64,000 nucleotides of DNA from assembly GCA_011947345.1 (NCBI GenBank), contig JAAVTG010000786.1, positions 40,158 to 104,157 on the forward strand, read 5' to 3'. Made by a program: the position numbers and the translations under genes. Source of the DNA: Phytophthora quininea (Eukaryota > Oomycota > Peronosporomycetes > Peronosporales > Peronosporaceae). Under the pieces are notes generated by a model, which saw only the letters and a list, made by a program, of their open reading frames with translations, did no database searches and was not told the DNA's origin. Shown piece after piece: positions 1 to 64,000 of this stretch. Position 1 is the first letter of the stretch, and every line of letters begins with the position of its first letter.

Positions 1-345
1 GGTGGCCGTGTTGTTGGCGCGGGCAATGATGCCGTCCGCGTTCACCTTGTTCACCACCAGCACCAGCGAGACGTAGGCCACCAGCACCGTGCCGCCAACC
101 TTCACGGACTGCTGGTACGAGCACGCCATCTTGGTCTCGTCACCGAGGAACTCATAGTCTGCGGTCAGCTCGATCAGAGCGCCCTCCAGGATCGTCATCT
201 TGTCGTGATTCTTGAGAAAACCCGTACGGGTTTCAGGGCCCTTGGTGTCCAGCATGGCCACGTTCTTGATGGGGCGCTTCGCCGGGGTGGTGCGCAGGCG
301 GTTCAGGCACGCCGACATGCGGTGAGGGGTGGTGCGTCCGCCACC
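1..345 (-). pseudogene. pyruvate kinase fragment (internal N-terminal part)
   Basis: Read on the minus strand this encodes the early part of pyruvate kinase, the last glycolytic enzyme. It contains the family signature MLDTKGPETRTGF (from about 265 down to 220), followed by a segment resembling the start of the B domain and the stretch QSVKVGGTVLVAYVSLVLVV. The usual DGS in that last stretch reads YVS, and the signature has ETRTG where EIRTG is usual. Just upstream of the homologous part the frame meets a TAA, and the sequence there no longer resembles the family. The fragment runs off the left edge of the window, so its C-terminal extent is unknown. Altered core residues and a missing N-terminus point to a pseudogene; an unrecognised intron at about 375 is the alternative. 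Confidence 0.7.
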
Positions 346-1109
346 AGCGTGCTCAACTGGATTGCAGTGCCCACATTAATCTACAATACAAATTTAGTGC
401 CCTGTTGACTACCCAAAAGGCCTCGTTTCGCGTACCTTGTGGTCGCCATTGCGACGCTCACGCACATGCACACACCAGAGATCTTCGGTGCCCTCATTGA
501 GATCGTTACCCGAAAGTGGCGATGGATGCGGAATGTTGACACAATGTCGCGCAATTATACGATGTTGTACTAATGTTACTCGATTACATCCGCCGCGCTG
601 CCCCAAACGATTGCGCACCGGACGGGGACGTCCGGGGTTCGACATTCGTGTGAACTTTAGGAATAGCAAGCGTGCGTTGTGGGCAGTGTGTTGTGAGAGA
701 TATGACGTATATTGTGGGTTGCGAGAAAAGAGATAGTTACGCAGGAGCTATTTCAGTTTGGGCCAGTTTGTTTTTGATGTCTTCTTCACGGGTCGGGCGG
801 TGTTACAGTGGTTATGGCGTTGAGCTTGGTATCGGCTTGACAGCAGTTTTGTATAGTCGAAGCTTGGTGGGCGTGAAAATCATGACATCACCAGGTGTCG
901 GTAAGCGTTGGTTGCGGATGTCGACTTCACATGGGGACGCAGTGATAAGGTACTGATTCGTGATGAAGGCGTCGTCGGACTGCGCTTTTGGAATTCCTGT
1001 AGCAGCAATACCAGTGAGTGAATAGAGCATAGTCGATTTGTTAGTTGATATAGATGAGTGTTGCATACTTGTTGTCGCTGATTCAGTGGCTCTGGGGCTT
1101 GGACTTCAC
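346..1109. other. no recognised gene
   Basis: Only short frames with no family resemblance occur here. The part between about 800 and 1109 may hold further, out-of-frame exons of the minus-strand gene at 1110-1536, because a protein-like frame continues on that strand to about 812. Confidence 0.4.
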
Positions 1110-1536
1110 CTAAGTACAGTCGAAGGAAGTGTAGTCCCTTGTTTGTGTCTGGGGTGATCCATAACAATCGCGCTTTGATCGGATGCTGGCAGGCACTAGT
1201 GAATCGCTGACGTAGTGACTGCTGATGAGATCTCGAAGGTCTGTTGGAAATATTTGAGTAAGCGTCAGCTTTATGGATGTTGTTTTGCATAAGTTACCTT
1301 TGATCGTGTCGATGACTTGTTTGGGATGTTCGCTCATGGCCTTCTTTAGCTTCTTAAGCGGTGACTCGTATTGTTCTTTGTCGTGATTTGGTGCATCCTG
1401 TTAAGAAATGAAATTGGAGTGCCAGAAAGTTAATAGAGCAATGGCGGCTTCATCCGATACTTACAGGAAGTGGTGCAGCTGCTGAAGCAGACTGCGTGGA
1501 GGTGCTGGAGTCTTTGTTGTGCCGCTTTAGCGGCAT
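1110..1536 (-). CDS. small spliced gene of unknown function (hypothetical)
   Basis: I do not recognise the product. The minus strand shows a convincing exon-intron layout. An ATG at 1536 opens exon 1 (1465-1536). Intron 1 (1398-1464, 67 bp) starts GTAAGT and ends AACAG. Exon 2 (1298-1397) encodes a lysine-rich stretch with SPLKKLKKAMSEHPKQ. Intron 2 (1241-1297, 57 bp) starts GTAACT and ends CAACAG. Exon 3 (1110-1240) keeps the frame and encodes DLRDLISSHYVSDSLVPASI before a TAG. The spliced product would be about 100 residues. A second protein-like frame overlaps exon 3 (LLWITPDTNKGLHFLRLYLG) and continues towards 812, so the gene may be longer with one indel. Introns of this size are normal for oomycetes. 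Confidence 0.4.
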
Positions 1537-1904
1537 GTTTGACTTGTGCGTTGTGGTGGATATTCGTGAGTGAGCATTCGCTCGTTTTGCAGTGCGTGTG
1601 CGTCTTATCTCACGGATGAAATGACTATGGGACTCGACAGTGCGTCATCTAGGAACGAGGTTTGTTGTGGGCGGCATTCGTGAATGCGTTGTGCTTATGT
1701 TTGTATCGGCTTGCTGTGGTGTGCATTTTACCGTTGAAATGCTACGGGACTGGACGGTCCCTCATGGGTGAGCAACCATCGCAGCCTGGACGGTGAATGC
1801 ATTGTGTTTGTGTTTTTATAGGCGGTGGGACGAGCAGCATGGAGTGGAGTGGAGTGTTGTTATTGAAGCTCTCACCGTTTTTAGTTTGGTTACAGAGTTG
1901 AAGT
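1537..1904. other. no recognised gene
   Basis: No open frame with family resemblance, and no Helitron 5' terminus that I could identify, although the Helitron left end may lie in or before this stretch. Confidence 0.4.
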
Positions 1905-2860
1905 ATGCAGCGCACCGACAGCGCAGAGGAGAAGCAAGCGGAACGGCGACGTCGAAATACTGAGGCTGTGCGTCGGAACCGTGTGCGACAGACGCTTGAA
2001 AATCGACAAAGGTGCCAACATCAAAGTTGCATTCGGCAGCAAAACAAACGACAGCGTTCATCCGCAGCCGCAACTTCAGCTCGGCCGAGTCAGGTGTCTT
2101 CGAGTGTCGTTGCTGAAGATTATGGTCCAGTGCATCCCATTGCTGGCTGGATGGACAACGGCGTCCCATGACTGCGTCCTGTGTTGACCGTGACGCAGAG
2201 GAAAGTGCTTGAAGAGTTGCGTGTCGCTTTAGGTGCGTTTGGCTTGGACGAGATGGTGCGTGCTGCGTGTGATACCTGGGTGCTTAGCTCGCGTTGTCAT
2301 ATGGTGGACATCTTCGACATTGAGCAAATTGATGAGATGCGACGTCTTTTATGTTGTCGAGGCGAAAATTTTCCGTCATCGTTGGCAAGTGAGTACGATT
2401 GTTCTACTCTCATTCCCGAACTTGAGAGTATTCTGCTGTCAAAGGCTGGCGTCGACAGCGTGAGTCGAGGTCTGCGTGTATGTGATCTGTGTGGCGATAG
2501 TTTGAGCAAATCTCAAGTGCCAAAGTTTGCGATTAAGAACGGCTTCTACGTTGGCTCGCTGCCCACCCACCTGCTCGATGCGACACTACCGGAGCGTCTT
2601 ATGACTCAGTTGATCTCTGTTGTGGCGGTCACAAGGGTTATGCGTGGCGGCGCTCATCGTGCGATTCGGTCTCATTGTCTTACTTTCGATGCGACGTCAG
2701 GGCCAGCGGCGACATTGCTACCTGTGCATACGCGTGAGGTGTCGACCTATCGAGTTGTGCTGGCAGGATCGTTCACGACTATTCAGCAAGCACGAAGCCG
2801 GAAGATGCATCGTGTGCGACGGCAAGTAGTTGACGACCTCCTGCTCTATTATCGCACTCA
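1905..2860 (+). pseudogene. Helitron protein N-terminal part, DUF6570-like
   Basis: An ATG at 1905 opens a basic, Arg-rich leader (EEKQAERRRRNTEAVRRNR), common at the start of Helitron proteins. One in-frame TGA at 2169 separates it from the next 230 residues. These carry a CDLCGDSL zinc-type pair, PKFAIKNGFYVGSLP and AHRAIRSHCLTFDATSGP, the pattern of the DUF6570 region that precedes the Rep domain in many Helitron proteins. Similarity fades after LLYYRTQ at about 2860, where the LINE-like sequence begins in the same open frame. The single TGA could be a sequencing error, but the missing Rep domain makes the element non-autonomous in any case. Confidence 0.6.
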
Positions 2861-5215
2861 GATAATCGTTTTTGCACGCTACCTGTCAAGACGAACCCTA
2901 ACCCCTCTTCTGCGAAGAACAATGTCGTCGATGGCGGATCACCTGCTCTCGCAGCAGTACTCGCGCCTCGGTAAGCCGGACGCCTCGCTGCTATCGGAAC
3001 CGCAACTGTCGGATAAAGATGCAGCACAATTCGTAGAAGCGTACGAGCGCAATGACTCTTCGGAATCAGACTATCTAGCGCTGGTAACGGAGACGCGCCC
3101 ATTTACGCCGCCGCCAACGACTCACTCGGTGATCATTGACAGCGGAACCTACTGCTCGACTGTGGCGATGCCCATCGTCTTCAAGTCGTTTATTCAAGAC
3201 CATGCCAACCCTGTTGTGAAAGAAACGCTGTCTCGACATGAAGTGGTTCTGGTGGAGAAAATATCCTTTGGAGTCCTCGTCCACGTCAGGTCGAGTGAGG
3301 CTGAACGAGCTTGTCCGCCAAGAGGTTATGCTTCTCGGCAGCTATTTAAGATCAAGCGTCGATCCCCATTGGTGAACAAGTTCTATCTGGACAGTTTTGG
3401 AATCAGGTCGACGGAAATGGCCAACGCATTGTTCATGAGCTTCGCGGCTCTTGGAGCAAGGCCTTTGTTCCTGACGCCGAGAGATGTCAATCTGGACGCT
3501 CAAGTAACGACGCCTACTTGGCGTTTCTACTTTGGCCAAGAACAACCCCGCCATGCTTAGTTGTGAGCGGTTTTGTGATGAATCAGTTGGCCTATGGGAG
3601 AAAGTTTTACCTAGCGCGCGGAAGACGCTCGCTAGCGCCTCCCCAACGTGCAAGTGGATTCAAACAATCCCCGTATGCCGTTAAACTGCCCGTTGCACCT
3701 GTCCAGCACCTTGCTACAGCTCATGCGAGTAAAGCAGCAAAAGCTGGTGAAAAGAGAGCTTCTCTCCCACCGTGAATTGAAGGTGGCGTCAACTCCTCCG
3801 GCCCACCCGAAGAAGTCTTCCAAGCTCCAAGGTACCTTGAACCGGGAGAAAACCTTGTGTGAAGATGAGGCCACGTTTGCCACGCCGGGGATGCCGCGTC
3901 CTACTTGCCGTCAAAACCCAGAAGTTGATGAGTCGGAGAGGATGCAGATGGACACAGAAATGGCGTCGGTATCCTGTGCCTCCAGCGCCTCTAGCGAGGA
4001 CGATGTTGATATGGCCCGTCAGCTCGAGTCAGGCTTCAAACGAAATGAGCGCTCGTTCGCGGATAAAAATCCCTTTGTCGCTTTGGAAACTCTGGATTAT
4101 GAATTTGAGGGCTTTGAACCAGACGTCCCGCAGGAAATGACACCCGGAATACTTATCGTGCCGAAGTTGACTGCCACCAAAGCTGCACCAGAACCACTAC
4201 CAACTAAAAGACGCACTGCCAATCTGGAAAAACCGGTCAAGCCGACACTGGTGCCAGAAGAAACAATCCTAGTCTCCGCTGAAGAGACCTCCCTCGAGTC
4301 TCGAAGTGATCGCGTTGTCCAGAACATGCAGCATTTTGACCAAGTTCAAGAGTTAATGAAGACCTCCAAGAACATGGACAAGGTGCGTGAGTCGATGCGA
4401 ACCTTCCCGACGGCGTGGTCCACGGTGGTTTGTAGTGATCTTGCTCAAGATGAACAGAATTTCAAGGAAATCACTGACATCCACCTGTTAAACCGCATCC
4501 TTGCTGCTAATATGGGAGCAAACAAGGCTATGTCCTCCCATCAACGCGCGGTGGCGTCCTAATTACCGCTAGGAAAGACTCGCCAAAGTTACATGCAATT
4601 CCTTGGGACCGCAGTGGCTGGCAAACCGGCTCATGTGAAGGACCAGGGGAAATACTGCGATTACTCAGCAGTTTCGAACTGCTTCTCATGAGCACTTGTC
4701 CGTTTGTCTTTGGATCTCAGGAATGGTTGAAATATCTGGCTGGGCAATCTGACCCTGTTATCCCAAACACGGAAGGACAATTCCTTTCGGATGCAATGAT
4801 CCTTCTCTTATTAAGATCGCGACTTGGGCACCTTTTGATGATCAAGCTTTGCGAGCTGGTGCCCACAAGTGTTATTCTGGCGAGCATTCAAGCATTGGGT
4901 GCCAACGATTTGTCGCCAAACGACCTGCCTATGGTCTCGTTGGAGTACCTATCGCCCGAGATGAGGGCGGACACTGAAAACTAGGATGACAGAACCGCCA
5001 GACATCGGACAATCCTGTAAAATATTGACATGGAATGTGCATGAAGTGAAAGATGGCGGACAAAATATCATCTCACCACACCTCAAGCACTACTACTTTT
5101 CCTGTATACAAGAAACTACATTCAAAGACCAACATCAAGCCAAGCGATTCAGCTATCTGGTGAACCAACATTTTAGCGGTCGAGTATATATGTCTGACAA
5201 GAACGGGGCTGCAAA
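2861..5215 (+). pseudogene. LINE-like segment: ORF1-type protein and start of an EEP endonuclease
   Basis: The C-terminal half of the frame ending at 3560, a frame continuing past it, and the 304-residue frame at 3648-4562 resemble ORF1-type proteins of oomycete non-LTR retrotransposons: PLVNKFYLDSFGI, a 'SFAALGARPLFLTP' strand, then a low-complexity acidic and Lys/Pro-rich tail. A 97-residue frame at 4688-4984 has no match I can name. At 4986 a new frame begins with KILTWNVHEV and, 25 residues on, CIQETTFKD. These are the first two metal-binding motifs (Asn and Glu) of the exonuclease-endonuclease-phosphatase family used by LINEs. The rest of that domain and the reverse transcriptase are absent; the frame passes into Helitron sequence at about 5215. 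The identification rests on motifs only. Confidence 0.4.
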
Positions 5216-7523
5216 AACGACTGAAGCGTATCAACTTTGGGAACCCACGAGATCGAGCTTCGTTTGTCAGGTCATGGCCAACATGGATGATTTTTACTGC
5301 GTCGAGAAGCAAGCAAAAGAGGTTGCGGTGGCCAGTGCAGATGACGATTTCGTCAATGCACCCGGTGGAGAGGATGACATCACCGGCACGCGTGATGAAG
5401 TGGACACCATGGGTGATGGCGTCGGCACTCGTGCGGCAGTCGAAGAAGGTCCGCCGGATGATCAACTATGCTTGCTATCCGACGACGGTATGATTGAAAA
5501 CGAGCTCCCGATATTTTGCACATCCACTCGAGGCAACGATACTGCCGTCTCGGACACGTTTCGCCCATTGCTCACGTCAGTTGATGAGTCAGCGGCGAGC
5601 ACGTTTGTCTCTTTAAGGCAGTCGACCTAAACAGCAGCTGTCACAGACTTCACGGTCGACGAGCTTAACCAGTGGCTTGAGCGGTCGTCGACCGATGAAT
5701 CGCCACCTTCCGAGCCCTGCTATAGCGAAAACCCGACCGAAGTGATTCAGCTGCTCTCGGATGCGCTCGATGCTGCGGTCGCAACATGGGCGCCAAGCGA
5801 TCGGCAGCAACTCCGCCCAACCGTTGCGAACTATGCATCGATCACCGACGTCTCAAGAGCATTCACGCTTAATCGACGCCAGCACGCTGCCTTCGTAATC
5901 ATTGCGACTGCCCTATTAGGGCGGTTTCTGCAGCAGGAGCAAGCAGGACTCGATCAAGCCAGTGGCTGCGATGACAACCGCGACTTTGAAGCACAACTCC
6001 TCGATGATCAACTGCTCATGTTTCTCGGAGGTGCTGGCGGCACCGGGAAGAGCCGCGTCATCGACGCAGTCAGCGTGTTCTGCGCGAGTTGGCAACGCGA
6101 GAGCTCGCTCGTAAAGACTGCTCTGACAGGAAAGGCTGCCACGCTAATCGACGCGCGCACACTTGCAAGCTTCCTTATGAGCATCGAGCACGCAATCCAA
6201 GACAAGACTTTCGCTCCGCTCGACGCACTCATCATTGACGAGGTCTCGACGATGACCAAGCTCGACTGGCTGAAGCTTGATAAGCTGCTGCGACGATACA
6301 AGCAAATGCCCGGCGTGCCGTTCGGCGACGTGCTCATCGTGCTTGTCGGCGACTTCCTGCAGATGCCGCCGGTCGGTAGCGATGCTATTTTTGTGGACCC
6401 CACGTGCAAGTCGCACCCAACCACAGCGAACATCGAGGGCTTCGAACTCTGGCGACGATTCAAGGTCATCATCATACTCGAAGAGTCGATTCGGCTCCGC
6501 AGCGACCCCCGAGTGGGGCGACGGATGCTCGAAGGCGCGGATTGGCGAGTGGACGGATGAGTTCGTCGCCATTATCAACAGCCGCGTCGTGCAGCCTCCT
6601 GAGGCCGAGACCGATGCCGAGCTCGCTCTGAAAGCCGGCGTACTTGTGACTCCCGAGAATGCAAAGCGCCTTGCCATCAACAACGCGTTTGTCACGTAGA
6701 CGGCGACGCAGCTACCGTCCCAAGCGTTTCCGATACGCGTGGTTGCCAACTTTAAGGGTGCGCTGAATGCGCTCAGCCGCAGCGATGTTGCAATGTGCTC
6801 GGCTTGCCCGACAATCGCTTTGGGCGCATGGCTCCATACTTGGACTTGATCGCGGGTATGCCGGTCCAGGTCACGCAGAACGTCGGCACAGCGAAAGGCG
6901 CCGCGAACGGCACACTTGGCACGCTCGAGAGCGTGCATTTCCAGCGCGAGCCACCGACGACGTTCCGGCTCGTGCGAGATGGTGCGACCAGTATGGTCGT
7001 GCAGCTGCCTAGCCAGCCTCCTGACTACGCACTGCTGCGTCTCCCTCGACCACGCGCCATGCCGATCCGCCCCGGTATGGATTCCGAGCTCTTTCCCGTG
7101 CTCTTCGCAACGGATCCGTACAAGAAGTCGAATATATCGCTTCCGCTGGCGCCTGACAGTCAGCGCCGCTACCTCGAAGTCAAACTCCAGCAATTTTCAT
7201 TCGTGTGCGCCGTTGGCTCTACAGTCTACAAGGTGCAGGGTGAAACGCTGCAATCCATGGTCGTAGTCCACTGGATGTCAACCAACAATCTCGTCAACAA
7301 GCCCCAGCAAAGTTGCTTGGTCGTGTCGCGGGTCACTAGCCGAAATGCGTTCTACTCGCTGACACCTTTCACCCCCAAACTCGCGAAGTGGTCGAAACCA
7401 CCAGCAAATGCACTAGCTGAAGAGAAGCGACTCAATGAACTCAGCGCGCTTACAATGGCTGCTTTGCCATGTTTCGCCAGCATCAGTGAAAGCACGATCA
7501 ACAGCAGCAGCACGATCGAGTAA
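5216..7523 (+). pseudogene. Helitron PIF1-family helicase, broken
   Basis: From 5631 the frame reads through an acidic linker into a PIF1/RecD-type superfamily 1B helicase. The Walker A motif is GGAGGTGKSRVI (about 6029-6064), followed by a TALTGKAA motif, Walker B LIIDEVSTM (about 6232) and a VGDFLQMPPV motif III (about 6349). The C-terminal part, from 6795, includes LDLIAGMPVQVTQN and a VYKVQGETL motif near 7229 of the UvrD_C type. Breaks are an in-frame TAA at 5628, a frame change near 6535, a TAG at 6697 and a return to the first frame near 6790. In a Helitron this helicase unwinds donor DNA during rolling-circle transposition. With three separate lesions this copy is not functional. Confidence 0.75.
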
Positions 7524-8186
7524 TGACGGCAACGCTCCGCTACCCCATCGGCGCTGACGCGTCGTCGCAGCTGTAAACCGAGTGTTGTAGTAGTAGCTAA
7601 GCTCACCAACCAATTCCATCAAAATGCGCCAAAGTAGCTCAGCTGTGTCTTGGTGATCGAGAAGCGGCTGACCGGCTCTGACCACGACGAGGTCCACGCA
7701 TCGCTGGAGGCTGACTCGCTCGTGGAGTAGCGAACCTCCCACACCGGCGTCCTGACAAACCACCATCACTCTGATACGAACCACGAGGAGTGCCTCCGGT
7801 TGCGCGACGGGTGCTTGAACGTTTCTTGAAGGTCGTTCGATGACGTGACAAAGCTCCGGGGCGGCACCAACGAACGTTCTACGAACTTCGTACTGCGAAT
7901 ATGAGAGCAATTCATGATCTGGCGTAAGCTGGTTCCTTCAGGGCCGTGGCCAAGATGCTGTGAAAAAATATTCGACAATTCGTCACCATCGGCATGGTAG
8001 AAGCCACGGAGATCCACAGTGCATTTTCATCCAGTAAATTCTGCGTTTCTTAATTATACACATGTATAACTCTGGGTGCTTGATGACCCTAAAGTTGGAT
8101 CCACTTTGCCCTGATGCTTTTTGAGACCCGCAACAATCTAAAGTATGTGCAAACTTAAAGGTGTTTTCGACTATTTAACGGGTGCC
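7524..8186. other. no recognised gene
   Basis: Contains the unidentified 3' side of the Helitron and the left flank of the piggyBac insertion. Minus-strand frames of up to 165 codons exist but show no family resemblance. Confidence 0.4.
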
Positions 8187-8205
8187 TTAACCCCTTGCCT
8201 GGACC
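8187..8205 (+). repeat. piggyBac left terminal inverted repeat with TTAA
   Basis: TTAA followed by CCCCTTGCCTGGACC. It pairs with the inverted right end through TTAACCCCTT and, more loosely, a shared GACC. Confidence 0.7.
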
Positions 8206-11200
8206 TTACACGTTAACAGCGTTTTCTTAACGTGGACCATACACGTTAAGAGAGACTACACTAGTTTTTGTATGGGGTGTTACAAATTTCAAGTCAACGA
8301 GGGGTAGGCAGCGAACCCACTCCCTCCCACTACTCGCATAGATGATGCCATTGGAAAGACCCGTTGTGCTAGCGATCGTCCAACACCTGCTTTTCTCGTT
8401 ACCGATTAGACAGGGTGAAACGGTCGCCACTCATTCCCTCACTTTCAGATTCTCTCTCGGACACAGACGCCCCGCTGCCCCGTAAAATGGCGTTTCGCGC
8501 ACGCTGGCGCGAACTGCGGAAAGCTGGGTGGGCCGCCAAGCGACCAACGGGGTTGTCTGTCGACTTCACTTATGTGGAGCCAGGGAAGACGAGGAAGGAC
8601 GTCCGTAGGAAAGATTATTTCGTCGAAGAAGAAATGATGGAGTACCTGGATCAGATCGACCTCGGTAAGGCTGGTTACTAAACACAAGCGCCCAAATCAC
8701 AGTTCTAGCGTCCTGTGCGATGTAGCGGAGGCTGAAGCTGAAGAGAGCGCGAACAAGACGCCCATTGACTCGTCTCCCGCAGCAGCGGAAGGTATCGGCG
8801 ATACACGTGAATGTACCTCCCACACCCAAGTCAACAGTTCCTGCCAGTCGACACCTGCGGAACAAGCTGTCACAGAGCAGCCCGATGTGGAAGCAGACAT
8901 TCAAGCTTTTCCCGATGCAGCTCATGCTAATAATCGCCGCGTTGGCATCTCGGGTGCGTACGTGTATGGTACAAGATAAACTGGTTCTCATATCATCTAT
9001 CCTGTATGTTATCTTGGCTCAGACACTCCCGTCGGTTGTCGAAGTCTTGACACGGCATTTGACGACGTGGATGGAGTCAGCGTCGCAACAGAAACTTCTG
9101 TTCCTGCTGAGAACGCCCCGGCGAACGAGGTATCTGGTGGCAACGTTGCTGGCGATGGCAACACTTGCCATGGTTAGTGTAACATGTACATGCATGTTAT
9201 TCCGTGTTGCTAACTTGTATCTTCTGTTTGTACTACTATATACGATGTCAATCATATAGACGCTGTTGATGACCGTAAGAAGTTTGCGTCGTTCGACTCC
9301 GATGCGGAAACGACGATGGAGATGATGACACAGAGTCCGTTGACGGTTTGGACGCTGAAAACGTACAGCTGCCCGTTCCTCCTGAGCGAAGGTTTGATGC
9401 TGACTTCGTCGCTGCAGTTAGCGGGATGGCCAACATCGAGTCGGGCACTGTATCGGATGTCTTCCTGAAGGAGCTAGCCGCCGACGGTTGGTCGAGCAAA
9501 GAGACGTACGAACCCCACGACTACCTCACGGAGCCGTATCAGCCGCGCCCGGCTGGTTCGATGCAAGAGGACTACCCTGACTTGTATGCGGGTGAATCGG
9601 GACCAACTGCCAAGGCTGGACAAGCTGCTGCGACTCCAGCGGGAGCTTTCTTTATTTCTTACAACCTGGACTCTGGGAACGTATCGCTGCTGAATCAAAT
9701 GATTACTTTGAAGATAAAGTTGACGAGCGTGATCAAGGGCAGCATGCAAATCAAATTGCACGGAAGCAGAGGCATCCCGAGTTCGTCATCAAGTCACGTC
9801 CGCAGATTTGAGAATATCTGCAAAAGGAGAAGGTCATAACGGCTAGGGAGCTGTGCGTGTTCATCGGGTTGTTGATCGCTCGATCAATAGCCCCCAACAA
9901 GGAGAAACTAGCAAACCATTGGCGAACGACGGACGATGGAGCAATTCCTCGCGGTTGCTTTGGGCAATTCATGACCCGCGACCGCTTCATGCACGTGTCC
10001 AGGAATCTACATTTCAGCTCCAACAGCGATGGACGAGCCCAAACCGATCGTGCTTGGAAGTTGAGACCGGTGGTCGACGCACTGCAACGTCGCTTTGCTG
10101 CTGAGTTTATCGCTCCACCCATAATGGCTTTTGATGAAGCTGTACTTTCGTCTCGATCGACGTTCAACAGAATGAGAGTTAACCTGAAAGACAAGCCCCA
10201 TAAACGGGGTACAAAACCTTTCATCCTGTGCTGCTCCAAGTCGGCGTACTACATCCGGTAAGCTGTGAGCGTGTCTTAGGATGCGCTCCATTTTTTTTTT
10301 TGGCTTCAAAGTTCTCTTATCCCGTAAGGTCCAAACTAATGTGAGATCTATCTTGTATAATACAGTTTTGAAGTGTATTGCGGCAAGAAGGAGAGAGGAG
10401 GCGTATCCAGCTCCACAGATGACAAGACAGGTCCAGCGGCGGTTGTCCGCAATATCAAAAAGGTGTTTGGTGCTTCTTCAACATCGAATGGCAAGATGCG
10501 GCTCTTCGTCATGGACAATTACTACTCTTCAGCGCCGTTATACATGGAGTTGCTCACAATGGGCTTCTATGCGATTGGTACTGTGCGATCCGATCGTCTT
10601 GGCCTCTCCTCGGAGCTCTTCCCGAAGAAGAAGAAGGGCGACAAAAGGCTCCGCCCAAGACTCCGAAGAGTCGACCCAAAAATATCGAGCGAGGTACATT
10701 CATCTCATCTAATGCGTTGCAGATCCCCAACCTGCGAGTTCTGCGCTGGTGGGATACACGGGCTGTGCACGTGCTGAGTACTGGTGGAAGCCTGGTGAAG
10801 GATCGAATTCTGCGTCGCGATAAAATGACAGGAGAACAACAAGAGGTGGCGTGCCCTCGTGTTGTGAAAGACTACCAGACTTACATGGGCGGAGTGGACG
10901 TACACGATCAGCTGCGTCTACAACGGCAAGTGCTTCTAACCTATACATACACGCTATTTCTGGTGCTAATCATGTATTGTGCTTGCTGCAGGTACTCACT
11001 GCAACTCTGCATCAAGTACAAGAAATACTACAAGTCTCTCTTTCTCGGTCTCATCGATCTAGCGATCATCAATGCGTACATTGTCTTCAATGCTGTTCGC
11101 GCTGCCAAGAACCTTTCTAAAATACACCACGTCAAGTTTTTGAAGCTGCTGCATTTTGGGCTGTGCCAACTCCGCGAAGAAGACTGGGATACACTGCGCG

Positions 11201-12118
11201 ATGACGAGAACCTGCAAGGAACGCCTTCCAGAGTCGATGAGGTCGTCCGGCGCGGGAGAGCTACCCACCAGCCGGTCATAAACGACGAATGGCGTGTTGG
11301 CAACAACAACAATGGCAGGAAGCGACGTACACGCGTCTGCAAGGTGTGCTCGATTCTGAGAGGTACGGATGGAGCTCGCGGCGGCGACTCTTCCGTTTAC
11401 TGCAGCACATGCAAGCTGCAAAGCTCGTCAAAGAAGCCCCTGGCATGGCGCGTTTTCTCTGTGATAAGCAACGACATGCAGTGAACGGAGTCCCAATGAA
11501 CTGCTTCGACATCTGGCACCGGGCCTGGTGGAACGGTACGCTGCGTCCCCAGTCAGGGAGCCGCCACATTAGAGCTCGGACACCTGCAGCGCGGCCGCTG
11601 GAAGCAGACGGAAACGAAGTAACTGGGGACAGCGCGAGTGAGTGCGAGAGCAATCAATTGAAGAGTCGGCGGCGAGTCAAGGTCGTTCGCAAAAACGCGC
11701 CCGCGAGTACTGCCGAAGGTGTGGCAGCCTCGTCGACGGACTGATCAGCTGATTGCGCCCGGCGATTGATATCGCGTTTTGTATGACCTCTAATCACGTG
11801 ATTTTGCTCTTTCTCGTGTGTATTTTGCTGATACGACTTTGCACGTCACTCGCCCGTTTTTCACATCTCTCTGCATCGCCTATGAACTGTAGTATACACG
11901 TTATCACTCAAAACGCGTAGTTGCAGCACCGGAATCCTGGGACCATACACGATAGTGCTGAATGCTACCATCAGAGAAAAGGTTTAGTGCGCGGCTATCC
12001 AATAGACAGGATAACAAAACATGTAGTGCTTTATATTGAAACCCTTGCCCGCAGATACACAATAGCATTTCGAGGGTTTAAGTTGATGGGGGACGAAATC
12101 GGTCTCGGGCATAAGGGG
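8191..12118 (+). mobile_element. piggyBac-family DNA transposon
   Basis: The element lies between TTAA tetranucleotides at 8187-8190 and 12119-12122, the target duplication used by piggyBac transposases. The outermost bases are inverted: the left end begins CCCCTTGCCTGGACC and the right end, read inward, begins CCCCTTATGCCCGAGACC. Inside is a transposase gene on the plus strand with short introns. The motif ACACGTTAA is repeated just inside the left end (about 8208 and 8237), and the string GGACCATACACG occurs near both ends (about 8233 and 11941), possible transposase-binding sites. Length is about 3.93 kb. The transposase carries a few lesions, so the copy is near-complete but probably immobile without help. 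Confidence 0.8.
8487..11744 (+). pseudogene. piggyBac transposase (DDE_Tnp_1_7), intron-containing, with lesions
   Basis: An ATG at 8487 opens with FRARWRELRKAGWAAKRPTG, like other oomycete piggyBac proteins. The core has all three catalytic aspartates in context: IMAFDEAVL (about 10120), LFVMDNYYSS (about 10505) and YMGGVDVHDQ (about 10885). A Cys/His-rich C-terminal zinc region follows, with CKVC, YCSTC and CFDIWH. Introns that restore the frame are 8665-8702, 8954-9022, 9173-9259, 10258-10365, possibly 10694-10722, and 10926-10991. The last has a GC-AG border. Lesions are frame changes near 9315, 9650 and 11415 and an in-frame TGA at 9809. The product would excise and insert the element at TTAA. 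Because the catalytic triad is intact, the lesions could be recent or sequencing errors. Confidence 0.75.
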
Positions 12119-12122
12119 TTAA
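12101..12122 (-). repeat. piggyBac right terminal inverted repeat with TTAA
   Basis: Read on the minus strand it starts TTAACCCCTTATGCCCGAGACC less its last bases, matching the left end over the first ten positions. The element ends 76 bp before the tRNA-Val gene. Confidence 0.7.
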
Positions 12123-12198
12123 GGGATTCCTTAAATGTAATGGCCTTCCCATGTAGTTATAACAGCTGCCTATTAGGGTATAAAACTTCTCACCTACA

Positions 12199-12271
12199 GT
12201 CGACGTAGTGTAGTGGTTATCACGTCTGCTTTACACGCAGAAGGTCGCCGGTTCGAACCCGGCCGTTGACA
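12199..12271 (+). tRNA. tRNA-Val (UAC)
   Basis: A 73-nt cloverleaf. The acceptor stem GTCGACG pairs with CGTTGAC (one G-T), the anticodon arm is TCTGC-TTTACAC-GCAGA giving anticodon TAC, and the T arm is GCCGG-TTCGAAC-CCGGC. Discriminator base is A. The internal A and B boxes look normal (GGTTCGAACCC in the T arm). A run of five T at 12290-12294 can end Pol III transcription. The gene stands alone, between the piggyBac right end and the tRNA-Glu array. Confidence 0.95.
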
Positions 12272-12289
12272 CATTATGCTAGTCTTCGC

Positions 12290-12294
12290 TTTTT
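12290..12294 (+). terminator. Pol III terminator of tRNA-Val
   Basis: Five consecutive T starting 19 nt after the tRNA 3' end. Confidence 0.6.
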
Positions 12295-12680
12295 CTGGCC
12301 TTCGCGTCCAGGAGAAAATCATGATAAATCTGATAATCGTATGAAAAACTTGAATTATATCGTAAAGTACCTGTGCCAAGTGGCGTTTTTATACCCGACT
12401 TAATTAAGTACGAACCTCAACTCGAGCTGGCGAAAACGCGATGACCTAGACTTTCCAGGACACTTCAGCATTGAAGGGCATATCCTCTCAAAGCGGAAGT
12501 CTTTAGCTAAGGAAACGCCTTGGGGCCATAAAGTCCATCAGACGGCCCCAAAAAAAAAAAAATGTTAAACCGCGACGTATATCGACATTCTATGCAACAA
12601 AGTCATGATATGCACAAAGATGCTCTAAACTGTAGAACATGTTACAAATTTTATCCTTAACTTACAATTGCTCATTCCCT
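12295..12680. other. no recognised gene; one perfect 8-bp inverted repeat and an A-run
   Basis: TTGGGGCC at 12520-12527 and GGCCCCAA at 12544-12551 form a hairpin with a 16-nt loop, directly followed by a run of 13 A (12550-12562). Nothing else is recognised before the array. Confidence 0.4.
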
Positions 12681-12712
12681 CACTCACTCACTCACTCACT
12701 CACTCACTCACT
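12681..12712. repeat. (CACT)n microsatellite
   Basis: Eight perfect CACT units, ending nine bases before the first recognisable base of the tRNA-Glu array. Confidence 0.95.
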
Positions 12713-13038
12713 GTCCTTGCACACCAAGAGCGCGCAGCCAGCGCTGGGGTCGGCGACAGCGCCGTGGATCTGCTGAGAGACTGCGGTAGCTATCGTCGCG
12801 CGTGTAAGCGGCCTGTTGTCACCAACGAAAGTCGGGCTGGCGATCCGTCTAGCGGTGAGTGGTCTTGGTTGCCACGGAGTACGGGGCCGATCTAGTGCGT
12901 CGGCGAGCGTGTGTCGGGGAGGAACGGGCGCGCGTTGTGGTGGGGACCACGCGTGCAGATGTGTGTGTGTGGTGTGCGACGCGTTGTAGCGCGTGTAGAG
13001 CGCTTTGTTGGGAGGTAAGGGTTGTTACGAGAAGGTAC

Positions 13039-13111
13039 TCCCAAATAGTCTAGGCGGTTAGGATACGTGGCTTTCACCCACGCGACCCGGGTTCGAGTCC
13101 CGGTTTGGGAA
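13039..13111 (+). tRNA. tRNA-Glu (UUC), array copy 1
   Basis: Reference copy. Acceptor TCCCAAA pairs with TTTGGGA; anticodon arm CGTGG-CTTTCAC-CCACG gives TTC; T arm CCGGG-TTCGAGT-CCCGG; discriminator A; no intron; B box GGTTCGAGTCC. No 3' CCA is encoded. Followed by TCTTTT (four T). The next copy starts 636 bp on (four minisatellite copies, the longest unit). Confidence 0.97.
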
Positions 13112-13322
13112 TCTTTTACTGTATCCACGCCCTTTATGTTGCTCGTTGAGGCGAACGGGCTGGTCCATCCTATGGCTTCTCCGGCCGTCTGCGCTGCGAC
13201 TGGCTCGGACCGCGGCCGTGTGTTTGCCGCAGACGACGCGCGAACAAGTACGCGACTGGTTGCAGCGGAAAACCGACCACCGACCGATGGTCGAGCTAGC
13301 CTCACCACCAAGAGCGCGCAGC

Positions 13323-13394
13323 CAGCGCTGGGGTCGGCGACAGCGCTGGGGTCAGCAACAGCGCTGGGGTCAGCGACAGCGCTGGGGTCAGCGA
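13323..13394. repeat. 18-bp minisatellite inside the array spacer (example with four copies)
   Basis: Four tandem copies of CAGCGCTGGGGTCRGCRA. The first copy in most units has GTCGGCGA, an inner one GTCAGCAA, the last GTCAGCGA. Other units have two or three copies; the partial first unit (12735 on) has one. This tract is the main source of unit length differences. Confidence 0.9.
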
Positions 13395-13674
13395 CAGCGC
13401 CGTGGATCTGCTGAGAGACTGCGGTAGCTATCGTCGCGCGTGTAAGCGGCCTGTTGTCACCAACGAAAGTCGGGCTGGCGATCCGTCTAGCGGTGAGTGG
13501 TCTTGGTTGCCACGGAGTACGGGGCCGATCTAGTGCGTCGGCGAGCGTGTGTCGGGGAGGAACGGGCGCGCGTTGTGGTGGGGACCACGCGTGCAGATGT
13601 GTGTGTGGTGTGCGACGCGTTGTAGCGCGTGTAGAGCGCTTTGTTGGGAGGTAAGGGTTGTTACGAGAAGGTAC

Positions 13675-13747
13675 TCCCAAATAGTCTAGGCGGTTAGGAT
13701 ACGTGGCTTTCACCCACGCGACCCGGGTTCGAGTCCCGGTTTGGGAA
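13675..13747 (+). tRNA. tRNA-Glu (UUC), array copy 2
   Basis: Consensus body; three T follow. Next copy 619 bp on. Confidence 0.96.
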
Positions 13748-14293
13748 TCTTTACTGTATCCACGCCCTTTATGTTGCTCGTTGAGGCGAACGGGCTGGTC
13801 CATCCTATGGCTTCTCCGGCCGTCTGCGCTGCGACTGGCTCGGACCGCGGCCGTGTGTTTGCCGCAGACGACGCGCGAACAAGTACGCGACTGGTTGCAG
13901 CGGAAAACCGACCACCGACCGATGGTCGAGCTAGCCTCACCACCAAGAGCGCGCAGCCAGCGCTGGGGTCGGCGACAGCGCTGGGGTCAGCAACAGCGCT
14001 GGGGTCAGCGACAGCGCCGTGGATCTGCTGAGAGACTGCGGTAGCTATCGTCGCGCGTGTAAGCGGCCTGTTGTCACCAACGAAAGTCGGGCTGGCGATC
14101 CGTCTAGCGGTGAGTGGTCTTGGTTGCCACGGAGTACGGGGCCGATCTAGTGCGTCGGCGAGCGTGTGTCGGGGAGGAACGGGCGCGCGTTGTGGTGGGG
14201 ACCACGCGTGCAGATGTGTGTGTGTGGTGTGCGACGCGTTGTAGCGCGTGTAGAGCGCTTTGTTGGGAGGTAAGGGTTGTTACGAGAAGGTAC

Positions 14294-14366
14294 TCCCAAA
14301 TAGTCTAGGCGGTTAGGATACGTGGCTTTCACCCACGCGACCCGGGTTCGAGTCCCGGTTTGGGAA
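14294..14366 (+). tRNA. tRNA-Glu (UUC), array copy 3
   Basis: Consensus body; four T follow. Next copy 620 bp on. Confidence 0.97.
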
Positions 14367-14913
14367 TCTTTTACTGTATCCACGCCCTTTATGTTGCTCG
14401 TTGAGGCGAACGGGCTGGTCCATCCTATGGCTTCTCCGGCCGTCTGCGCTGCGACTGGCTCGGACCGCGGCCGTGTGTTTGCCGCAGACGACGCGCGAAC
14501 AAGTACGCGACTGGTTGCAGCGGAAAACCGACCACCGACCGATGGTCGAGCTAGCCTCACCACCAAGAGCGCGCAGCCAGCGCTGGGGTCGGCGACAGCG
14601 CTGGGGTCAGCAACAGCGCTGGGGTCAGCGACAGCGCCGTGGATCTGCTGAGAGACTGCGGTAGCTATCGTCGCGCGTGTAAGCGGCCTGTTGTCACCAA
14701 CGAAAGTCGGGCTGGCGATCCGTCTAGCGGTGAGTGGTCTTGGTTGCCACGGAGTACGGGGCCGATCTAGTGCGTCGGCGAGCGTGTGTCGGGGAGGAAC
14801 GGGCGCGCGTTGTGGTGGGGACCACGCGTGCAGATGTGTGTGTGTGGTGTGCGACGCGTTGTAGCGCGTGTAGAGCGCTTTGTTGGGAGGTAAGGGTTGT
14901 TACGAGAAGGTAC

Positions 14914-14986
14914 TCCCAAATAGTCTAGGCGGTTAGGATACGTGGCTTTCACCCACGCGACCCGGGTTCGAGTCCCGGTTTGGGAA
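14914..14986 (+). tRNA. tRNA-Glu (UUC), array copy 4
   Basis: Consensus body; four T follow. Next copy 600 bp on. Confidence 0.97.
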
Positions 14987-15513
14987 TCTTTTACTGTATC
15001 CACGCCCTTTATGTTGCTCGTTGAGGCGAACGGGCTGGTCCATCCTATGGCTTCTCCGGCCGTCTGCGCTGCGACTGGCTCGGACCGCGGCCGTGTGTTT
15101 GCCGCAGACGACGCGCGAACAAGTACGCGACTGGTTGCAGCGGAAAACCGACCACCGACCGATGGTCGAGCTAGCCTCACCACCAAGAGCGCGCAGCCAG
15201 CGCTGGGGTCGGCGACAGCGCTGGGGTCAGCGACAGCGCCGTGGATCTGCTGAGAGACTGCGGTAGCTATCGTCGCGCGTGTAAGCGGCCTGTTGTCACC
15301 AACGAAAGTCGGGCTGGCGATCCGTCTAGCGGTGAGTGGTCTTGGTTGCCACGGAGTACGGGGCCGATCTAGTGCGTCGGCGAGCGTGTGTCGGGGAGGA
15401 ACGGGCGCGCGTTGTGGTGGGGACCACGCGTGCAGATGTGTGTGTGGTGTGCGACGCGTTGTAGCGCGTGTAGAGCGCTTTGTTGGGAGGTAAGGGTTGT
15501 TACGAGAAGGTAC

Positions 15514-15586
15514 TCCCAAATAGTCTAGGCGGTTAGGATACGTGGCTTTCACCCACGCGACCCGGGTTCGAGTCCCGGTTTGGGAA
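15514..15586 (+). tRNA. tRNA-Glu (UUC), array copy 5
   Basis: Consensus body; four T follow. Next copy 602 bp on. Confidence 0.97.
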
Positions 15587-16115
15587 TCTTTTACTGTATC
15601 CACGCCCTTTATGTTGCTCGTTGAGGCGAACGGGCTGGTCCATCCTATGGCTTCTCCGGCCGTCTGCGCTGCGACTGGCTCGGACCGCGGCCGTGTGTTT
15701 GCCGCAGACGACGCGCGAACAAGTACGCGACTGGTTGCAGCGGAAAACCGACCACCGACCGATGGTCGAGCTAGCCTCACCACCAAGAGCGCGCAGCCAG
15801 CGCTGGGGTCGGCGACAGCGCTGGGGTCAGCGACAGCGCCGTGGATCTGCTGAGAGACTGCGGTAGCTATCGTCGCGCGTGTAAGCGGCCTGTTGTCACC
15901 AACGAAAGTCGGGCTGGCGATCCGTCTAGCGGTGAGTGGTCTTGGTTGCCACGGAGTACGGGGCCGATCTAGTGCGTCGGCGAGCGTGTGTCGGGGAGGA
16001 ACGGGCGCGCGTTGTGGTGGGGACCACGCGTGCAGATGTGTGTGTGTGGTGTGCGACGCGTTGTAGCGCGTGTAGAGCGCTTTGTTGGGAGGTAAGGGTT
16101 GTTACGAGAAGGTAC

Positions 16116-16188
16116 TCCCAAATAGTCTAGGCGGTTAGGATACGTGGCTTTCACCCACGCGACCCGGGTTCGAGTCCCGGTTTGGGAA
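16116..16188 (+). tRNA. tRNA-Glu (UUC), array copy 6
   Basis: Consensus body; three T follow. Next copy 599 bp on. Confidence 0.96.
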
Positions 16189-16714
16189 TCTTTACTGTAT
16201 CCACGCCCTTTATGTTGCTCGTTGAGGCGAACGGGCTGGTCCATCCTATGGCTTCTCCGGCCGTCTGCGCTGCGACTGGCTCGGACCGCGGCCGTGTGTT
16301 TGCCGCAGACGACGCGCGAACAAGTACGCGACTGGTTGCAGCGGAAAACCGACCACCGACCGATGGTCGAGCTAGCCTCACCACCAAGAGCGCGCAGCCA
16401 GCGCTGGGGTCGGCGACAGCGCTGGGGTCAGCGACAGCGCCGTGGATCTGCTGAGAGACTGCGGTAGCTATCGTCGCGCGTGTAAGCGGCCTGTTGTCAC
16501 CAACGAAAGTCGGGCTGGCGATCCGTCTAGCGGTGAGTGGTCTTGGTTGCCACGGAGTACGGGGCCGATCTAGTGCGTCGGCGAGCGTGTGTCGGGGAGG
16601 AACGGGCGCGCGTTGTGGTGGGGACCACGCGTGCAGATGTGTGTGTGGTGTGCGACGCGTTGTAGCGCGTGTAGAGCGCTTTGTTGGGAGGTAAGGGTTG
16701 TTACGAGAAGGTAC

Positions 16715-16787
16715 TCCCAAATAGTCTAGGCGGTTAGGATACGTGGCTTTCACCCACGCGACCCGGGTTCGAGTCCCGGTTTGGGAA
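16715..16787 (+). tRNA. tRNA-Glu (UUC), array copy 7
   Basis: Consensus body; four T follow. Next copy 602 bp on. Confidence 0.97.
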
Positions 16788-17316
16788 TCTTTTACTGTAT
16801 CCACGCCCTTTATGTTGCTCGTTGAGGCGAACGGGCTGGTCCATCCTATGGCTTCTCCGGCCGTCTGCGCTGCGACTGGCTCGGACCGCGGCCGTGTGTT
16901 TGCCGCAGACGACGCGCGAACAAGTACGCGACTGGTTGCAGCGGAAAACCGACCACCGACCGATGGTCGAGCTAGCCTCACCACCAAGAGCGCGCAGCCA
17001 GCGCTGGGGTCGGCGACAGCGCTGGGGTCAGCGACAGCGCCGTGGATCTGCTGAGAGACTGCGGTAGCTATCGTCGCGCGTGTAAGCGGCCTGTTGTCAC
17101 CAACGAAAGTCGGGCTGGCGATCCGTCTAGCGGTGAGTGGTCTTGGTTGCCACGGAGTACGGGGCCGATCTAGTGCGTCGGCGAGCGTGTGTCGGGGAGG
17201 AACGGGCGCGCGTTGTGGTGGGGACCACGCGTGCAGATGTGTGTGTGTGGTGTGCGACGCGTTGTAGCGCGTGTAGAGCGCTTTGTTGGGAGGTAAGGGT
17301 TGTTACGAGAAGGTAC

Positions 17317-17389
17317 TCCCAAATAGTCTAGGCGGTTAGGATACGTGGCTTTCACCCACGCGACCCGGGTTCGAGTCCCGGTTTGGGAA
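17317..17389 (+). tRNA. tRNA-Glu (UUC), array copy 8
   Basis: Consensus body; four T follow. Next copy 599 bp on. Confidence 0.97.
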
Positions 17390-17915
17390 TCTTTTACTGT
17401 ATCCACGCCCTTTATGTTGCTCGTTGAGGCGAACGGGCTGGTCCATCCTATGGCTTCTCCGGCCGTCTGCGCTGCGACTGGCTCGGACCGCGGCCGTGTG
17501 TTTGCCGCAGACGACGCGCGAACAAGTACGCGACTGGTTGCAGCGGAAAACCGACCACCGACCGATGGTCGAGCTAGCCTCACCACCAGAGCGCGCAGCC
17601 AGCGCTGGGGTCGGCGACAGCGCTGGGGTCAGCGACAGCGCCGTGGATCTGCTGAGAGACTGCGGTAGCTATCGTCGCGCGTGTAAGCGGCCTGTTGTCA
17701 CCAACGAAAGTCGGGCTGGCGATCCGTCTAGCGGTGAGTGGTCTTGGTTGCCACGGAGTACGGGGCCGATCTAGTGCGTCGGCGAGCGTGTGTCGGGGAG
17801 GAACGGGCGCGCGTTGTGGTGGGGACCACGCGTGCAGATGTGTGTGTGGTGTGCGACGCGTTGTAGCGCGTGTAGAGCGCTTTGTTGGGAGGTAAGGGTT
17901 GTTACGAGAAGGTAC

Positions 17916-17988
17916 TCCCAAATAGTCTAGGCGGTTAGGATACGTGGCTTTCACCCACGCGACCCGGGTTCGAGTCCCGGTTTGGGAA
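17916..17988 (+). tRNA. tRNA-Glu (UUC), array copy 9
   Basis: Consensus body; four T follow. Next copy 602 bp on. Confidence 0.97.
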
Positions 17989-18517
17989 TCTTTTACTGTA
18001 TCCACGCCCTTTATGTTGCTCGTTGAGGCGAACGGGCTGGTCCATCCTATGGCTTCTCCGGCCGTCTGCGCTGCGACTGGCTCGGACCGCGGCCGTGTGT
18101 TTGCCGCAGACGACGCGCGAACAAGTACGCGACTGGTTGCAGCGGAAAACCGACCACCGACCGATGGTCGAGCTAGCCTCACCACCAAGAGCGCGCAGCC
18201 AGCGCTGGGGTCGGCGACAGCGCTGGGGTCAGCGACAGCGCCGTGGATCTGCTGAGAGACTGCGGTAGCTATCGTCGCGCGTGTAAGCGGCCTGTTGTCA
18301 CCAACGAAAGTCGGGCTGGCGATCCGTCTAGCGGTGAGTGGTCTTGGTTGCCACGGAGTACGGGGCCGATCTAGTGCGTCGGCGAGCGTGTGTCGGGGAG
18401 GAACGGGCGCGCGTTGTGGTGGGGACCACGCGTGCAGATGTGTGTGTGTGGTGTGCGACGCGTTGTAGCGCGTGTAGAGCGCTTTGTTGGGAGGTAAGGG
18501 TTGTTACGAGAAGGTAC

Positions 18518-18590
18518 TCCCAAATAGTCTAGGCGGTTAGGATACGTGGCTTTCACCCACGCGACCCGGGTTCGAGTCCCGGTTTGGGAA
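18518..18590 (+). tRNA. tRNA-Glu (UUC), array copy 10
   Basis: Consensus body; four T follow. Its downstream spacer has the one-base-shorter GCTCGACC variant. Next copy 601 bp on. Confidence 0.97.
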
Positions 18591-19118
18591 TCTTTTACTG
18601 TATCCACGCCCTTTATGTTGCTCGTTGAGGCGAACGGGCTGGTCCATCCTATGGCTTCTCCGGCCGTCTGCGCTGCGACTGGCTCGACCGCGGCCGTGTG
18701 TTTGCCGCAGACGACGCGCGAACAAGTACGCGACTGGTTGCAGCGGAAAACCGACCACCGACCGATGGTCGAGCTAGCCTCACCACCAAGAGCGCGCAGC
18801 CAGCGCTGGGGTCGGCGACAGCGCTGGGGTCAGCGACAGCGCCGTGGATCTGCTGAGAGACTGCGGTAGCTATCGTCGCGCGTGTAAGCGGCCTGTTGTC
18901 ACCAACGAAAGTCGGGCTGGCGATCCGTCTAGCGGTGAGTGGTCTTGGTTGCCACGGAGTACGGGGCCGATCTAGTGCGTCGGCGAGCGTGTGTCGGGGA
19001 GGAACGGGCGCGCGTTGTGGTGGGGACCACGCGTGCAGATGTGTGTGTGTGGTGTGCGACGCGTTGTAGCGCGTGTAGAGCGCTTTGTTGGGAGGTAAGG
19101 GTTGTTACGAGAAGGTAC

Positions 19119-19191
19119 TCCCAAATAGTCTAGGCGGTTAGGATACGTGGCTTTCACCCACGCGACCCGGGTTCGAGTCCCGGTTTGGGAA
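19119..19191 (+). tRNA. tRNA-Glu (UUC), array copy 11
   Basis: Consensus body; four T follow; GCTCGACC spacer variant. Next copy 616 bp on. Confidence 0.97.
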
Positions 19192-19734
19192 TCTTTTACT
19201 GTATCCACGCCCTTTATGTTGCTCGTTGAGGCGAACGGGCTGGTCCATCCTATGGCTTCTCCGGCCGTCTGCGCTGCGACTGGCTCGACCGCGGCCGTGT
19301 GTTTGCCGCAGACGACGCGCGAACAAGTACGCGACTGGTTGCAGCGGAAAACCGACCACCGACCGATGGTCGAGCTAGCCTCACCACCAAGAGCGCGCAG
19401 CCAGCGCTGGGTCGGCGACAGCGCTGGGGTCAGCGACAGCGCTGGGGTCAGCGACAGCGCCGTGGATCTGCTGAGAGACTGCGGTAGCTATCGTCGCGCG
19501 TGTAAGCGGCCTGTTGTCACCAACGAAAGTCGGGCTGGCGATCCGTCTAGCGGTGAGTGGTCTTGGTTGCCACGGAGTACGGGGCCGATCTAGTGCGTCG
19601 GCGAGCGTGTGTCGGGGAGGAACGGGCGCGCGTTGTGGTGGGGACCACGCGTGCAGATGTGTGTGTGGTGTGCGACGCGTTGTAGCGCGTGTAGAGCGCT
19701 TTGTTGGGAGGTAAGGGTTGTTACGAGAAGGTAC

Positions 19735-19807
19735 TCCCAAATAGTCTAGGCGGTTAGGATACGTGGCTTTCACCCACGCGACCCGGGTTCGAGTCCCGGT
19801 TTGGGAA
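19735..19807 (+). tRNA. tRNA-Glu (UUC), array copy 12
   Basis: Consensus body; four T follow. The spacer after it has an irregular minisatellite (extra GCGT step near 20035). Next copy 610 bp on. Confidence 0.97.
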
Positions 19808-20344
19808 TCTTTTACTGTATCCACGCCCTTTATGTTGCTCGTTGAGGCGAACGGGCTGGTCCATCCTATGGCTTCTCCGGCCGTCTGCGCTGCGACTGGC
19901 TCGGACCGCGGCCGTGTGTTTGCCGCAGACGACGCGCGAACAAGTACGCGACTGGTTGCAGCGGAAAACCGACCACCGACCGATGGTCGAGCTAGCCTCA
20001 CCACCAAGAGCGCGCAGCCAGCGCTGGGGTCAGCGCGTCAGCGACAGCGCTGGGGTCAGCGACAGCGCCGTGGATCTGCTGAGAGACTGCGGTAGCTATC
20101 GTCGCGCGTGTAAGCGGCCTGTTGTCACCAACGAAAGTCGGGCTGGCGATCCGTCTAGCGGTGAGTGGTCTTGGTTGCCACGGAGTACGGGGCCGATCTA
20201 GTGCGTCGGCGAGCGTGTGTCGGGGAGGAACGGGCGCGCGTTGTGGTGGGGACCACGCGTGCAGATGTGTGTGTGTGGTGTGCGACGCGTTGTAGCGCGT
20301 GTAGAGCGCTTTGTTGGGAGGTAAGGGTTGTTACGAGAAGGTAC

Positions 20345-20418
20345 TCCCAAATAGTCTAGGCGGTTAGGATACGTGGCTTTCACCCACGCGACCCGGGTTC
20401 AGAGTCCCGGTTTGGGAA
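20345..20418 (+). tRNA. tRNA-Glu array copy 13, T-loop insertion
   Basis: 74 nt: an extra A makes the T loop read TTCAGAG, which breaks the B box of the internal Pol III promoter. Three T follow. The same lesion occurs in copies 21 and 45. Probably not expressed as a normal tRNA. Confidence 0.85.
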
Positions 20419-20942
20419 TCTTTACTGTATCCACGCCCTTTATGTTGCTCGTTGAGGCGAACGGGCTGGTCCATCCTATGGCTTCTCCGGCCGTCTGCGC
20501 TGCGACTGGCTCGGACCGCGGCCGTGTGTTTGCCGCAGACGACGCGCGAACAAGTACGCGACTGGTTGCAGCGGAAAACCGACCACCGACCGATGGTCGA
20601 GCTAGCCTCACCACCAAGAGCGCGCAGCCAGCGCTGGGGTCGGCGACAGCGCTGGGGTCAGCGACAGCGCCGTGGATCTGCTGAGAGACTGCGGTAGCTA
20701 TCGTCGCGCGTGTAAGCGGCCTGTTGTCACCAACGAAAGTCGGGCTGGCGATCCGTCTAGCGGTGAGTGGTCTTGGTTGCCACGGAGTACGGGGCCGATC
20801 TAGTGCGTCGGCGAGCGTGTGTCGGGGAGGAACGGGCGCGCGTTGTGGTGGGGACCACGCGTGCAGATGTGTGTGGTGTGCGACGCGTTGTAGCGCGTGT
20901 AGAGCGCTTTGTTGGGAGGTAAGGGTTGTTACGAGAAGGTAC

Positions 20943-21014
20943 TCCCAAATAGTCTAGGCGGTTAGATACGTGGCTTTCACCCACGCGACCCGGGTTCGAG
21001 TCCCGGTTTGGGAA
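20943..21014 (+). tRNA. tRNA-Glu array copy 14, D-arm deletion
   Basis: 72 nt: one G of GGAT in the D arm is missing. Three T follow; GCTCGACC spacer variant. Next copy 595 bp on, the shortest interval. Confidence 0.85.
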
Positions 21015-21537
21015 TCTTTACTGTATCCACGCCCTTTATGTTGCTCGTTGAGGCGAACGGGCTGGTCCATCCTATGGCTTCTCCGGCCGTCTGCGCTGCG
21101 ACTGGCTCGACCGCGGCCGTGTGTTTGCCGCAGACGACGCGCGAACAAGTACGCGACTGGTTGCAGCGGAAAACCGACCACCGACCGATGGTCGAGCTAG
21201 CCTCACCACCAAGAGCGCGCAGCCAGCGCTGGGGTCGGCGACAGCGCTGGGGTCAGCGACAGCGCCGTGGATCTGCTGAGAGACTGCGGTAGCTATCGTC
21301 GCGCGTGTAAGCGGCCTGTTGTCACCAACGAAAGTCGGGCTGGCGATCCGTCTAGCGGTGAGTGGTCTTGGTTGCCACGGAGTACGGGGCCGATCTAGTG
21401 CGTCGGCGAGCGTGTGTCGGGGAGGAACGGGCGCGCGTTGTGGTGGGGACCACGCGTGCAGATGTGTGTGTGGTGTGCGACGCGTTGTAGCGTGTGTAGC
21501 GCTTTGTTGGGAGGTAAGGGTTGTTACGAGAAGGTAC

Positions 21538-21609
21538 TCCCAAATAGTCTAGGCGGTTAGGATACGTGGCTTCACCCACGCGACCCGGGTTCGAGTCCCG
21601 GTTTGGGAA
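21538..21609 (+). tRNA. tRNA-Glu array copy 15, anticodon-loop deletion
   Basis: 72 nt: one T is missing from the anticodon loop (CTTCAC, six nt). Three T follow; GCTCGACC spacer variant. Same lesion as copies 27 and 32. The upstream flank also differs (TAGCGTGTGTAGCGC). Confidence 0.85.
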
Positions 21610-22151
21610 TCTTTACTGTATCCACGCCCTTTATGTTGCTCGTTGAGGCGAACGGGCTGGTCCATCCTATGGCTTCTCCGGCCGTCTGCGCTGCGACTGG
21701 CTCGACCGCGGCCGTGTGTTTGCCGCAGACGACGCGCGAACAAGTACGCGACTGGTTGCAGCGGAAAACCGACCACCGACCGATGGTCGAGCTAGCCTCA
21801 CCACCAAGAGCGCGCAGCCAGCGCTGGGTCGGCGACAGCGCTGGGGTCAGCGACAGCGCTGGGGTCAGCGACAGCGCCGTGGATCTGCTGAGAGACTGCG
21901 GTAGCTATCGTCGCGCGTGTAAGCGGCCTGTTGTCACCAACGAAAGTCGGGCTGGCGATCCGTCTAGCGGTGAGTGGTCTTGGTTGCCACGGAGTACGGG
22001 GCCGATCTAGTGCGTCGGCGAGCGTGTGTCGGGGAGGAACGGGCGCGCGTTGTGGTGGGGACCACGCGTGCAGATGTGTGTGTGGTGTGCGACGCGTTGT
22101 AGCGCGTGTAGAGCGCTTTGTTGGGAGGTAAGGGTTGTTACGAGAAGGTAC

Positions 22152-22224
22152 TCCCAAATAGTCTAGGCGGTTAGGATACGTGGCTTTCACCCACGCGACC
22201 CGGGTTCGAGTCCCGGTTTGGGAA
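22152..22224 (+). tRNA. tRNA-Glu (UUC), array copy 16
   Basis: Consensus body; four T follow. Next copy 599 bp on. Confidence 0.97.
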
Positions 22225-22750
22225 TCTTTTACTGTATCCACGCCCTTTATGTTGCTCGTTGAGGCGAACGGGCTGGTCCATCCTATGGCTTCTCCGGCCG
22301 TCTGCGCTGCGACTGGCTCGGACCGCGGCCGTGTGTTTGCCGCAGACGACGCGCGAACAAGTACGCGACTGGTTGCAGCGGAAAACCGACCACCGACCGA
22401 TGGTCGAGCTAGCCTCACCACCAAGAGCGCGCAGCCAGCGCTGGGGTCGGCGACAGCGCTGGGGTCAGCGACAGCGCCGTGGATCTGCTGAGAGACTGCG
22501 GTAGCTATCGTCGCGCGTGTAAGCGGCCTGTTGTCACCAACGAAAGTCGGGCTGGCGATCCGTCTAGCGGTGAGTGGTCTTGGTTGCCACGGAGTACGGG
22601 GCCGATCTAGTGCGTCGGCGAGCGTGTGTCGGGAGGAACGGGCGCGCGTTGTGGTGGGGACCACGCGTGCAGATGTGTGTGTGGTGTGCGACGCGTTGTA
22701 GCGCGTGTAGAGCGCTTTGTTGGGAGGTAAGGGTTGTTACGAGAAGGTAC

Positions 22751-22823
22751 TCCCAAATAGTCTAGGCGGTTAGGATACGTGGCTTTCACCCACGCGACCC
22801 GGGTTCGAGTCCCGGTTTGGGAA
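22751..22823 (+). tRNA. tRNA-Glu (UUC), array copy 17
   Basis: Consensus body; three T follow. Next copy 600 bp on. Confidence 0.96.
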
Positions 22824-23350
22824 TCTTTACTGTATCCACGCCCTTTATGTTGCTCGTTGAGGCGAACGGGCTGGTCCATCCTATGGCTTCTCCGGCCGTC
22901 TGCGCTGCGACTGGCTCGGACCGCGGCCGTGTGTTTGCCGCAGACGACGCGCGAACAAGTACGCGACTGGTTGCAGCGGAAAACCGACCACCGACCGATG
23001 GTCGAGCTAGCCTCACCACCAAGAGCGCGCAGCCAGCGCTGGGGTCGGCGACAGCGCTGGGGTCAGCGACAGCGCCGTGGATCTGCTGAGAGACTGCGGT
23101 AGCTATCGTCGCGCGTGTAAGCGGCCTGTTGTCACCAACGAAAGTCGGGCTGGCGATCCGTCTAGCGGTGAGTGGTCTTGGTTGCCACGGAGTACGGGGC
23201 CGATCTAGTGCGTCGGCGAGCGTGTGTCGGGGAGGAACGGGCGCGCGTTGTGGTGGGGACCACGCGTGCAGATGTGTGTGTGTGTGTGCGACGCGTTGTA
23301 GCGCGTGTAGAGCGCTTTGTTGGGAGGTAAGGGTTGTTACGAGAAGGTAC

Positions 23351-23423
23351 TCCCAAATAGTCTAGGCGGTTAGGATACGTGGCTTTCACCCACGCGACCC
23401 GGGTTCGAGTCCCGGTTTGGGAA
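23351..23423 (+). tRNA. tRNA-Glu (UUC), array copy 18
   Basis: Consensus body; three T follow; GCTCGACC spacer variant. Next copy 600 bp on. Confidence 0.96.
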
Positions 23424-23950
23424 TCTTTACTGTATCCACGCCCTTTATGTTGCTCGTTGAGGCGAACGGGCTGGTCCATCCTATGGCTTCTCCGGCCGTC
23501 TGCGCTGCGACTGGCTCGACCGCGGCCGTGTGTTTGCCGCAGACGACGCGCGAACAAGTACGCGACTGGTTGCAGCGGAAAACCGACCACCGACCGATGG
23601 TCGAGCTAGCCTCACCACCAAGAGCGCGCAGCCAGCGCTGGGGTCGGCGACAGCGCTGGGGTCAGCGACAGCGCCGTGGATCTGCTGAGAGACTGCGGTA
23701 GCTATCGTCGCGCGTGTAAGCGGCCTGTTGTCACCAACGAAAGTCGGGCTGGCGATCCGTCTAGCGGTGAGTGGTCTTGGTTGCCACGGAGTACGGGGCC
23801 GATCTAGTGCGTCGGCGAGCGTGTGTCGGGGAGGAACGGGCGCGCGTTGTGGTGGGGACCACGCGTGCAGATGTGTGTGTGTGGTGTGCGACGCGTTGTA
23901 GCGCGTGTAGAGCGCTTTGTTGGGAGGTAAGGGTTGTTACGAGAAGGTAC

Positions 23951-24023
23951 TCCCAAATAGTCTAGGCGGTTAGGATACGTGGCTTTCACCCACGCGACCC
24001 GGGTTCGAGTCCCGGTTTGGGAA
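23951..24023 (+). tRNA. tRNA-Glu (UUC), array copy 19
   Basis: Consensus body; four T follow; GCTCGACC spacer variant. Next copy 601 bp on. Confidence 0.97.
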
Positions 24024-24551
24024 TCTTTTACTGTATCCACGCCCTTTATGTTGCTCGTTGAGGCGAACGGGCTGGTCCATCCTATGGCTTCTCCGGCCGT
24101 CTGCGCTGCGACTGGCTCGACCGCGGCCGTGTGTTTGCCGCAGACGACGCGCGAACAAGTACGCGACTGGTTGCAGCGGAAAACCGACCACCGACCGATG
24201 GTCGAGCTAGCCTCACCACCAAGAGCGCGCAGCCAGCGCTGGGGTCGGCGACAGCGCTGGGGTCAGCGACAGCGCCGTGGATCTGCTGAGAGACTGCGGT
24301 AGCTATCGTCGCGCGTGTAAGCGGCCTGTTGTCACCAACGAAAGTCGGGCTGGCGATCCGTCTAGCGGTGAGTGGTCTTGGTTGCCACGGAGTACGGGGC
24401 CGATCTAGTGCGTCGGCGAGCGTGTGTCGGGGAGGAACGGGCGCGCGTTGTGGTGGGGACCACGCGTGCAGATGTGTGTGTGTGGTGTGCGACGCGTTGT
24501 AGCGCGTGTAGAGCGCTTTGTTGGGAGGTAAGGGTTGTTACGAGAAGGTAC

Positions 24552-24624
24552 TCCCAAATAGTCTAGGCGGTTAGGATACGTGGCTTTCACCCACGCGACC
24601 CGGGTTCGAGTCCCGGTTTGGGAA
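24552..24624 (+). tRNA. tRNA-Glu (UUC), array copy 20
   Basis: Consensus body; four T follow. Next copy 602 bp on. Confidence 0.97.
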
Positions 24625-25153
24625 TCTTTTACTGTATCCACGCCCTTTATGTTGCTCGTTGAGGCGAACGGGCTGGTCCATCCTATGGCTTCTCCGGCCG
24701 TCTGCGCTGCGACTGGCTCGGACCGCGGCCGTGTGTTTGCCGCAGACGACGCGCGAACAAGTACGCGACTGGTTGCAGCGGAAAACCGACCACCGACCGA
24801 TGGTCGAGCTAGCCTCACCACCAAGAGCGCGCAGCCAGCGCTGGGGTCGGCGACAGCGCTGGGGTCAGCGACAGCGCCGTGGATCTGCTGAGAGACTGCG
24901 GTAGCTATCGTCGCGCGTGTAAGCGGCCTGTTGTCACCAACGAAAGTCGGGCTGGCGATCCGTCTAGCGGTGAGTGGTCTTGGTTGCCACGGAGTACGGG
25001 GCCGATCTAGTGCGTCGGCGAGCGTGTGTCGGGGAGGAACGGGCGCGCGTTGTGGTGGGGACCACGCGTGCAGATGTGTGTGTGTGGTGTGCGACGCGTT
25101 GTAGCGCGTGTAGAGCGCTTTGTTGGGAGGTAAGGGTTGTTACGAGAAGGTAC

Positions 25154-25227
25154 TCCCAAATAGTCTAGGCGGTTAGGATACGTGGCTTTCACCCACGCGA
25201 CCCGGGTTCAGAGTCCCGGTTTGGGAA
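25154..25227 (+). tRNA. tRNA-Glu array copy 21, T-loop insertion
   Basis: 74 nt with the TTCAGAG T-loop insertion seen in copies 13 and 45; three T follow. Confidence 0.85.
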
Positions 25228-25754
25228 TCTTTACTGTATCCACGCCCTTTATGTTGCTCGTTGAGGCGAACGGGCTGGTCCATCCTATGGCTTCTCCGGC
25301 CGTCTGCGCTGCGACTGGCTCGGACCGCGGCCGTGTGTTTGCCGCAGACGACGCGCGAACAAGTACGCGACTGGTTGCAGCGGAAAACCGACCACCGACC
25401 GATGGTCGAGCTAGCCTCACCACCAGAGCGCGCAGCCAGCGCTGGGGTCGGCGACAGCGCTGGGGTCAGCGACAGCGCCGTGGATCTGCTGAGAGACTGC
25501 GGTAGCTATCGTCGCGCGTGTAAGCGGCCTGTTGTCACCAACGAAAGTCGGGCTGGCGATCCGTCTAGCGGTGAGTGGTCTTGGTTGCCACGGAGTACGG
25601 GGCCGATCTAGTGCGTCGGCGAGCGTGTGTCGGGGAGGAACGGGCGCGCGTTGTGGTGGGGACCACGCGTGCAGATGTGTGTGTGTGGTGTGCGACGCGT
25701 TGTAGCGCGTGTAGAGCGCTTTGTTGGGAGGTAAGGGTTGTTACGAGAAGGTAC

Positions 25755-25827
25755 TCCCAAATAGTCTAGGCGGTTAGGATACGTGGCTTTCACCCACGCG
25801 ACCCGGGTTCGAGTCCCGGTTTGGGAA
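25755..25827 (+). tRNA. tRNA-Glu (UUC), array copy 22
   Basis: Consensus body; four T follow. Next copy 602 bp on. Confidence 0.97.
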
Positions 25828-26356
25828 TCTTTTACTGTATCCACGCCCTTTATGTTGCTCGTTGAGGCGAACGGGCTGGTCCATCCTATGGCTTCTCCGG
25901 CCGTCTGCGCTGCGACTGGCTCGGACCGCGGCCGTGTGTTTGCCGCAGACGACGCGCGAACAAGTACGCGACTGGTTGCAGCGGAAAACCGACCACCGAC
26001 CGATGGTCGAGCTAGCCTCACCACCAAGAGCGCGCAGCCAGCGCTGGGGTCGGCGACAGCGCTGGGGTCAGCGACAGCGCCGTGGATCTGCTGAGAGACT
26101 GCGGTAGCTATCGTCGCGCGTGTAAGCGGCCTGTTGTCACCAACGAAAGTCGGGCTGGCGATCCGTCTAGCGGTGAGTGGTCTTGGTTGCCACGGAGTAC
26201 GGGGCCGATCTAGTGCGTCGGCGAGCGTGTGTCGGGGAGGAACGGGCGCGCGTTGTGGTGGGGACCACGCGTGCAGATGTGTGTGTGTGGTGTGCGACGC
26301 GTTGTAGCGCGTGTAGAGCGCTTTGTTGGGAGGTAAGGGTTGTTACGAGAAGGTAC

Positions 26357-26429
26357 TCCCAAATTGTCTAGGCGGTTAGGATACGTGGCTTTCACCCACG
26401 CGACCCGGGTTCGAGTCCCGGTTTGGGAA
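26357..26429 (+). tRNA. tRNA-Glu (UUC), array copy 23, A9T
   Basis: 73 nt with A to T at position 9, shared with copies 48 and 50; otherwise consensus. Four T follow. Next copy 620 bp on. Confidence 0.93.
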
Positions 26430-26976
26430 TCTTTTACTGTATCCACGCCCTTTATGTTGCTCGTTGAGGCGAACGGGCTGGTCCATCCTATGGCTTCTCC
26501 GGCCGTCTGCGCTGCGACTGGCTCGGACCGCGGCCGTGTGTTTGCCGCAGACGACGCGCGAACAAGTACGCGACTGGTTGCAGCGGAAAACCGACCACCG
26601 ACCGATGGTCGAGCTAGCCTCACCACCAAGAGCGCGCAGCCAGCGCTGGGGTCGGCGACAGCGCTGGGGTCAGCAACAGCGCTGGGGTCAGCGACAGCGC
26701 CGTGGATCTGCTGAGAGACTGCGGTAGCTATCGTCGCGCGTGTAAGCGGCCTGTTGTCACCAACGAAAGTCGGGCTGGCGATCCGTCTAGCGGTGAGTGG
26801 TCTTGGTTGCCACGGAGTACGGGGCCGATCTAGTGCGTCGGCGAGCGTGTGTCGGGGAGGAACGGGCGCGCGTTGTGGTGGGGACCACGCGTGCAGATGT
26901 GTGTGTGTGGTGTGCGACGCGTTGTAGCGCGTGTAGAGCGCTTTGTTGGGAGGTAAGGGTTGTTACGAGAAGGTAC

Positions 26977-27049
26977 TCCCAAATAGTCTAGGCGGTTAGG
27001 ATACGTGGCTTTCACCCACGCGACCCGGGTTCGAGTCCCGGTTTGGGAA
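26977..27049 (+). tRNA. tRNA-Glu (UUC), array copy 24
   Basis: Consensus body; four T follow; GCTCGACC spacer variant. Next copy 619 bp on. Confidence 0.97.
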
Positions 27050-27595
27050 TCTTTTACTGTATCCACGCCCTTTATGTTGCTCGTTGAGGCGAACGGGCTG
27101 GTCCATCCTATGGCTTCTCCGGCCGTCTGCGCTGCGACTGGCTCGACCGCGGCCGTGTGTTTGCCGCAGACGACGCGCGAACAAGTACGCGACTGGTTGC
27201 AGCGGAAAACCGACCACCGACCGATGGTCGAGCTAGCCTCACCACCAAGAGCGCGCAGCCAGCGCTGGGGTCGGCGACAGCGCTGGGGTCAGCAACAGCG
27301 CTGGGGTCAGCGACAGCGCCGTGGATCTGCTGAGAGACTGCGGTAGCTATCGTCGCGCGTGTAAGCGGCCTGTTGTCACCAACGAAAGTCGGGCTGGCGA
27401 TCCGTCTAGCGGTGAGTGGTCTTGGTTGCCACGGAGTACGGGGCCGATCTAGTGCGTCGGCGAGCGTGTGTCGGGGAGGAACGGGCGCGCGTTGTGGTGG
27501 GGACCACGCGTGCAGATGTGTGTGTGTGGTGTGCGACGCGTTGTAGCGTGTGTAGAGCGCTTTGTTGGGAGGTAAGGGTTGTTACGAGAAGGTAC

Positions 27596-27668
27596 TCCCA
27601 AATAGTCTAGGCGGTTAGGATACGTGGCTTTCACCCACGCGACCCGGGTTCGAGTCCCGGTTTGGGAA
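27596..27668 (+). tRNA. tRNA-Glu (UUC), array copy 25
   Basis: Consensus body; four T follow. Upstream flank has GTAGCGTGTG in place of GTAGCGCGTG. Next copy 600 bp on. Confidence 0.97.
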
Positions 27669-28195
27669 TCTTTTACTGTATCCACGCCCTTTATGTTGCT
27701 CGTTGAGGCGAACGGGCTGGTCCATCCTATGGCTTCTCCGGCCGTCTGCGCTGCGACTGGCTCGGACCGCGGCCGTGTGTTTGCCGCAGACGACGCGCGA
27801 ACAAGTACGCGACTGGTTGCAGCGGAAAACCGACCACCGACCGATGGTCGAGCTAGCCTCACCACCAAGAGCGCGCAGCCAGCGCTGGGGTCGGCGACAG
27901 CGCTGGGGTCAGCGACAGCGCCGTGGATCTGCTGAGAGACTGCGGTAGCTATCGTCGCGCGTGTAAGCGGCCTGTTGTCACCAACGAAAGTCGGGCTGGC
28001 GATCCGTCTAGCGGTGAGTGGTCTTGGTTGCCACGGAGTACGGGGCCGATCTAGTGCGTCGGCGAGCGTGTGTCGGGGAGGAACGGGCGCGCGTTGTGGT
28101 GGGGACCACGCGTGCAGATGTGTGTGTGGTGTGCGACGCGTTGTAGCGCGTGTAGAGCGCTTTGTTGGGAGGTAAGGGTTGTTACGAGAAGGTAC

Positions 28196-28268
28196 TCCCA
28201 AATAGTCTAGGCGGTTAGGATACGTGGCTTTCACCCACGCGACCCGGGTTCGAGTCCCGGTTTGGGAA
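28196..28268 (+). tRNA. tRNA-Glu (UUC), array copy 26
   Basis: Consensus body; four T follow; GCTCGACC spacer variant. The first minisatellite copy after it has GTCAGCGA instead of GTCGGCGA. Confidence 0.97.
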
Positions 28269-28795
28269 TCTTTTACTGTATCCACGCCCTTTATGTTGCT
28301 CGTTGAGGCGAACGGGCTGGTCCATCCTATGGCTTCTCCGGCCGTCTGCGCTGCGACTGGCTCGACCGCGGCCGTGTGTTTGCCGCAGACGACGCGCGAA
28401 CAAGTACGCGACTGGTTGCAGCGGAAAACCGACCACCGACCGATGGTCGAGCTAGCCTCACCACCAAGAGCGCGCAGCCAGCGCTGGGGTCAGCGACAGC
28501 GCTGGGGTCAGCGACAGCGCCGTGGATCTGCTGAGAGACTGCGGTAGCTATCGTCGCGCGTGTAAGCGGCCTGTTGTCACCAACGAAAGTCGGGCTGGCG
28601 ATCCGTCTAGCGGTGAGTGGTCTTGGTTGCCACGGAGTACGGGGCCGATCTAGTGCGTCGGCGAGCGTGTGTCGGGAGGAACGGGCGCGCGTTGTGGTGG
28701 GGACCACGCGTGCAGATGTGTGTGTGTGGTGTGCGACGCGTTGTAGCGCGTGTAGAGCGCTTTGTTGGGAGGTAAGGGTTGTTACGAGAAGGTAC

Positions 28796-28867
28796 TCCCA
28801 AATAGTCTAGGCGGTTAGGATACGTGGCTTCACCCACGCGACCCGGGTTCGAGTCCCGGTTTGGGAA
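28796..28867 (+). tRNA. tRNA-Glu array copy 27, anticodon-loop deletion
   Basis: 72 nt with the six-nt anticodon loop of copies 15 and 32; three T follow; GCTCGACC spacer variant. Confidence 0.85.
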
Positions 28868-29394
28868 TCTTTACTGTATCCACGCCCTTTATGTTGCTCG
28901 TTGAGGCGAACGGGCTGGTCCATCCTATGGCTTCTCCGGCCGTCTGCGCTGCGACTGGCTCGACCGCGGCCGTGTGTTTGCCGCAGACGACGCGCGAACA
29001 AGTACGCGACTGGTTGCAGCGGAAAACCGACCACCGACCGATGGTCGAGCTAGCCTCACCACCAAGAGCGCGCAGCCAGCGCTGGGGTCGGCGACAGCGC
29101 TGGGGTCAGCGACAGCGCCGTGGATCTGCTGAGAGACTGCGGTAGCTATCGTCGCGCGTGTAAGCGGCCTGTTGTCACCAACGAAAGTCGGGCTGGCGAT
29201 CCGTCTAGCGGTGAGTGGTCTTGGTTGCCACGGAGTACGGGGCCGATCTAGTGCGTCGGCGAGCGTGTGTCGGGGAGGAACGGGCGCGCGTTGTGGTGGG
29301 GACCACGCGTGCAGATGTGTGTGTGTGGTGTGCGACGCGTTGTAGCGCGTGTAGAGCGCTTTGTTGGGAGGTAAGGGTTGTTACGAGAAGGTAC

Positions 29395-29467
29395 TCCCAA
29401 ATAGTCTAGGCGGTTAGGATACGTGGCTTTCACCCACGCGACCCGGGTTCGAGTCCCGGTTTGGGAA
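29395..29467 (+). tRNA. tRNA-Glu (UUC), array copy 28
   Basis: Consensus body; four T follow. Next copy 617 bp on. Confidence 0.97.
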
Positions 29468-30011
29468 TCTTTTACTGTATCCACGCCCTTTATGTTGCTC
29501 GTTGAGGCGAACGGGCTGGTCCATCCTATGGCTTCTCCGGCCGTCTGCGCTGCGACTGGCTCGGACCGCGGCCGTGTGTTTGCCGCAGACGACGCGCGAA
29601 CAAGTACGCGACTGGTTGCAGCGGAAAACCGACCACCGACCGATGGTCGAGCTAGCCTCACCACCAAGAGCGCGCAGCCAGCGCTGGGTCGGCGACAGCG
29701 CTGGGGTCAGCAACAGCGCTGGGGTCAGCGACAGCGCCGTGGATCTGCTGAGAGACTGCGGTAGCTATCGTCGCGCGTGTAAGCGGCCTGTTGTCACCAA
29801 CGAAAGTCGGGCTGGCGATCCGTCTAGCGGTGAGTGGTCTTGGTTGCCACGGAGTACGGGGCCGATCTAGTGCGTCGGCGAGCGTGTGTCGGGGAGGAAC
29901 GGGCGCGCGTTGTGGTGGGGACCACGCGTGCAGATGTGTGTGTGGTGTGCGACGCGTTGTAGCGCGTGTAGAGCGCTTTGTTGGGAGGTAAGGGTTGTTA
30001 CGAGAAGGTAC

Positions 30012-30084
30012 TCCCAAATAGTCTAGGCGGTTAGGATACGTGGCTTTCACCCACGCGACCCGGGTTCGAGTCCCGGTTTGGGAA
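30012..30084 (+). tRNA. tRNA-Glu (UUC), array copy 29
   Basis: Consensus body; four T follow. Next copy 602 bp on. Confidence 0.97.
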
Positions 30085-30613
30085 TCTTTTACTGTATCCA
30101 CGCCCTTTATGTTGCTCGTTGAGGCGAACGGGCTGGTCCATCCTATGGCTTCTCCGGCCGTCTGCGCTGCGACTGGCTCGGACCGCGGCCGTGTGTTTGC
30201 CGCAGACGACGCGCGAACAAGTACGCGACTGGTTGCAGCGGAAAACCGACCACCGACCGATGGTCGAGCTAGCCTCACCACCAAGAGCGCGCAGCCAGCG
30301 CTGGGGTCGGCGACAGCGCTGGGGTCAGCGACAGCGCCGTGGATCTGCTGAGAGACTGCGGTAGCTATCGTCGCGCGTGTAAGCGGCCTGTTGTCACCAA
30401 CGAAAGTCGGGCTGGCGATCCGTCTAGCGGTGAGTGGTCTTGGTTGCCACGGAGTACGGGGCCGATCTAGTGCGTCGGCGAGCGTGTGTCGGGGAGGAAC
30501 GGGCGCGCGTTGTGGTGGGGACCACGCGTGCAGATGTGTGTGTGTGGTGTGCGACGCGTTGTAGCGCGTGTAGAGCGCTTTGTTGGGAGGTAAGGGTTGT
30601 TACGAGAAGGTAC

Positions 30614-30686
30614 TCCCAAATAGTCTAGGCGGTTAGGATACGTGGCTTTCACCCACGCGACCCGGGTTCGAGTCCCGGTTTGGGAA
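30614..30686 (+). tRNA. tRNA-Glu (UUC), array copy 30
   Basis: Consensus body; three T follow; GCTCGACC spacer variant. Next copy 597 bp on. Confidence 0.96.
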
Positions 30687-31210
30687 TCTTTACTGTATCC
30701 ACGCCCTTTATGTTGCTCGTTGAGGCGAACGGGCTGGTCCATCCTATGGCTTCTCCGGCCGTCTGCGCTGCGACTGGCTCGACCGCGGCCGTGTGTTTGC
30801 CGCAGACGACGCGCGAACAAGTACGCGACTGGTTGCAGCGGAAAACCGACCACCGACCGATGGTCGAGCTAGCCTCACCACCAAGAGCGCGCAGCCAGCG
30901 CTGGGGTCGGCGACAGCGCTGGGGTCAGCGACAGCGCCGTGGATCTGCTGAGAGACTGCGGTAGCTATCGTCGCGCGTGTAAGCGGCCTGTTGTCACCAA
31001 CGAAAGTCGGGCTGGCGATCCGTCTAGCGGTGAGTGGTCTTGGTTGCCACGGAGTACGGGGCCGATCTAGTGCGTCGGCGAGCGTGTGTCGGGGAGGAAC
31101 GGGCGCGCGTTGTGGTGGGGACCACGCGTGCAGATGTGTGTGTGTGTGCGACGCGTTGTAGCGCGTGTAGAGCGCTTTGTTGGGAGGTAAGGGTTGTTAC
31201 GAGAAGGTAC

Positions 31211-31283
31211 TCCCAAATAGTCTAGGCGGTTAGGATACGTGGCTTTCACCCACGCGACCCGGGTTCGAGTCCCGGTTTGGGAA
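31211..31283 (+). tRNA. tRNA-Glu (UUC), array copy 31
   Basis: Consensus body; four T follow. Next copy 600 bp on. Confidence 0.97.
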
Positions 31284-31810
31284 TCTTTTACTGTATCCAC
31301 GCCCTTTATGTTGCTCGTTGAGGCGAACGGGCTGGTCCATCCTATGGCTTCTCCGGCCGTCTGCGCTGCGACTGGCTCGGACCGCGGCCGTGTGTTTGCC
31401 GCAGACGACGCGCGAACAAGTACGCGACTGGTTGCAGCGGAAAACCGACCACCGACCGATGGTCGAGCTAGCCTCACCACCAAGAGCGCGCAGCCAGCGC
31501 TGGGGTCGGCGACAGCGCTGGGGTCAGCGACAGCGCCGTGGATCTGCTGAGAGACTGCGGTAGCTATCGTCGCGCGTGTAAGCGGCCTGTTGTCACCAAC
31601 GAAAGTCGGGCTGGCGATCCGTCTAGCGGTGAGTGGTCTTGGTTGCCACGGAGTACGGGGCCGATCTAGTGCGTCGGCGAGCGTGTGTCGGGGAGGAACG
31701 GGCGCGCGTTGTGGTGGGGACCACGCGTGCAGATGTGTGTGTGGTGTGCGACGCGTTGTAGCGCGTGTAGAGCGCTTTGTTGGGAGGTAAGGGTTGTTAC
31801 GAGAAGGTAC

Positions 31811-31882
31811 TCCCAAATAGTCTAGGCGGTTAGGATACGTGGCTTCACCCACGCGACCCGGGTTCGAGTCCCGGTTTGGGAA
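31811..31882 (+). tRNA. tRNA-Glu array copy 32, anticodon-loop deletion
   Basis: 72 nt with the six-nt anticodon loop of copies 15 and 27; three T follow; GCTCGACC spacer variant. Confidence 0.85.
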
Positions 31883-32427
31883 TCTTTACTGTATCCACGC
31901 CCTTTATGTTGCTCGTTGAGGCGAACGGGCTGGTCCATCCTATGGCTTCTCCGGCCGTCTGCGCTGCGACTGGCTCGACCGCGGCCGTGTGTTTGCCGCA
32001 GACGACGCGCGAACAAGTACGCGACTGGTTGCAGCGGAAAACCGACCACCGACCGATGGTCGAGCTAGCCTCACCACCAAGAGCGCGCAGCCAGCGCTGG
32101 GGTCGGCGACAGCGCTGGGGTCAGCAACAGCGCTGGGGTCAGCGACAGCGCCGTGGATCTGCTGAGAGACTGCGGTAGCTATCGTCGCGCGTGTAAGCGG
32201 CCTGTTGTCACCAACGAAAGTCGGGCTGGCGATCCGTCTAGCGGTGAGTGGTCTTGGTTGCCACGGAGTACGGGGCCGATCTAGTGCGTCGGCGAGCGTG
32301 TGTCGGGGAGGAACGGGCGCGCGTTGTGGTGGGGACCACGCGTGCAGATGTGTGTGTGTGGTGTGCGACGCGTTGTAGCGCGTGTAGAGCGCTTTGTTGG
32401 GAGGTAAGGGTTGTTACGAGAAGGTAC

Positions 32428-32500
32428 TCCCAAATAGTCTAGGCGGTTAGGATACGTGGCTTTCACCCACGCGACCCGGGTTCGAGTCCCGGTTTGGGAA
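32428..32500 (+). tRNA. tRNA-Glu (UUC), array copy 33
   Basis: Consensus body; three T follow; GCTCGACC spacer variant. Next copy 617 bp on. Confidence 0.96.
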
Positions 32501-33044
32501 TCTTTACTGTATCCACGCCCTTTATGTTGCTCGTTGAGGCGAACGGGCTGGTCCATCCTATGGCTTCTCCGGCCGTCTGCGCTGCGACTGGCTCGACCGC
32601 GGCCGTGTGTTTGCCGCAGACGACGCGCGAACAAGTACGCGACTGGTTGCAGCGGAAAACCGACCACCGACCGATGGTCGAGCTAGCCTCACCACCAAGA
32701 GCGCGCAGCCAGCGCTGGGGTCGGCGACAGCGCTGGGGTCAGCAACAGCGCTGGGGTCAGCGACAGCGCCGTGGATCTGCTGAGAGACTGCGGTAGCTAT
32801 CGTCGCGCGTGTAAGCGGCCTGTTGTCACCAACGAAAGTCGGGCTGGCGATCCGTCTAGCGGTGAGTGGTCTTGGTTGCCACGGAGTACGGGGCCGATCT
32901 AGTGCGTCGGCGAGCGTGTGTCGGGGAGGAACGGGCGCGCGTTGTGGTGGGGACCACGCGTGCAGATGTGTGTGTGTGTGTGCGACGCGTTGTAGCGCGT
33001 GTAGAGCGCTTTGTTGGGAGGTAAGGGTTGTTACGAGAAGGTAC

Positions 33045-33117
33045 TCCCAAATAGTCTAGGCGGTTAGGATACGTGGCTTTCACCCACGCGACCCGGGTTC
33101 GAGTCCCGGTTTGGGAA
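33045..33117 (+). tRNA. tRNA-Glu (UUC), array copy 34
   Basis: Consensus body; three T follow; GCTCGACC spacer variant. Next copy 617 bp on. Confidence 0.96.
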
Positions 33118-33661
33118 TCTTTACTGTATCCACGCCCTTTATGTTGCTCGTTGAGGCGAACGGGCTGGTCCATCCTATGGCTTCTCCGGCCGTCTGCGCT
33201 GCGACTGGCTCGACCGCGGCCGTGTGTTTGCCGCAGACGACGCGCGAACAAGTACGCGACTGGTTGCAGCGGAAAACCGACCACCGACCGATGGTCGAGC
33301 TAGCCTCACCACCAAGAGCGCGCAGCCAGCGCTGGGGTCGGCGACAGCGCTGGGGTCAGCAACAGCGCTGGGGTCAGCGACAGCGCCGTGGATCTGCTGA
33401 GAGACTGCGGTAGCTATCGTCGCGCGTGTAAGCGGCCTGTTGTCACCAACGAAAGTCGGGCTGGCGATCCGTCTAGCGGTGAGTGGTCTTGGTTGCCACG
33501 GAGTACGGGGCCGATCTAGTGCGTCGGCGAGCGTGTGTCGGGGAGGAACGGGCGCGCGTTGTGGTGGGGACCACGCGTGCAGATGTGTGTGTGTGTGTGC
33601 GACGCGTTGTAGCGCGTGTAGAGCGCTTTGTTGGGAGGTAAGGGTTGTTACGAGAAGGTAC

Positions 33662-33734
33662 TCCCAAATAGTCTAGGCGGTTAGGATACGTGGCTTTCAC
33701 CCACGCGACCCGGGTTCGAGTCCCGGTTTGGGAA
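33662..33734 (+). tRNA. tRNA-Glu (UUC), array copy 35
   Basis: Consensus body; four T follow. Next copy 602 bp on. Confidence 0.97.
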
Positions 33735-34263
33735 TCTTTTACTGTATCCACGCCCTTTATGTTGCTCGTTGAGGCGAACGGGCTGGTCCATCCTATGGCT
33801 TCTCCGGCCGTCTGCGCTGCGACTGGCTCGGACCGCGGCCGTGTGTTTGCCGCAGACGACGCGCGAACAAGTACGCGACTGGTTGCAGCGGAAAACCGAC
33901 CACCGACCGATGGTCGAGCTAGCCTCACCACCAAGAGCGCGCAGCCAGCGCTGGGGTCGGCGACAGCGCTGGGGTCAGCGACAGCGCCGTGGATCTGCTG
34001 AGAGACTGCGGTAGCTATCGTCGCGCGTGTAAGCGGCCTGTTGTCACCAACGAAAGTCGGGCTGGCGATCCGTCTAGCGGTGAGTGGTCTTGGTTGCCAC
34101 GGAGTACGGGGCCGATCTAGTGCGTCGGCGAGCGTGTGTCGGGGAGGAACGGGCGCGCGTTGTGGTGGGGACCACGCGTGCAGATGTGTGTGTGTGGTGT
34201 GCGACGCGTTGTAGCGCGTGTAGAGCGCTTTGTTGGGAGGTAAGGGTTGTTACGAGAAGGTAC

Positions 34264-34336
34264 TCCCAAATAGTCTAGGCGGTTAGGATACGTGGCTTTC
34301 ACCCACGCGACCCGGGTTCGAGTCCCGGTTTGGGAA
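34264..34336 (+). tRNA. tRNA-Glu (UUC), array copy 36
   Basis: Consensus body; four T follow. The second minisatellite copy after it has GTCGGCGA instead of GTCAGCAA. Next copy 620 bp on. Confidence 0.97.
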
Positions 34337-34883
34337 TCTTTTACTGTATCCACGCCCTTTATGTTGCTCGTTGAGGCGAACGGGCTGGTCCATCCTATGG
34401 CTTCTCCGGCCGTCTGCGCTGCGACTGGCTCGGACCGCGGCCGTGTGTTTGCCGCAGACGACGCGCGAACAAGTACGCGACTGGTTGCAGCGGAAAACCG
34501 ACCACCGACCGATGGTCGAGCTAGCCTCACCACCAAGAGCGCGCAGCCAGCGCTGGGGTCGGCGACAGCGCTGGGGTCGGCGACAGCGCTGGGGTCAGCG
34601 ACAGCGCCGTGGATCTGCTGAGAGACTGCGGTAGCTATCGTCGCGCGTGTAAGCGGCCTGTTGTCACCAACGAAAGTCGGGCTGGCGATCCGTCTAGCGG
34701 TGAGTGGTCTTGGTTGCCACGGAGTACGGGGCCGATCTAGTGCGTCGGCGAGCGTGTGTCGGGGAGGAACGGGCGCGCGTTGTGGTGGGGACCACGCGTG
34801 CAGATGTGTGTGTGTGGTGTGCGACGCGTTGTAGCGCGTGTAGAGCGCTTTGTTGGGAGGTAAGGGTTGTTACGAGAAGGTAC

Positions 34884-34956
34884 TCCCAAATAGTCTAGGC
34901 GGTTAGGATACGTGGCTTTCACCCACGCGACCCGGGTTCGAGTCCCGGTTTGGGAA
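34884..34956 (+). tRNA. tRNA-Glu (UUC), array copy 37
   Basis: Consensus body; three T follow; GCTCGACC spacer variant. Next copy 615 bp on; its minisatellite has lost two G. Confidence 0.96.
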
Positions 34957-35498
34957 TCTTTACTGTATCCACGCCCTTTATGTTGCTCGTTGAGGCGAAC
35001 GGGCTGGTCCATCCTATGGCTTCTCCGGCCGTCTGCGCTGCGACTGGCTCGACCGCGGCCGTGTGTTTGCCGCAGACGACGCGCGAACAAGTACGCGACT
35101 GGTTGCAGCGGAAAACCGACCACCGACCGATGGTCGAGCTAGCCTCACCACCAAGAGCGCGCAGCCAGCGCTGGGGTCGGCGACAGCGCTGGTCAGCAAC
35201 AGCGCTGGGGTCAGCGACAGCGCCGTGGATCTGCTGAGAGACTGCGGTAGCTATCGTCGCGCGTGTAAGCGGCCTGTTGTCACCAACGAAAGTCGGGCTG
35301 GCGATCCGTCTAGCGGTGAGTGGTCTTGGTTGCCACGGAGTACGGGGCCGATCTAGTGCGTCGGCGAGCGTGTGTCGGGGAGGAACGGGCGCGCGTTGTG
35401 GTGGGGACCACGCGTGCAGATGTGTGTGTGTGTGTGCGACGCGTTGTAGCGCGTGTAGAGCGCTTTGTTGGGAGGTAAGGGTTGTTACGAGAAGGTAC

Positions 35499-35571
35499 TC
35501 CCAAATAGTCTAGGCGGTTAGGATACGTGGCTTTCACCCACGCGACCCGGGTTCGAGTCCCGGTTTGGGAA
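35499..35571 (+). tRNA. tRNA-Glu (UUC), array copy 38
   Basis: Consensus body; four T follow. Next copy 602 bp on. Confidence 0.97.
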
Positions 35572-36100
35572 TCTTTTACTGTATCCACGCCCTTTATGTT
35601 GCTCGTTGAGGCGAACGGGCTGGTCCATCCTATGGCTTCTCCGGCCGTCTGCGCTGCGACTGGCTCGGACCGCGGCCGTGTGTTTGCCGCAGACGACGCG
35701 CGAACAAGTACGCGACTGGTTGCAGCGGAAAACCGACCACCGACCGATGGTCGAGCTAGCCTCACCACCAAGAGCGCGCAGCCAGCGCTGGGGTCGGCGA
35801 CAGCGCTGGGGTCAGCGACAGCGCCGTGGATCTGCTGAGAGACTGCGGTAGCTATCGTCGCGCGTGTAAGCGGCCTGTTGTCACCAACGAAAGTCGGGCT
35901 GGCGATCCGTCTAGCGGTGAGTGGTCTTGGTTGCCACGGAGTACGGGGCCGATCTAGTGCGTCGGCGAGCGTGTGTCGGGGAGGAACGGGCGCGCGTTGT
36001 GGTGGGGACCACGCGTGCAGATGTGTGTGTGTGGTGTGCGACGCGTTGTAGCGCGTGTAGAGCGCTTTGTTGGGAGGTAAGGGTTGTTACGAGAAGGTAC

Positions 36101-36173
36101 TCCCAAATAGTCTAGGCGGTTAGGATACGTGGCTTTCACCCACGCGACCCGGGTTCGAGTCCCGGTTTGGGAA
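36101..36173 (+). tRNA. tRNA-Glu (UUC), array copy 39
   Basis: Consensus body; four T follow; GCTCGACC spacer variant. Next copy 601 bp on. Confidence 0.97.
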
Positions 36174-36701
36174 TCTTTTACTGTATCCACGCCCTTTATG
36201 TTGCTCGTTGAGGCGAACGGGCTGGTCCATCCTATGGCTTCTCCGGCCGTCTGCGCTGCGACTGGCTCGACCGCGGCCGTGTGTTTGCCGCAGACGACGC
36301 GCGAACAAGTACGCGACTGGTTGCAGCGGAAAACCGACCACCGACCGATGGTCGAGCTAGCCTCACCACCAAGAGCGCGCAGCCAGCGCTGGGGTCGGCG
36401 ACAGCGCTGGGGTCAGCGACAGCGCCGTGGATCTGCTGAGAGACTGCGGTAGCTATCGTCGCGCGTGTAAGCGGCCTGTTGTCACCAACGAAAGTCGGGC
36501 TGGCGATCCGTCTAGCGGTGAGTGGTCTTGGTTGCCACGGAGTACGGGGCCGATCTAGTGCGTCGGCGAGCGTGTGTCGGGGAGGAACGGGCGCGCGTTG
36601 TGGTGGGGACCACGCGTGCAGATGTGTGTGTGTGGTGTGCGACGCGTTGTAGCGCGTGTAGAGCGCTTTGTTGGGAGGTAAGGGTTGTTACGAGAAGGTA
36701 C

Positions 36702-36774
36702 TCCCAAATAGTCTAGGCGGTTAGGATACGTGGCTTTCACCCACGCGACCCGGGTTCGAGTCCCGGTTTGGGAA
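36702..36774 (+). tRNA. tRNA-Glu (UUC), array copy 40
   Basis: Consensus body; three T follow; GCTCGACC spacer variant. Next copy 617 bp on. Confidence 0.96.
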
Positions 36775-37318
36775 TCTTTACTGTATCCACGCCCTTTATG
36801 TTGCTCGTTGAGGCGAACGGGCTGGTCCATCCTATGGCTTCTCCGGCCGTCTGCGCTGCGACTGGCTCGACCGCGGCCGTGTGTTTGCCGCAGACGACGC
36901 GCGAACAAGTACGCGACTGGTTGCAGCGGAAAACCGACCACCGACCGATGGTCGAGCTAGCCTCACCACCAAGAGCGCGCAGCCAGCGCTGGGTCGGCGA
37001 CAGCGCTGGGGTCAGCAACAGCGCTGGGGTCAGCGACAGCGCCGTGGATCTGCTGAGAGACTGCGGTAGCTATCGTCGCGCGTGTAAGCGGCCTGTTGTC
37101 ACCAACGAAAGTCGGGCTGGCGATCCGTCTAGCGGTGAGTGGTCTTGGTTGCCACGGAGTACGGGGCCGATCTAGTGCGTCGGCGAGCGTGTGTCGGGGA
37201 GGAACGGGCGCGCGTTGTGGTGGGGACCACGCGTGCAGATGTGTGTGTGTGGTGTGCGACGCGTTGTAGCGCGTGTAGAGCGCTTTGTTGGGAGGTAAGG
37301 GTTGTTACGAGAAGGTAC

Positions 37319-37391
37319 TCCCAAATAGTCTAGGCGGTTAGGATACGTGGCTTTCACCCACGCGACCCGGGTTCGAGTCCCGGTTTGGGAA
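37319..37391 (+). tRNA. tRNA-Glu (UUC), array copy 41
   Basis: Consensus body; three T follow; GCTCGACC spacer variant. Next copy 600 bp on. Confidence 0.96.
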
Positions 37392-37918
37392 TCTTTACTG
37401 TATCCACGCCCTTTATGTTGCTCGTTGAGGCGAACGGGCTGGTCCATCCTATGGCTTCTCCGGCCGTCTGCGCTGCGACTGGCTCGACCGCGGCCGTGTG
37501 TTTGCCGCAGACGACGCGCGAACAAGTACGCGACTGGTTGCAGCGGAAAACCGACCACCGACCGATGGTCGAGCTAGCCTCACCACCAAGAGCGCGCAGC
37601 CAGCGCTGGGGTCGGCGACAGCGCTGGGGTCAGCGACAGCGCCGTGGATCTGCTGAGAGACTGCGGTAGCTATCGTCGCGCGTGTAAGCGGCCTGTTGTC
37701 ACCAACGAAAGTCGGGCTGGCGATCCGTCTAGCGGTGAGTGGTCTTGGTTGCCACGGAGTACGGGGCCGATCTAGTGCGTCGGCGAGCGTGTGTCGGGGA
37801 GGAACGGGCGCGCGTTGTGGTGGGGACCACGCGTGCAGATGTGTGTGTGTGGTGTGCGACGCGTTGTAGCGCGTGTAGAGCGCTTTGTTGGGAGGTAAGG
37901 GTTGTTACGAGAAGGTAC

Positions 37919-37991
37919 TCCCAAATAGTCTAGGCGGTTAGGATACGTGGCTTTCACCCACGCGACCCGGGTTCGAGTCCCGGTTTGGGAA
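37919..37991 (+). tRNA. tRNA-Glu (UUC), array copy 42
   Basis: Consensus body; four T follow. The spacer after it lacks one AG in CCAAGAGCGCG. Next copy 616 bp on. Confidence 0.97.
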
Positions 37992-38534
37992 TCTTTTACT
38001 GTATCCACGCCCTTTATGTTGCTCGTTGAGGCGAACGGGCTGGTCCATCCTATGGCTTCTCCGGCCGTCTGCGCTGCGACTGGCTCGGACCGCGGCCGTG
38101 TGTTTGCCGCAGACGACGCGCGAACAAGTACGCGACTGGTTGCAGCGGAAAACCGACCACCGACCGATGGTCGAGCTAGCCTCACCACCAAGCGCGCAGC
38201 CAGCGCTGGGGTCGGCGACAGCGCTGGGGTCAGCAACAGCGCTGGGGTCAGCGACAGCGCCGTGGATCTGCTGAGAGACTGCGGTAGCTATCGTCGCGCG
38301 TGTAAGCGGCCTGTTGTCACCAACGAAAGTCGGGCTGGCGATCCGTCTAGCGGTGAGTGGTCTTGGTTGCCACGGAGTACGGGGCCGATCTAGTGCGTCG
38401 GCGAGCGTGTGTCGGGGAGGAACGGGCGCGCGTTGTGGTGGGGACCACGCGTGCAGATGTGTGTGTGGTGTGCGACGCGTTGTAGCGCGTGTAGAGCGCT
38501 TTGTTGGGAGGTAAGGGTTGTTACGAGAAGGTAC

Positions 38535-38607
38535 TCCCAAATAGTCTAGGCGGTTAGGATACGTGGCTTTCACCCACGCGACCCGGGTTCGAGTCCCGGT
38601 TTGGGAA
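38535..38607 (+). tRNA. tRNA-Glu (UUC), array copy 43
   Basis: Consensus body; four T follow; GCTCGACC spacer variant. Next copy 600 bp on. Confidence 0.97.
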
Positions 38608-39134
38608 TCTTTTACTGTATCCACGCCCTTTATGTTGCTCGTTGAGGCGAACGGGCTGGTCCATCCTATGGCTTCTCCGGCCGTCTGCGCTGCGACTGGC
38701 TCGACCGCGGCCGTGTGTTTGCCGCAGACGACGCGCGAACAAGTACGCGACTGGTTGCAGCGGAAAACCGACCACCGACCGATGGTCGAGCTAGCCTCAC
38801 CACCAAGAGCGCGCAGCCAGCGCTGGGGTCGGCGACAGCGCTGGGGTCAGCGACAGCGCCGTGGATCTGCTGAGAGACTGCGGTAGCTATCGTCGCGCGT
38901 GTAAGCGGCCTGTTGTCACCAACGAAAGTCGGGCTGGCGATCCGTCTAGCGGTGAGTGGTCTTGGTTGCCACGGAGTACGGGGCCGATCTAGTGCGTCGG
39001 CGAGCGTGTGTCGGGGAGGAACGGGCGCGCGTTGTGGTGGGGACCACGCGTGCAGATGTGTGTGTGTGTGTGCGACGCGTTGTAGCGCGTGTAGAGCGCT
39101 TTGTTGGGAGGTAAGGGTTGTTACGAGAAGGTAC

Positions 39135-39207
39135 TCCCAAATAGTCTAGGCGGTTAGGATACGTGGCTTTCACCCACGCGACCCGGGTTCGAGTCCCGGT
39201 TTGGGAA
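39135..39207 (+). tRNA. tRNA-Glu (UUC), array copy 44
   Basis: Consensus body; four T follow. Next copy 602 bp on. Confidence 0.97.
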
Positions 39208-39736
39208 TCTTTTACTGTATCCACGCCCTTTATGTTGCTCGTTGAGGCGAACGGGCTGGTCCATCCTATGGCTTCTCCGGCCGTCTGCGCTGCGACTGGC
39301 TCGGACCGCGGCCGTGTGTTTGCCGCAGACGACGCGCGAACAAGTACGCGACTGGTTGCAGCGGAAAACCGACCACCGACCGATGGTCGAGCTAGCCTCA
39401 CCACCAAGAGCGCGCAGCCAGCGCTGGGGTCGGCGACAGCGCTGGGGTCAGCGACAGCGCCGTGGATCTGCTGAGAGACTGCGGTAGCTATCGTCGCGCG
39501 TGTAAGCGGCCTGTTGTCACCAACGAAAGTCGGGCTGGCGATCCGTCTAGCGGTGAGTGGTCTTGGTTGCCACGGAGTACGGGGCCGATCTAGTGCGTCG
39601 GCGAGCGTGTGTCGGGGAGGAACGGGCGCGCGTTGTGGTGGGGACCACGCGTGCAGATGTGTGTGTGTGGTGTGCGACGCGTTGTAGCGCGTGTAGAGCG
39701 CTTTGTTGGGAGGTAAGGGTTGTTACGAGAAGGTAC

Positions 39737-39810
39737 TCCCAAATAGTCTAGGCGGTTAGGATACGTGGCTTTCACCCACGCGACCCGGGTTCAGAGTCCC
39801 GGTTTGGGAA
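39737..39810 (+). tRNA. tRNA-Glu array copy 45, T-loop insertion
   Basis: 74 nt with the TTCAGAG T-loop insertion of copies 13 and 21; three T follow. Unlike those two it carries the GCTCGACC spacer variant, so the lesion occurs on two spacer backgrounds. Confidence 0.85.
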
Positions 39811-40337
39811 TCTTTACTGTATCCACGCCCTTTATGTTGCTCGTTGAGGCGAACGGGCTGGTCCATCCTATGGCTTCTCCGGCCGTCTGCGCTGCGACTG
39901 GCTCGACCGCGGCCGTGTGTTTGCCGCAGACGACGCGCGAACAAGTACGCGACTGGTTGCAGCGGAAAACCGACCACCGACCGATGGTCGAGCTAGCCTC
40001 ACCACCAAGAGCGCGCAGCCAGCGCTGGGGTCGGCGACAGCGCTGGGGTCAGCGACAGCGCCGTGGATCTGCTGAGAGACTGCGGTAGCTATCGTCGCGC
40101 GTGTAAGCGGCCTGTTGTCACCAACGAAAGTCGGGCTGGCGATCCGTCTAGCGGTGAGTGGTCTTGGTTGCCACGGAGTACGGGGCCGATCTAGTGCGTC
40201 GGCGAGCGTGTGTCGGGGAGGAACGGGCGCGCGTTGTGGTGGGGACCACGCGTGCAGATGTGTGTGTGTGGTGTGCGACGCGTTGTAGCGCGTGTAGAGC
40301 GCTTTGTTGGGAGGTAAGGGTTGTTACGAGAAGGTAC

Positions 40338-40410
40338 TCCCAAATAGTCTAGGCGGTTAGGATACGTGGCTTTCACCCACGCGACCCGGGTTCGAGTCCC
40401 GGTTTGGGAA
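40338..40410 (+). tRNA. tRNA-Glu (UUC), array copy 46
   Basis: Consensus body; four T follow. Next copy 601 bp on. Confidence 0.97.
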
Positions 40411-40938
40411 TCTTTTACTGTATCCACGCCCTTTATGTTGCTCGTTGAGGCGAACGGGCTGGTCCATCCTATGGCTTCTCCGGCCGTCTGCGCTGCGACT
40501 GGCTCGGACCGCGGCCGTGTGTTTGCCGCAGACGACGCGCGAACAAGTACGCGACTGGTTGCAGCGGAAAACCGACCACCGACCGATGGTCGAGCTAGCC
40601 TCACCACCAAGAGCGCGCAGCCAGCGCTGGGGTCGGCGACAGCGCTGGGGTCAGCGACAGCGCCGTGGATCTGCTGAGAGACTGCGGTAGCTATCGTCGC
40701 GCGTGTAAGCGGCCTGTTGTCACCAACGAAAGTCGGGCTGGCGATCCGTCTAGCGGTGAGTGGTCTTGGTTGCCACGGAGTACGGGGCCGATCTAGTGCG
40801 TCGGCGAGCGTGTGTCGGGGAGGAACGGGCGCGCGTTGTGGTGGGGACCACGCGTGCAGATGTGTGTGTGTGTGTGCGACGCGTTGTAGCGCGTGTAGAG
40901 CGCTTTGTTGGGAGGTAAGGGTTGTTACGAGAAGGTAC

Positions 40939-41011
40939 TCCCAAATAGTCTAGGCGGTTAGGATACGTGGCTTTCACCCACGCGACCCGGGTTCGAGTCC
41001 CGGTTTGGGAA
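40939..41011 (+). tRNA. tRNA-Glu (UUC), array copy 47
   Basis: Consensus body; four T follow. Next copy 602 bp on. Confidence 0.97.
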
Positions 41012-41540
41012 TCTTTTACTGTATCCACGCCCTTTATGTTGCTCGTTGAGGCGAACGGGCTGGTCCATCCTATGGCTTCTCCGGCCGTCTGCGCTGCGAC
41101 TGGCTCGGACCGCGGCCGTGTGTTTGCCGCAGACGACGCGCGAACAAGTACGCGACTGGTTGCAGCGGAAAACCGACCACCGACCGATGGTCGAGCTAGC
41201 CTCACCACCAAGAGCGCGCAGCCAGCGCTGGGGTCGGCGACAGCGCTGGGGTCAGCGACAGCGCCGTGGATCTGCTGAGAGACTGCGGTAGCTATCGTCG
41301 CGCGTGTAAGCGGCCTGTTGTCACCAACGAAAGTCGGGCTGGCGATCCGTCTAGCGGTGAGTGGTCTTGGTTGCCACGGAGTACGGGGCCGATCTAGTGC
41401 GTCGGCGAGCGTGTGTCGGGGAGGAACGGGCGCGCGTTGTGGTGGGGACCACGCGTGCAGATGTGTGTGTGTGGTGTGCGACGCGTTGTAGCGCGTGTAG
41501 AGCGCTTTGTTGGGAGGTAAGGGTTGTTACGAGAAGGTAC

Positions 41541-41610
41541 TCCCAAATTGTCTAGGCGGTTAGGATACGTGGCTTTCACCCACGCGACCAGGTTCGAGTC
41601 GGTTTGGGAA
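41541..41610 (+). tRNA. tRNA-Glu array copy 48, damaged T arm
   Basis: 70 nt: position 9 is T, and the T arm reads CCAGGTTCGAGTCGG, so stem pairing is lost on both sides. The only indel-bearing copy followed by four T. Confidence 0.85.
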
Positions 41611-42139
41611 TCTTTTACTGTATCCACGCCCTTTATGTTGCTCGTTGAGGCGAACGGGCTGGTCCATCCTATGGCTTCTCCGGCCGTCTGCGCTGCGACT
41701 GGCTCGGACCGCGGCCGTGTGTTTGCCGCAGACGACGCGCGAACAAGTACGCGACTGGTTGCAGCGGAAAACCGACCACCGACCGATGGTCGAGCTAGCC
41801 TCACCACCAAGAGCGCGCAGCCAGCGCTGGGGTCGGCGACAGCGCTGGGGTCAGCGACAGCGCCGTGGATCTGCTGAGAGACTGCGGTAGCTATCGTCGC
41901 GCGTGTAAGCGGCCTGTTGTCACCAACGAAAGTCGGGCTGGCGATCCGTCTAGCGGTGAGTGGTCTTGGTTGCCACGGAGTACGGGGCCGATCTAGTGCG
42001 TCGGCGAGCGTGTGTCGGGGAGGAACGGGCGCGCGTTGTGGTGGGGACCACGCGTGCAGATGTGTGTGTGTGGTGTGCGACGCGTTGTAGCGCGTGTAGA
42101 GCGCTTTGTTGGGAGGTAAGGGTTGTTACGAGAAGGTAC

Positions 42140-42212
42140 TCCCAAATAGTCTAGGCGGTTAGGATACGTGGCTTTCACCCACGCGACCCGGGTTCGAGTC
42201 CCGGTTTGGGAA
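42140..42212 (+). tRNA. tRNA-Glu (UUC), array copy 49
   Basis: Consensus body; four T follow. Next copy 617 bp on. Confidence 0.97.
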
Positions 42213-42756
42213 TCTTTTACTGTATCCACGCCCTTTATGTTGCTCGTTGAGGCGAACGGGCTGGTCCATCCTATGGCTTCTCCGGCCGTCTGCGCTGCGA
42301 CTGGCTCGGACCGCGGCCGTGTGTTTGCCGCAGACGACGCGCGAACAAGTACGCGACTGGTTGCAGCGGAAAACCGACCACCGACCGATGGTCGAGCTAG
42401 CCTCACCACCAAGAGCGCGCAGCCAGCGCTGGGGTCGGCGACAGCGCTGGGGTCAGCAACAGCGCTGGGGTCAGCGACAGCGCCGTGGATCTGCTGAGAG
42501 ACTGCGGTAGCTATCGTCGCGCGTGTAAGCGGCCTGTTGTCACCAACGAAAGTCGGGCTGGCGATCCGTCTAGCGGTGAGTGGTCTTGGTTGCCACGGAG
42601 TACGGGGCCGATCTAGTGCGTCGGCGAGCGTGTGTCGGGGAGGAACGGGCGCGCGTTGTGGTGGGGACCACGCGTGCAGATGTGTGTGTGTGTGCGACGC
42701 GTTGTAGCGCGTGTAGAGCGCTTTGTTGGGAGGTAAGGGTTGTTACGAGAAGGTAC

Positions 42757-42829
42757 TCCCAAATTGTCTAGGCGGTTAGGATACGTGGCTTTCACCCACG
42801 CGACCCGGGTTCGAGTCCCGGTTTGGGAA
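42757..42829 (+). tRNA. tRNA-Glu (UUC), array copy 50, A9T
   Basis: 73 nt with T at position 9 as in copies 23 and 48; three T follow. Next copy 618 bp on. Confidence 0.93.
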
Positions 42830-43374
42830 TCTTTACTGTATCCACGCCCTTTATGTTGCTCGTTGAGGCGAACGGGCTGGTCCATCCTATGGCTTCTCCG
42901 GCCGTCTGCGCTGCGACTGGCTCGGACCGCGGCCGTGTGTTTGCCGCAGACGACGCGCGAACAAGTACGCGACTGGTTGCAGCGGAAAACCGACCACCGA
43001 CCGATGGTCGAGCTAGCCTCACCACCAAGAGCGCGCAGCCAGCGCTGGGGTCGGCGACAGCGCTGGGGTCAGCAACAGCGCTGGGGTCAGCGACAGCGCC
43101 GTGGATCTGCTGAGAGACTGCGGTAGCTATCGTCGCGCGTGTAAGCGGCCTGTTGTCACCAACGAAAGTCGGGCTGGCGATCCGTCTAGCGGTGAGTGGT
43201 CTTGGTTGCCACGGAGTACGGGGCCGATCTAGTGCGTCGGCGAGCGTGTGTCGGGGAGGAACGGGCGCGCGTTGTGGTGGGGACCACGCGTGCAGATGTG
43301 TGTGTGTGTGTGCGACGCGTTGTAGCGCGTGTAGAGCGCTTTGTTGGGAGGTAAGGGTTGTTACGAGAAGGTAC

Positions 43375-43447
43375 TCCCAAATAGTCTAGGCGGTTAGGAT
43401 ACGTGGCTTTCACCCACGCGACCCGGGTTCGAGTCCCGGTTTGGGAA
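43375..43447 (+). tRNA. tRNA-Glu (UUC), array copy 51
   Basis: Consensus body; three T follow. Next copy 617 bp on. Confidence 0.96.
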
Positions 43448-43991
43448 TCTTTACTGTATCCACGCCCTTTATGTTGCTCGTTGAGGCGAACGGGCTGGTC
43501 CATCCTATGGCTTCTCCGGCCGTCTGCGCTGCGACTGGCTCGGACCGCGGCCGTGTGTTTGCCGCAGACGACGCGCGAACAAGTACGCGACTGGTTGCAG
43601 CGGAAAACCGACCACCGACCGATGGTCGAGCTAGCCTCACCACCAAGAGCGCGCAGCCAGCGCTGGGGTCGGCGACAGCGCTGGGGTCAGCAACAGCGCT
43701 GGGGTCAGCGACAGCGCCGTGGATCTGCTGAGAGACTGCGGTAGCTATCGTCGCGCGTGTAAGCGGCCTGTTGTCACCAACGAAAGTCGGGCTGGCGATC
43801 CGTCTAGCGGTGAGTGGTCTTGGTTGCCACGGAGTACGGGGCCGATCTAGTGCGTCGGCGAGCGTGTGTCGGGGAGGAACGGGCGCGCGTTGTGGTGGGG
43901 ACCACGCGTGCAGATGTGTGTGTGGTGTGCGACGCGTTGTAGCGCGTGTAGAGCGCTTTGTTGGGAGGTAAGGGTTGTTACGAGAAGGTAC

Positions 43992-44064
43992 TCCCAAATA
44001 GTCTAGGCGGTTAGGATACGTGGCTTTCACCCACGCGACCCGGGTTCGAGTCCCGGTTTGGGAA
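43992..44064 (+). tRNA. tRNA-Glu (UUC), array copy 52
   Basis: Consensus body; four T follow. Next copy 620 bp on. Confidence 0.97.
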
Positions 44065-44611
44065 TCTTTTACTGTATCCACGCCCTTTATGTTGCTCGTT
44101 GAGGCGAACGGGCTGGTCCATCCTATGGCTTCTCCGGCCGTCTGCGCTGCGACTGGCTCGGACCGCGGCCGTGTGTTTGCCGCAGACGACGCGCGAACAA
44201 GTACGCGACTGGTTGCAGCGGAAAACCGACCACCGACCGATGGTCGAGCTAGCCTCACCACCAAGAGCGCGCAGCCAGCGCTGGGGTCGGCGACAGCGCT
44301 GGGGTCAGCAACAGCGCTGGGGTCAGCGACAGCGCCGTGGATCTGCTGAGAGACTGCGGTAGCTATCGTCGCGCGTGTAAGCGGCCTGTTGTCACCAACG
44401 AAAGTCGGGCTGGCGATCCGTCTAGCGGTGAGTGGTCTTGGTTGCCACGGAGTACGGGGCCGATCTAGTGCGTCGGCGAGCGTGTGTCGGGGAGGAACGG
44501 GCGCGCGTTGTGGTGGGGACCACGCGTGCAGATGTGTGTGTGTGGTGTGCGACGCGTTGTAGCGCGTGTAGAGCGCTTTGTTGGGAGGTAAGGGTTGTTA
44601 CGAGAAGGTAC

Positions 44612-44684
44612 TCCCAAATAGTCTAGGCGGTTAGGATACGTGGCTTTCACCCACGCGACCCGGGTTCGAGTCCCGGTTTGGGAA
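44612..44684 (+). tRNA. tRNA-Glu (UUC), array copy 53
   Basis: Consensus body; four T follow. Next copy 617 bp on. Confidence 0.97.
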
Positions 44685-45228
44685 TCTTTTACTGTATCCA
44701 CGCCCTTTATGTTGCTCGTTGAGGCGAACGGGCTGGTCCATCCTATGGCTTCTCCGGCCGTCTGCGCTGCGACTGGCTCGGACCGCGGCCGTGTGTTTGC
44801 CGCAGACGACGCGCGAACAAGTACGCGACTGGTTGCAGCGGAAAACCGACCACCGACCGATGGTCGAGCTAGCCTCACCACCAAGAGCGCGCAGCCAGCG
44901 CTGGGGTCGGCGACAGCGCTGGGGTCAGCAACAGCGCTGGGGTCAGCGACAGCGCCGTGGATCTGCTGAGAGACTGCGGTAGCTATCGTCGCGCGTGTAA
45001 GCGGCCTGTTGTCACCAACGAAAGTCGGGCTGGCGATCCGTCTAGCGGTGAGTGGTCTTGGTTGCCACGGAGTACGGGGCCGATCTAGTGCGTCGGCGAG
45101 CGTGTGTCGGGGAGGAACGGGCGCGCGTTGTGGTGGGGACCACGCGTGCAGATGTGTGTGTGTGTGCGACGCGTTGTAGCGCGTGTAGAGCGCTTTGTTG
45201 GGAGGTAAGGGTTGTTACGAGAAGGTAC

Positions 45229-45301
45229 TCCCAAATAGTCTAGGCGGTTAGGATACGTGGCTTTCACCCACGCGACCCGGGTTCGAGTCCCGGTTTGGGA
45301 A
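45229..45301 (+). tRNA. tRNA-Glu (UUC), array copy 54 (last)
   Basis: Consensus body; four T follow. Array homology ends 59 bp downstream. Confidence 0.97.
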
Positions 45302-45360
45302 TCTTTTACTGTATCCACGCCCTTTATGTTGCTCGTTGAGGCGAACGGGCTGGTCCATCC

Positions 45361-46189
45361 GGCAAGCCATGATGTTGTGTTTTGTATAGTGTTGCTCAAT
45401 CCTTTCTCGCAGACTCCATGATTATATCGCGCTGGGCAAGCTATCTTTGGACGAATACGAGACCAACATAATCATCATACGAATCAAGCTGAATCAAGAC
45501 AGGAAGACCGCTGTATCATACACGCAGATCCTTACAGTGGCAAAATACTACCGATACACAGAAGACACGCAAAATTTTCAAGAGGGTCATAGCTCGGGTG
45601 GATCAACTGGGCGATTTAGTGAGTTCGACATCCTTGGTGTTGCGCAGAAAGAGTTGGTATTGATCTATCGGTTTTGCAAGTTGGGTTTTAGCACCATCCA
45701 AGATGGACGCTTGCCCGGCTTACCAGCGGTAGAGCTTGCTAAAACATGACTGAATGATGCATGAATCACACTGGCACGCTTCCTGATCTAGCCGAATTAC
45801 CCCACGTGGGAATAATTTTGTACGGACGTTTGCTCAATTTCACCAGAGAAGAGGTCTTTCTGAAATATATAGCTGTGGCGACCCACGCGACGTTGTCGCA
45901 CTGGACTATATCACTCTGGCCCTGGTCTAAGTAAAGCAGTGCTGAAAACTATCCAAGAGCATGTCTTGCGGCGTGTCAGGCTCTGATGAAGAGGCATCGG
46001 TGGAAGTCAGCGGACTTTGTAGTCGAAATAGATTCCGAAGTCGGTGCTTGGTCAGAATGTGGTCTGAGTGTTCTGGTGAATCTACCGTTATGGTACGGTG
46101 GCGAACAAGCAGGCATGGCCTGGCGCACAACGTTTGAGGAGGTCAGTCTCGCTTGGAGCATCGAGAGAGTTAGAGTCTAGAACTCCACT
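45361..46189. other. no recognised gene; right flank of the array
   Basis: Unique, lower-GC sequence begins at once after the array. A 100-codon plus-strand frame (45447-45749) and a 64-codon frame (45986-46180) have no family resemblance and no supporting splice or promoter signal, so I do not call them genes. Confidence 0.4.
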
Positions 46190-46745
46190 CACCTGAATCT
46201 GGGATAAGGAATCCAGGATCAGGGAAGTCTCAACCACGATCGAGGATCAGGAGTCTTGACATCTCGGATCCAAGATCTCGGATCATTGGCAGTCATTCTT
46301 GGGCAAATAACTTGAAGATGTGGAATAACTTATGTTCCACTTCCAGGATGAAGACTTGGATCTTGGCTTGGTGGTAGCCTGTGACTTGAATCCAGGATCC
46401 TGAACTGAGGATCTGGAACTCCCGGATCAAATCCAGGATTAGGAAGGCATTCCTGTCTAACTTCCAGGAAATGCTGAACTTGTTGGTAGGTTCTTGGTCT
46501 TTGACCAAGGCAGGCGGGACGCACTATCCGATACGTTCGTAATAGGCGTTCTCCTTTCACGTAGAAAAACCCGCTTCGGGACGAGGGTTGGTCCGGACTG
46601 AGTGCTCTGGGTACCCGGGTAGCTGGCCCAGGATTCGCACTTCCGGACCTGGGGCCACTCCTTGGTTCAGGGATCCAAGATTCAGATCCTGACCATCGCA
46701 ACAGTCCTTCCATTGTTTATGCCTCGTAAACAGCTGGCCACTCTG
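46190..46745 (-). repeat. possible 3' LTR or 3' non-coding end of the gypsy element
   Basis: A stretch after the integrase C-terminus with many close GGATC/GATCC-containing motifs and no coding frame. No second copy lies at the other end of the element, so the LTR call is unproven. Confidence 0.3.
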
Positions 46746-46748
46746 ACT

Positions 46749-48110
46749 CTATTTCTGAACCCAAATCAGAAGCCACCATAGTTTAGCCAATAGAAAATCT
46801 CCATCCGGAAAAACCAAGTGCCTCGTGTCATGAAGCTTGAGTCCAGGTGGCAAGTTGAGCTGGTATGCATGGTTGTGGACCTTGTGTACATCGGAGTACG
46901 GCCCAATCCACTTGGGGCCGAGCTGGCAGGAGTTGGGAAATCCCGTATGTGCAGTGTCGAGGTTTCTCGTGCTCAGATACACATGCTCACCAATCTCAAA
47001 CTCCTGCTCCTTGCGTTCCTTGTTGTACACGTCAGCCGTGTGAGCTTGAGCATCCTCGAGAGCCTCTTGATACTGTCGTAGCACAGCGGCTTGATGTCCC
47101 GTAAACTTGACACCTTCTTGTCGTCCTCCTTGCAATCCTCATCACTGTGATGCCGCGATAGGGGACAGTGGATTGACTGGCACGTAGCCAAGATCAGCTT
47201 CGAACGGCGACATTTTGATGCTGGAGTTGACAGCCGAGTTGATGGCAGACTCTGCGTTCGCCAGATGGACATCCCAGTCGTTCTGTCGAGGTGACATGAA
47301 ACAGCGTAGGTACTATTCGAGCGTATGGTTGGTGCGCTCTGTTTGACTATCACCTTGCGCGCGGTACGCCACTGTCATCTTAAGCTTGGTTCCGACATCT
47401 TCGAAAACTTGGCTCCAAAATCCAGAGATGAACTTCGTGTCGCGATATATCTTGTGGCATCCCTTGAAGACGCCAGATCTTGTTCATAAAAGGATTGCTA
47501 CTTCTTGGGCTGTCACCGCCTTCATCGTCGGGATGAAGTGAGGACGCTTGGCCAGTCGGTCGACTACCACCCAAATCGAGTTGTGTCTGCGCTTGGTATC
47601 CGGTAGGTCTGTGATGAAATCCATCGAGATAGAACGCTACCGTTCGTCTGGAATCTGTAAAGGTTCCATCAGCCCCGGGGTCTTCGCAAGTTGTGGCTTG
47701 TTTCGTCGACAGCCTTCACAATCAGCGATGTACTTCTTGATGATCCGAGTCATAGTGACCAATACCAGTCCGTTTGTAGCTTTAAGTAAGTACGATCTGT
47801 GTCAGGGTGTTCTCCGTAGTTAGAATCGTGGATCTCTGCAATGATGCGATGCTTAAGCGCATTAATGTTGGGCACTACAATGCGTGGCTTCACGTCTGCC
47901 GAACCTTGGTACCACAGCACATTATCTTCCTCAATGTACGCCTTGTACTGTTTTCCAGATATCCCCGAGTTGGTGAACCTTCACTGCGCTTCTGGATCAC
48001 ACGTCTAATCTCCGTAATAACCTTGCCTTTCGTGTAGCTGTCAATGGTCGCTTTGATCAAATCGCTTGTGGGTCGGATCTCTGTGATGCGAAGCTGATAA
48101 CTGGTCTCGT
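46749..48110 (-). pseudogene. gypsy integrase, broken
   Basis: The downstream part reads as an integrase C-terminal region: FEIGEHVYLSTRNL, LGPKWIGPYSDVHKVHNHAY and a LPPGLKLHDTRHLVF ending, in place of the usual 'HPVFHVSLL' type. Upstream, in other frames, are pieces of the catalytic core such as the NDWDVHLANAESAIN segment (about 47270). Frame changes occur near 47130 and at several points above 47350. The N-terminal HHCC zinc domain cannot be read cleanly. Confidence 0.65.
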
Positions 48111-48165
48111 TGAAACTTGGGACTATTGGATCGTGGAACCTATTCGTCCCAGGCTTGAGATCTGG

Positions 48166-49653
48166 TCACCTGCTGAGTGCGTCAGCAATACCGTTTTTGA
48201 CTCCAGGAAGATACGCGAAAACTGGTTGGTGTTCAGCGAGTATGTCGTACCATCGAGCGAGACATCGGTTTGCCATCTTCTGCTGGAATACACTTTCGAG
48301 AGACTTGTGATCCGTCGCGATCATCCCTGGCCGATCCAAACAGTAGATTCGAAAGGCAGCTAATGCGTTGGCGATGGTGAGTAGTTCCTGTTGCTGCGTT
48401 GGATACTCCAGCTCAGCTGACTTCATCCTGCGACTTGTGAATGCGATAGGTCGTTCGACACCACCGATTGCTTGGAACAGCACATCACCAACAGCAAACT
48501 GACTTGCGTCGGTTCGCAGATGCGTCTGCTGCGTAAAACCAGGCAAGTGTAATACAGGTGTATCCGCTAACCTTCTCTTCAGCTCTTTGAAGTTCGCTAG
48601 TTGCACGGCACTCAACGCAATCTTCGAGTTCCGCTGATTCTTCTTCTTGAGCAGGGTAAACAGTGGCGCGGTTAAGTCTGCATACTGCTCACAAAAGCGT
48701 TGTACGTATCCAGTCTAATCGAGAAAGCTGTGAAGTTGTTCTTGGGTTCTGGGTATTGGCCAGTCTCGAATCGTCCCAACCTTGTTTGGGTCAATTCGAA
48801 CACTGTTGCGCCCAACGAAATCACCGAGGCATGAGATTTCTTTGGCGTAGAATACACACTTCGATAGTTTCACGTACTCATTGTTTGCCTTCAGAATCTC
48901 GAGCACGTCGCGAAGTGCTTGCAGATGCTTGTTGATATCTTTTGATTTCGTAAAGATGTAGAAACTTGTATGCGGCAAACCCTTGAACAAAGATTATGTC
49001 AGTCGATGCATCGTTGCCGGTGCATTGCTGTCCCCATTGGCAGAACTAGGTACTCGTATAATCCACTTGGCGCTTGTAATGCCGTATAATTGATATGGTC
49101 CGTCTTCATTCGCACTTGATAGTAGGCGACATCAAATCCATACACGAAAATAGTAGGCACCTGCCATACTGTCAAACACATCTTCTTTCCGCGTCATTGG
49201 TACACTCTGCCGGACCATGTTGGTGTTCAGGTTACGGTAATCATGAACGATACGCCATCCAACAGGCTTTCAGACACAAAATGTTGGAGCTGCATGTGGG
49301 CTAATACTTGGACGGATTAATCCCTTGGATATTGTCTCGTGTACCCACTTGTTGATCTCGGGCTTCTGCTTCGGTGATAGTCGCCACTGTTGTCGATACA
49401 TGGCTACGCTTAGATCCTTCACGTCGATTTGGTGTTCGATATCACGCTCCATGGGCAATCCACCAGGTAATTCCGGCTTGAATACAGTATTCTTGTACTC
49501 GCTGAGAACCGAGAAAGCTGGATTATCCTTGAACAATTCCCAGTCGGTTTGTAGAAATCTCTTGGCCTTCTCTGATCCAAGGTTGTCGGGTTCGTCGTTC
49601 CGCTTGATATTACGCTCGATCTTTCTGATCGTGTCGTTTGTCAACACAATCAT
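48166..49653 (-). pseudogene. gypsy reverse transcriptase and RNase H, broken
   Basis: The RT N-terminal part includes LSPKQKPEINKWVHETISKG and LIRPSISPHAAPTF (about 49270-49420). The palm continues in other frames, with a thumb region VKLSKCVFYAKEISCLGDFV (about 48850). RNase H at 48166-48615 has LRTDASQFAVGDVLFQ with the first catalytic Asp, a conserved ELEYPTQQQELLTI with the Glu, and IATDHKSLE with another Asp. The segment that should hold YxDD (about 48990) is frameshifted. RNase H is the best preserved domain. Confidence 0.8.
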
Positions 49654-49985
49654 AAAATCATGTTCGGGTGGTCCTTCGTGGGCGGCCGCAGAAACTTCCT
49701 CAGCTTCTCCTTGTGATGTACTTGGTCTCGACTCCTTCCGAGTTCACTACTCCAAGAGTAAACATTGCCTCTGCTTGGGCTTTCTTCCTCTCTCCCGAGA
49801 TAGATTATCCACGTTTCCAGCTAGTCTTTCAACAGTTTCCACCTCGCACTCCAGCTGCGTTTCTGGCACGGCGACTCGATAGGAATCATGGCATTTCGTG
49901 GAAGAGCTGTCGCTGACCACAGCATCATGAAGCCCAGAGCCATTCCCCTGACTGCACGTCCCGCGGGGAGCTGAAATTTCCGTTA

Positions 49986-50335
49986 CTAAGACTGCACTAT
50001 AATCATTATCAAGCATCGACGTTTCCAGTTAATGTTCGGTAGTACATCCACAAAGTATGGCATCCCAAGAACACAATTGAATTCGACAGGAATATCGAAC
50101 ACGACAGCAACGCATTGATAGTTGGGAATACCTTTGAGTCGAATCTCTATCTTGGCCAGTTCTAAGATGGCCACGCCGATCTTGTTGTCGCCAAGTTTCA
50201 CTGTGATCGTACGATCAGTGCACACTTGGGTCTTCAATCCATGTTGCCCGACAATCCCCGAGATACATACACGGTTGTAGCGCCACAGTCCACGAGAAAC
50301 TTGGTCTTGAACCTGTTTTCGCACTGTACCAGGTC
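49986..50335 (-). pseudogene. gypsy aspartic protease region, broken
   Basis: A retropepsin-like domain: the active-site segment reads FLVDCGATTVYVS (about 50270-50310), with Cys at the usual Ser/Thr position after Asp, and a downstream flap-like AVVFDIPVEFNCVLGMPY segment ending in LGMPYF. The two parts lie in different frames. Confidence 0.6.
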
Positions 50336-50500
50336 TCCATCCACGGAAAACAATGGCGCTCGGTTGTAAAGAGAGGGTCTTCGCAAAGGAGATTCAACGT
50401 AGCTTCTTTTACGGTTAAATTCTCCTCACTAGGCCTCGCCACGTCAGGTCCCTTTTTACTGGCGTGGCTAGTCGTTTCCTTGTTCGCTCTTCAGCTTCTT

Positions 50501-51475
50501 GCAATCGCGCTTGAAATGACCGAGATTCTTGCAGTGGTAGCACACGGGGCCTTCCTTGGGCTGCTCTGCTGGCGCGTAGTCACCAGGCTTGAAGGAGTGC
50601 TTGCTGAACGGCCTTTTGTATTGCTATTGGTCCACTCGTGGTTTTCCACGGAATCGTTGCCCACATTCCGGCTTCTCCCAGCTTACCTTGCGCTCACCAC
50701 CGACGTGGGACATCTCGTACTTCACAGCTTGGTCCATCGCCTCAGATAGCGTCTTCGCGTTCTGTAGCTTGACGTAGGCTTGAGTCGCGCGCTTGAGGCC
50801 GTTACAATAGTAGCTGACTTGGTCCACCTCGCTCATGTTCTCGGCGCGAAAGTTGAGTGCCGAATACTTGCCGTTGTAGTCGACTTGACGTAGTTGACGA
50901 AGCTTTTGGCGCAGTACGGCCTGGTAGTCGGGGGCTTCAAAGTGCGCGAGGGCGTCGTAGGTAACCCGTGCCCACGTCTGCTCCTCCGCCGGCGTTCTTG
51001 ATACCCAGAACAGGAACCATCCAGATGCAGGGTCTTCCATGGCGGTTCCAGTAATCGCGGGAAGCGCCTCACTGTCATCCTCCGCGACGTGGCTGTGAAT
51101 GCGACACATAGTCTCCAATTGAAAGAGCCACTGGCGCACGTCTTCGCCTCGTTTGCCCTTAAACTTAGGCAGGTCGCTTGGGACACGATGCTTGGTCTCA
51201 GCTGCCCTCAGCGCCTGGCTTTGACGGTAGCGATTTCGGCACGCAGCTCGGCAAGCTGGGCTCCCAGCTCCGTCTGGTCTTCTCTCTACCGAGGTTGGTC
51301 CTTGAGCGTTCAGGTGAGTCTTGGCGACCATGATCGTCGGGCCTTGACCAACAAGTGCTACCAGTATATCAAACTGGGCCCTTGGCGACGAGGGAGAGGA
51401 AGGGGAGAGGTTGCTTGGGGCTGGCGGGGAAAACCAAAGTGTGAGGTCGTTCCCCGACCAAGTGCCCTTGGCCAA
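50501..51475 (-). pseudogene. gypsy gag with CCHC zinc knuckle
   Basis: The long frame 50624-51475 is the capsid-like gag region: LPKFKGKRGEDVRQWLFQLE and, further on, ALAHFEAPDYQAVLRQKLRQ and a VDQVSYYCNGLKRATQAYV stretch, a retrotransposon gag pattern. A frame change near 50620 separates it from the zinc knuckle CYHCKNLGHFKRDC at 50501-50542 (CX2CX4HX4C), which would bind element RNA. The first codons lack a clear ATG context. Confidence 0.75.
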
Positions 51476-51698
51476 ATGTTTGGCTGAGGGAGCCCCTGTA
51501 TTATCGAGTATCCTTCCTATGTCACTAAGTCACTAAAGTGGATCTTGCTACTAACTGATACATGCATGCACCGCGGATCGCCTTCGCGTCGGCAGTGGGT
51601 GTCGCTGTTTCTAATATGAATTCCGTTAGTGAAAAATGAGCAGGAAATAGCGAGATCCTTGAAAATATAAGCAATGATTGTGGCCGCCAGATACAAGA

Positions 51699-52562
51699 AT
51701 GGATCTCAAGGCTTTTCTTCTGGCGTTTGCGGCGCTGTACGTCACTACAACCGAATCCAGGGTCCCGTTCACGTTACGCTACGTGCCAGGCTTCTTCAAG
51801 CAAGGTACCCCGTCTGCAGACAGACCTACAGCCCACCCAGCGCATTTTGGACTCTTGGATAACGTCTCCTGGGCCGATGTGGACGCCTACATCACTTGGC
51901 GAGCATTCCAGGGGATTCAAGTCAAACTGCTCCTCTTCCTACGCCACGGACAGGGCATTCACAATGCGGCCGAGGCTGAATACGGCACGGAAGAATGGGA
52001 GAGGTATTACCGTAAACTGGCCAAGTACACCGACGCCAGACTGACAGATCTAGGCGAGCAGCAGGCGGCGAATGCATCAGTTCGGCTAGACGCCGAATTG
52101 GAAAAGGGACTGCAGGTGGCGAAGGTGGTGGTGTCTCCATTGGAACGCACATTGCACACCGCCATGATCGCGTATCGACACCACGAGGAGATCCCAAAGC
52201 AGTCGATGGAGTGGCCTCGCGAGACCATCGGTGTCTGTACGTGTGACCTGCGCGGCACAATTTCCTCCAAGGCGGCACAGTATCCAAGCGTGAGCTTTGA
52301 TGATTTCTGGAGCGATGCAGATCCGTGGTGGACACCAACCGAGCGGGAAACGGAGCTGCATATTGATGACCGAGCTCGCATCTTCCTGAACCGTGTCTTC
52401 TATGGGACCCAGGCCGCGCATATAGGCGTGGTGAGTCATGGAGGGATGGCAAACGCCGTCATGAGGGTTATTGGGCACCGAGCATACAGCGTGTCTACAG
52501 CTGAAGTAATTCCGTTTTTGGTGGAGGACAGTGAGCTCTCTGTTGTCCTGCTTGGTTTATAA
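51699..52562 (+). CDS. secreted histidine phosphatase (phosphoglycerate mutase-like)
   Basis: A 287-residue protein of the histidine phosphatase superfamily. The catalytic RHG motif is LLLFLRHGQGIHN at about residues 80-92. The second arginine lies in VSPLERTLHTAM and the second catalytic histidine in GVVSHGGMANAV near the C-terminus. I chose the ATG at 51699 over the one at 51678 because it starts directly with a signal peptide (MDLKAFLLAFAALYVTTTES); the upstream start would add seven residues before it. No transmembrane helix follows, so secretion or an endomembrane lumen is likely. The substrate cannot be told from the sequence: small phosphoesters, or proteins or lipids, are possible in this superfamily. 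It converges with the prolyl-tRNA synthetase gene, 57 bp between stops. The frame is intact, with no intron. Confidence 0.85.
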   Translation: MDLKAFLLAFAALYVTTTESRVPFTLRYVPGFFKQGTPSADRPTAHPAHFGLLDNVSWADVDAYITWRAFQGIQVKLLLFLRHGQGIHNAAEAEYGTEEWERYYRKLAKYTDARLTDLGEQQAANASVRLDAELEKGLQVAKVVVSPLERTLHTAMIAYRHHEEIPKQSMEWPRETIGVCTCDLRGTISSKAAQYPSVSFDDFWSDADPWWTPTERETELHIDDRARIFLNRVFYGTQAAHIGVVSHGGMANAVMRVIGHRAYSVSTAEVIPFLVEDSELSVVLLGL

Positions 52563-52619
52563 TTGGGCGATCTTCGGTCCACCAGTTGAAGCAAGAGATC
52601 AACAAAGCTTTCTCGAGTT

Positions 52620-54583
52620 CTAATCTATCCTCTTGTTTATACCAAGCCGGTGGTGCCTATAAGTTGCCTTGGTGAACACGCTCAGCAAAAAGGCCGACAG
52701 ATTTTCCGGTGGCAAGAACACTTTCTCCATCGTGACTCGCGTTTGCACCTCTACAAGACCTTCCTTGGTATAGCGTCTGCCGACGACAACACGGTACGGG
52801 TATCCGATAAGCTCCGACTCGGCCAGTTTTGACCCGGGGCTTTCCGCCAGCGGTCGTCAAGTAAAACATCGTCCCGCCCAAGGCCGGATACCTCTCCCGA
52901 CGCAAGTTTGCCAGCAATATCCCAAGCTGCTTGAGAAATAGGGTCTTCTTGCTTCTTACCACCGATAGACATGACCAACACCTTGAACGGCGCGATTTCG
53001 GTCGGCCACACAATGCCGTACTTGTCATGAGAGGACTCAACGGCTGCTGCAATAAGCCGCGTCACTCCGAGACCGTAGCAGCCCATTTCTAGCGGGTGCT
53101 TGTTGTTCTTGGCGTCCGTGTACGTAGCGCCAAAAGGCTCCGAGTACTTTTGGCCGAGATAGAACACATGACCGACTTCAATTCCACGCTTGTCCTCAAG
53201 CACTGCGGTTTTACCGCCACTACACCGAGGGCAATGATCGCCAGCTTGCGCAAGACGGAAGTGACCCCATGCTACGTGCGCGTTCTGCTGCTGGTTTGCT
53301 ATGCACTCAACAGCGGTACACAGCACCTTGACAGCAGGGGCCATGCATTTGTCGTGTTTGAGCGAGTCGTCCATCAGAATGTGCAGCTCAGTCGAATTAC
53401 AGTGCTCTACCAGCATATCAATGGCTTTCGCCTTGTTCTTAATCAATTCGCCTTCATTGCCGTCGAAGAAAGGCTTGACTGAGAGCTCATTCACTTTCCG
53501 ATCATGGCGAGCGAAACATACGGCCAACCGACGCGGTGATGCCTCGTTGCCTTCACCGTTGTTATCACCTTCAGCACCATGGCTCTCCGCCACATCTTGA
53601 ATTAATTTGAAAGAGAATCCCTGCAATCCTGCAGTTTCTTGCAGCTTCAACACCGTCCCCCACATCTCTCCACTACCGGGCCGCATCTGCTCCTCCAATT
53701 GTGCAATAACGCCAGCCAGCTCCACCTGCTCCTCGCCATTCTGTTCACTCTGCTGTTCCAATTCTGGGGGCAATCGACCTTCAGCTTTCTCCACGTTAGC
53801 GGCATAGTTGCAATCTGGCGACGCACATGATAGGATCGCGTCTTCACCAGTATCCGCCAGCACGTGGAACTCGTGGGACAAATTGCCGCCAATGCTTCCT
53901 GAGTCTGCCTCCACTCGCTTCACTGGTAGTCTCAGTCTCTGCAGCAGCAGTCGATTGTAGGCCTCCGTGATCTCCTGGTAGCTCTTCAGTGCACCCTCGT
54001 ACGTCGCGTCAAACGAGTACATGTCCTTCATGATAAACTCCCTGGCGCGCAGCAGGCCGAATCGCGGGCGGATTTCGTCGCGGAACTTGCGGCCGATCTG
54101 ATACAAACGCAGCGACGTGTCTGTCGAGCCCGCCACGTTGTAGTTGGCTGCCACCAGACTCGTGATGCTCTCTTCATGGGTGGGTCCTAACGCTAGCACG
54201 TCCCCGCGACGGTCCGATAGCGCCATGAGCTCGGGCCCGCGGGTCTGCCAGCGTCCCGACTGCTTCCAGAGCTCGGACGGGATCAGCACCGGCAGGTCCA
54301 CGCGGTTGCCGCCCGCCCGCAGCATCTCGTCGTCAATCAGGTCCTCCAGCTTGCGCACCACGCGCCGCCCGAGCGGCAGGAGCGCGAACACTCCATGGCC
54401 GCTCTTGCGCACGAAGCCGGCGCGCAGCAGCAGCTGGTGGCTGGGTACGGCGGCATCCGACGGCGCTTGCCTTTCGGTGGGGGCCCACAGCATGGAGCGC
54501 AGAGCGCATGGAGCGCTGGATAGTGAACGCGAGGACGCCAGGCAACGCACGGGGACGCGCAGCGAGCGGCGAGCAGCCCACAT
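52620..54583 (-). CDS. prolyl-tRNA synthetase, bacterial-type, probably mitochondrial
   Basis: A class II aminoacyl-tRNA synthetase that charges tRNA-Pro. An Arg/Ser-rich leader (MWAARRSLRVPVRCLASS) looks like a mitochondrial presequence. Motif 1 lies around LPLGRRVVRKLEDLI, then LALGPTHEESITSLVAA and FRDEIRPRFGLLRAREFIMK (motif 2). A long insertion domain of bacterial ProRS occupies about residues 230-420. Motif 3 is CYGLGVTRLIAAAVE. The anticodon-binding domain begins at IAPFKVLVMSI. The frame breaks near 52838, where a run reads GGG and one more G would join it to a family-like C-terminus ending with TAG at 52620-52622; otherwise it stops at 52751. The lesion removes most of the anticodon-binding domain if real; a homopolymer error is likelier. 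The gene diverges from the OYE remnant. Confidence 0.88.
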
Positions 54584-54899
54584 GACAACGAAGGCAACAA
54601 TCTGCGGTCGTGTGTTACGCGGACAAACGGTACTGTACCAGATTTTAGGATGAAACTAGATTTAGGAAGGTCATGGCTCCGAGCACTTCCCATCACAGGG
54701 TCAAGCGCGCTCTCAGAGCTCGCCCGGACGGCAGTGCATGCTTGGCTATGCAGCACACGTGCCCCAACGTGAACGGAAAAGGTCATCGCAATCAAGTCGC
54801 TGGTGGTGTTCACTTCGCCCATATTTGCTGACGCCATCGGTCCAATGTGTCGGAGCATTCGTCTGTCATTCGTAAATCTCCATTGACCAAGTCTACAAG
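54584..54899. promoter_or_regulatory. divergent intergenic region, ProRS / OYE remnant
   Basis: 316 bp between two start codons on opposite strands, so it likely holds both promoters. The OYE side carries an initiator-like element (listed separately). No other gene is seen. Confidence 0.45.
54866..54885 (+). promoter_or_regulatory. oomycete initiator-like element
   Basis: TCATTCGTAAATCTCCATTG lies 15-34 bp before the OYE ATG. It resembles the oomycete core promoter, TCATTYY followed by a flanking CAWTTT-like box. A related GCATTCG sits 12 bp upstream. Confidence 0.45.
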
Positions 54900-55510
54900 A
54901 TGACCCTCGCCAAGCTGTTTACCCCACTGACGCTCGGTGGCGAGAACCCCGTCCAGATGAAGCACCGTGTGGTGATGCCTCTGTTTACACGTTTGCGGTG
55001 CGGAGACCGAGTTTGTGTGACAACACCAACAAGAGGAGTGACAAATACGGCGGCTCGATTGAGAATCGCGCGCGTTTCATGATCGAAGCTCTCGAAGGCA
55101 TCCTCTCCATGGTAGACTCGAGCAAAGTGGGAATTCGCCTGTCTCCCTTCGGCATCACCTTCGGATGCACCGACTCCAATCCTCGCGGGACGTACGGCTA
55201 CATTGTTAAGAAGCTGAACGGCTACAACATGGCGTACTTGCATGTCGTGGAGCCGTTCGGTTGGGAGGTCACTGGAAAAATGGTGCCAGAAGGCGGCATC
55301 TCGCCGGTGTTCCGTCCGCTCTACAATGGCCCGCTCATTGCTACTGGAGGCTTCGACCGCGAAAGCGCCATCAAGGCTGTTGAGGACGGAACCGATGATT
55401 TGATCGGCTTTGGTCGGGACTTCATCGGCAACCCAGATCTGGTGAAGCGTCTTCAGCTGAACAAGCCGCTCAACTCGTACAACCAAAAAAACGTCCTCGA
55501 GGACAACTAA
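54900..55510 (+). pseudogene. old yellow enzyme (NADPH dehydrogenase / OPR-like), internal deletion
   Basis: The first 30 codons match the start of old yellow enzymes (KLFTPLTLGGENPVQMKHRV, then a 'PLTRLR'-like segment). From about 55012, in another frame, the C-terminal half follows: NTNKRSDKYGGSIENRARF, VGIRLSPFGITFG and LIATGGFDRESAIKAVEDG, then GFGRDFIGNPDLV. About 140 residues between them are missing, including the FMN-proximal part of the barrel and the HxxN substrate-binding pair. A complete enzyme would be about 370 residues and reduce alpha,beta-unsaturated carbonyls with NADPH. The intact promoter side and stop codon suggest a deletion in a formerly normal gene. A LINE fragment sits 28 bp after the stop. 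Confidence 0.8.
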
Positions 55511-55520
55511 GGCAGCTTGT

Positions 55521-55537
55521 TGATAATGAATAAAGCC
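55521..55537 (+). repeat. direct repeat, left copy (target site duplication of LINE fragment)
   Basis: TGATAATGAATAAAGCC, identical to 56442-56458. It contains AATAAA and lies 11 bp after the OYE stop, so it was probably part of that gene's 3' UTR. Confidence 0.75.
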
Positions 55538-56441
55538 CACGAAATCCCGTGGACTGTACCGGCGAAAACTAGGAACCGCAACATCTTGTGGAAACTGAAA
55601 CGACAAGTCAAGCAGCGATATCGACAGAGCGCTGAGGTGCAATTACACCACATAATCACCAAGTTGGAACTGAAAGCCGAAAAAATGAATGGATCAGAGA
55701 AGTGCTCGGACAAACCCCGAAGCAGCTATGAACGCATGCGTCAATGCTAACCGACTATCAGGTATGGGTCAATTACCGAGTTGCCACGCAACAACTCAAT
55801 CTGTATTACCCAGGAAAGGAAGAGCAACCAGGATGCCCTGTAGATATGGACTGCAACAGTCGACATGTCGATATACCGCACATTGTGTGGGACTGCCGAC
55901 GAGCTCGGCAATTCTGGCGATTCCTTTTAACTCACTGGTTTGGATGCGCGATATCGGAGGAAGAGATCCAGTGGTTCAGCAGGAACATAGCCCAACGAAA
56001 AGCTCCTCCAATCAGCGAGGAATTCATCCGTCAAATGCGAGCAATGTACGGTCAATTCAACAAGGAAACGGAAACGGCGGCCCAACGAATGTGGTGGGCT
56101 ATGTGCAGCATAGCGATAACCTTGCTTTGGCAGACCCGCAACAGCATAGTACATGAAGGCAAGTCGTGGACGGCGCAACACCAAGTGAAGAGTATGTGGG
56201 TAAAATGCTTAAGGCAAATACATGCTGTTGCTTGGAAAGAAGCACACAGACCACAAAGCAGGATGCAAGGAATATATCTCAGACTGGTCGTGGACTGTCT
56301 GGATAGCATGCCCGAAGCTCCCGACCGGAAACTGTCGTACGTTTTCAAGCGGCCCAAGACGAACCAACGATGCTACATCGATTGAAGCTGCATCAAGGAG
56401 ACTAATAACTAAACGTTAAATAGTCGACCTTCCTCTCTCTC
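55538..56441 (+). mobile_element. 5'-truncated LINE fragment (C-terminal end of ORF2)
   Basis: The 213-residue frame at 55744-56385 has the zinc-binding C-terminal region of LINE reverse transcriptases: a GCPVDMDC pair followed by HIVWDCRRARQFWRFLLTHW (CX..CX..HX4C). The same protein can be followed upstream to about 55540 in the same frame across one TGA (55728). No reverse transcriptase core is present. A pyrimidine-rich tail (CCTTCCTCTCTCTC) precedes the right-hand repeat. A short 3' piece between a 17-bp duplication is what a 5'-truncated target-primed insertion leaves. Inactive. Confidence 0.75.
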
Positions 56442-56458
56442 TGATAATGAATAAAGCC
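56442..56458 (+). repeat. direct repeat, right copy (target site duplication of LINE fragment)
   Basis: Second copy of the 17-bp repeat, directly after the LINE tail. Sequence after it to 56716 is probably former downstream flank of the OYE gene; no gene is seen there. Confidence 0.75.
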
Positions 56459-56716
56459 ATACCCAAGTTTAATCGCGCTGGGATTACTGCAGCTTGGCCT
56501 GATGCAGACACAAAGTGCCAGGACAACAAACACGGCGAAGAACCACGTTCTGCTAAGTTTTCTGTGCTATTGACGTTGTTGGTAAAGCTGCCTTACTACG
56601 AAGTGCACGACATGCAAACAATACAGAGTCGCCCACTAGGGCAGCGAGAACGGAGCACGACAAGGCGCAATATTCGCGCGCATATAGCGTATCCGCCTCG
56701 CCCAAACTTCGCCCCC

Positions 56717-59524
56717 TTAGGTGATAACCGTGGGCTCCTTGCGGCCAGTCTCCTTCTCAAGGTTCGATAGCGTCAGACCCACCTCGATCAGAGGTGCAAG
56801 GGCAGCAGCGGCGTTCTGGTCCAGATTGCCCGTCGGCTGCTCGTACTTCTCGATGTACATACGGATAGTGGCGCCGGCCACACCCGTTCCCGACAGGCGG
56901 AACACCACACGCGAGCCGTCCTCGAAGATGAAGCGGATGCCCTGGTGCGACGACACGCTGCCGTCCACAGGGTCCGTGTACTCGAACTCGTCGGCCGTCT
57001 TCACCTTGAAGCCGTTCTGCTCCTTGCCCACAACGCCATCGAACTTGGTCATCTTGGCGAACATGCCCTCGGCAGCGGCCTTGTCCACGTTCTCATAGTC
57101 GTAACGGCAGTAGTAGTTACGGCCGTATTTCTTCCAGTGGTCACGGACAATGTCCTCGACGGTCACGAGCGGAGCACCGTCCACCTGCTTCGACGCCAGG
57201 ATCGACAGCCACGCCAGCACGGCCCACATGCCATCCTTCTCGCGGATGTGGTTCGAACCCGTGCCGAAGCTCTCCTCACCGCAAATGAACGGAGTGTAGT
57301 CCTCCTTGCCGTAGACAACGTTGGAGTCCATGAGGTTGCCAAAGAACTTCCAGCCGGTCGGCACTTCGAAGAATGGCACTCCCAGCTTCTTGGCGACAAG
57401 GTCAACAGCACCGCTGGTAGGCATCGAACGAGCCACACCACGCAATCCGTTCTTGAAGAACGGGATCACAGTGCAGTTAGCAGCGATGATGGCCAGCGAG
57501 TCCGAGGGCGTCACGAAGAAGCGCGTACCCAGAATCATGTTACGGTCAGCATCGCCGTCCCAGGCAGCGCCAAACGAAGGAGGCTCCTGGTCCTGGCCAG
57601 TCACGGGCAGCCCCTTGGCGTCAACGCCCATGACCTTAATCAAAGCCTTGGCGTACGTGAGGTTGGGGTCGGCGTGGCCGCCGCCAAAGTCCTCCAAAGG
57701 AGTGGCGTTCTGCAGACACGACTCGTCGCAGCCCAGCTCCTCCACAAACACGCGGCGAGCGTACGGCCCGTTCACTCCCGACATGGCGTCCACCACGAAC
57801 GTAAAGTCGGGGCGCGATACCAGCTTCTTGATAGCGTGGAAGTCGAAAATGTTCTTCAGCAAGGTCACGTGATGCTCAGCCGAGTCGAACACCTCGATCG
57901 TGATCGTGCGACTGCCATCGTCGGCGGCCACAGTCGTCGTGCCGATCGTGCTCACGTCTACCGTGGGGAAGTCCGCGGCGAGCTTGTACGAGGAAATCAC
58001 CTTCGAAATAGTGAAGACCTCGTTCGTCACCTTCTCCGGAGCAGGGCCACCGTTCTCGCAGTTGTATTTAATGCCAAAGTCCTCGTTCGGGCCACCGGGG
58101 TTGTGGCTAGCCGACAGGATAAACGCACCGAAGGCAACGCTGCCGCCCTCGCGCTCGCGAACAACGGCCGACACACAGGGCGTGCTCAGCAGACCGTCCT
58201 TGCCGATCCAAAGGCGGTCAACACCCGCGGCAACGGCCATCTTAATGATGATTTGGATGGCATCCTTGTTGAAGTAACGGCCATCGCCGGACACCACAAG
58301 GGTACCACCGTGCAGGTCCTTAGCGGGAAGAGCGTCAAACACCGACTGCACGAAGTTCTGCAGGTAGTTGTCGCTCATGAAAACCTTGGTCTTCTTACGC
58401 AGACCAGAGGTGCCGGGCTTCTGGTCCTGGAACGGGACCGTCTTCACGGTCGTGACTTTAAGCTTGCCCAGCCCCTTCTGTTCCGACAGGTCCACAGTCG
58501 TGTCCTTGTACGTTCCGGCAAGAACAGTCTTCTGCTCAGAGCTCGTGTTTACAACCTCCACGGAGCCCTCGAACACAACACCAGGCGCGAAGCCGACATC
58601 GCCCGAGATCTTTAGGCGGTCGCACTTGATCAGCGACGGCACGTTGCCACGCACCGCAGCCTCTAGCTGCTGCACCAGCTTGAATTTCTTCGAGTCCAGG
58701 GACACAATGGGGGCCACACCCTCGCTCGGGGGCGAGCACCGGTCGGTAGTCCTCCGTGATGACATAGGCGTCCGAACGCAGAAGGATCAGGTCGTCGCAC
58801 TTCTTCACGGGGGCGAAACGCGTGCGAGGACACACACAGCGCCAGCGCCGTCGAAGCACTCGATGGCAGCACCCATGGCGGTCTCCAACTGGAATACGGG
58901 CGTCGAGCTGGAGTCCTTGGGGTCCACAGTCTTGGAGTTCTTAATCATGGGCAGGCGGATGACGCCGCCCTGCTTGGCCAGCTCCTCCTGCAGCTTGTCC
59001 AGACGGATCCACAGGTTGTTCGTGTTGAAGTAACGGTGCTTCGTAATGTTCTGGAACTCCTTCTCGTCCTCGTCAGCGCACTGGGCGGACTCGCGAAGGA
59101 TGAGGCGGCCGTCGGCCGTGCGCTCGGCCAGGTGGCCACCCTTCTTGTCGTTCTCCGTGCGCTCGCAGCACTCCATGAGGAAGGGCTTGCCCGACTGCGC
59201 AAAGTACGTCAGCAGGTCCAGGTCCAGCGTGGCGCCCAGGTTGTCCGAGTTGGACACGAACATGTACTTGACGCCGTCGGCGACCAGCTTGTCCAGCTTG
59301 CCAGACCCGGCCAGCGACGCGTACAGGTCGCCGTGTCCGGGCGGGCACCACTCCTTGGACGGGTTTGGCGGGTACGCGGCAGGCTCGAGCGTGGCGGCGT
59401 TCACCTTGGGCACCTTGTTCTGCAGCAGCTCCAGGGCCTCGTCCTCGACCAACTCTGGGTACTTTTGCAGGTAGTCGAGCGTGTCGGCGCTGGTGCTGAA
59501 GCTGTTCATGAGCACGAAGCGCAC
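56717..59524 (-). CDS. UDP-glucose pyrophosphorylase-phosphoglucomutase fusion, 5'-truncated and frameshifted
   Basis: The minus strand encodes UTP-glucose-1-phosphate uridylyltransferase sequence (59524 down to about 58740: RFVLMNSFSTSADTL, FVSNSDNLGATLDLDLL) followed directly by a full phosphoglucomutase (to 56717). The PGM part has the phosphoserine loop FILSASHNPGG, the metal loop AAWDGDADRN, sugar loop CGEESFG and phosphate loop RLSGTG. The two enzymes act in sequence, glucose-6-phosphate to glucose-1-phosphate to UDP-glucose, feeding beta-glucan and cellulose synthesis; fused UGP-PGM is known in stramenopiles. The joining segment (VKKCDDLILLRSDAYVITED) lies in a third frame: one base seems missing near 58827 and one near 58735. 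The UGP N-terminal part, with the nucleotide-binding GGxGT loop, is absent upstream of 59524. So the UGP half cannot work as it stands. Confidence 0.85.
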
Positions 59525-59539
59525 GTTCGTGAAGCTGCT

Positions 59540-60363
59540 CAGGACGAAGAGAAAGATGATGCTGAAGAGTCTGCGAAGAAGCAGAAGACGGAGGAGGTGA
59601 GGGTGATATGTTTATATATTTTACAGTGTTGCAGGAGATGTAATTGTTGTTGCTGTGGTGTTACTTAGGGTGCCAAGAAGCAGGTTCACAACAGCAAAGG
59701 CCTGCAACTCATGACTCCAACCGAGCATTTCAAAATTGTCAACACAGTGTACGCCAAACACCGAGGCGGAGAGATGACGTCGCTGGAATTGGCTGATGGA
59801 CTCAATGAGTCTCACTTTGTGGTGCCCAAGGGGCTGGGAAAGCACAAATTGGAGCTGCTGCCGTCGTACATTCGCCATGTGGTGCCTGGCTGGAAGCGGG
59901 ATTTCGACGGCAAGGGCAAGAAGCGCGACAAGAGTCCTTACATCCTCATTCTCTGCACGTCGGCGATACGAGCTACCGAGATCATCAAGTACGTCGCTGG
60001 CTCTTGCTGTAGGATAGTACTGATCGTCTAACGCTGCTTAACTTCAGGCATCTAGCGTCGATGAAGGGCCACACAGCCAAATTGTTCGGCAAGCACTTGA
60101 AAATGTCGGAGCAAATATCTCTTCTGGCGAAAACCTACAGTCCGATGGCTGTGGGCACGCCAGCGCGCGTCAAGAAGCTGCTGGAGGCCGAAGCGCTGTC
60201 GCTGAAGCACACGACACACGTGATTATTGACATGGCCAAGGACAAGAAGCAACTGACCATTCTGGACCTCAAAGAAACCGTTGGAGAGATGGTCGAGCTG
60301 CTGCAGTTTTATTTCATCCCTCGCCTCAACAGCGACAGCAACATGAAGATCATGCTGTACTAG
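59540..60363 (+). CDS. CMSS1/Cms1-family ribosome biogenesis protein, 5' end missing
   Basis: An acidic/lysine-rich leader (QDEEKDDAEESAKKQK) is followed by intron 1 (59597-59668, GTGAGG...TTAG), exon 2 (59669-59988) with LTPTEHFKIV-like and LPSYIRHVVPGWKRDFD segments, intron 2 (59989-60047, GTACGT...TTCAG) and exon 3 (60048-60363) with KHLASMKGHTAKLFGKHLKM and VGTPARVKKLLEAE. This is the Cms1/CMSS1 family, tied to the small-subunit processome. The 'VGTPxR' motif resembles motifs of DEAD helicases, to which the family is related. No in-frame ATG exists before the leader, where the minus-strand UGP frame begins, so the true start is lost or lies across a rearrangement. The first ATG within the preserved part is at 59711. 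Confidence 0.75.
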
Positions 60364-60473
60364 CTTCAAAGAATGCAAACGCAATACGACCGCTGATAAA
60401 ATACACCGGGCCTTGTACCCCTATGCAACCATAGGAGCCCCAGCCAAGTACGCAGTCCTCTACCGATGAGCGT

Positions 60474-61584
60474 CTAAAAGTATTGGTTGAGGAAACTCAA
60501 GGTCTTCTCAAACGCGACGAAGGTAACAGCATTCGCCGGGAATGCTCGCACTAAAGACGGCGAGATGCCTCGGTAAAATCTCATGGCGCCTCCTTCAGCA
60601 TACAGCTGTCGACAGCAGTCCATGACGCCCTTGTAGCGCGGCTTGTCAAGACTGTCGGCTTGTAGGACAGACTTTACCGTGTCAATAGGGAACGTCACGA
60701 GCCAGTAGGTGAAACCTGCGCAACCACCGGAGAATGCGATCGACTGGTACGTCCGCAGATTTACCGACTCAGACGAAAGCCCTGGCACGTCTTCTACGAA
60801 CTTCTGCAGCAGCACGCGCTTGCTCGTCTCGTACGCCATAAAGTACATGGCGTTGCCGACCATTTCTCGCCCAGCCGTGGGTGCAAGGCCGCGATAGAGT
60901 CCTGGCAGTCCATTCCGAGTGTGCACGTCCTTGACGCACTGCCAATTGCTCACTCGTGTCCGCGTGCCAGCGTAGATGGTCTGCATCCGGAGCTTGATGA
61001 CTTCAAACGGAGTGTACAGCAGTCCTTCCGTGAATCCCGTGGACACTCCCCCGCGATCAACGAGTGATCGGGATTGTCAAACAAGTACTTGGAGTAGAAG
61101 AAGCGGTACTGGCCCATAAGTCCGAACATGATAGACGCACTACCAGGCACAACCACACACATACACACGTCCGTTAGGTCAAAATCCACGGAAAGCAAGT
61201 CCTTGCAGCCGCGAACGCAGCTTCCTGGACGAGTAAAATGAGAAATTCTGTTTCAGTACCTTAAAGCCGATCTGAAAATCTGAGGTGACGCTCCTCGGTA
61301 GAGAGACAGCACGCCTCCTCTTGAATGCTCTTCTGAAGGCAGTCTAGTGGTCCTGAGAACGCCTGCGCGTTGGCGCTCTGCGTCTGGATGCGGGCCTTGA
61401 CCGTCTCCAAAGGATACCCCACCACAGCCTCGCAGCCGCCGCCCATGACGCCACTCACGAAGTTCTTGAGCGTGACGAACGCCAGCGACTGCTCCTTGAG
61501 CTCCATTTCGACAGCTTCCGGCTCCAGATCGTGCGTCAGCTCGCCGCTTGCGAGCTCCGTGGACTCGCACTTGGCCTCGAGCAT
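60474..61584 (-). CDS. SLC25 mitochondrial carrier family protein
   Basis: Three tandem carrier repeats are visible, each with the P-x-D/E-x-x-K/R signature: YPLETVKARIQ (repeat 1), TPFEVIKLRMQ (repeat 2), FPIDTVKSVLQ (repeat 3), with GLYRGLAPTAGRE and FYRGISPSLVRAFPANAVTF segments. It would move a metabolite across the inner mitochondrial membrane. The overall pattern is nearest to the carnitine/ornithine group, but the substrate is not assignable. ATG at 61584; exon 1 61260-61584; intron 61140-61259 (GTACTG...GTAG); exon 2 60474-61139. Two frame breaks occur in G-runs, near 61310 (GG where GGG fits) and near 61050 (five G where six fit). It converges with CMSS1, 110 bp between stops. The lesions look like sequencing errors. 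Confidence 0.8.
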
Positions 61585-61799
61585 CGTGACTCAGAAAATG
61601 TGGCTAAAAACAGTGGTTTTCGACGCCGAAAACGCGATTTTGGTGTGAAACGAGATTACGTTTTCGCGATCGGGAATGTGCTGGTGGTTGAGGATGGTTG
61701 TCACCATTGCCGAAGGGGAGTTCCATGGTGTTCTACAAGATGAGAAAGCAAGCTGTCTAACTGTATGAAATAAACGTATCAAAGTTGGTCCTGCTCGAT

Positions 61800-63064
61800 T
61801 TACTTGTGGGCAGCACCAACAGCTTCGGCCACTCTCGTACCCGTCAGCACGCAGCAATGCCGCCAATTCCTTCTTGGCACGCGGCACAGCCAGCGGGCTC
61901 TCGTAGATCAGACACGAGTACATTTGCACGAGCGAAGCGCCCGCACGGATCTTGTCGTACGCGTCTTTGCCCGTGGACACGCCGCCTACTCCGATAAGCG
62001 GGATCTCACCGTTCGTGAGCTCATACATGTCGTGCAGCACCTTCGTGGACAGGTCACGAACGGGCAGGCCGCTCAGTCCGCCGGTCTCCCCTTCGCGTCG
62101 CCCTTAAGCGTGTCTGGTCGACTCAGCGTCGTATTGGAGACCACGAGACCGTCGAGCTTCAGGTCCAGCGCCACGTCAGCAATGTCCTGCTTGTCGTCCT
62201 CCGTGAGATCAGGCGCGATCTTGACCAGCAGCGGGATGCGGCGGTTCTCCTCAGCAGCAACCTCATCGCGGGCCTTAAGCACACGCACCAGCAGGTTCTG
62301 CAGCTGGATCTTGCCTTGCAGTGTACGCAGGCCAGGAGTATTGGGCGACGACACGTTGACCACCAAGTAGTCGGCATACTTGCCGAGCGCATGAACACCT
62401 TGCACGTAGTCAGCCGCAGCATCTTCCGTCGTCTTGTTCTTGCCCAAGTTGACACCTAACACGCCAGGGCGGTGTCCTTGTCCAGGGACGTCCTCTTCTC
62501 TCTCGATCCGACGTATCTCTCCAGTCTGGCGCCGACTGCTTCCAGTCCTTTGCTGTTGAAGCCGTAGCGGTTGATGACGCCTCGGTCTTCGTACAACCGA
62601 AAGACTCGGGGCTTGGGGTTGCCCGGCTGCGGCTTTGGGGTGACGCTGCCGATCTCGACACACCCGAAACCCATGTCCAGCATGCCTTCCATGGCCTCTC
62701 CGTCCTTGTCGAAGCCTGCAGCGATGCCCAGCGGGTTGCTGAACTCCAGTCCCAAAGCGTTGACCTTCAGCAGCTCCGGGTCGCTCTCTGGGTCCTTGGG
62801 GGTCAGGCCAAATCGCGCGCATTGCACGGCAATCTTGTGCGCCGTCTCGGGGTCGAACAGACGCACGACGGGCATCATGGGCCCTGCCAGTTGACGGATC
62901 GCCCATTCGTGCGGCACTACACCGTTGGCTGCCGCGACAACGGCGGCCGCTGCTCCACCGCCGATTGCCAGGTACGCGGCAGTGTGGAACGGTGACCCGC
63001 GGGTCGCCGCGGTGCTGAAGCGGGCGGCTTGAAGACGACGAGCAGTGGACGTAGCTGCTCGCAT
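61800..63064 (-). CDS. dihydroorotate dehydrogenase (quinone), mitochondrial class 2
   Basis: Fourth step of pyrimidine synthesis: dihydroorotate to orotate, with electrons to ubiquinone. The ATG at 63064 starts a presequence ([19 protein letters not shown]), then a membrane helix [20 protein letters not shown]. The class 2 body follows: [39 protein letters not shown], then [15 protein letters not shown] with the catalytic Ser, [10 protein letters not shown], and [19 protein letters not shown] for FMN phosphate. The protein is split over frames by single-base changes near 62470 (GCCC where GCCCC fits), near 62095 (four G where five fit) and near 61830 (close to the C-terminus). Corrected, it ends TAA at 61800-61802. 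The gene diverges from HDAC, 160 bp between start codons. Confidence 0.88.
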
Positions 63065-63159
63065 GGCTGACAATCGGAGAGTGGCTGGATCGCTGTGATG
63101 TCGAAAGGGTACCAACTTTTCGCTACAAAATACTAGGCGCTATGTACAAAGGTGGTCGG

Positions 63160-63175
63160 TCATTCGTGCACTTTC
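63160..63175 (+). promoter_or_regulatory. oomycete initiator-like element of the HDAC gene
   Basis: TCATTCGTGCACTTTC, 50-65 bp before the HDAC ATG, resembles the oomycete initiator plus flanking box (TCATTYY...CAWTTT). Confidence 0.5.
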
Positions 63176-63224
63176 GGGACCGAGCAAGCGCAGAGCGAGC
63201 CAAGACGCAGCCACGGAGCGTAAC

Positions 63225-64000
63225 ATGGCGAAGAAGCGCGTGTCGTATTTCTACCACCGTACGTGGATGAGTCCTCGTTGTAGTGTGTATGCAGGAGGAG
63301 CTAGATAGGAGTCTGGATGGGGATGCAGTAGATGACTCTGAATTCCGGATGTCGACTACGATTCTAGAGAAAGCACGAGGAACTGGAACTAATATGAACC
63401 GACTGACTGTACGGACGTGTAGCCGAGGTGGGGCACTTCTACTACGGCCCCGGACACCCCATGAAGCCGCACCGCATGAAACTGGCGCACCACTTGGTGG
63501 TGAACTACGACCTGTACCAGAAGATGGACATTTTTGTGAGTGGGGGCTGTAAATGAAAAAAATAGTGAAGGAGAGCTGATTGCAGTGAGCTGATGACTGT
63601 TGTAGGAGCCGCATTGGGCCTCGGCGGACGAGATGAAGGTGTTTCACGCCCCCGACTACATTGAGTTCCTGCAGCGTGTGAGTCCGGCCAACCAGAGAGA
63701 TATGAGCCTGGATCTGGCCAAATGTAAGCCGATGGAGCAGATAATGAGTAGCTAAAGCTCTAGCTGATGGACTTATGCGGTTGTGTAGACAACTTTGGCG
63801 AGACGAGCGACACGGACTGCCCTGTGTTCGACGGCATGTTTGACTTCTGCCAGATCTACACTGGAGGCACTCTAGGTTCGTGCTGGAAATCTTGTTGAGA
63901 TCGATGGACTTCTTACTGTGTGAAATGATAGACGCCGTGGCACGCCTGAACTTCGGGCTGTGCGATATTGCGGTGAACTGGTCAGGAGGCCTGCACCACG
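63225..64000 (+). CDS. class I histone deacetylase (RPD3/HDAC1-like), N-terminal part
   Basis: Spliced reading gives a start [11 protein letters not shown] joined to [20 protein letters not shown], then [36 protein letters not shown] and [13 protein letters not shown], the order of class I zinc-dependent deacetylases. Exons: 63225-63258, 63423-63535, 63606-63723, 63789-63875 and 63932 to the window edge. Introns are 56-164 bp with GT-AG ends and keep the frame. The window stops just after the GGLHH segment, so the catalytic His-Asp charge relay and zinc ligands lie beyond it. The product would remove acetyl groups from histone tails in nuclear co-repressor complexes. No lesion is seen. It shares a short divergent region with the DHODH gene. 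Confidence 0.9.

Follow-up and report, generated by a model that had tools for sequence, protein, structure and literature searches.

Positions 12722..45360 (plus strand) of the window, the 64,000-nucleotide stretch of contig C779 that we analyzed, hold a tandem array of 54 tRNA-Glu(UUC) genes, one per unit, in units of 595–636 bp. Very probably, these genes are a tandem family of ordinary nuclear tRNA genes that form RNA polymerase III units, are homogenized within an allele, and make up one of several arrays in the genome. The initial annotation considered a long array of a single isoacceptor uncommon and did not know it as a described system. The second point is not borne out: two papers describe same-gene arrays in Phytophthora infestans (PMC9584435) and Peronospora effusa (PMC11540230), members of the lineage to which the window belongs. 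The array is another example of the published organization of tRNA arrays in the Peronosporaceae, not a new system. Our analysis adds a locus pair with 54 and 14 copies, a terminator together with spacer words restricted to the locus, and further arrays in the genome. Judged from its sequence, the host is a Phytophthora-lineage oomycete of the Peronosporaceae; the proteins encoded in the flanks are closest to those of Phytophthora kernoviae, P. ramorum and P. boehmeriae.

Anchor and body counts, together with unit comparison, resolve the array into 53 complete periods and partial ends. Anchors just upstream and just downstream of the tRNA match 54 times each, all on the plus strand, and the exact 73-nt tRNA-Glu(UUC) body matches 44 times on that strand and not at all on the minus strand. 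Hence, the initial count of 54 same-strand copies in units of about 607 bp, 44 of them with identical bodies, was correct. The first body, of the type common to 44 of the 54 copies, lies at 13039..13111 (plus strand; ARAGORN, Rfam, body count and fold). The last copy lies at 45229..45301 (plus strand; ARAGORN), and the array ends 59 bp beyond it. The complete units have a mean length of 607.4 bp and 36 distinct sequences. Their length differences are caused mainly by the copy number of an 18-bp minisatellite in the spacer, CAGCGCTGGGGTCAGCGA, which is repeated about 2 to 4 times in each unit (13323..13400 on the plus strand; repeat analysis). Unit-length variants cluster along the array (19 runs, versus 26.4 in shuffles; p=0.025). 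Such an array cannot have arisen by chance. A single tRNA-Val(UAC) gene with TATAAAA upstream adjoins the array from outside (12199..12272, plus strand; found by Rfam, and by ARAGORN as tRNA-Val(TAC) at 12199).

ARAGORN detected 53 of the 54 bodies, 50 as Glu-TTC and three, which have a one-base deletion in the anticodon loop, as "???"; Rfam placed 52 of 54 above its cut-off, missing those at 21538 and 41541. Ten bodies differ from the main type. Three carry T instead of A near the 5ʹ end, and one of these, copy 48, is badly damaged (approximately 41541..41610, plus strand; body comparison) and was missed by both programs. Three have an extra A within the B box (copy 13 at 20345..20418, plus strand, copy 21 at 25154 and copy 45 at 39737; ARAGORN and body comparison), three lack one T of the anticodon loop (copy 15 at 21538..21609, plus strand, copy 27 at 28796 and copy 32 at 31811; ARAGORN and body comparison), and one lacks a G. 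Copies 13, 21 and 45 are probably weak or dead through the B-box insertion. The main-type body has a predicted cloverleaf of -23.6 kcal/mol, as expected from the earlier statement that the bodies fold perfectly, but 64 of 200 shuffled sequences fold equally well.

The body at 13039..13111 contains what we take to be the A box and B box (GGTTCGAGTC). Two bases 3ʹ of the tRNA, a sequence scan found a T-run (13114..13117, plus strand) that we interpret as the Pol III terminator. This run is TTTT in 35 of 54 units and TTT in 19; outside this position, the 53 full units are free of runs of four Ts. The standard unit would thus be a self-contained RNA polymerase III gene, with internal A and B boxes and a terminator directly behind the tRNA, and the remainder of the unit would be spacer without a recognized gene. 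Most copies are presumably transcribed. Counting against the explanation as a family of ordinary tRNA genes are the 19 units with only TTT behind the tRNA, the lack of statistical support for purifying selection on the body (see below), and the possibility that some of the variation is sequencing error. Body variants share units with the short T-run more often than expected by chance (8 of 10, p=0.002), so that some of them may stem from residual errors in the long reads.

The assembly also contains, on contig C543, a second version of the locus with the same ends but only 14 copies, all of them with main-type bodies. Its left array junction is the same as that of C779, its right flank aligns straight through the array end, and the flanks of the two versions are 94.1% and 93.5% alike. 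The tRNA-Val gene is a marker common to both contigs: it lies in a homologous stretch on C543, where ARAGORN also detected it, and its region has 66-bp matches at two further places. Farther right, 7.9 kb with proline-tRNA ligase and UGP/PGM ORFs are 100% alike after rounding, with a left edge (1.6 kb) that is 97.3% alike. The 14-copy version is probably the other haplotype of the 54-copy locus. With gaps left out, units are 99.8% identical inside each version and 96.7% identical between versions; the consensus units differ by 19 substitutions at 584 aligned sites, none of which is in the 73-nt body. The earlier suggestion that a single-isoacceptor array varies rapidly, in the manner of a satellite, is borne out by the presence of 54-copy and 14-copy versions in one assembly. 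We propose that unequal crossing-over or gene conversion inside one allele would add and remove copies and keep them alike. With exchange confined to one allele, each allele would drift as a block. Unequal exchange as the engine is what we infer from the sequence.

Arrays of this kind are described in P. infestans, where about 64% of tRNA genes are reported to lie in same-gene arrays, with read-depth support, including 271 tRNA-Cys(GCA) genes in 513-nt units, and where the arrays are attributed to the multiplication of tRNA genes through unequal crossing-over (PMC9584435). The array described here shares with those monomeric arrays a single isoacceptor per unit, near-identical copies and a single place; it differs in species, in isoacceptor and in having two lengths in one assembly (PMC9584435). 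Within the stretches that we chose for their tRNA hits, the genome has further arrays of Glu(CUC), Thr(UGU), Lys(UUU), Arg-Gln-Gln and Thr(CGU)-Trp(CCA)-Ser(GCU). The last of these, a trimer, is also reported from P. infestans (PMC9584435), which suggests that this organization is old in the group. In P. effusa, each isolate reportedly has 33–39 clusters of 10–970 genes, among them 570 tRNA-Arg copies in 717-bp units, and cluster size varies between isolates (PMC11540230). Those clusters resemble ours in their units of ~600–700 bp, each with one near-identical tRNA, and in having one place per family (PMC11540230).

The P. effusa clusters are also described as having ORFs between the tRNAs, some with a signal peptide and an RXLR motif (PMC11540230), whereas the spacer ORF here shows no sign of constraint. 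This plus-strand ORF encodes 68 aa in the C779 version and 62 aa in the C543 version, with a common start, and its frame and length vary among units. Between the two versions, 48 codons contain 2 silent changes and 3 replacements. A coding role for this ORF is not favored, although these changes are too few to exclude constraint. We rejected a protein-coding unit on the minus strand, where ORFs within the array mostly begin with TTG or GTG.

Tandem tRNA units are also known from unrelated lineages. In Entamoeba, a unit has up to 5 tRNA genes, and two species have short tandem repeats between genes (PMC2652664); our array has 18-bp repeats in its spacer and one gene per unit, with trimer arrays elsewhere in the genome. 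Arabidopsis has clusters of four Cys genes in 0.4-kb units or of Ser-Tyr-Tyr units, and a human tandem tRNA repeat at 1q23.3, variable in copy number, has 7.3-kb units (PMC12308677, PMC10701932, PMC4041453).

What is the function of the array? One possibility, which we hold only tentatively and by analogy, is a role in chromatin or chromosome structure. The array could act as a boundary through dense TFIIIC binding, or it could be heterochromatic and for the most part silent, only a few copies serving as tRNA genes. In Arabidopsis, silencing of the Ser-Tyr-Tyr cluster is reported for most tissues (PMC12308677), the human chromosome 1 tRNA repeat has been implicated as a boundary (PMC4041453), and the authors of the Entamoeba study think that many copies are inactive (PMC2652664). 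The coexistence of 54 and 14 copies suggests that little depends on a precise dosage, and the tRNA body lacks clear extra conservation. With respect to conservation, a comparison of variable columns in the body with those in the rest of the unit gave p=0.072 for all six comparisons combined, which leaves purifying selection on the body unsupported. Individual values were 0.016 for one Lys array, 0.076 for the C779 versus C543 Glu arrays, 0.080 for pooled Glu(CUC), 0.86 for the C779 Glu array, 0.67 for the C543 Glu array and 0.90 for Thr. The two best comparisons alone gave p=0.0096; given the result for all six, we regard selection on that basis as unreliable. Transcription-linked mutation of the bodies was dropped as an explanation, being inseparable from sequencing error.

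Selection for a high dosage of a GAA-decoding tRNA, a role suggested in the initial annotation, is unlikely. The assembly does contain 68 copies on two contigs, 58 of them with main-type bodies. However, five flanking ORFs use GAA less often than GAG for Glu (35 versus 98 codons), and arrays also exist for Glu(CUC), Lys, Thr, Arg, Gln, Trp and Ser genes. These observations do not support a special need for GAA decoding, with the caveat that the codon counts cover only five ORFs and that one of them (54893-55642) lacks a Pfam match. In addition, the correlation between copy number and codon use reported for P. infestans is only modest (PMC9584435).

An alternative explanation for the array is that the tRNA-plus-spacer unit is a SINE-like retroposon piled up in place. 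This is the published interpretation of the very similar P. effusa clusters, with their 717-bp units, up to 970 genes and fast expansion (PMC11540230), and the ~600-bp unit described here is likewise headed by a tRNA. We consider this origin very unlikely, and rejected it on terminator position, the single place and the lack of target-site duplication. A SINE-like origin would need a Pol III transcript of the whole unit, which the sequence does not appear to offer: transcription by Pol III should end immediately after the tRNA, where 35 of 54 units have TTTT, so that an RNA copy of the whole unit is hardly to be expected, though read-through might occur in the 19 units with TTT. Furthermore, two spacer words, searched across the whole assembly with ≤3 mismatches, a threshold that strongly diverged copies might escape, matched at 68 and 66 places; every match lay in the C779 or C543 array, and none was dispersed. 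In a separate spacer search, the 40 of 69 candidates that were scored all lay within the C779 array, a result too limited to exclude dispersed copies by itself. The ends of the array show no target-site duplication (the longest common word in the 60-nt flanks is 7 nt and lies off the junctions), and the one unit scanned has no A- or T-run of at least 5. The main tRNA type retains its cloverleaf and anticodon, and the P. effusa authors themselves state that each family is at one place and probably not mobile (PMC11540230). The T-run behind the tRNA, whether T3 or T4, the restriction of the spacer words to the locus and the missing target-site duplication argue against the SINE-like reading proposed for P. 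effusa.

An assembly artefact, with few real copies inflated or one locus split into two contigs, is highly improbable. In its favor, homopolymer deletions concentrate in the same units, 16 distinct sequences remain among the 53 complete units when homopolymer lengths are ignored, and the genome is in 993 contigs, with C779 104 kb long. Against it, the longest exact repeat within the array is 1348 bp, indicating that no large block was duplicated inside it, C779 and C543 differ by about 6% beside the array and hence are not one sequence assembled twice, and read depth is reported to agree with such arrays in P. infestans (PMC9584435).

We therefore return to a tandem family of ordinary tRNA genes. 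Arrays in the Peronosporaceae have been read in two ways, as products of unequal crossing-over (PMC9584435) and as SINE-like elements (PMC11540230). The two versions in one assembly, the terminator behind the tRNA and spacer words that were found nowhere else together speak for unequal crossing-over. A 54-versus-14 locus would also make ideas about dosage, silencing and boundaries testable within one strain. One such idea, which we consider distinctly improbable, is that the locus is a heterozygous, fast-changing switch of tRNA dosage, in which unequal exchange sets the copy number of each haplotype. If this were true, sister isolates would differ in GAA decoding or in their supply of Glu tRNA fragments.

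The tandem array of tRNA-Glu(UUC) genes is confirmed in the assembly, which comprises 87.2 Mb in 993 contigs; the window is positions 40158–104157 of contig C779. It lies on the plus strand between window positions 12722 and 45360, with both ends inside partial units. Each of two anchor sequences hugging the tRNA occurs 54 times, and 44 of the 54 tRNA bodies are identical, confirming the copy number in the initial annotation; ARAGORN detects 53 of the 54 tRNAs and Rfam 52. The copies had also been placed on a single strand, and a search of the minus strand of the window for exact tRNA-Glu(UUC) bodies found none. The 53 full units, each a body plus spacer, are 595–636 bp long, with a mean of 607 bp, and an 18-bp spacer repeat present in ~2 to 4 copies per unit accounts for a large part of this variation. 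The bodies had further been said to fold perfectly. The main-type body is indeed predicted to fold as a cloverleaf, but its stability is no greater than that of shuffled sequence.

The flanking ORFs match Phytophthora proteins, and we therefore assign the host to the Phytophthora lineage of oomycetes. A UGP/phosphoglucomutase ORF has matches in P. kernoviae (91%) and P. ramorum (89%), and a proline-tRNA ligase ORF has matches in P. boehmeriae (75%, covering 96% of its length) and P. kernoviae (85%, covering 44%). The window also contains DUF6570 and PIF1-helicase ORFs (2181–6560), a pair that we take to be as in Helitron transposons, and a ~0.9 kb repeat (55538–56442) found over most of its length on 14 other contigs at 89–97% identity.

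The body contains an A box and a B box. Two bases behind the tRNA a T-run begins (TTTT in 35 units, TTT in 19), a putative Pol III terminator, and no further T4 run was found in any of the 53 full units. TATAAAA occurs upstream of the neighbouring single tRNA-Val(UAC) gene (12199–12272, plus strand); the 40 bases upstream of the arrayed tRNAs contain no such box.

A second version of the locus, on contig C543, has 14 tRNA-Glu(UUC) copies in units of 593–594 bp. It shares with C779 the tRNA-Val region and the left junction of the array, and its right flank aligns uninterrupted through the array end. Identity is 94.1% over 1.7 kb of left flank and 93.5% over 0.8 kb of right flank. With gaps left out, units are 99.8% identical within each version and 96.7% between versions; between the consensus units there are 19 substitutions and 28 gap columns, all of them outside the tRNA body. 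The two versions thus have a common origin and common ends, and each was homogenised separately. The simplest reading is that the versions are two haplotypes; segmental duplication is a less simple alternative. Beyond this right flank, next to the array, window positions 46151–51361 (~5.2 kb) do not match the 2.8 kb at the same place on C543 (1012124–1014933). Identity is 93% on the array side and 97–100% beyond (97.3% over 1.6 kb and, after rounding, 100% over 7.9 kb, in overlapping stretches). The unmatched stretch may be an insertion or a recombination boundary.

Is the tRNA body under selection? We compared variable columns in the body with those in the rest of the unit: 2/73 against 9/529 in the 54-copy array, 0/73 against 3/521 in the 14-copy array, 0/73 against 19/511 between their consensus units (p=0.076), 0/74 against 77/1389 in a Lys array (p=0.016), 0/72 against 2/1300 in a Thr array and 10/74 against 119/563 in 86 pooled Glu(CUC) units (p=0.080). 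Combined, these give p=0.072, and in no comparison does the body vary in excess beyond chance. The case for extra constraint on the body is weak.

Other tRNA genes in this genome are also arrayed. A first whole-genome look scored 63 of 4332 candidates, a candidate number that is not a gene count. We ran ARAGORN on 18 stretches, picked for tRNA hits and hence no measure of array frequency. These included Glu(CUC) arrays in seven stretches (85 genes read as CTC and two as SeC), a Thr(UGU) array, a Lys(UUU) array, trimer arrays of Arg(ACG)-Gln(UUG)-Gln(CUG) and Thr(CGU)-Trp(CCA)-Ser(GCU), and one mitochondrial-looking stretch. A Glu(CUC) array lies ~43–56 kb upstream of tRNA-Val, on the opposite strand, on both contigs (C543:938500–948499; C779:1–10000), with further units on C814, C33 and C32. 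The Thr-Trp-Ser trimer (C62:1–10000), with Trp on the plus strand and Thr and Ser on the minus strand, is made up of the same genes as a trimer array named for P. infestans. On C473, Lys(UUU) genes lie on the minus strand up to 83155 and on the plus strand from 85796; thus, this array changes orientation. The tRNA-dense stretch C389:90000–99999, whose best matches recur ~36.6 kb further along the contig, is probably mitochondrial genome assembled more than once.

What kind of array is this? The best-supported reading is that Pol III tRNA genes here form a tandemly repeated family, homogenised by unequal exchange within an allele. Two words from the spacer, 31 and 33 bases long, were searched across the whole assembly with up to three mismatches; they occur at 68 places (54 on C779, 14 on C543) and 66 places (53 and 13), and nowhere outside the two arrays. 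For this locus, a SINE-like reading fails on terminator position, absence of dispersed copies in that search and absence of a target-site duplication at the array ends. The array may have a role in dosage, silencing or as a boundary. A study of P. infestans gives 7,519 plus 3,537 tRNA genes and proposes array growth by unequal crossing-over (PMC9584435); one of Peronospora effusa gives 33–39 clusters per isolate with 10–970 tRNA genes, including 570 Arg copies in 717-bp units, labels the clusters SINE-like, and ascribes variation to non-allelic homologous recombination (PMC11540230). A literature search not aimed at the species returned no publication on exactly this Glu(UUC) locus. The suggestion of an undescribed system is not upheld: the array is confirmed as an observation, and belongs to a kind already known from Phytophthora infestans and Peronospora effusa.
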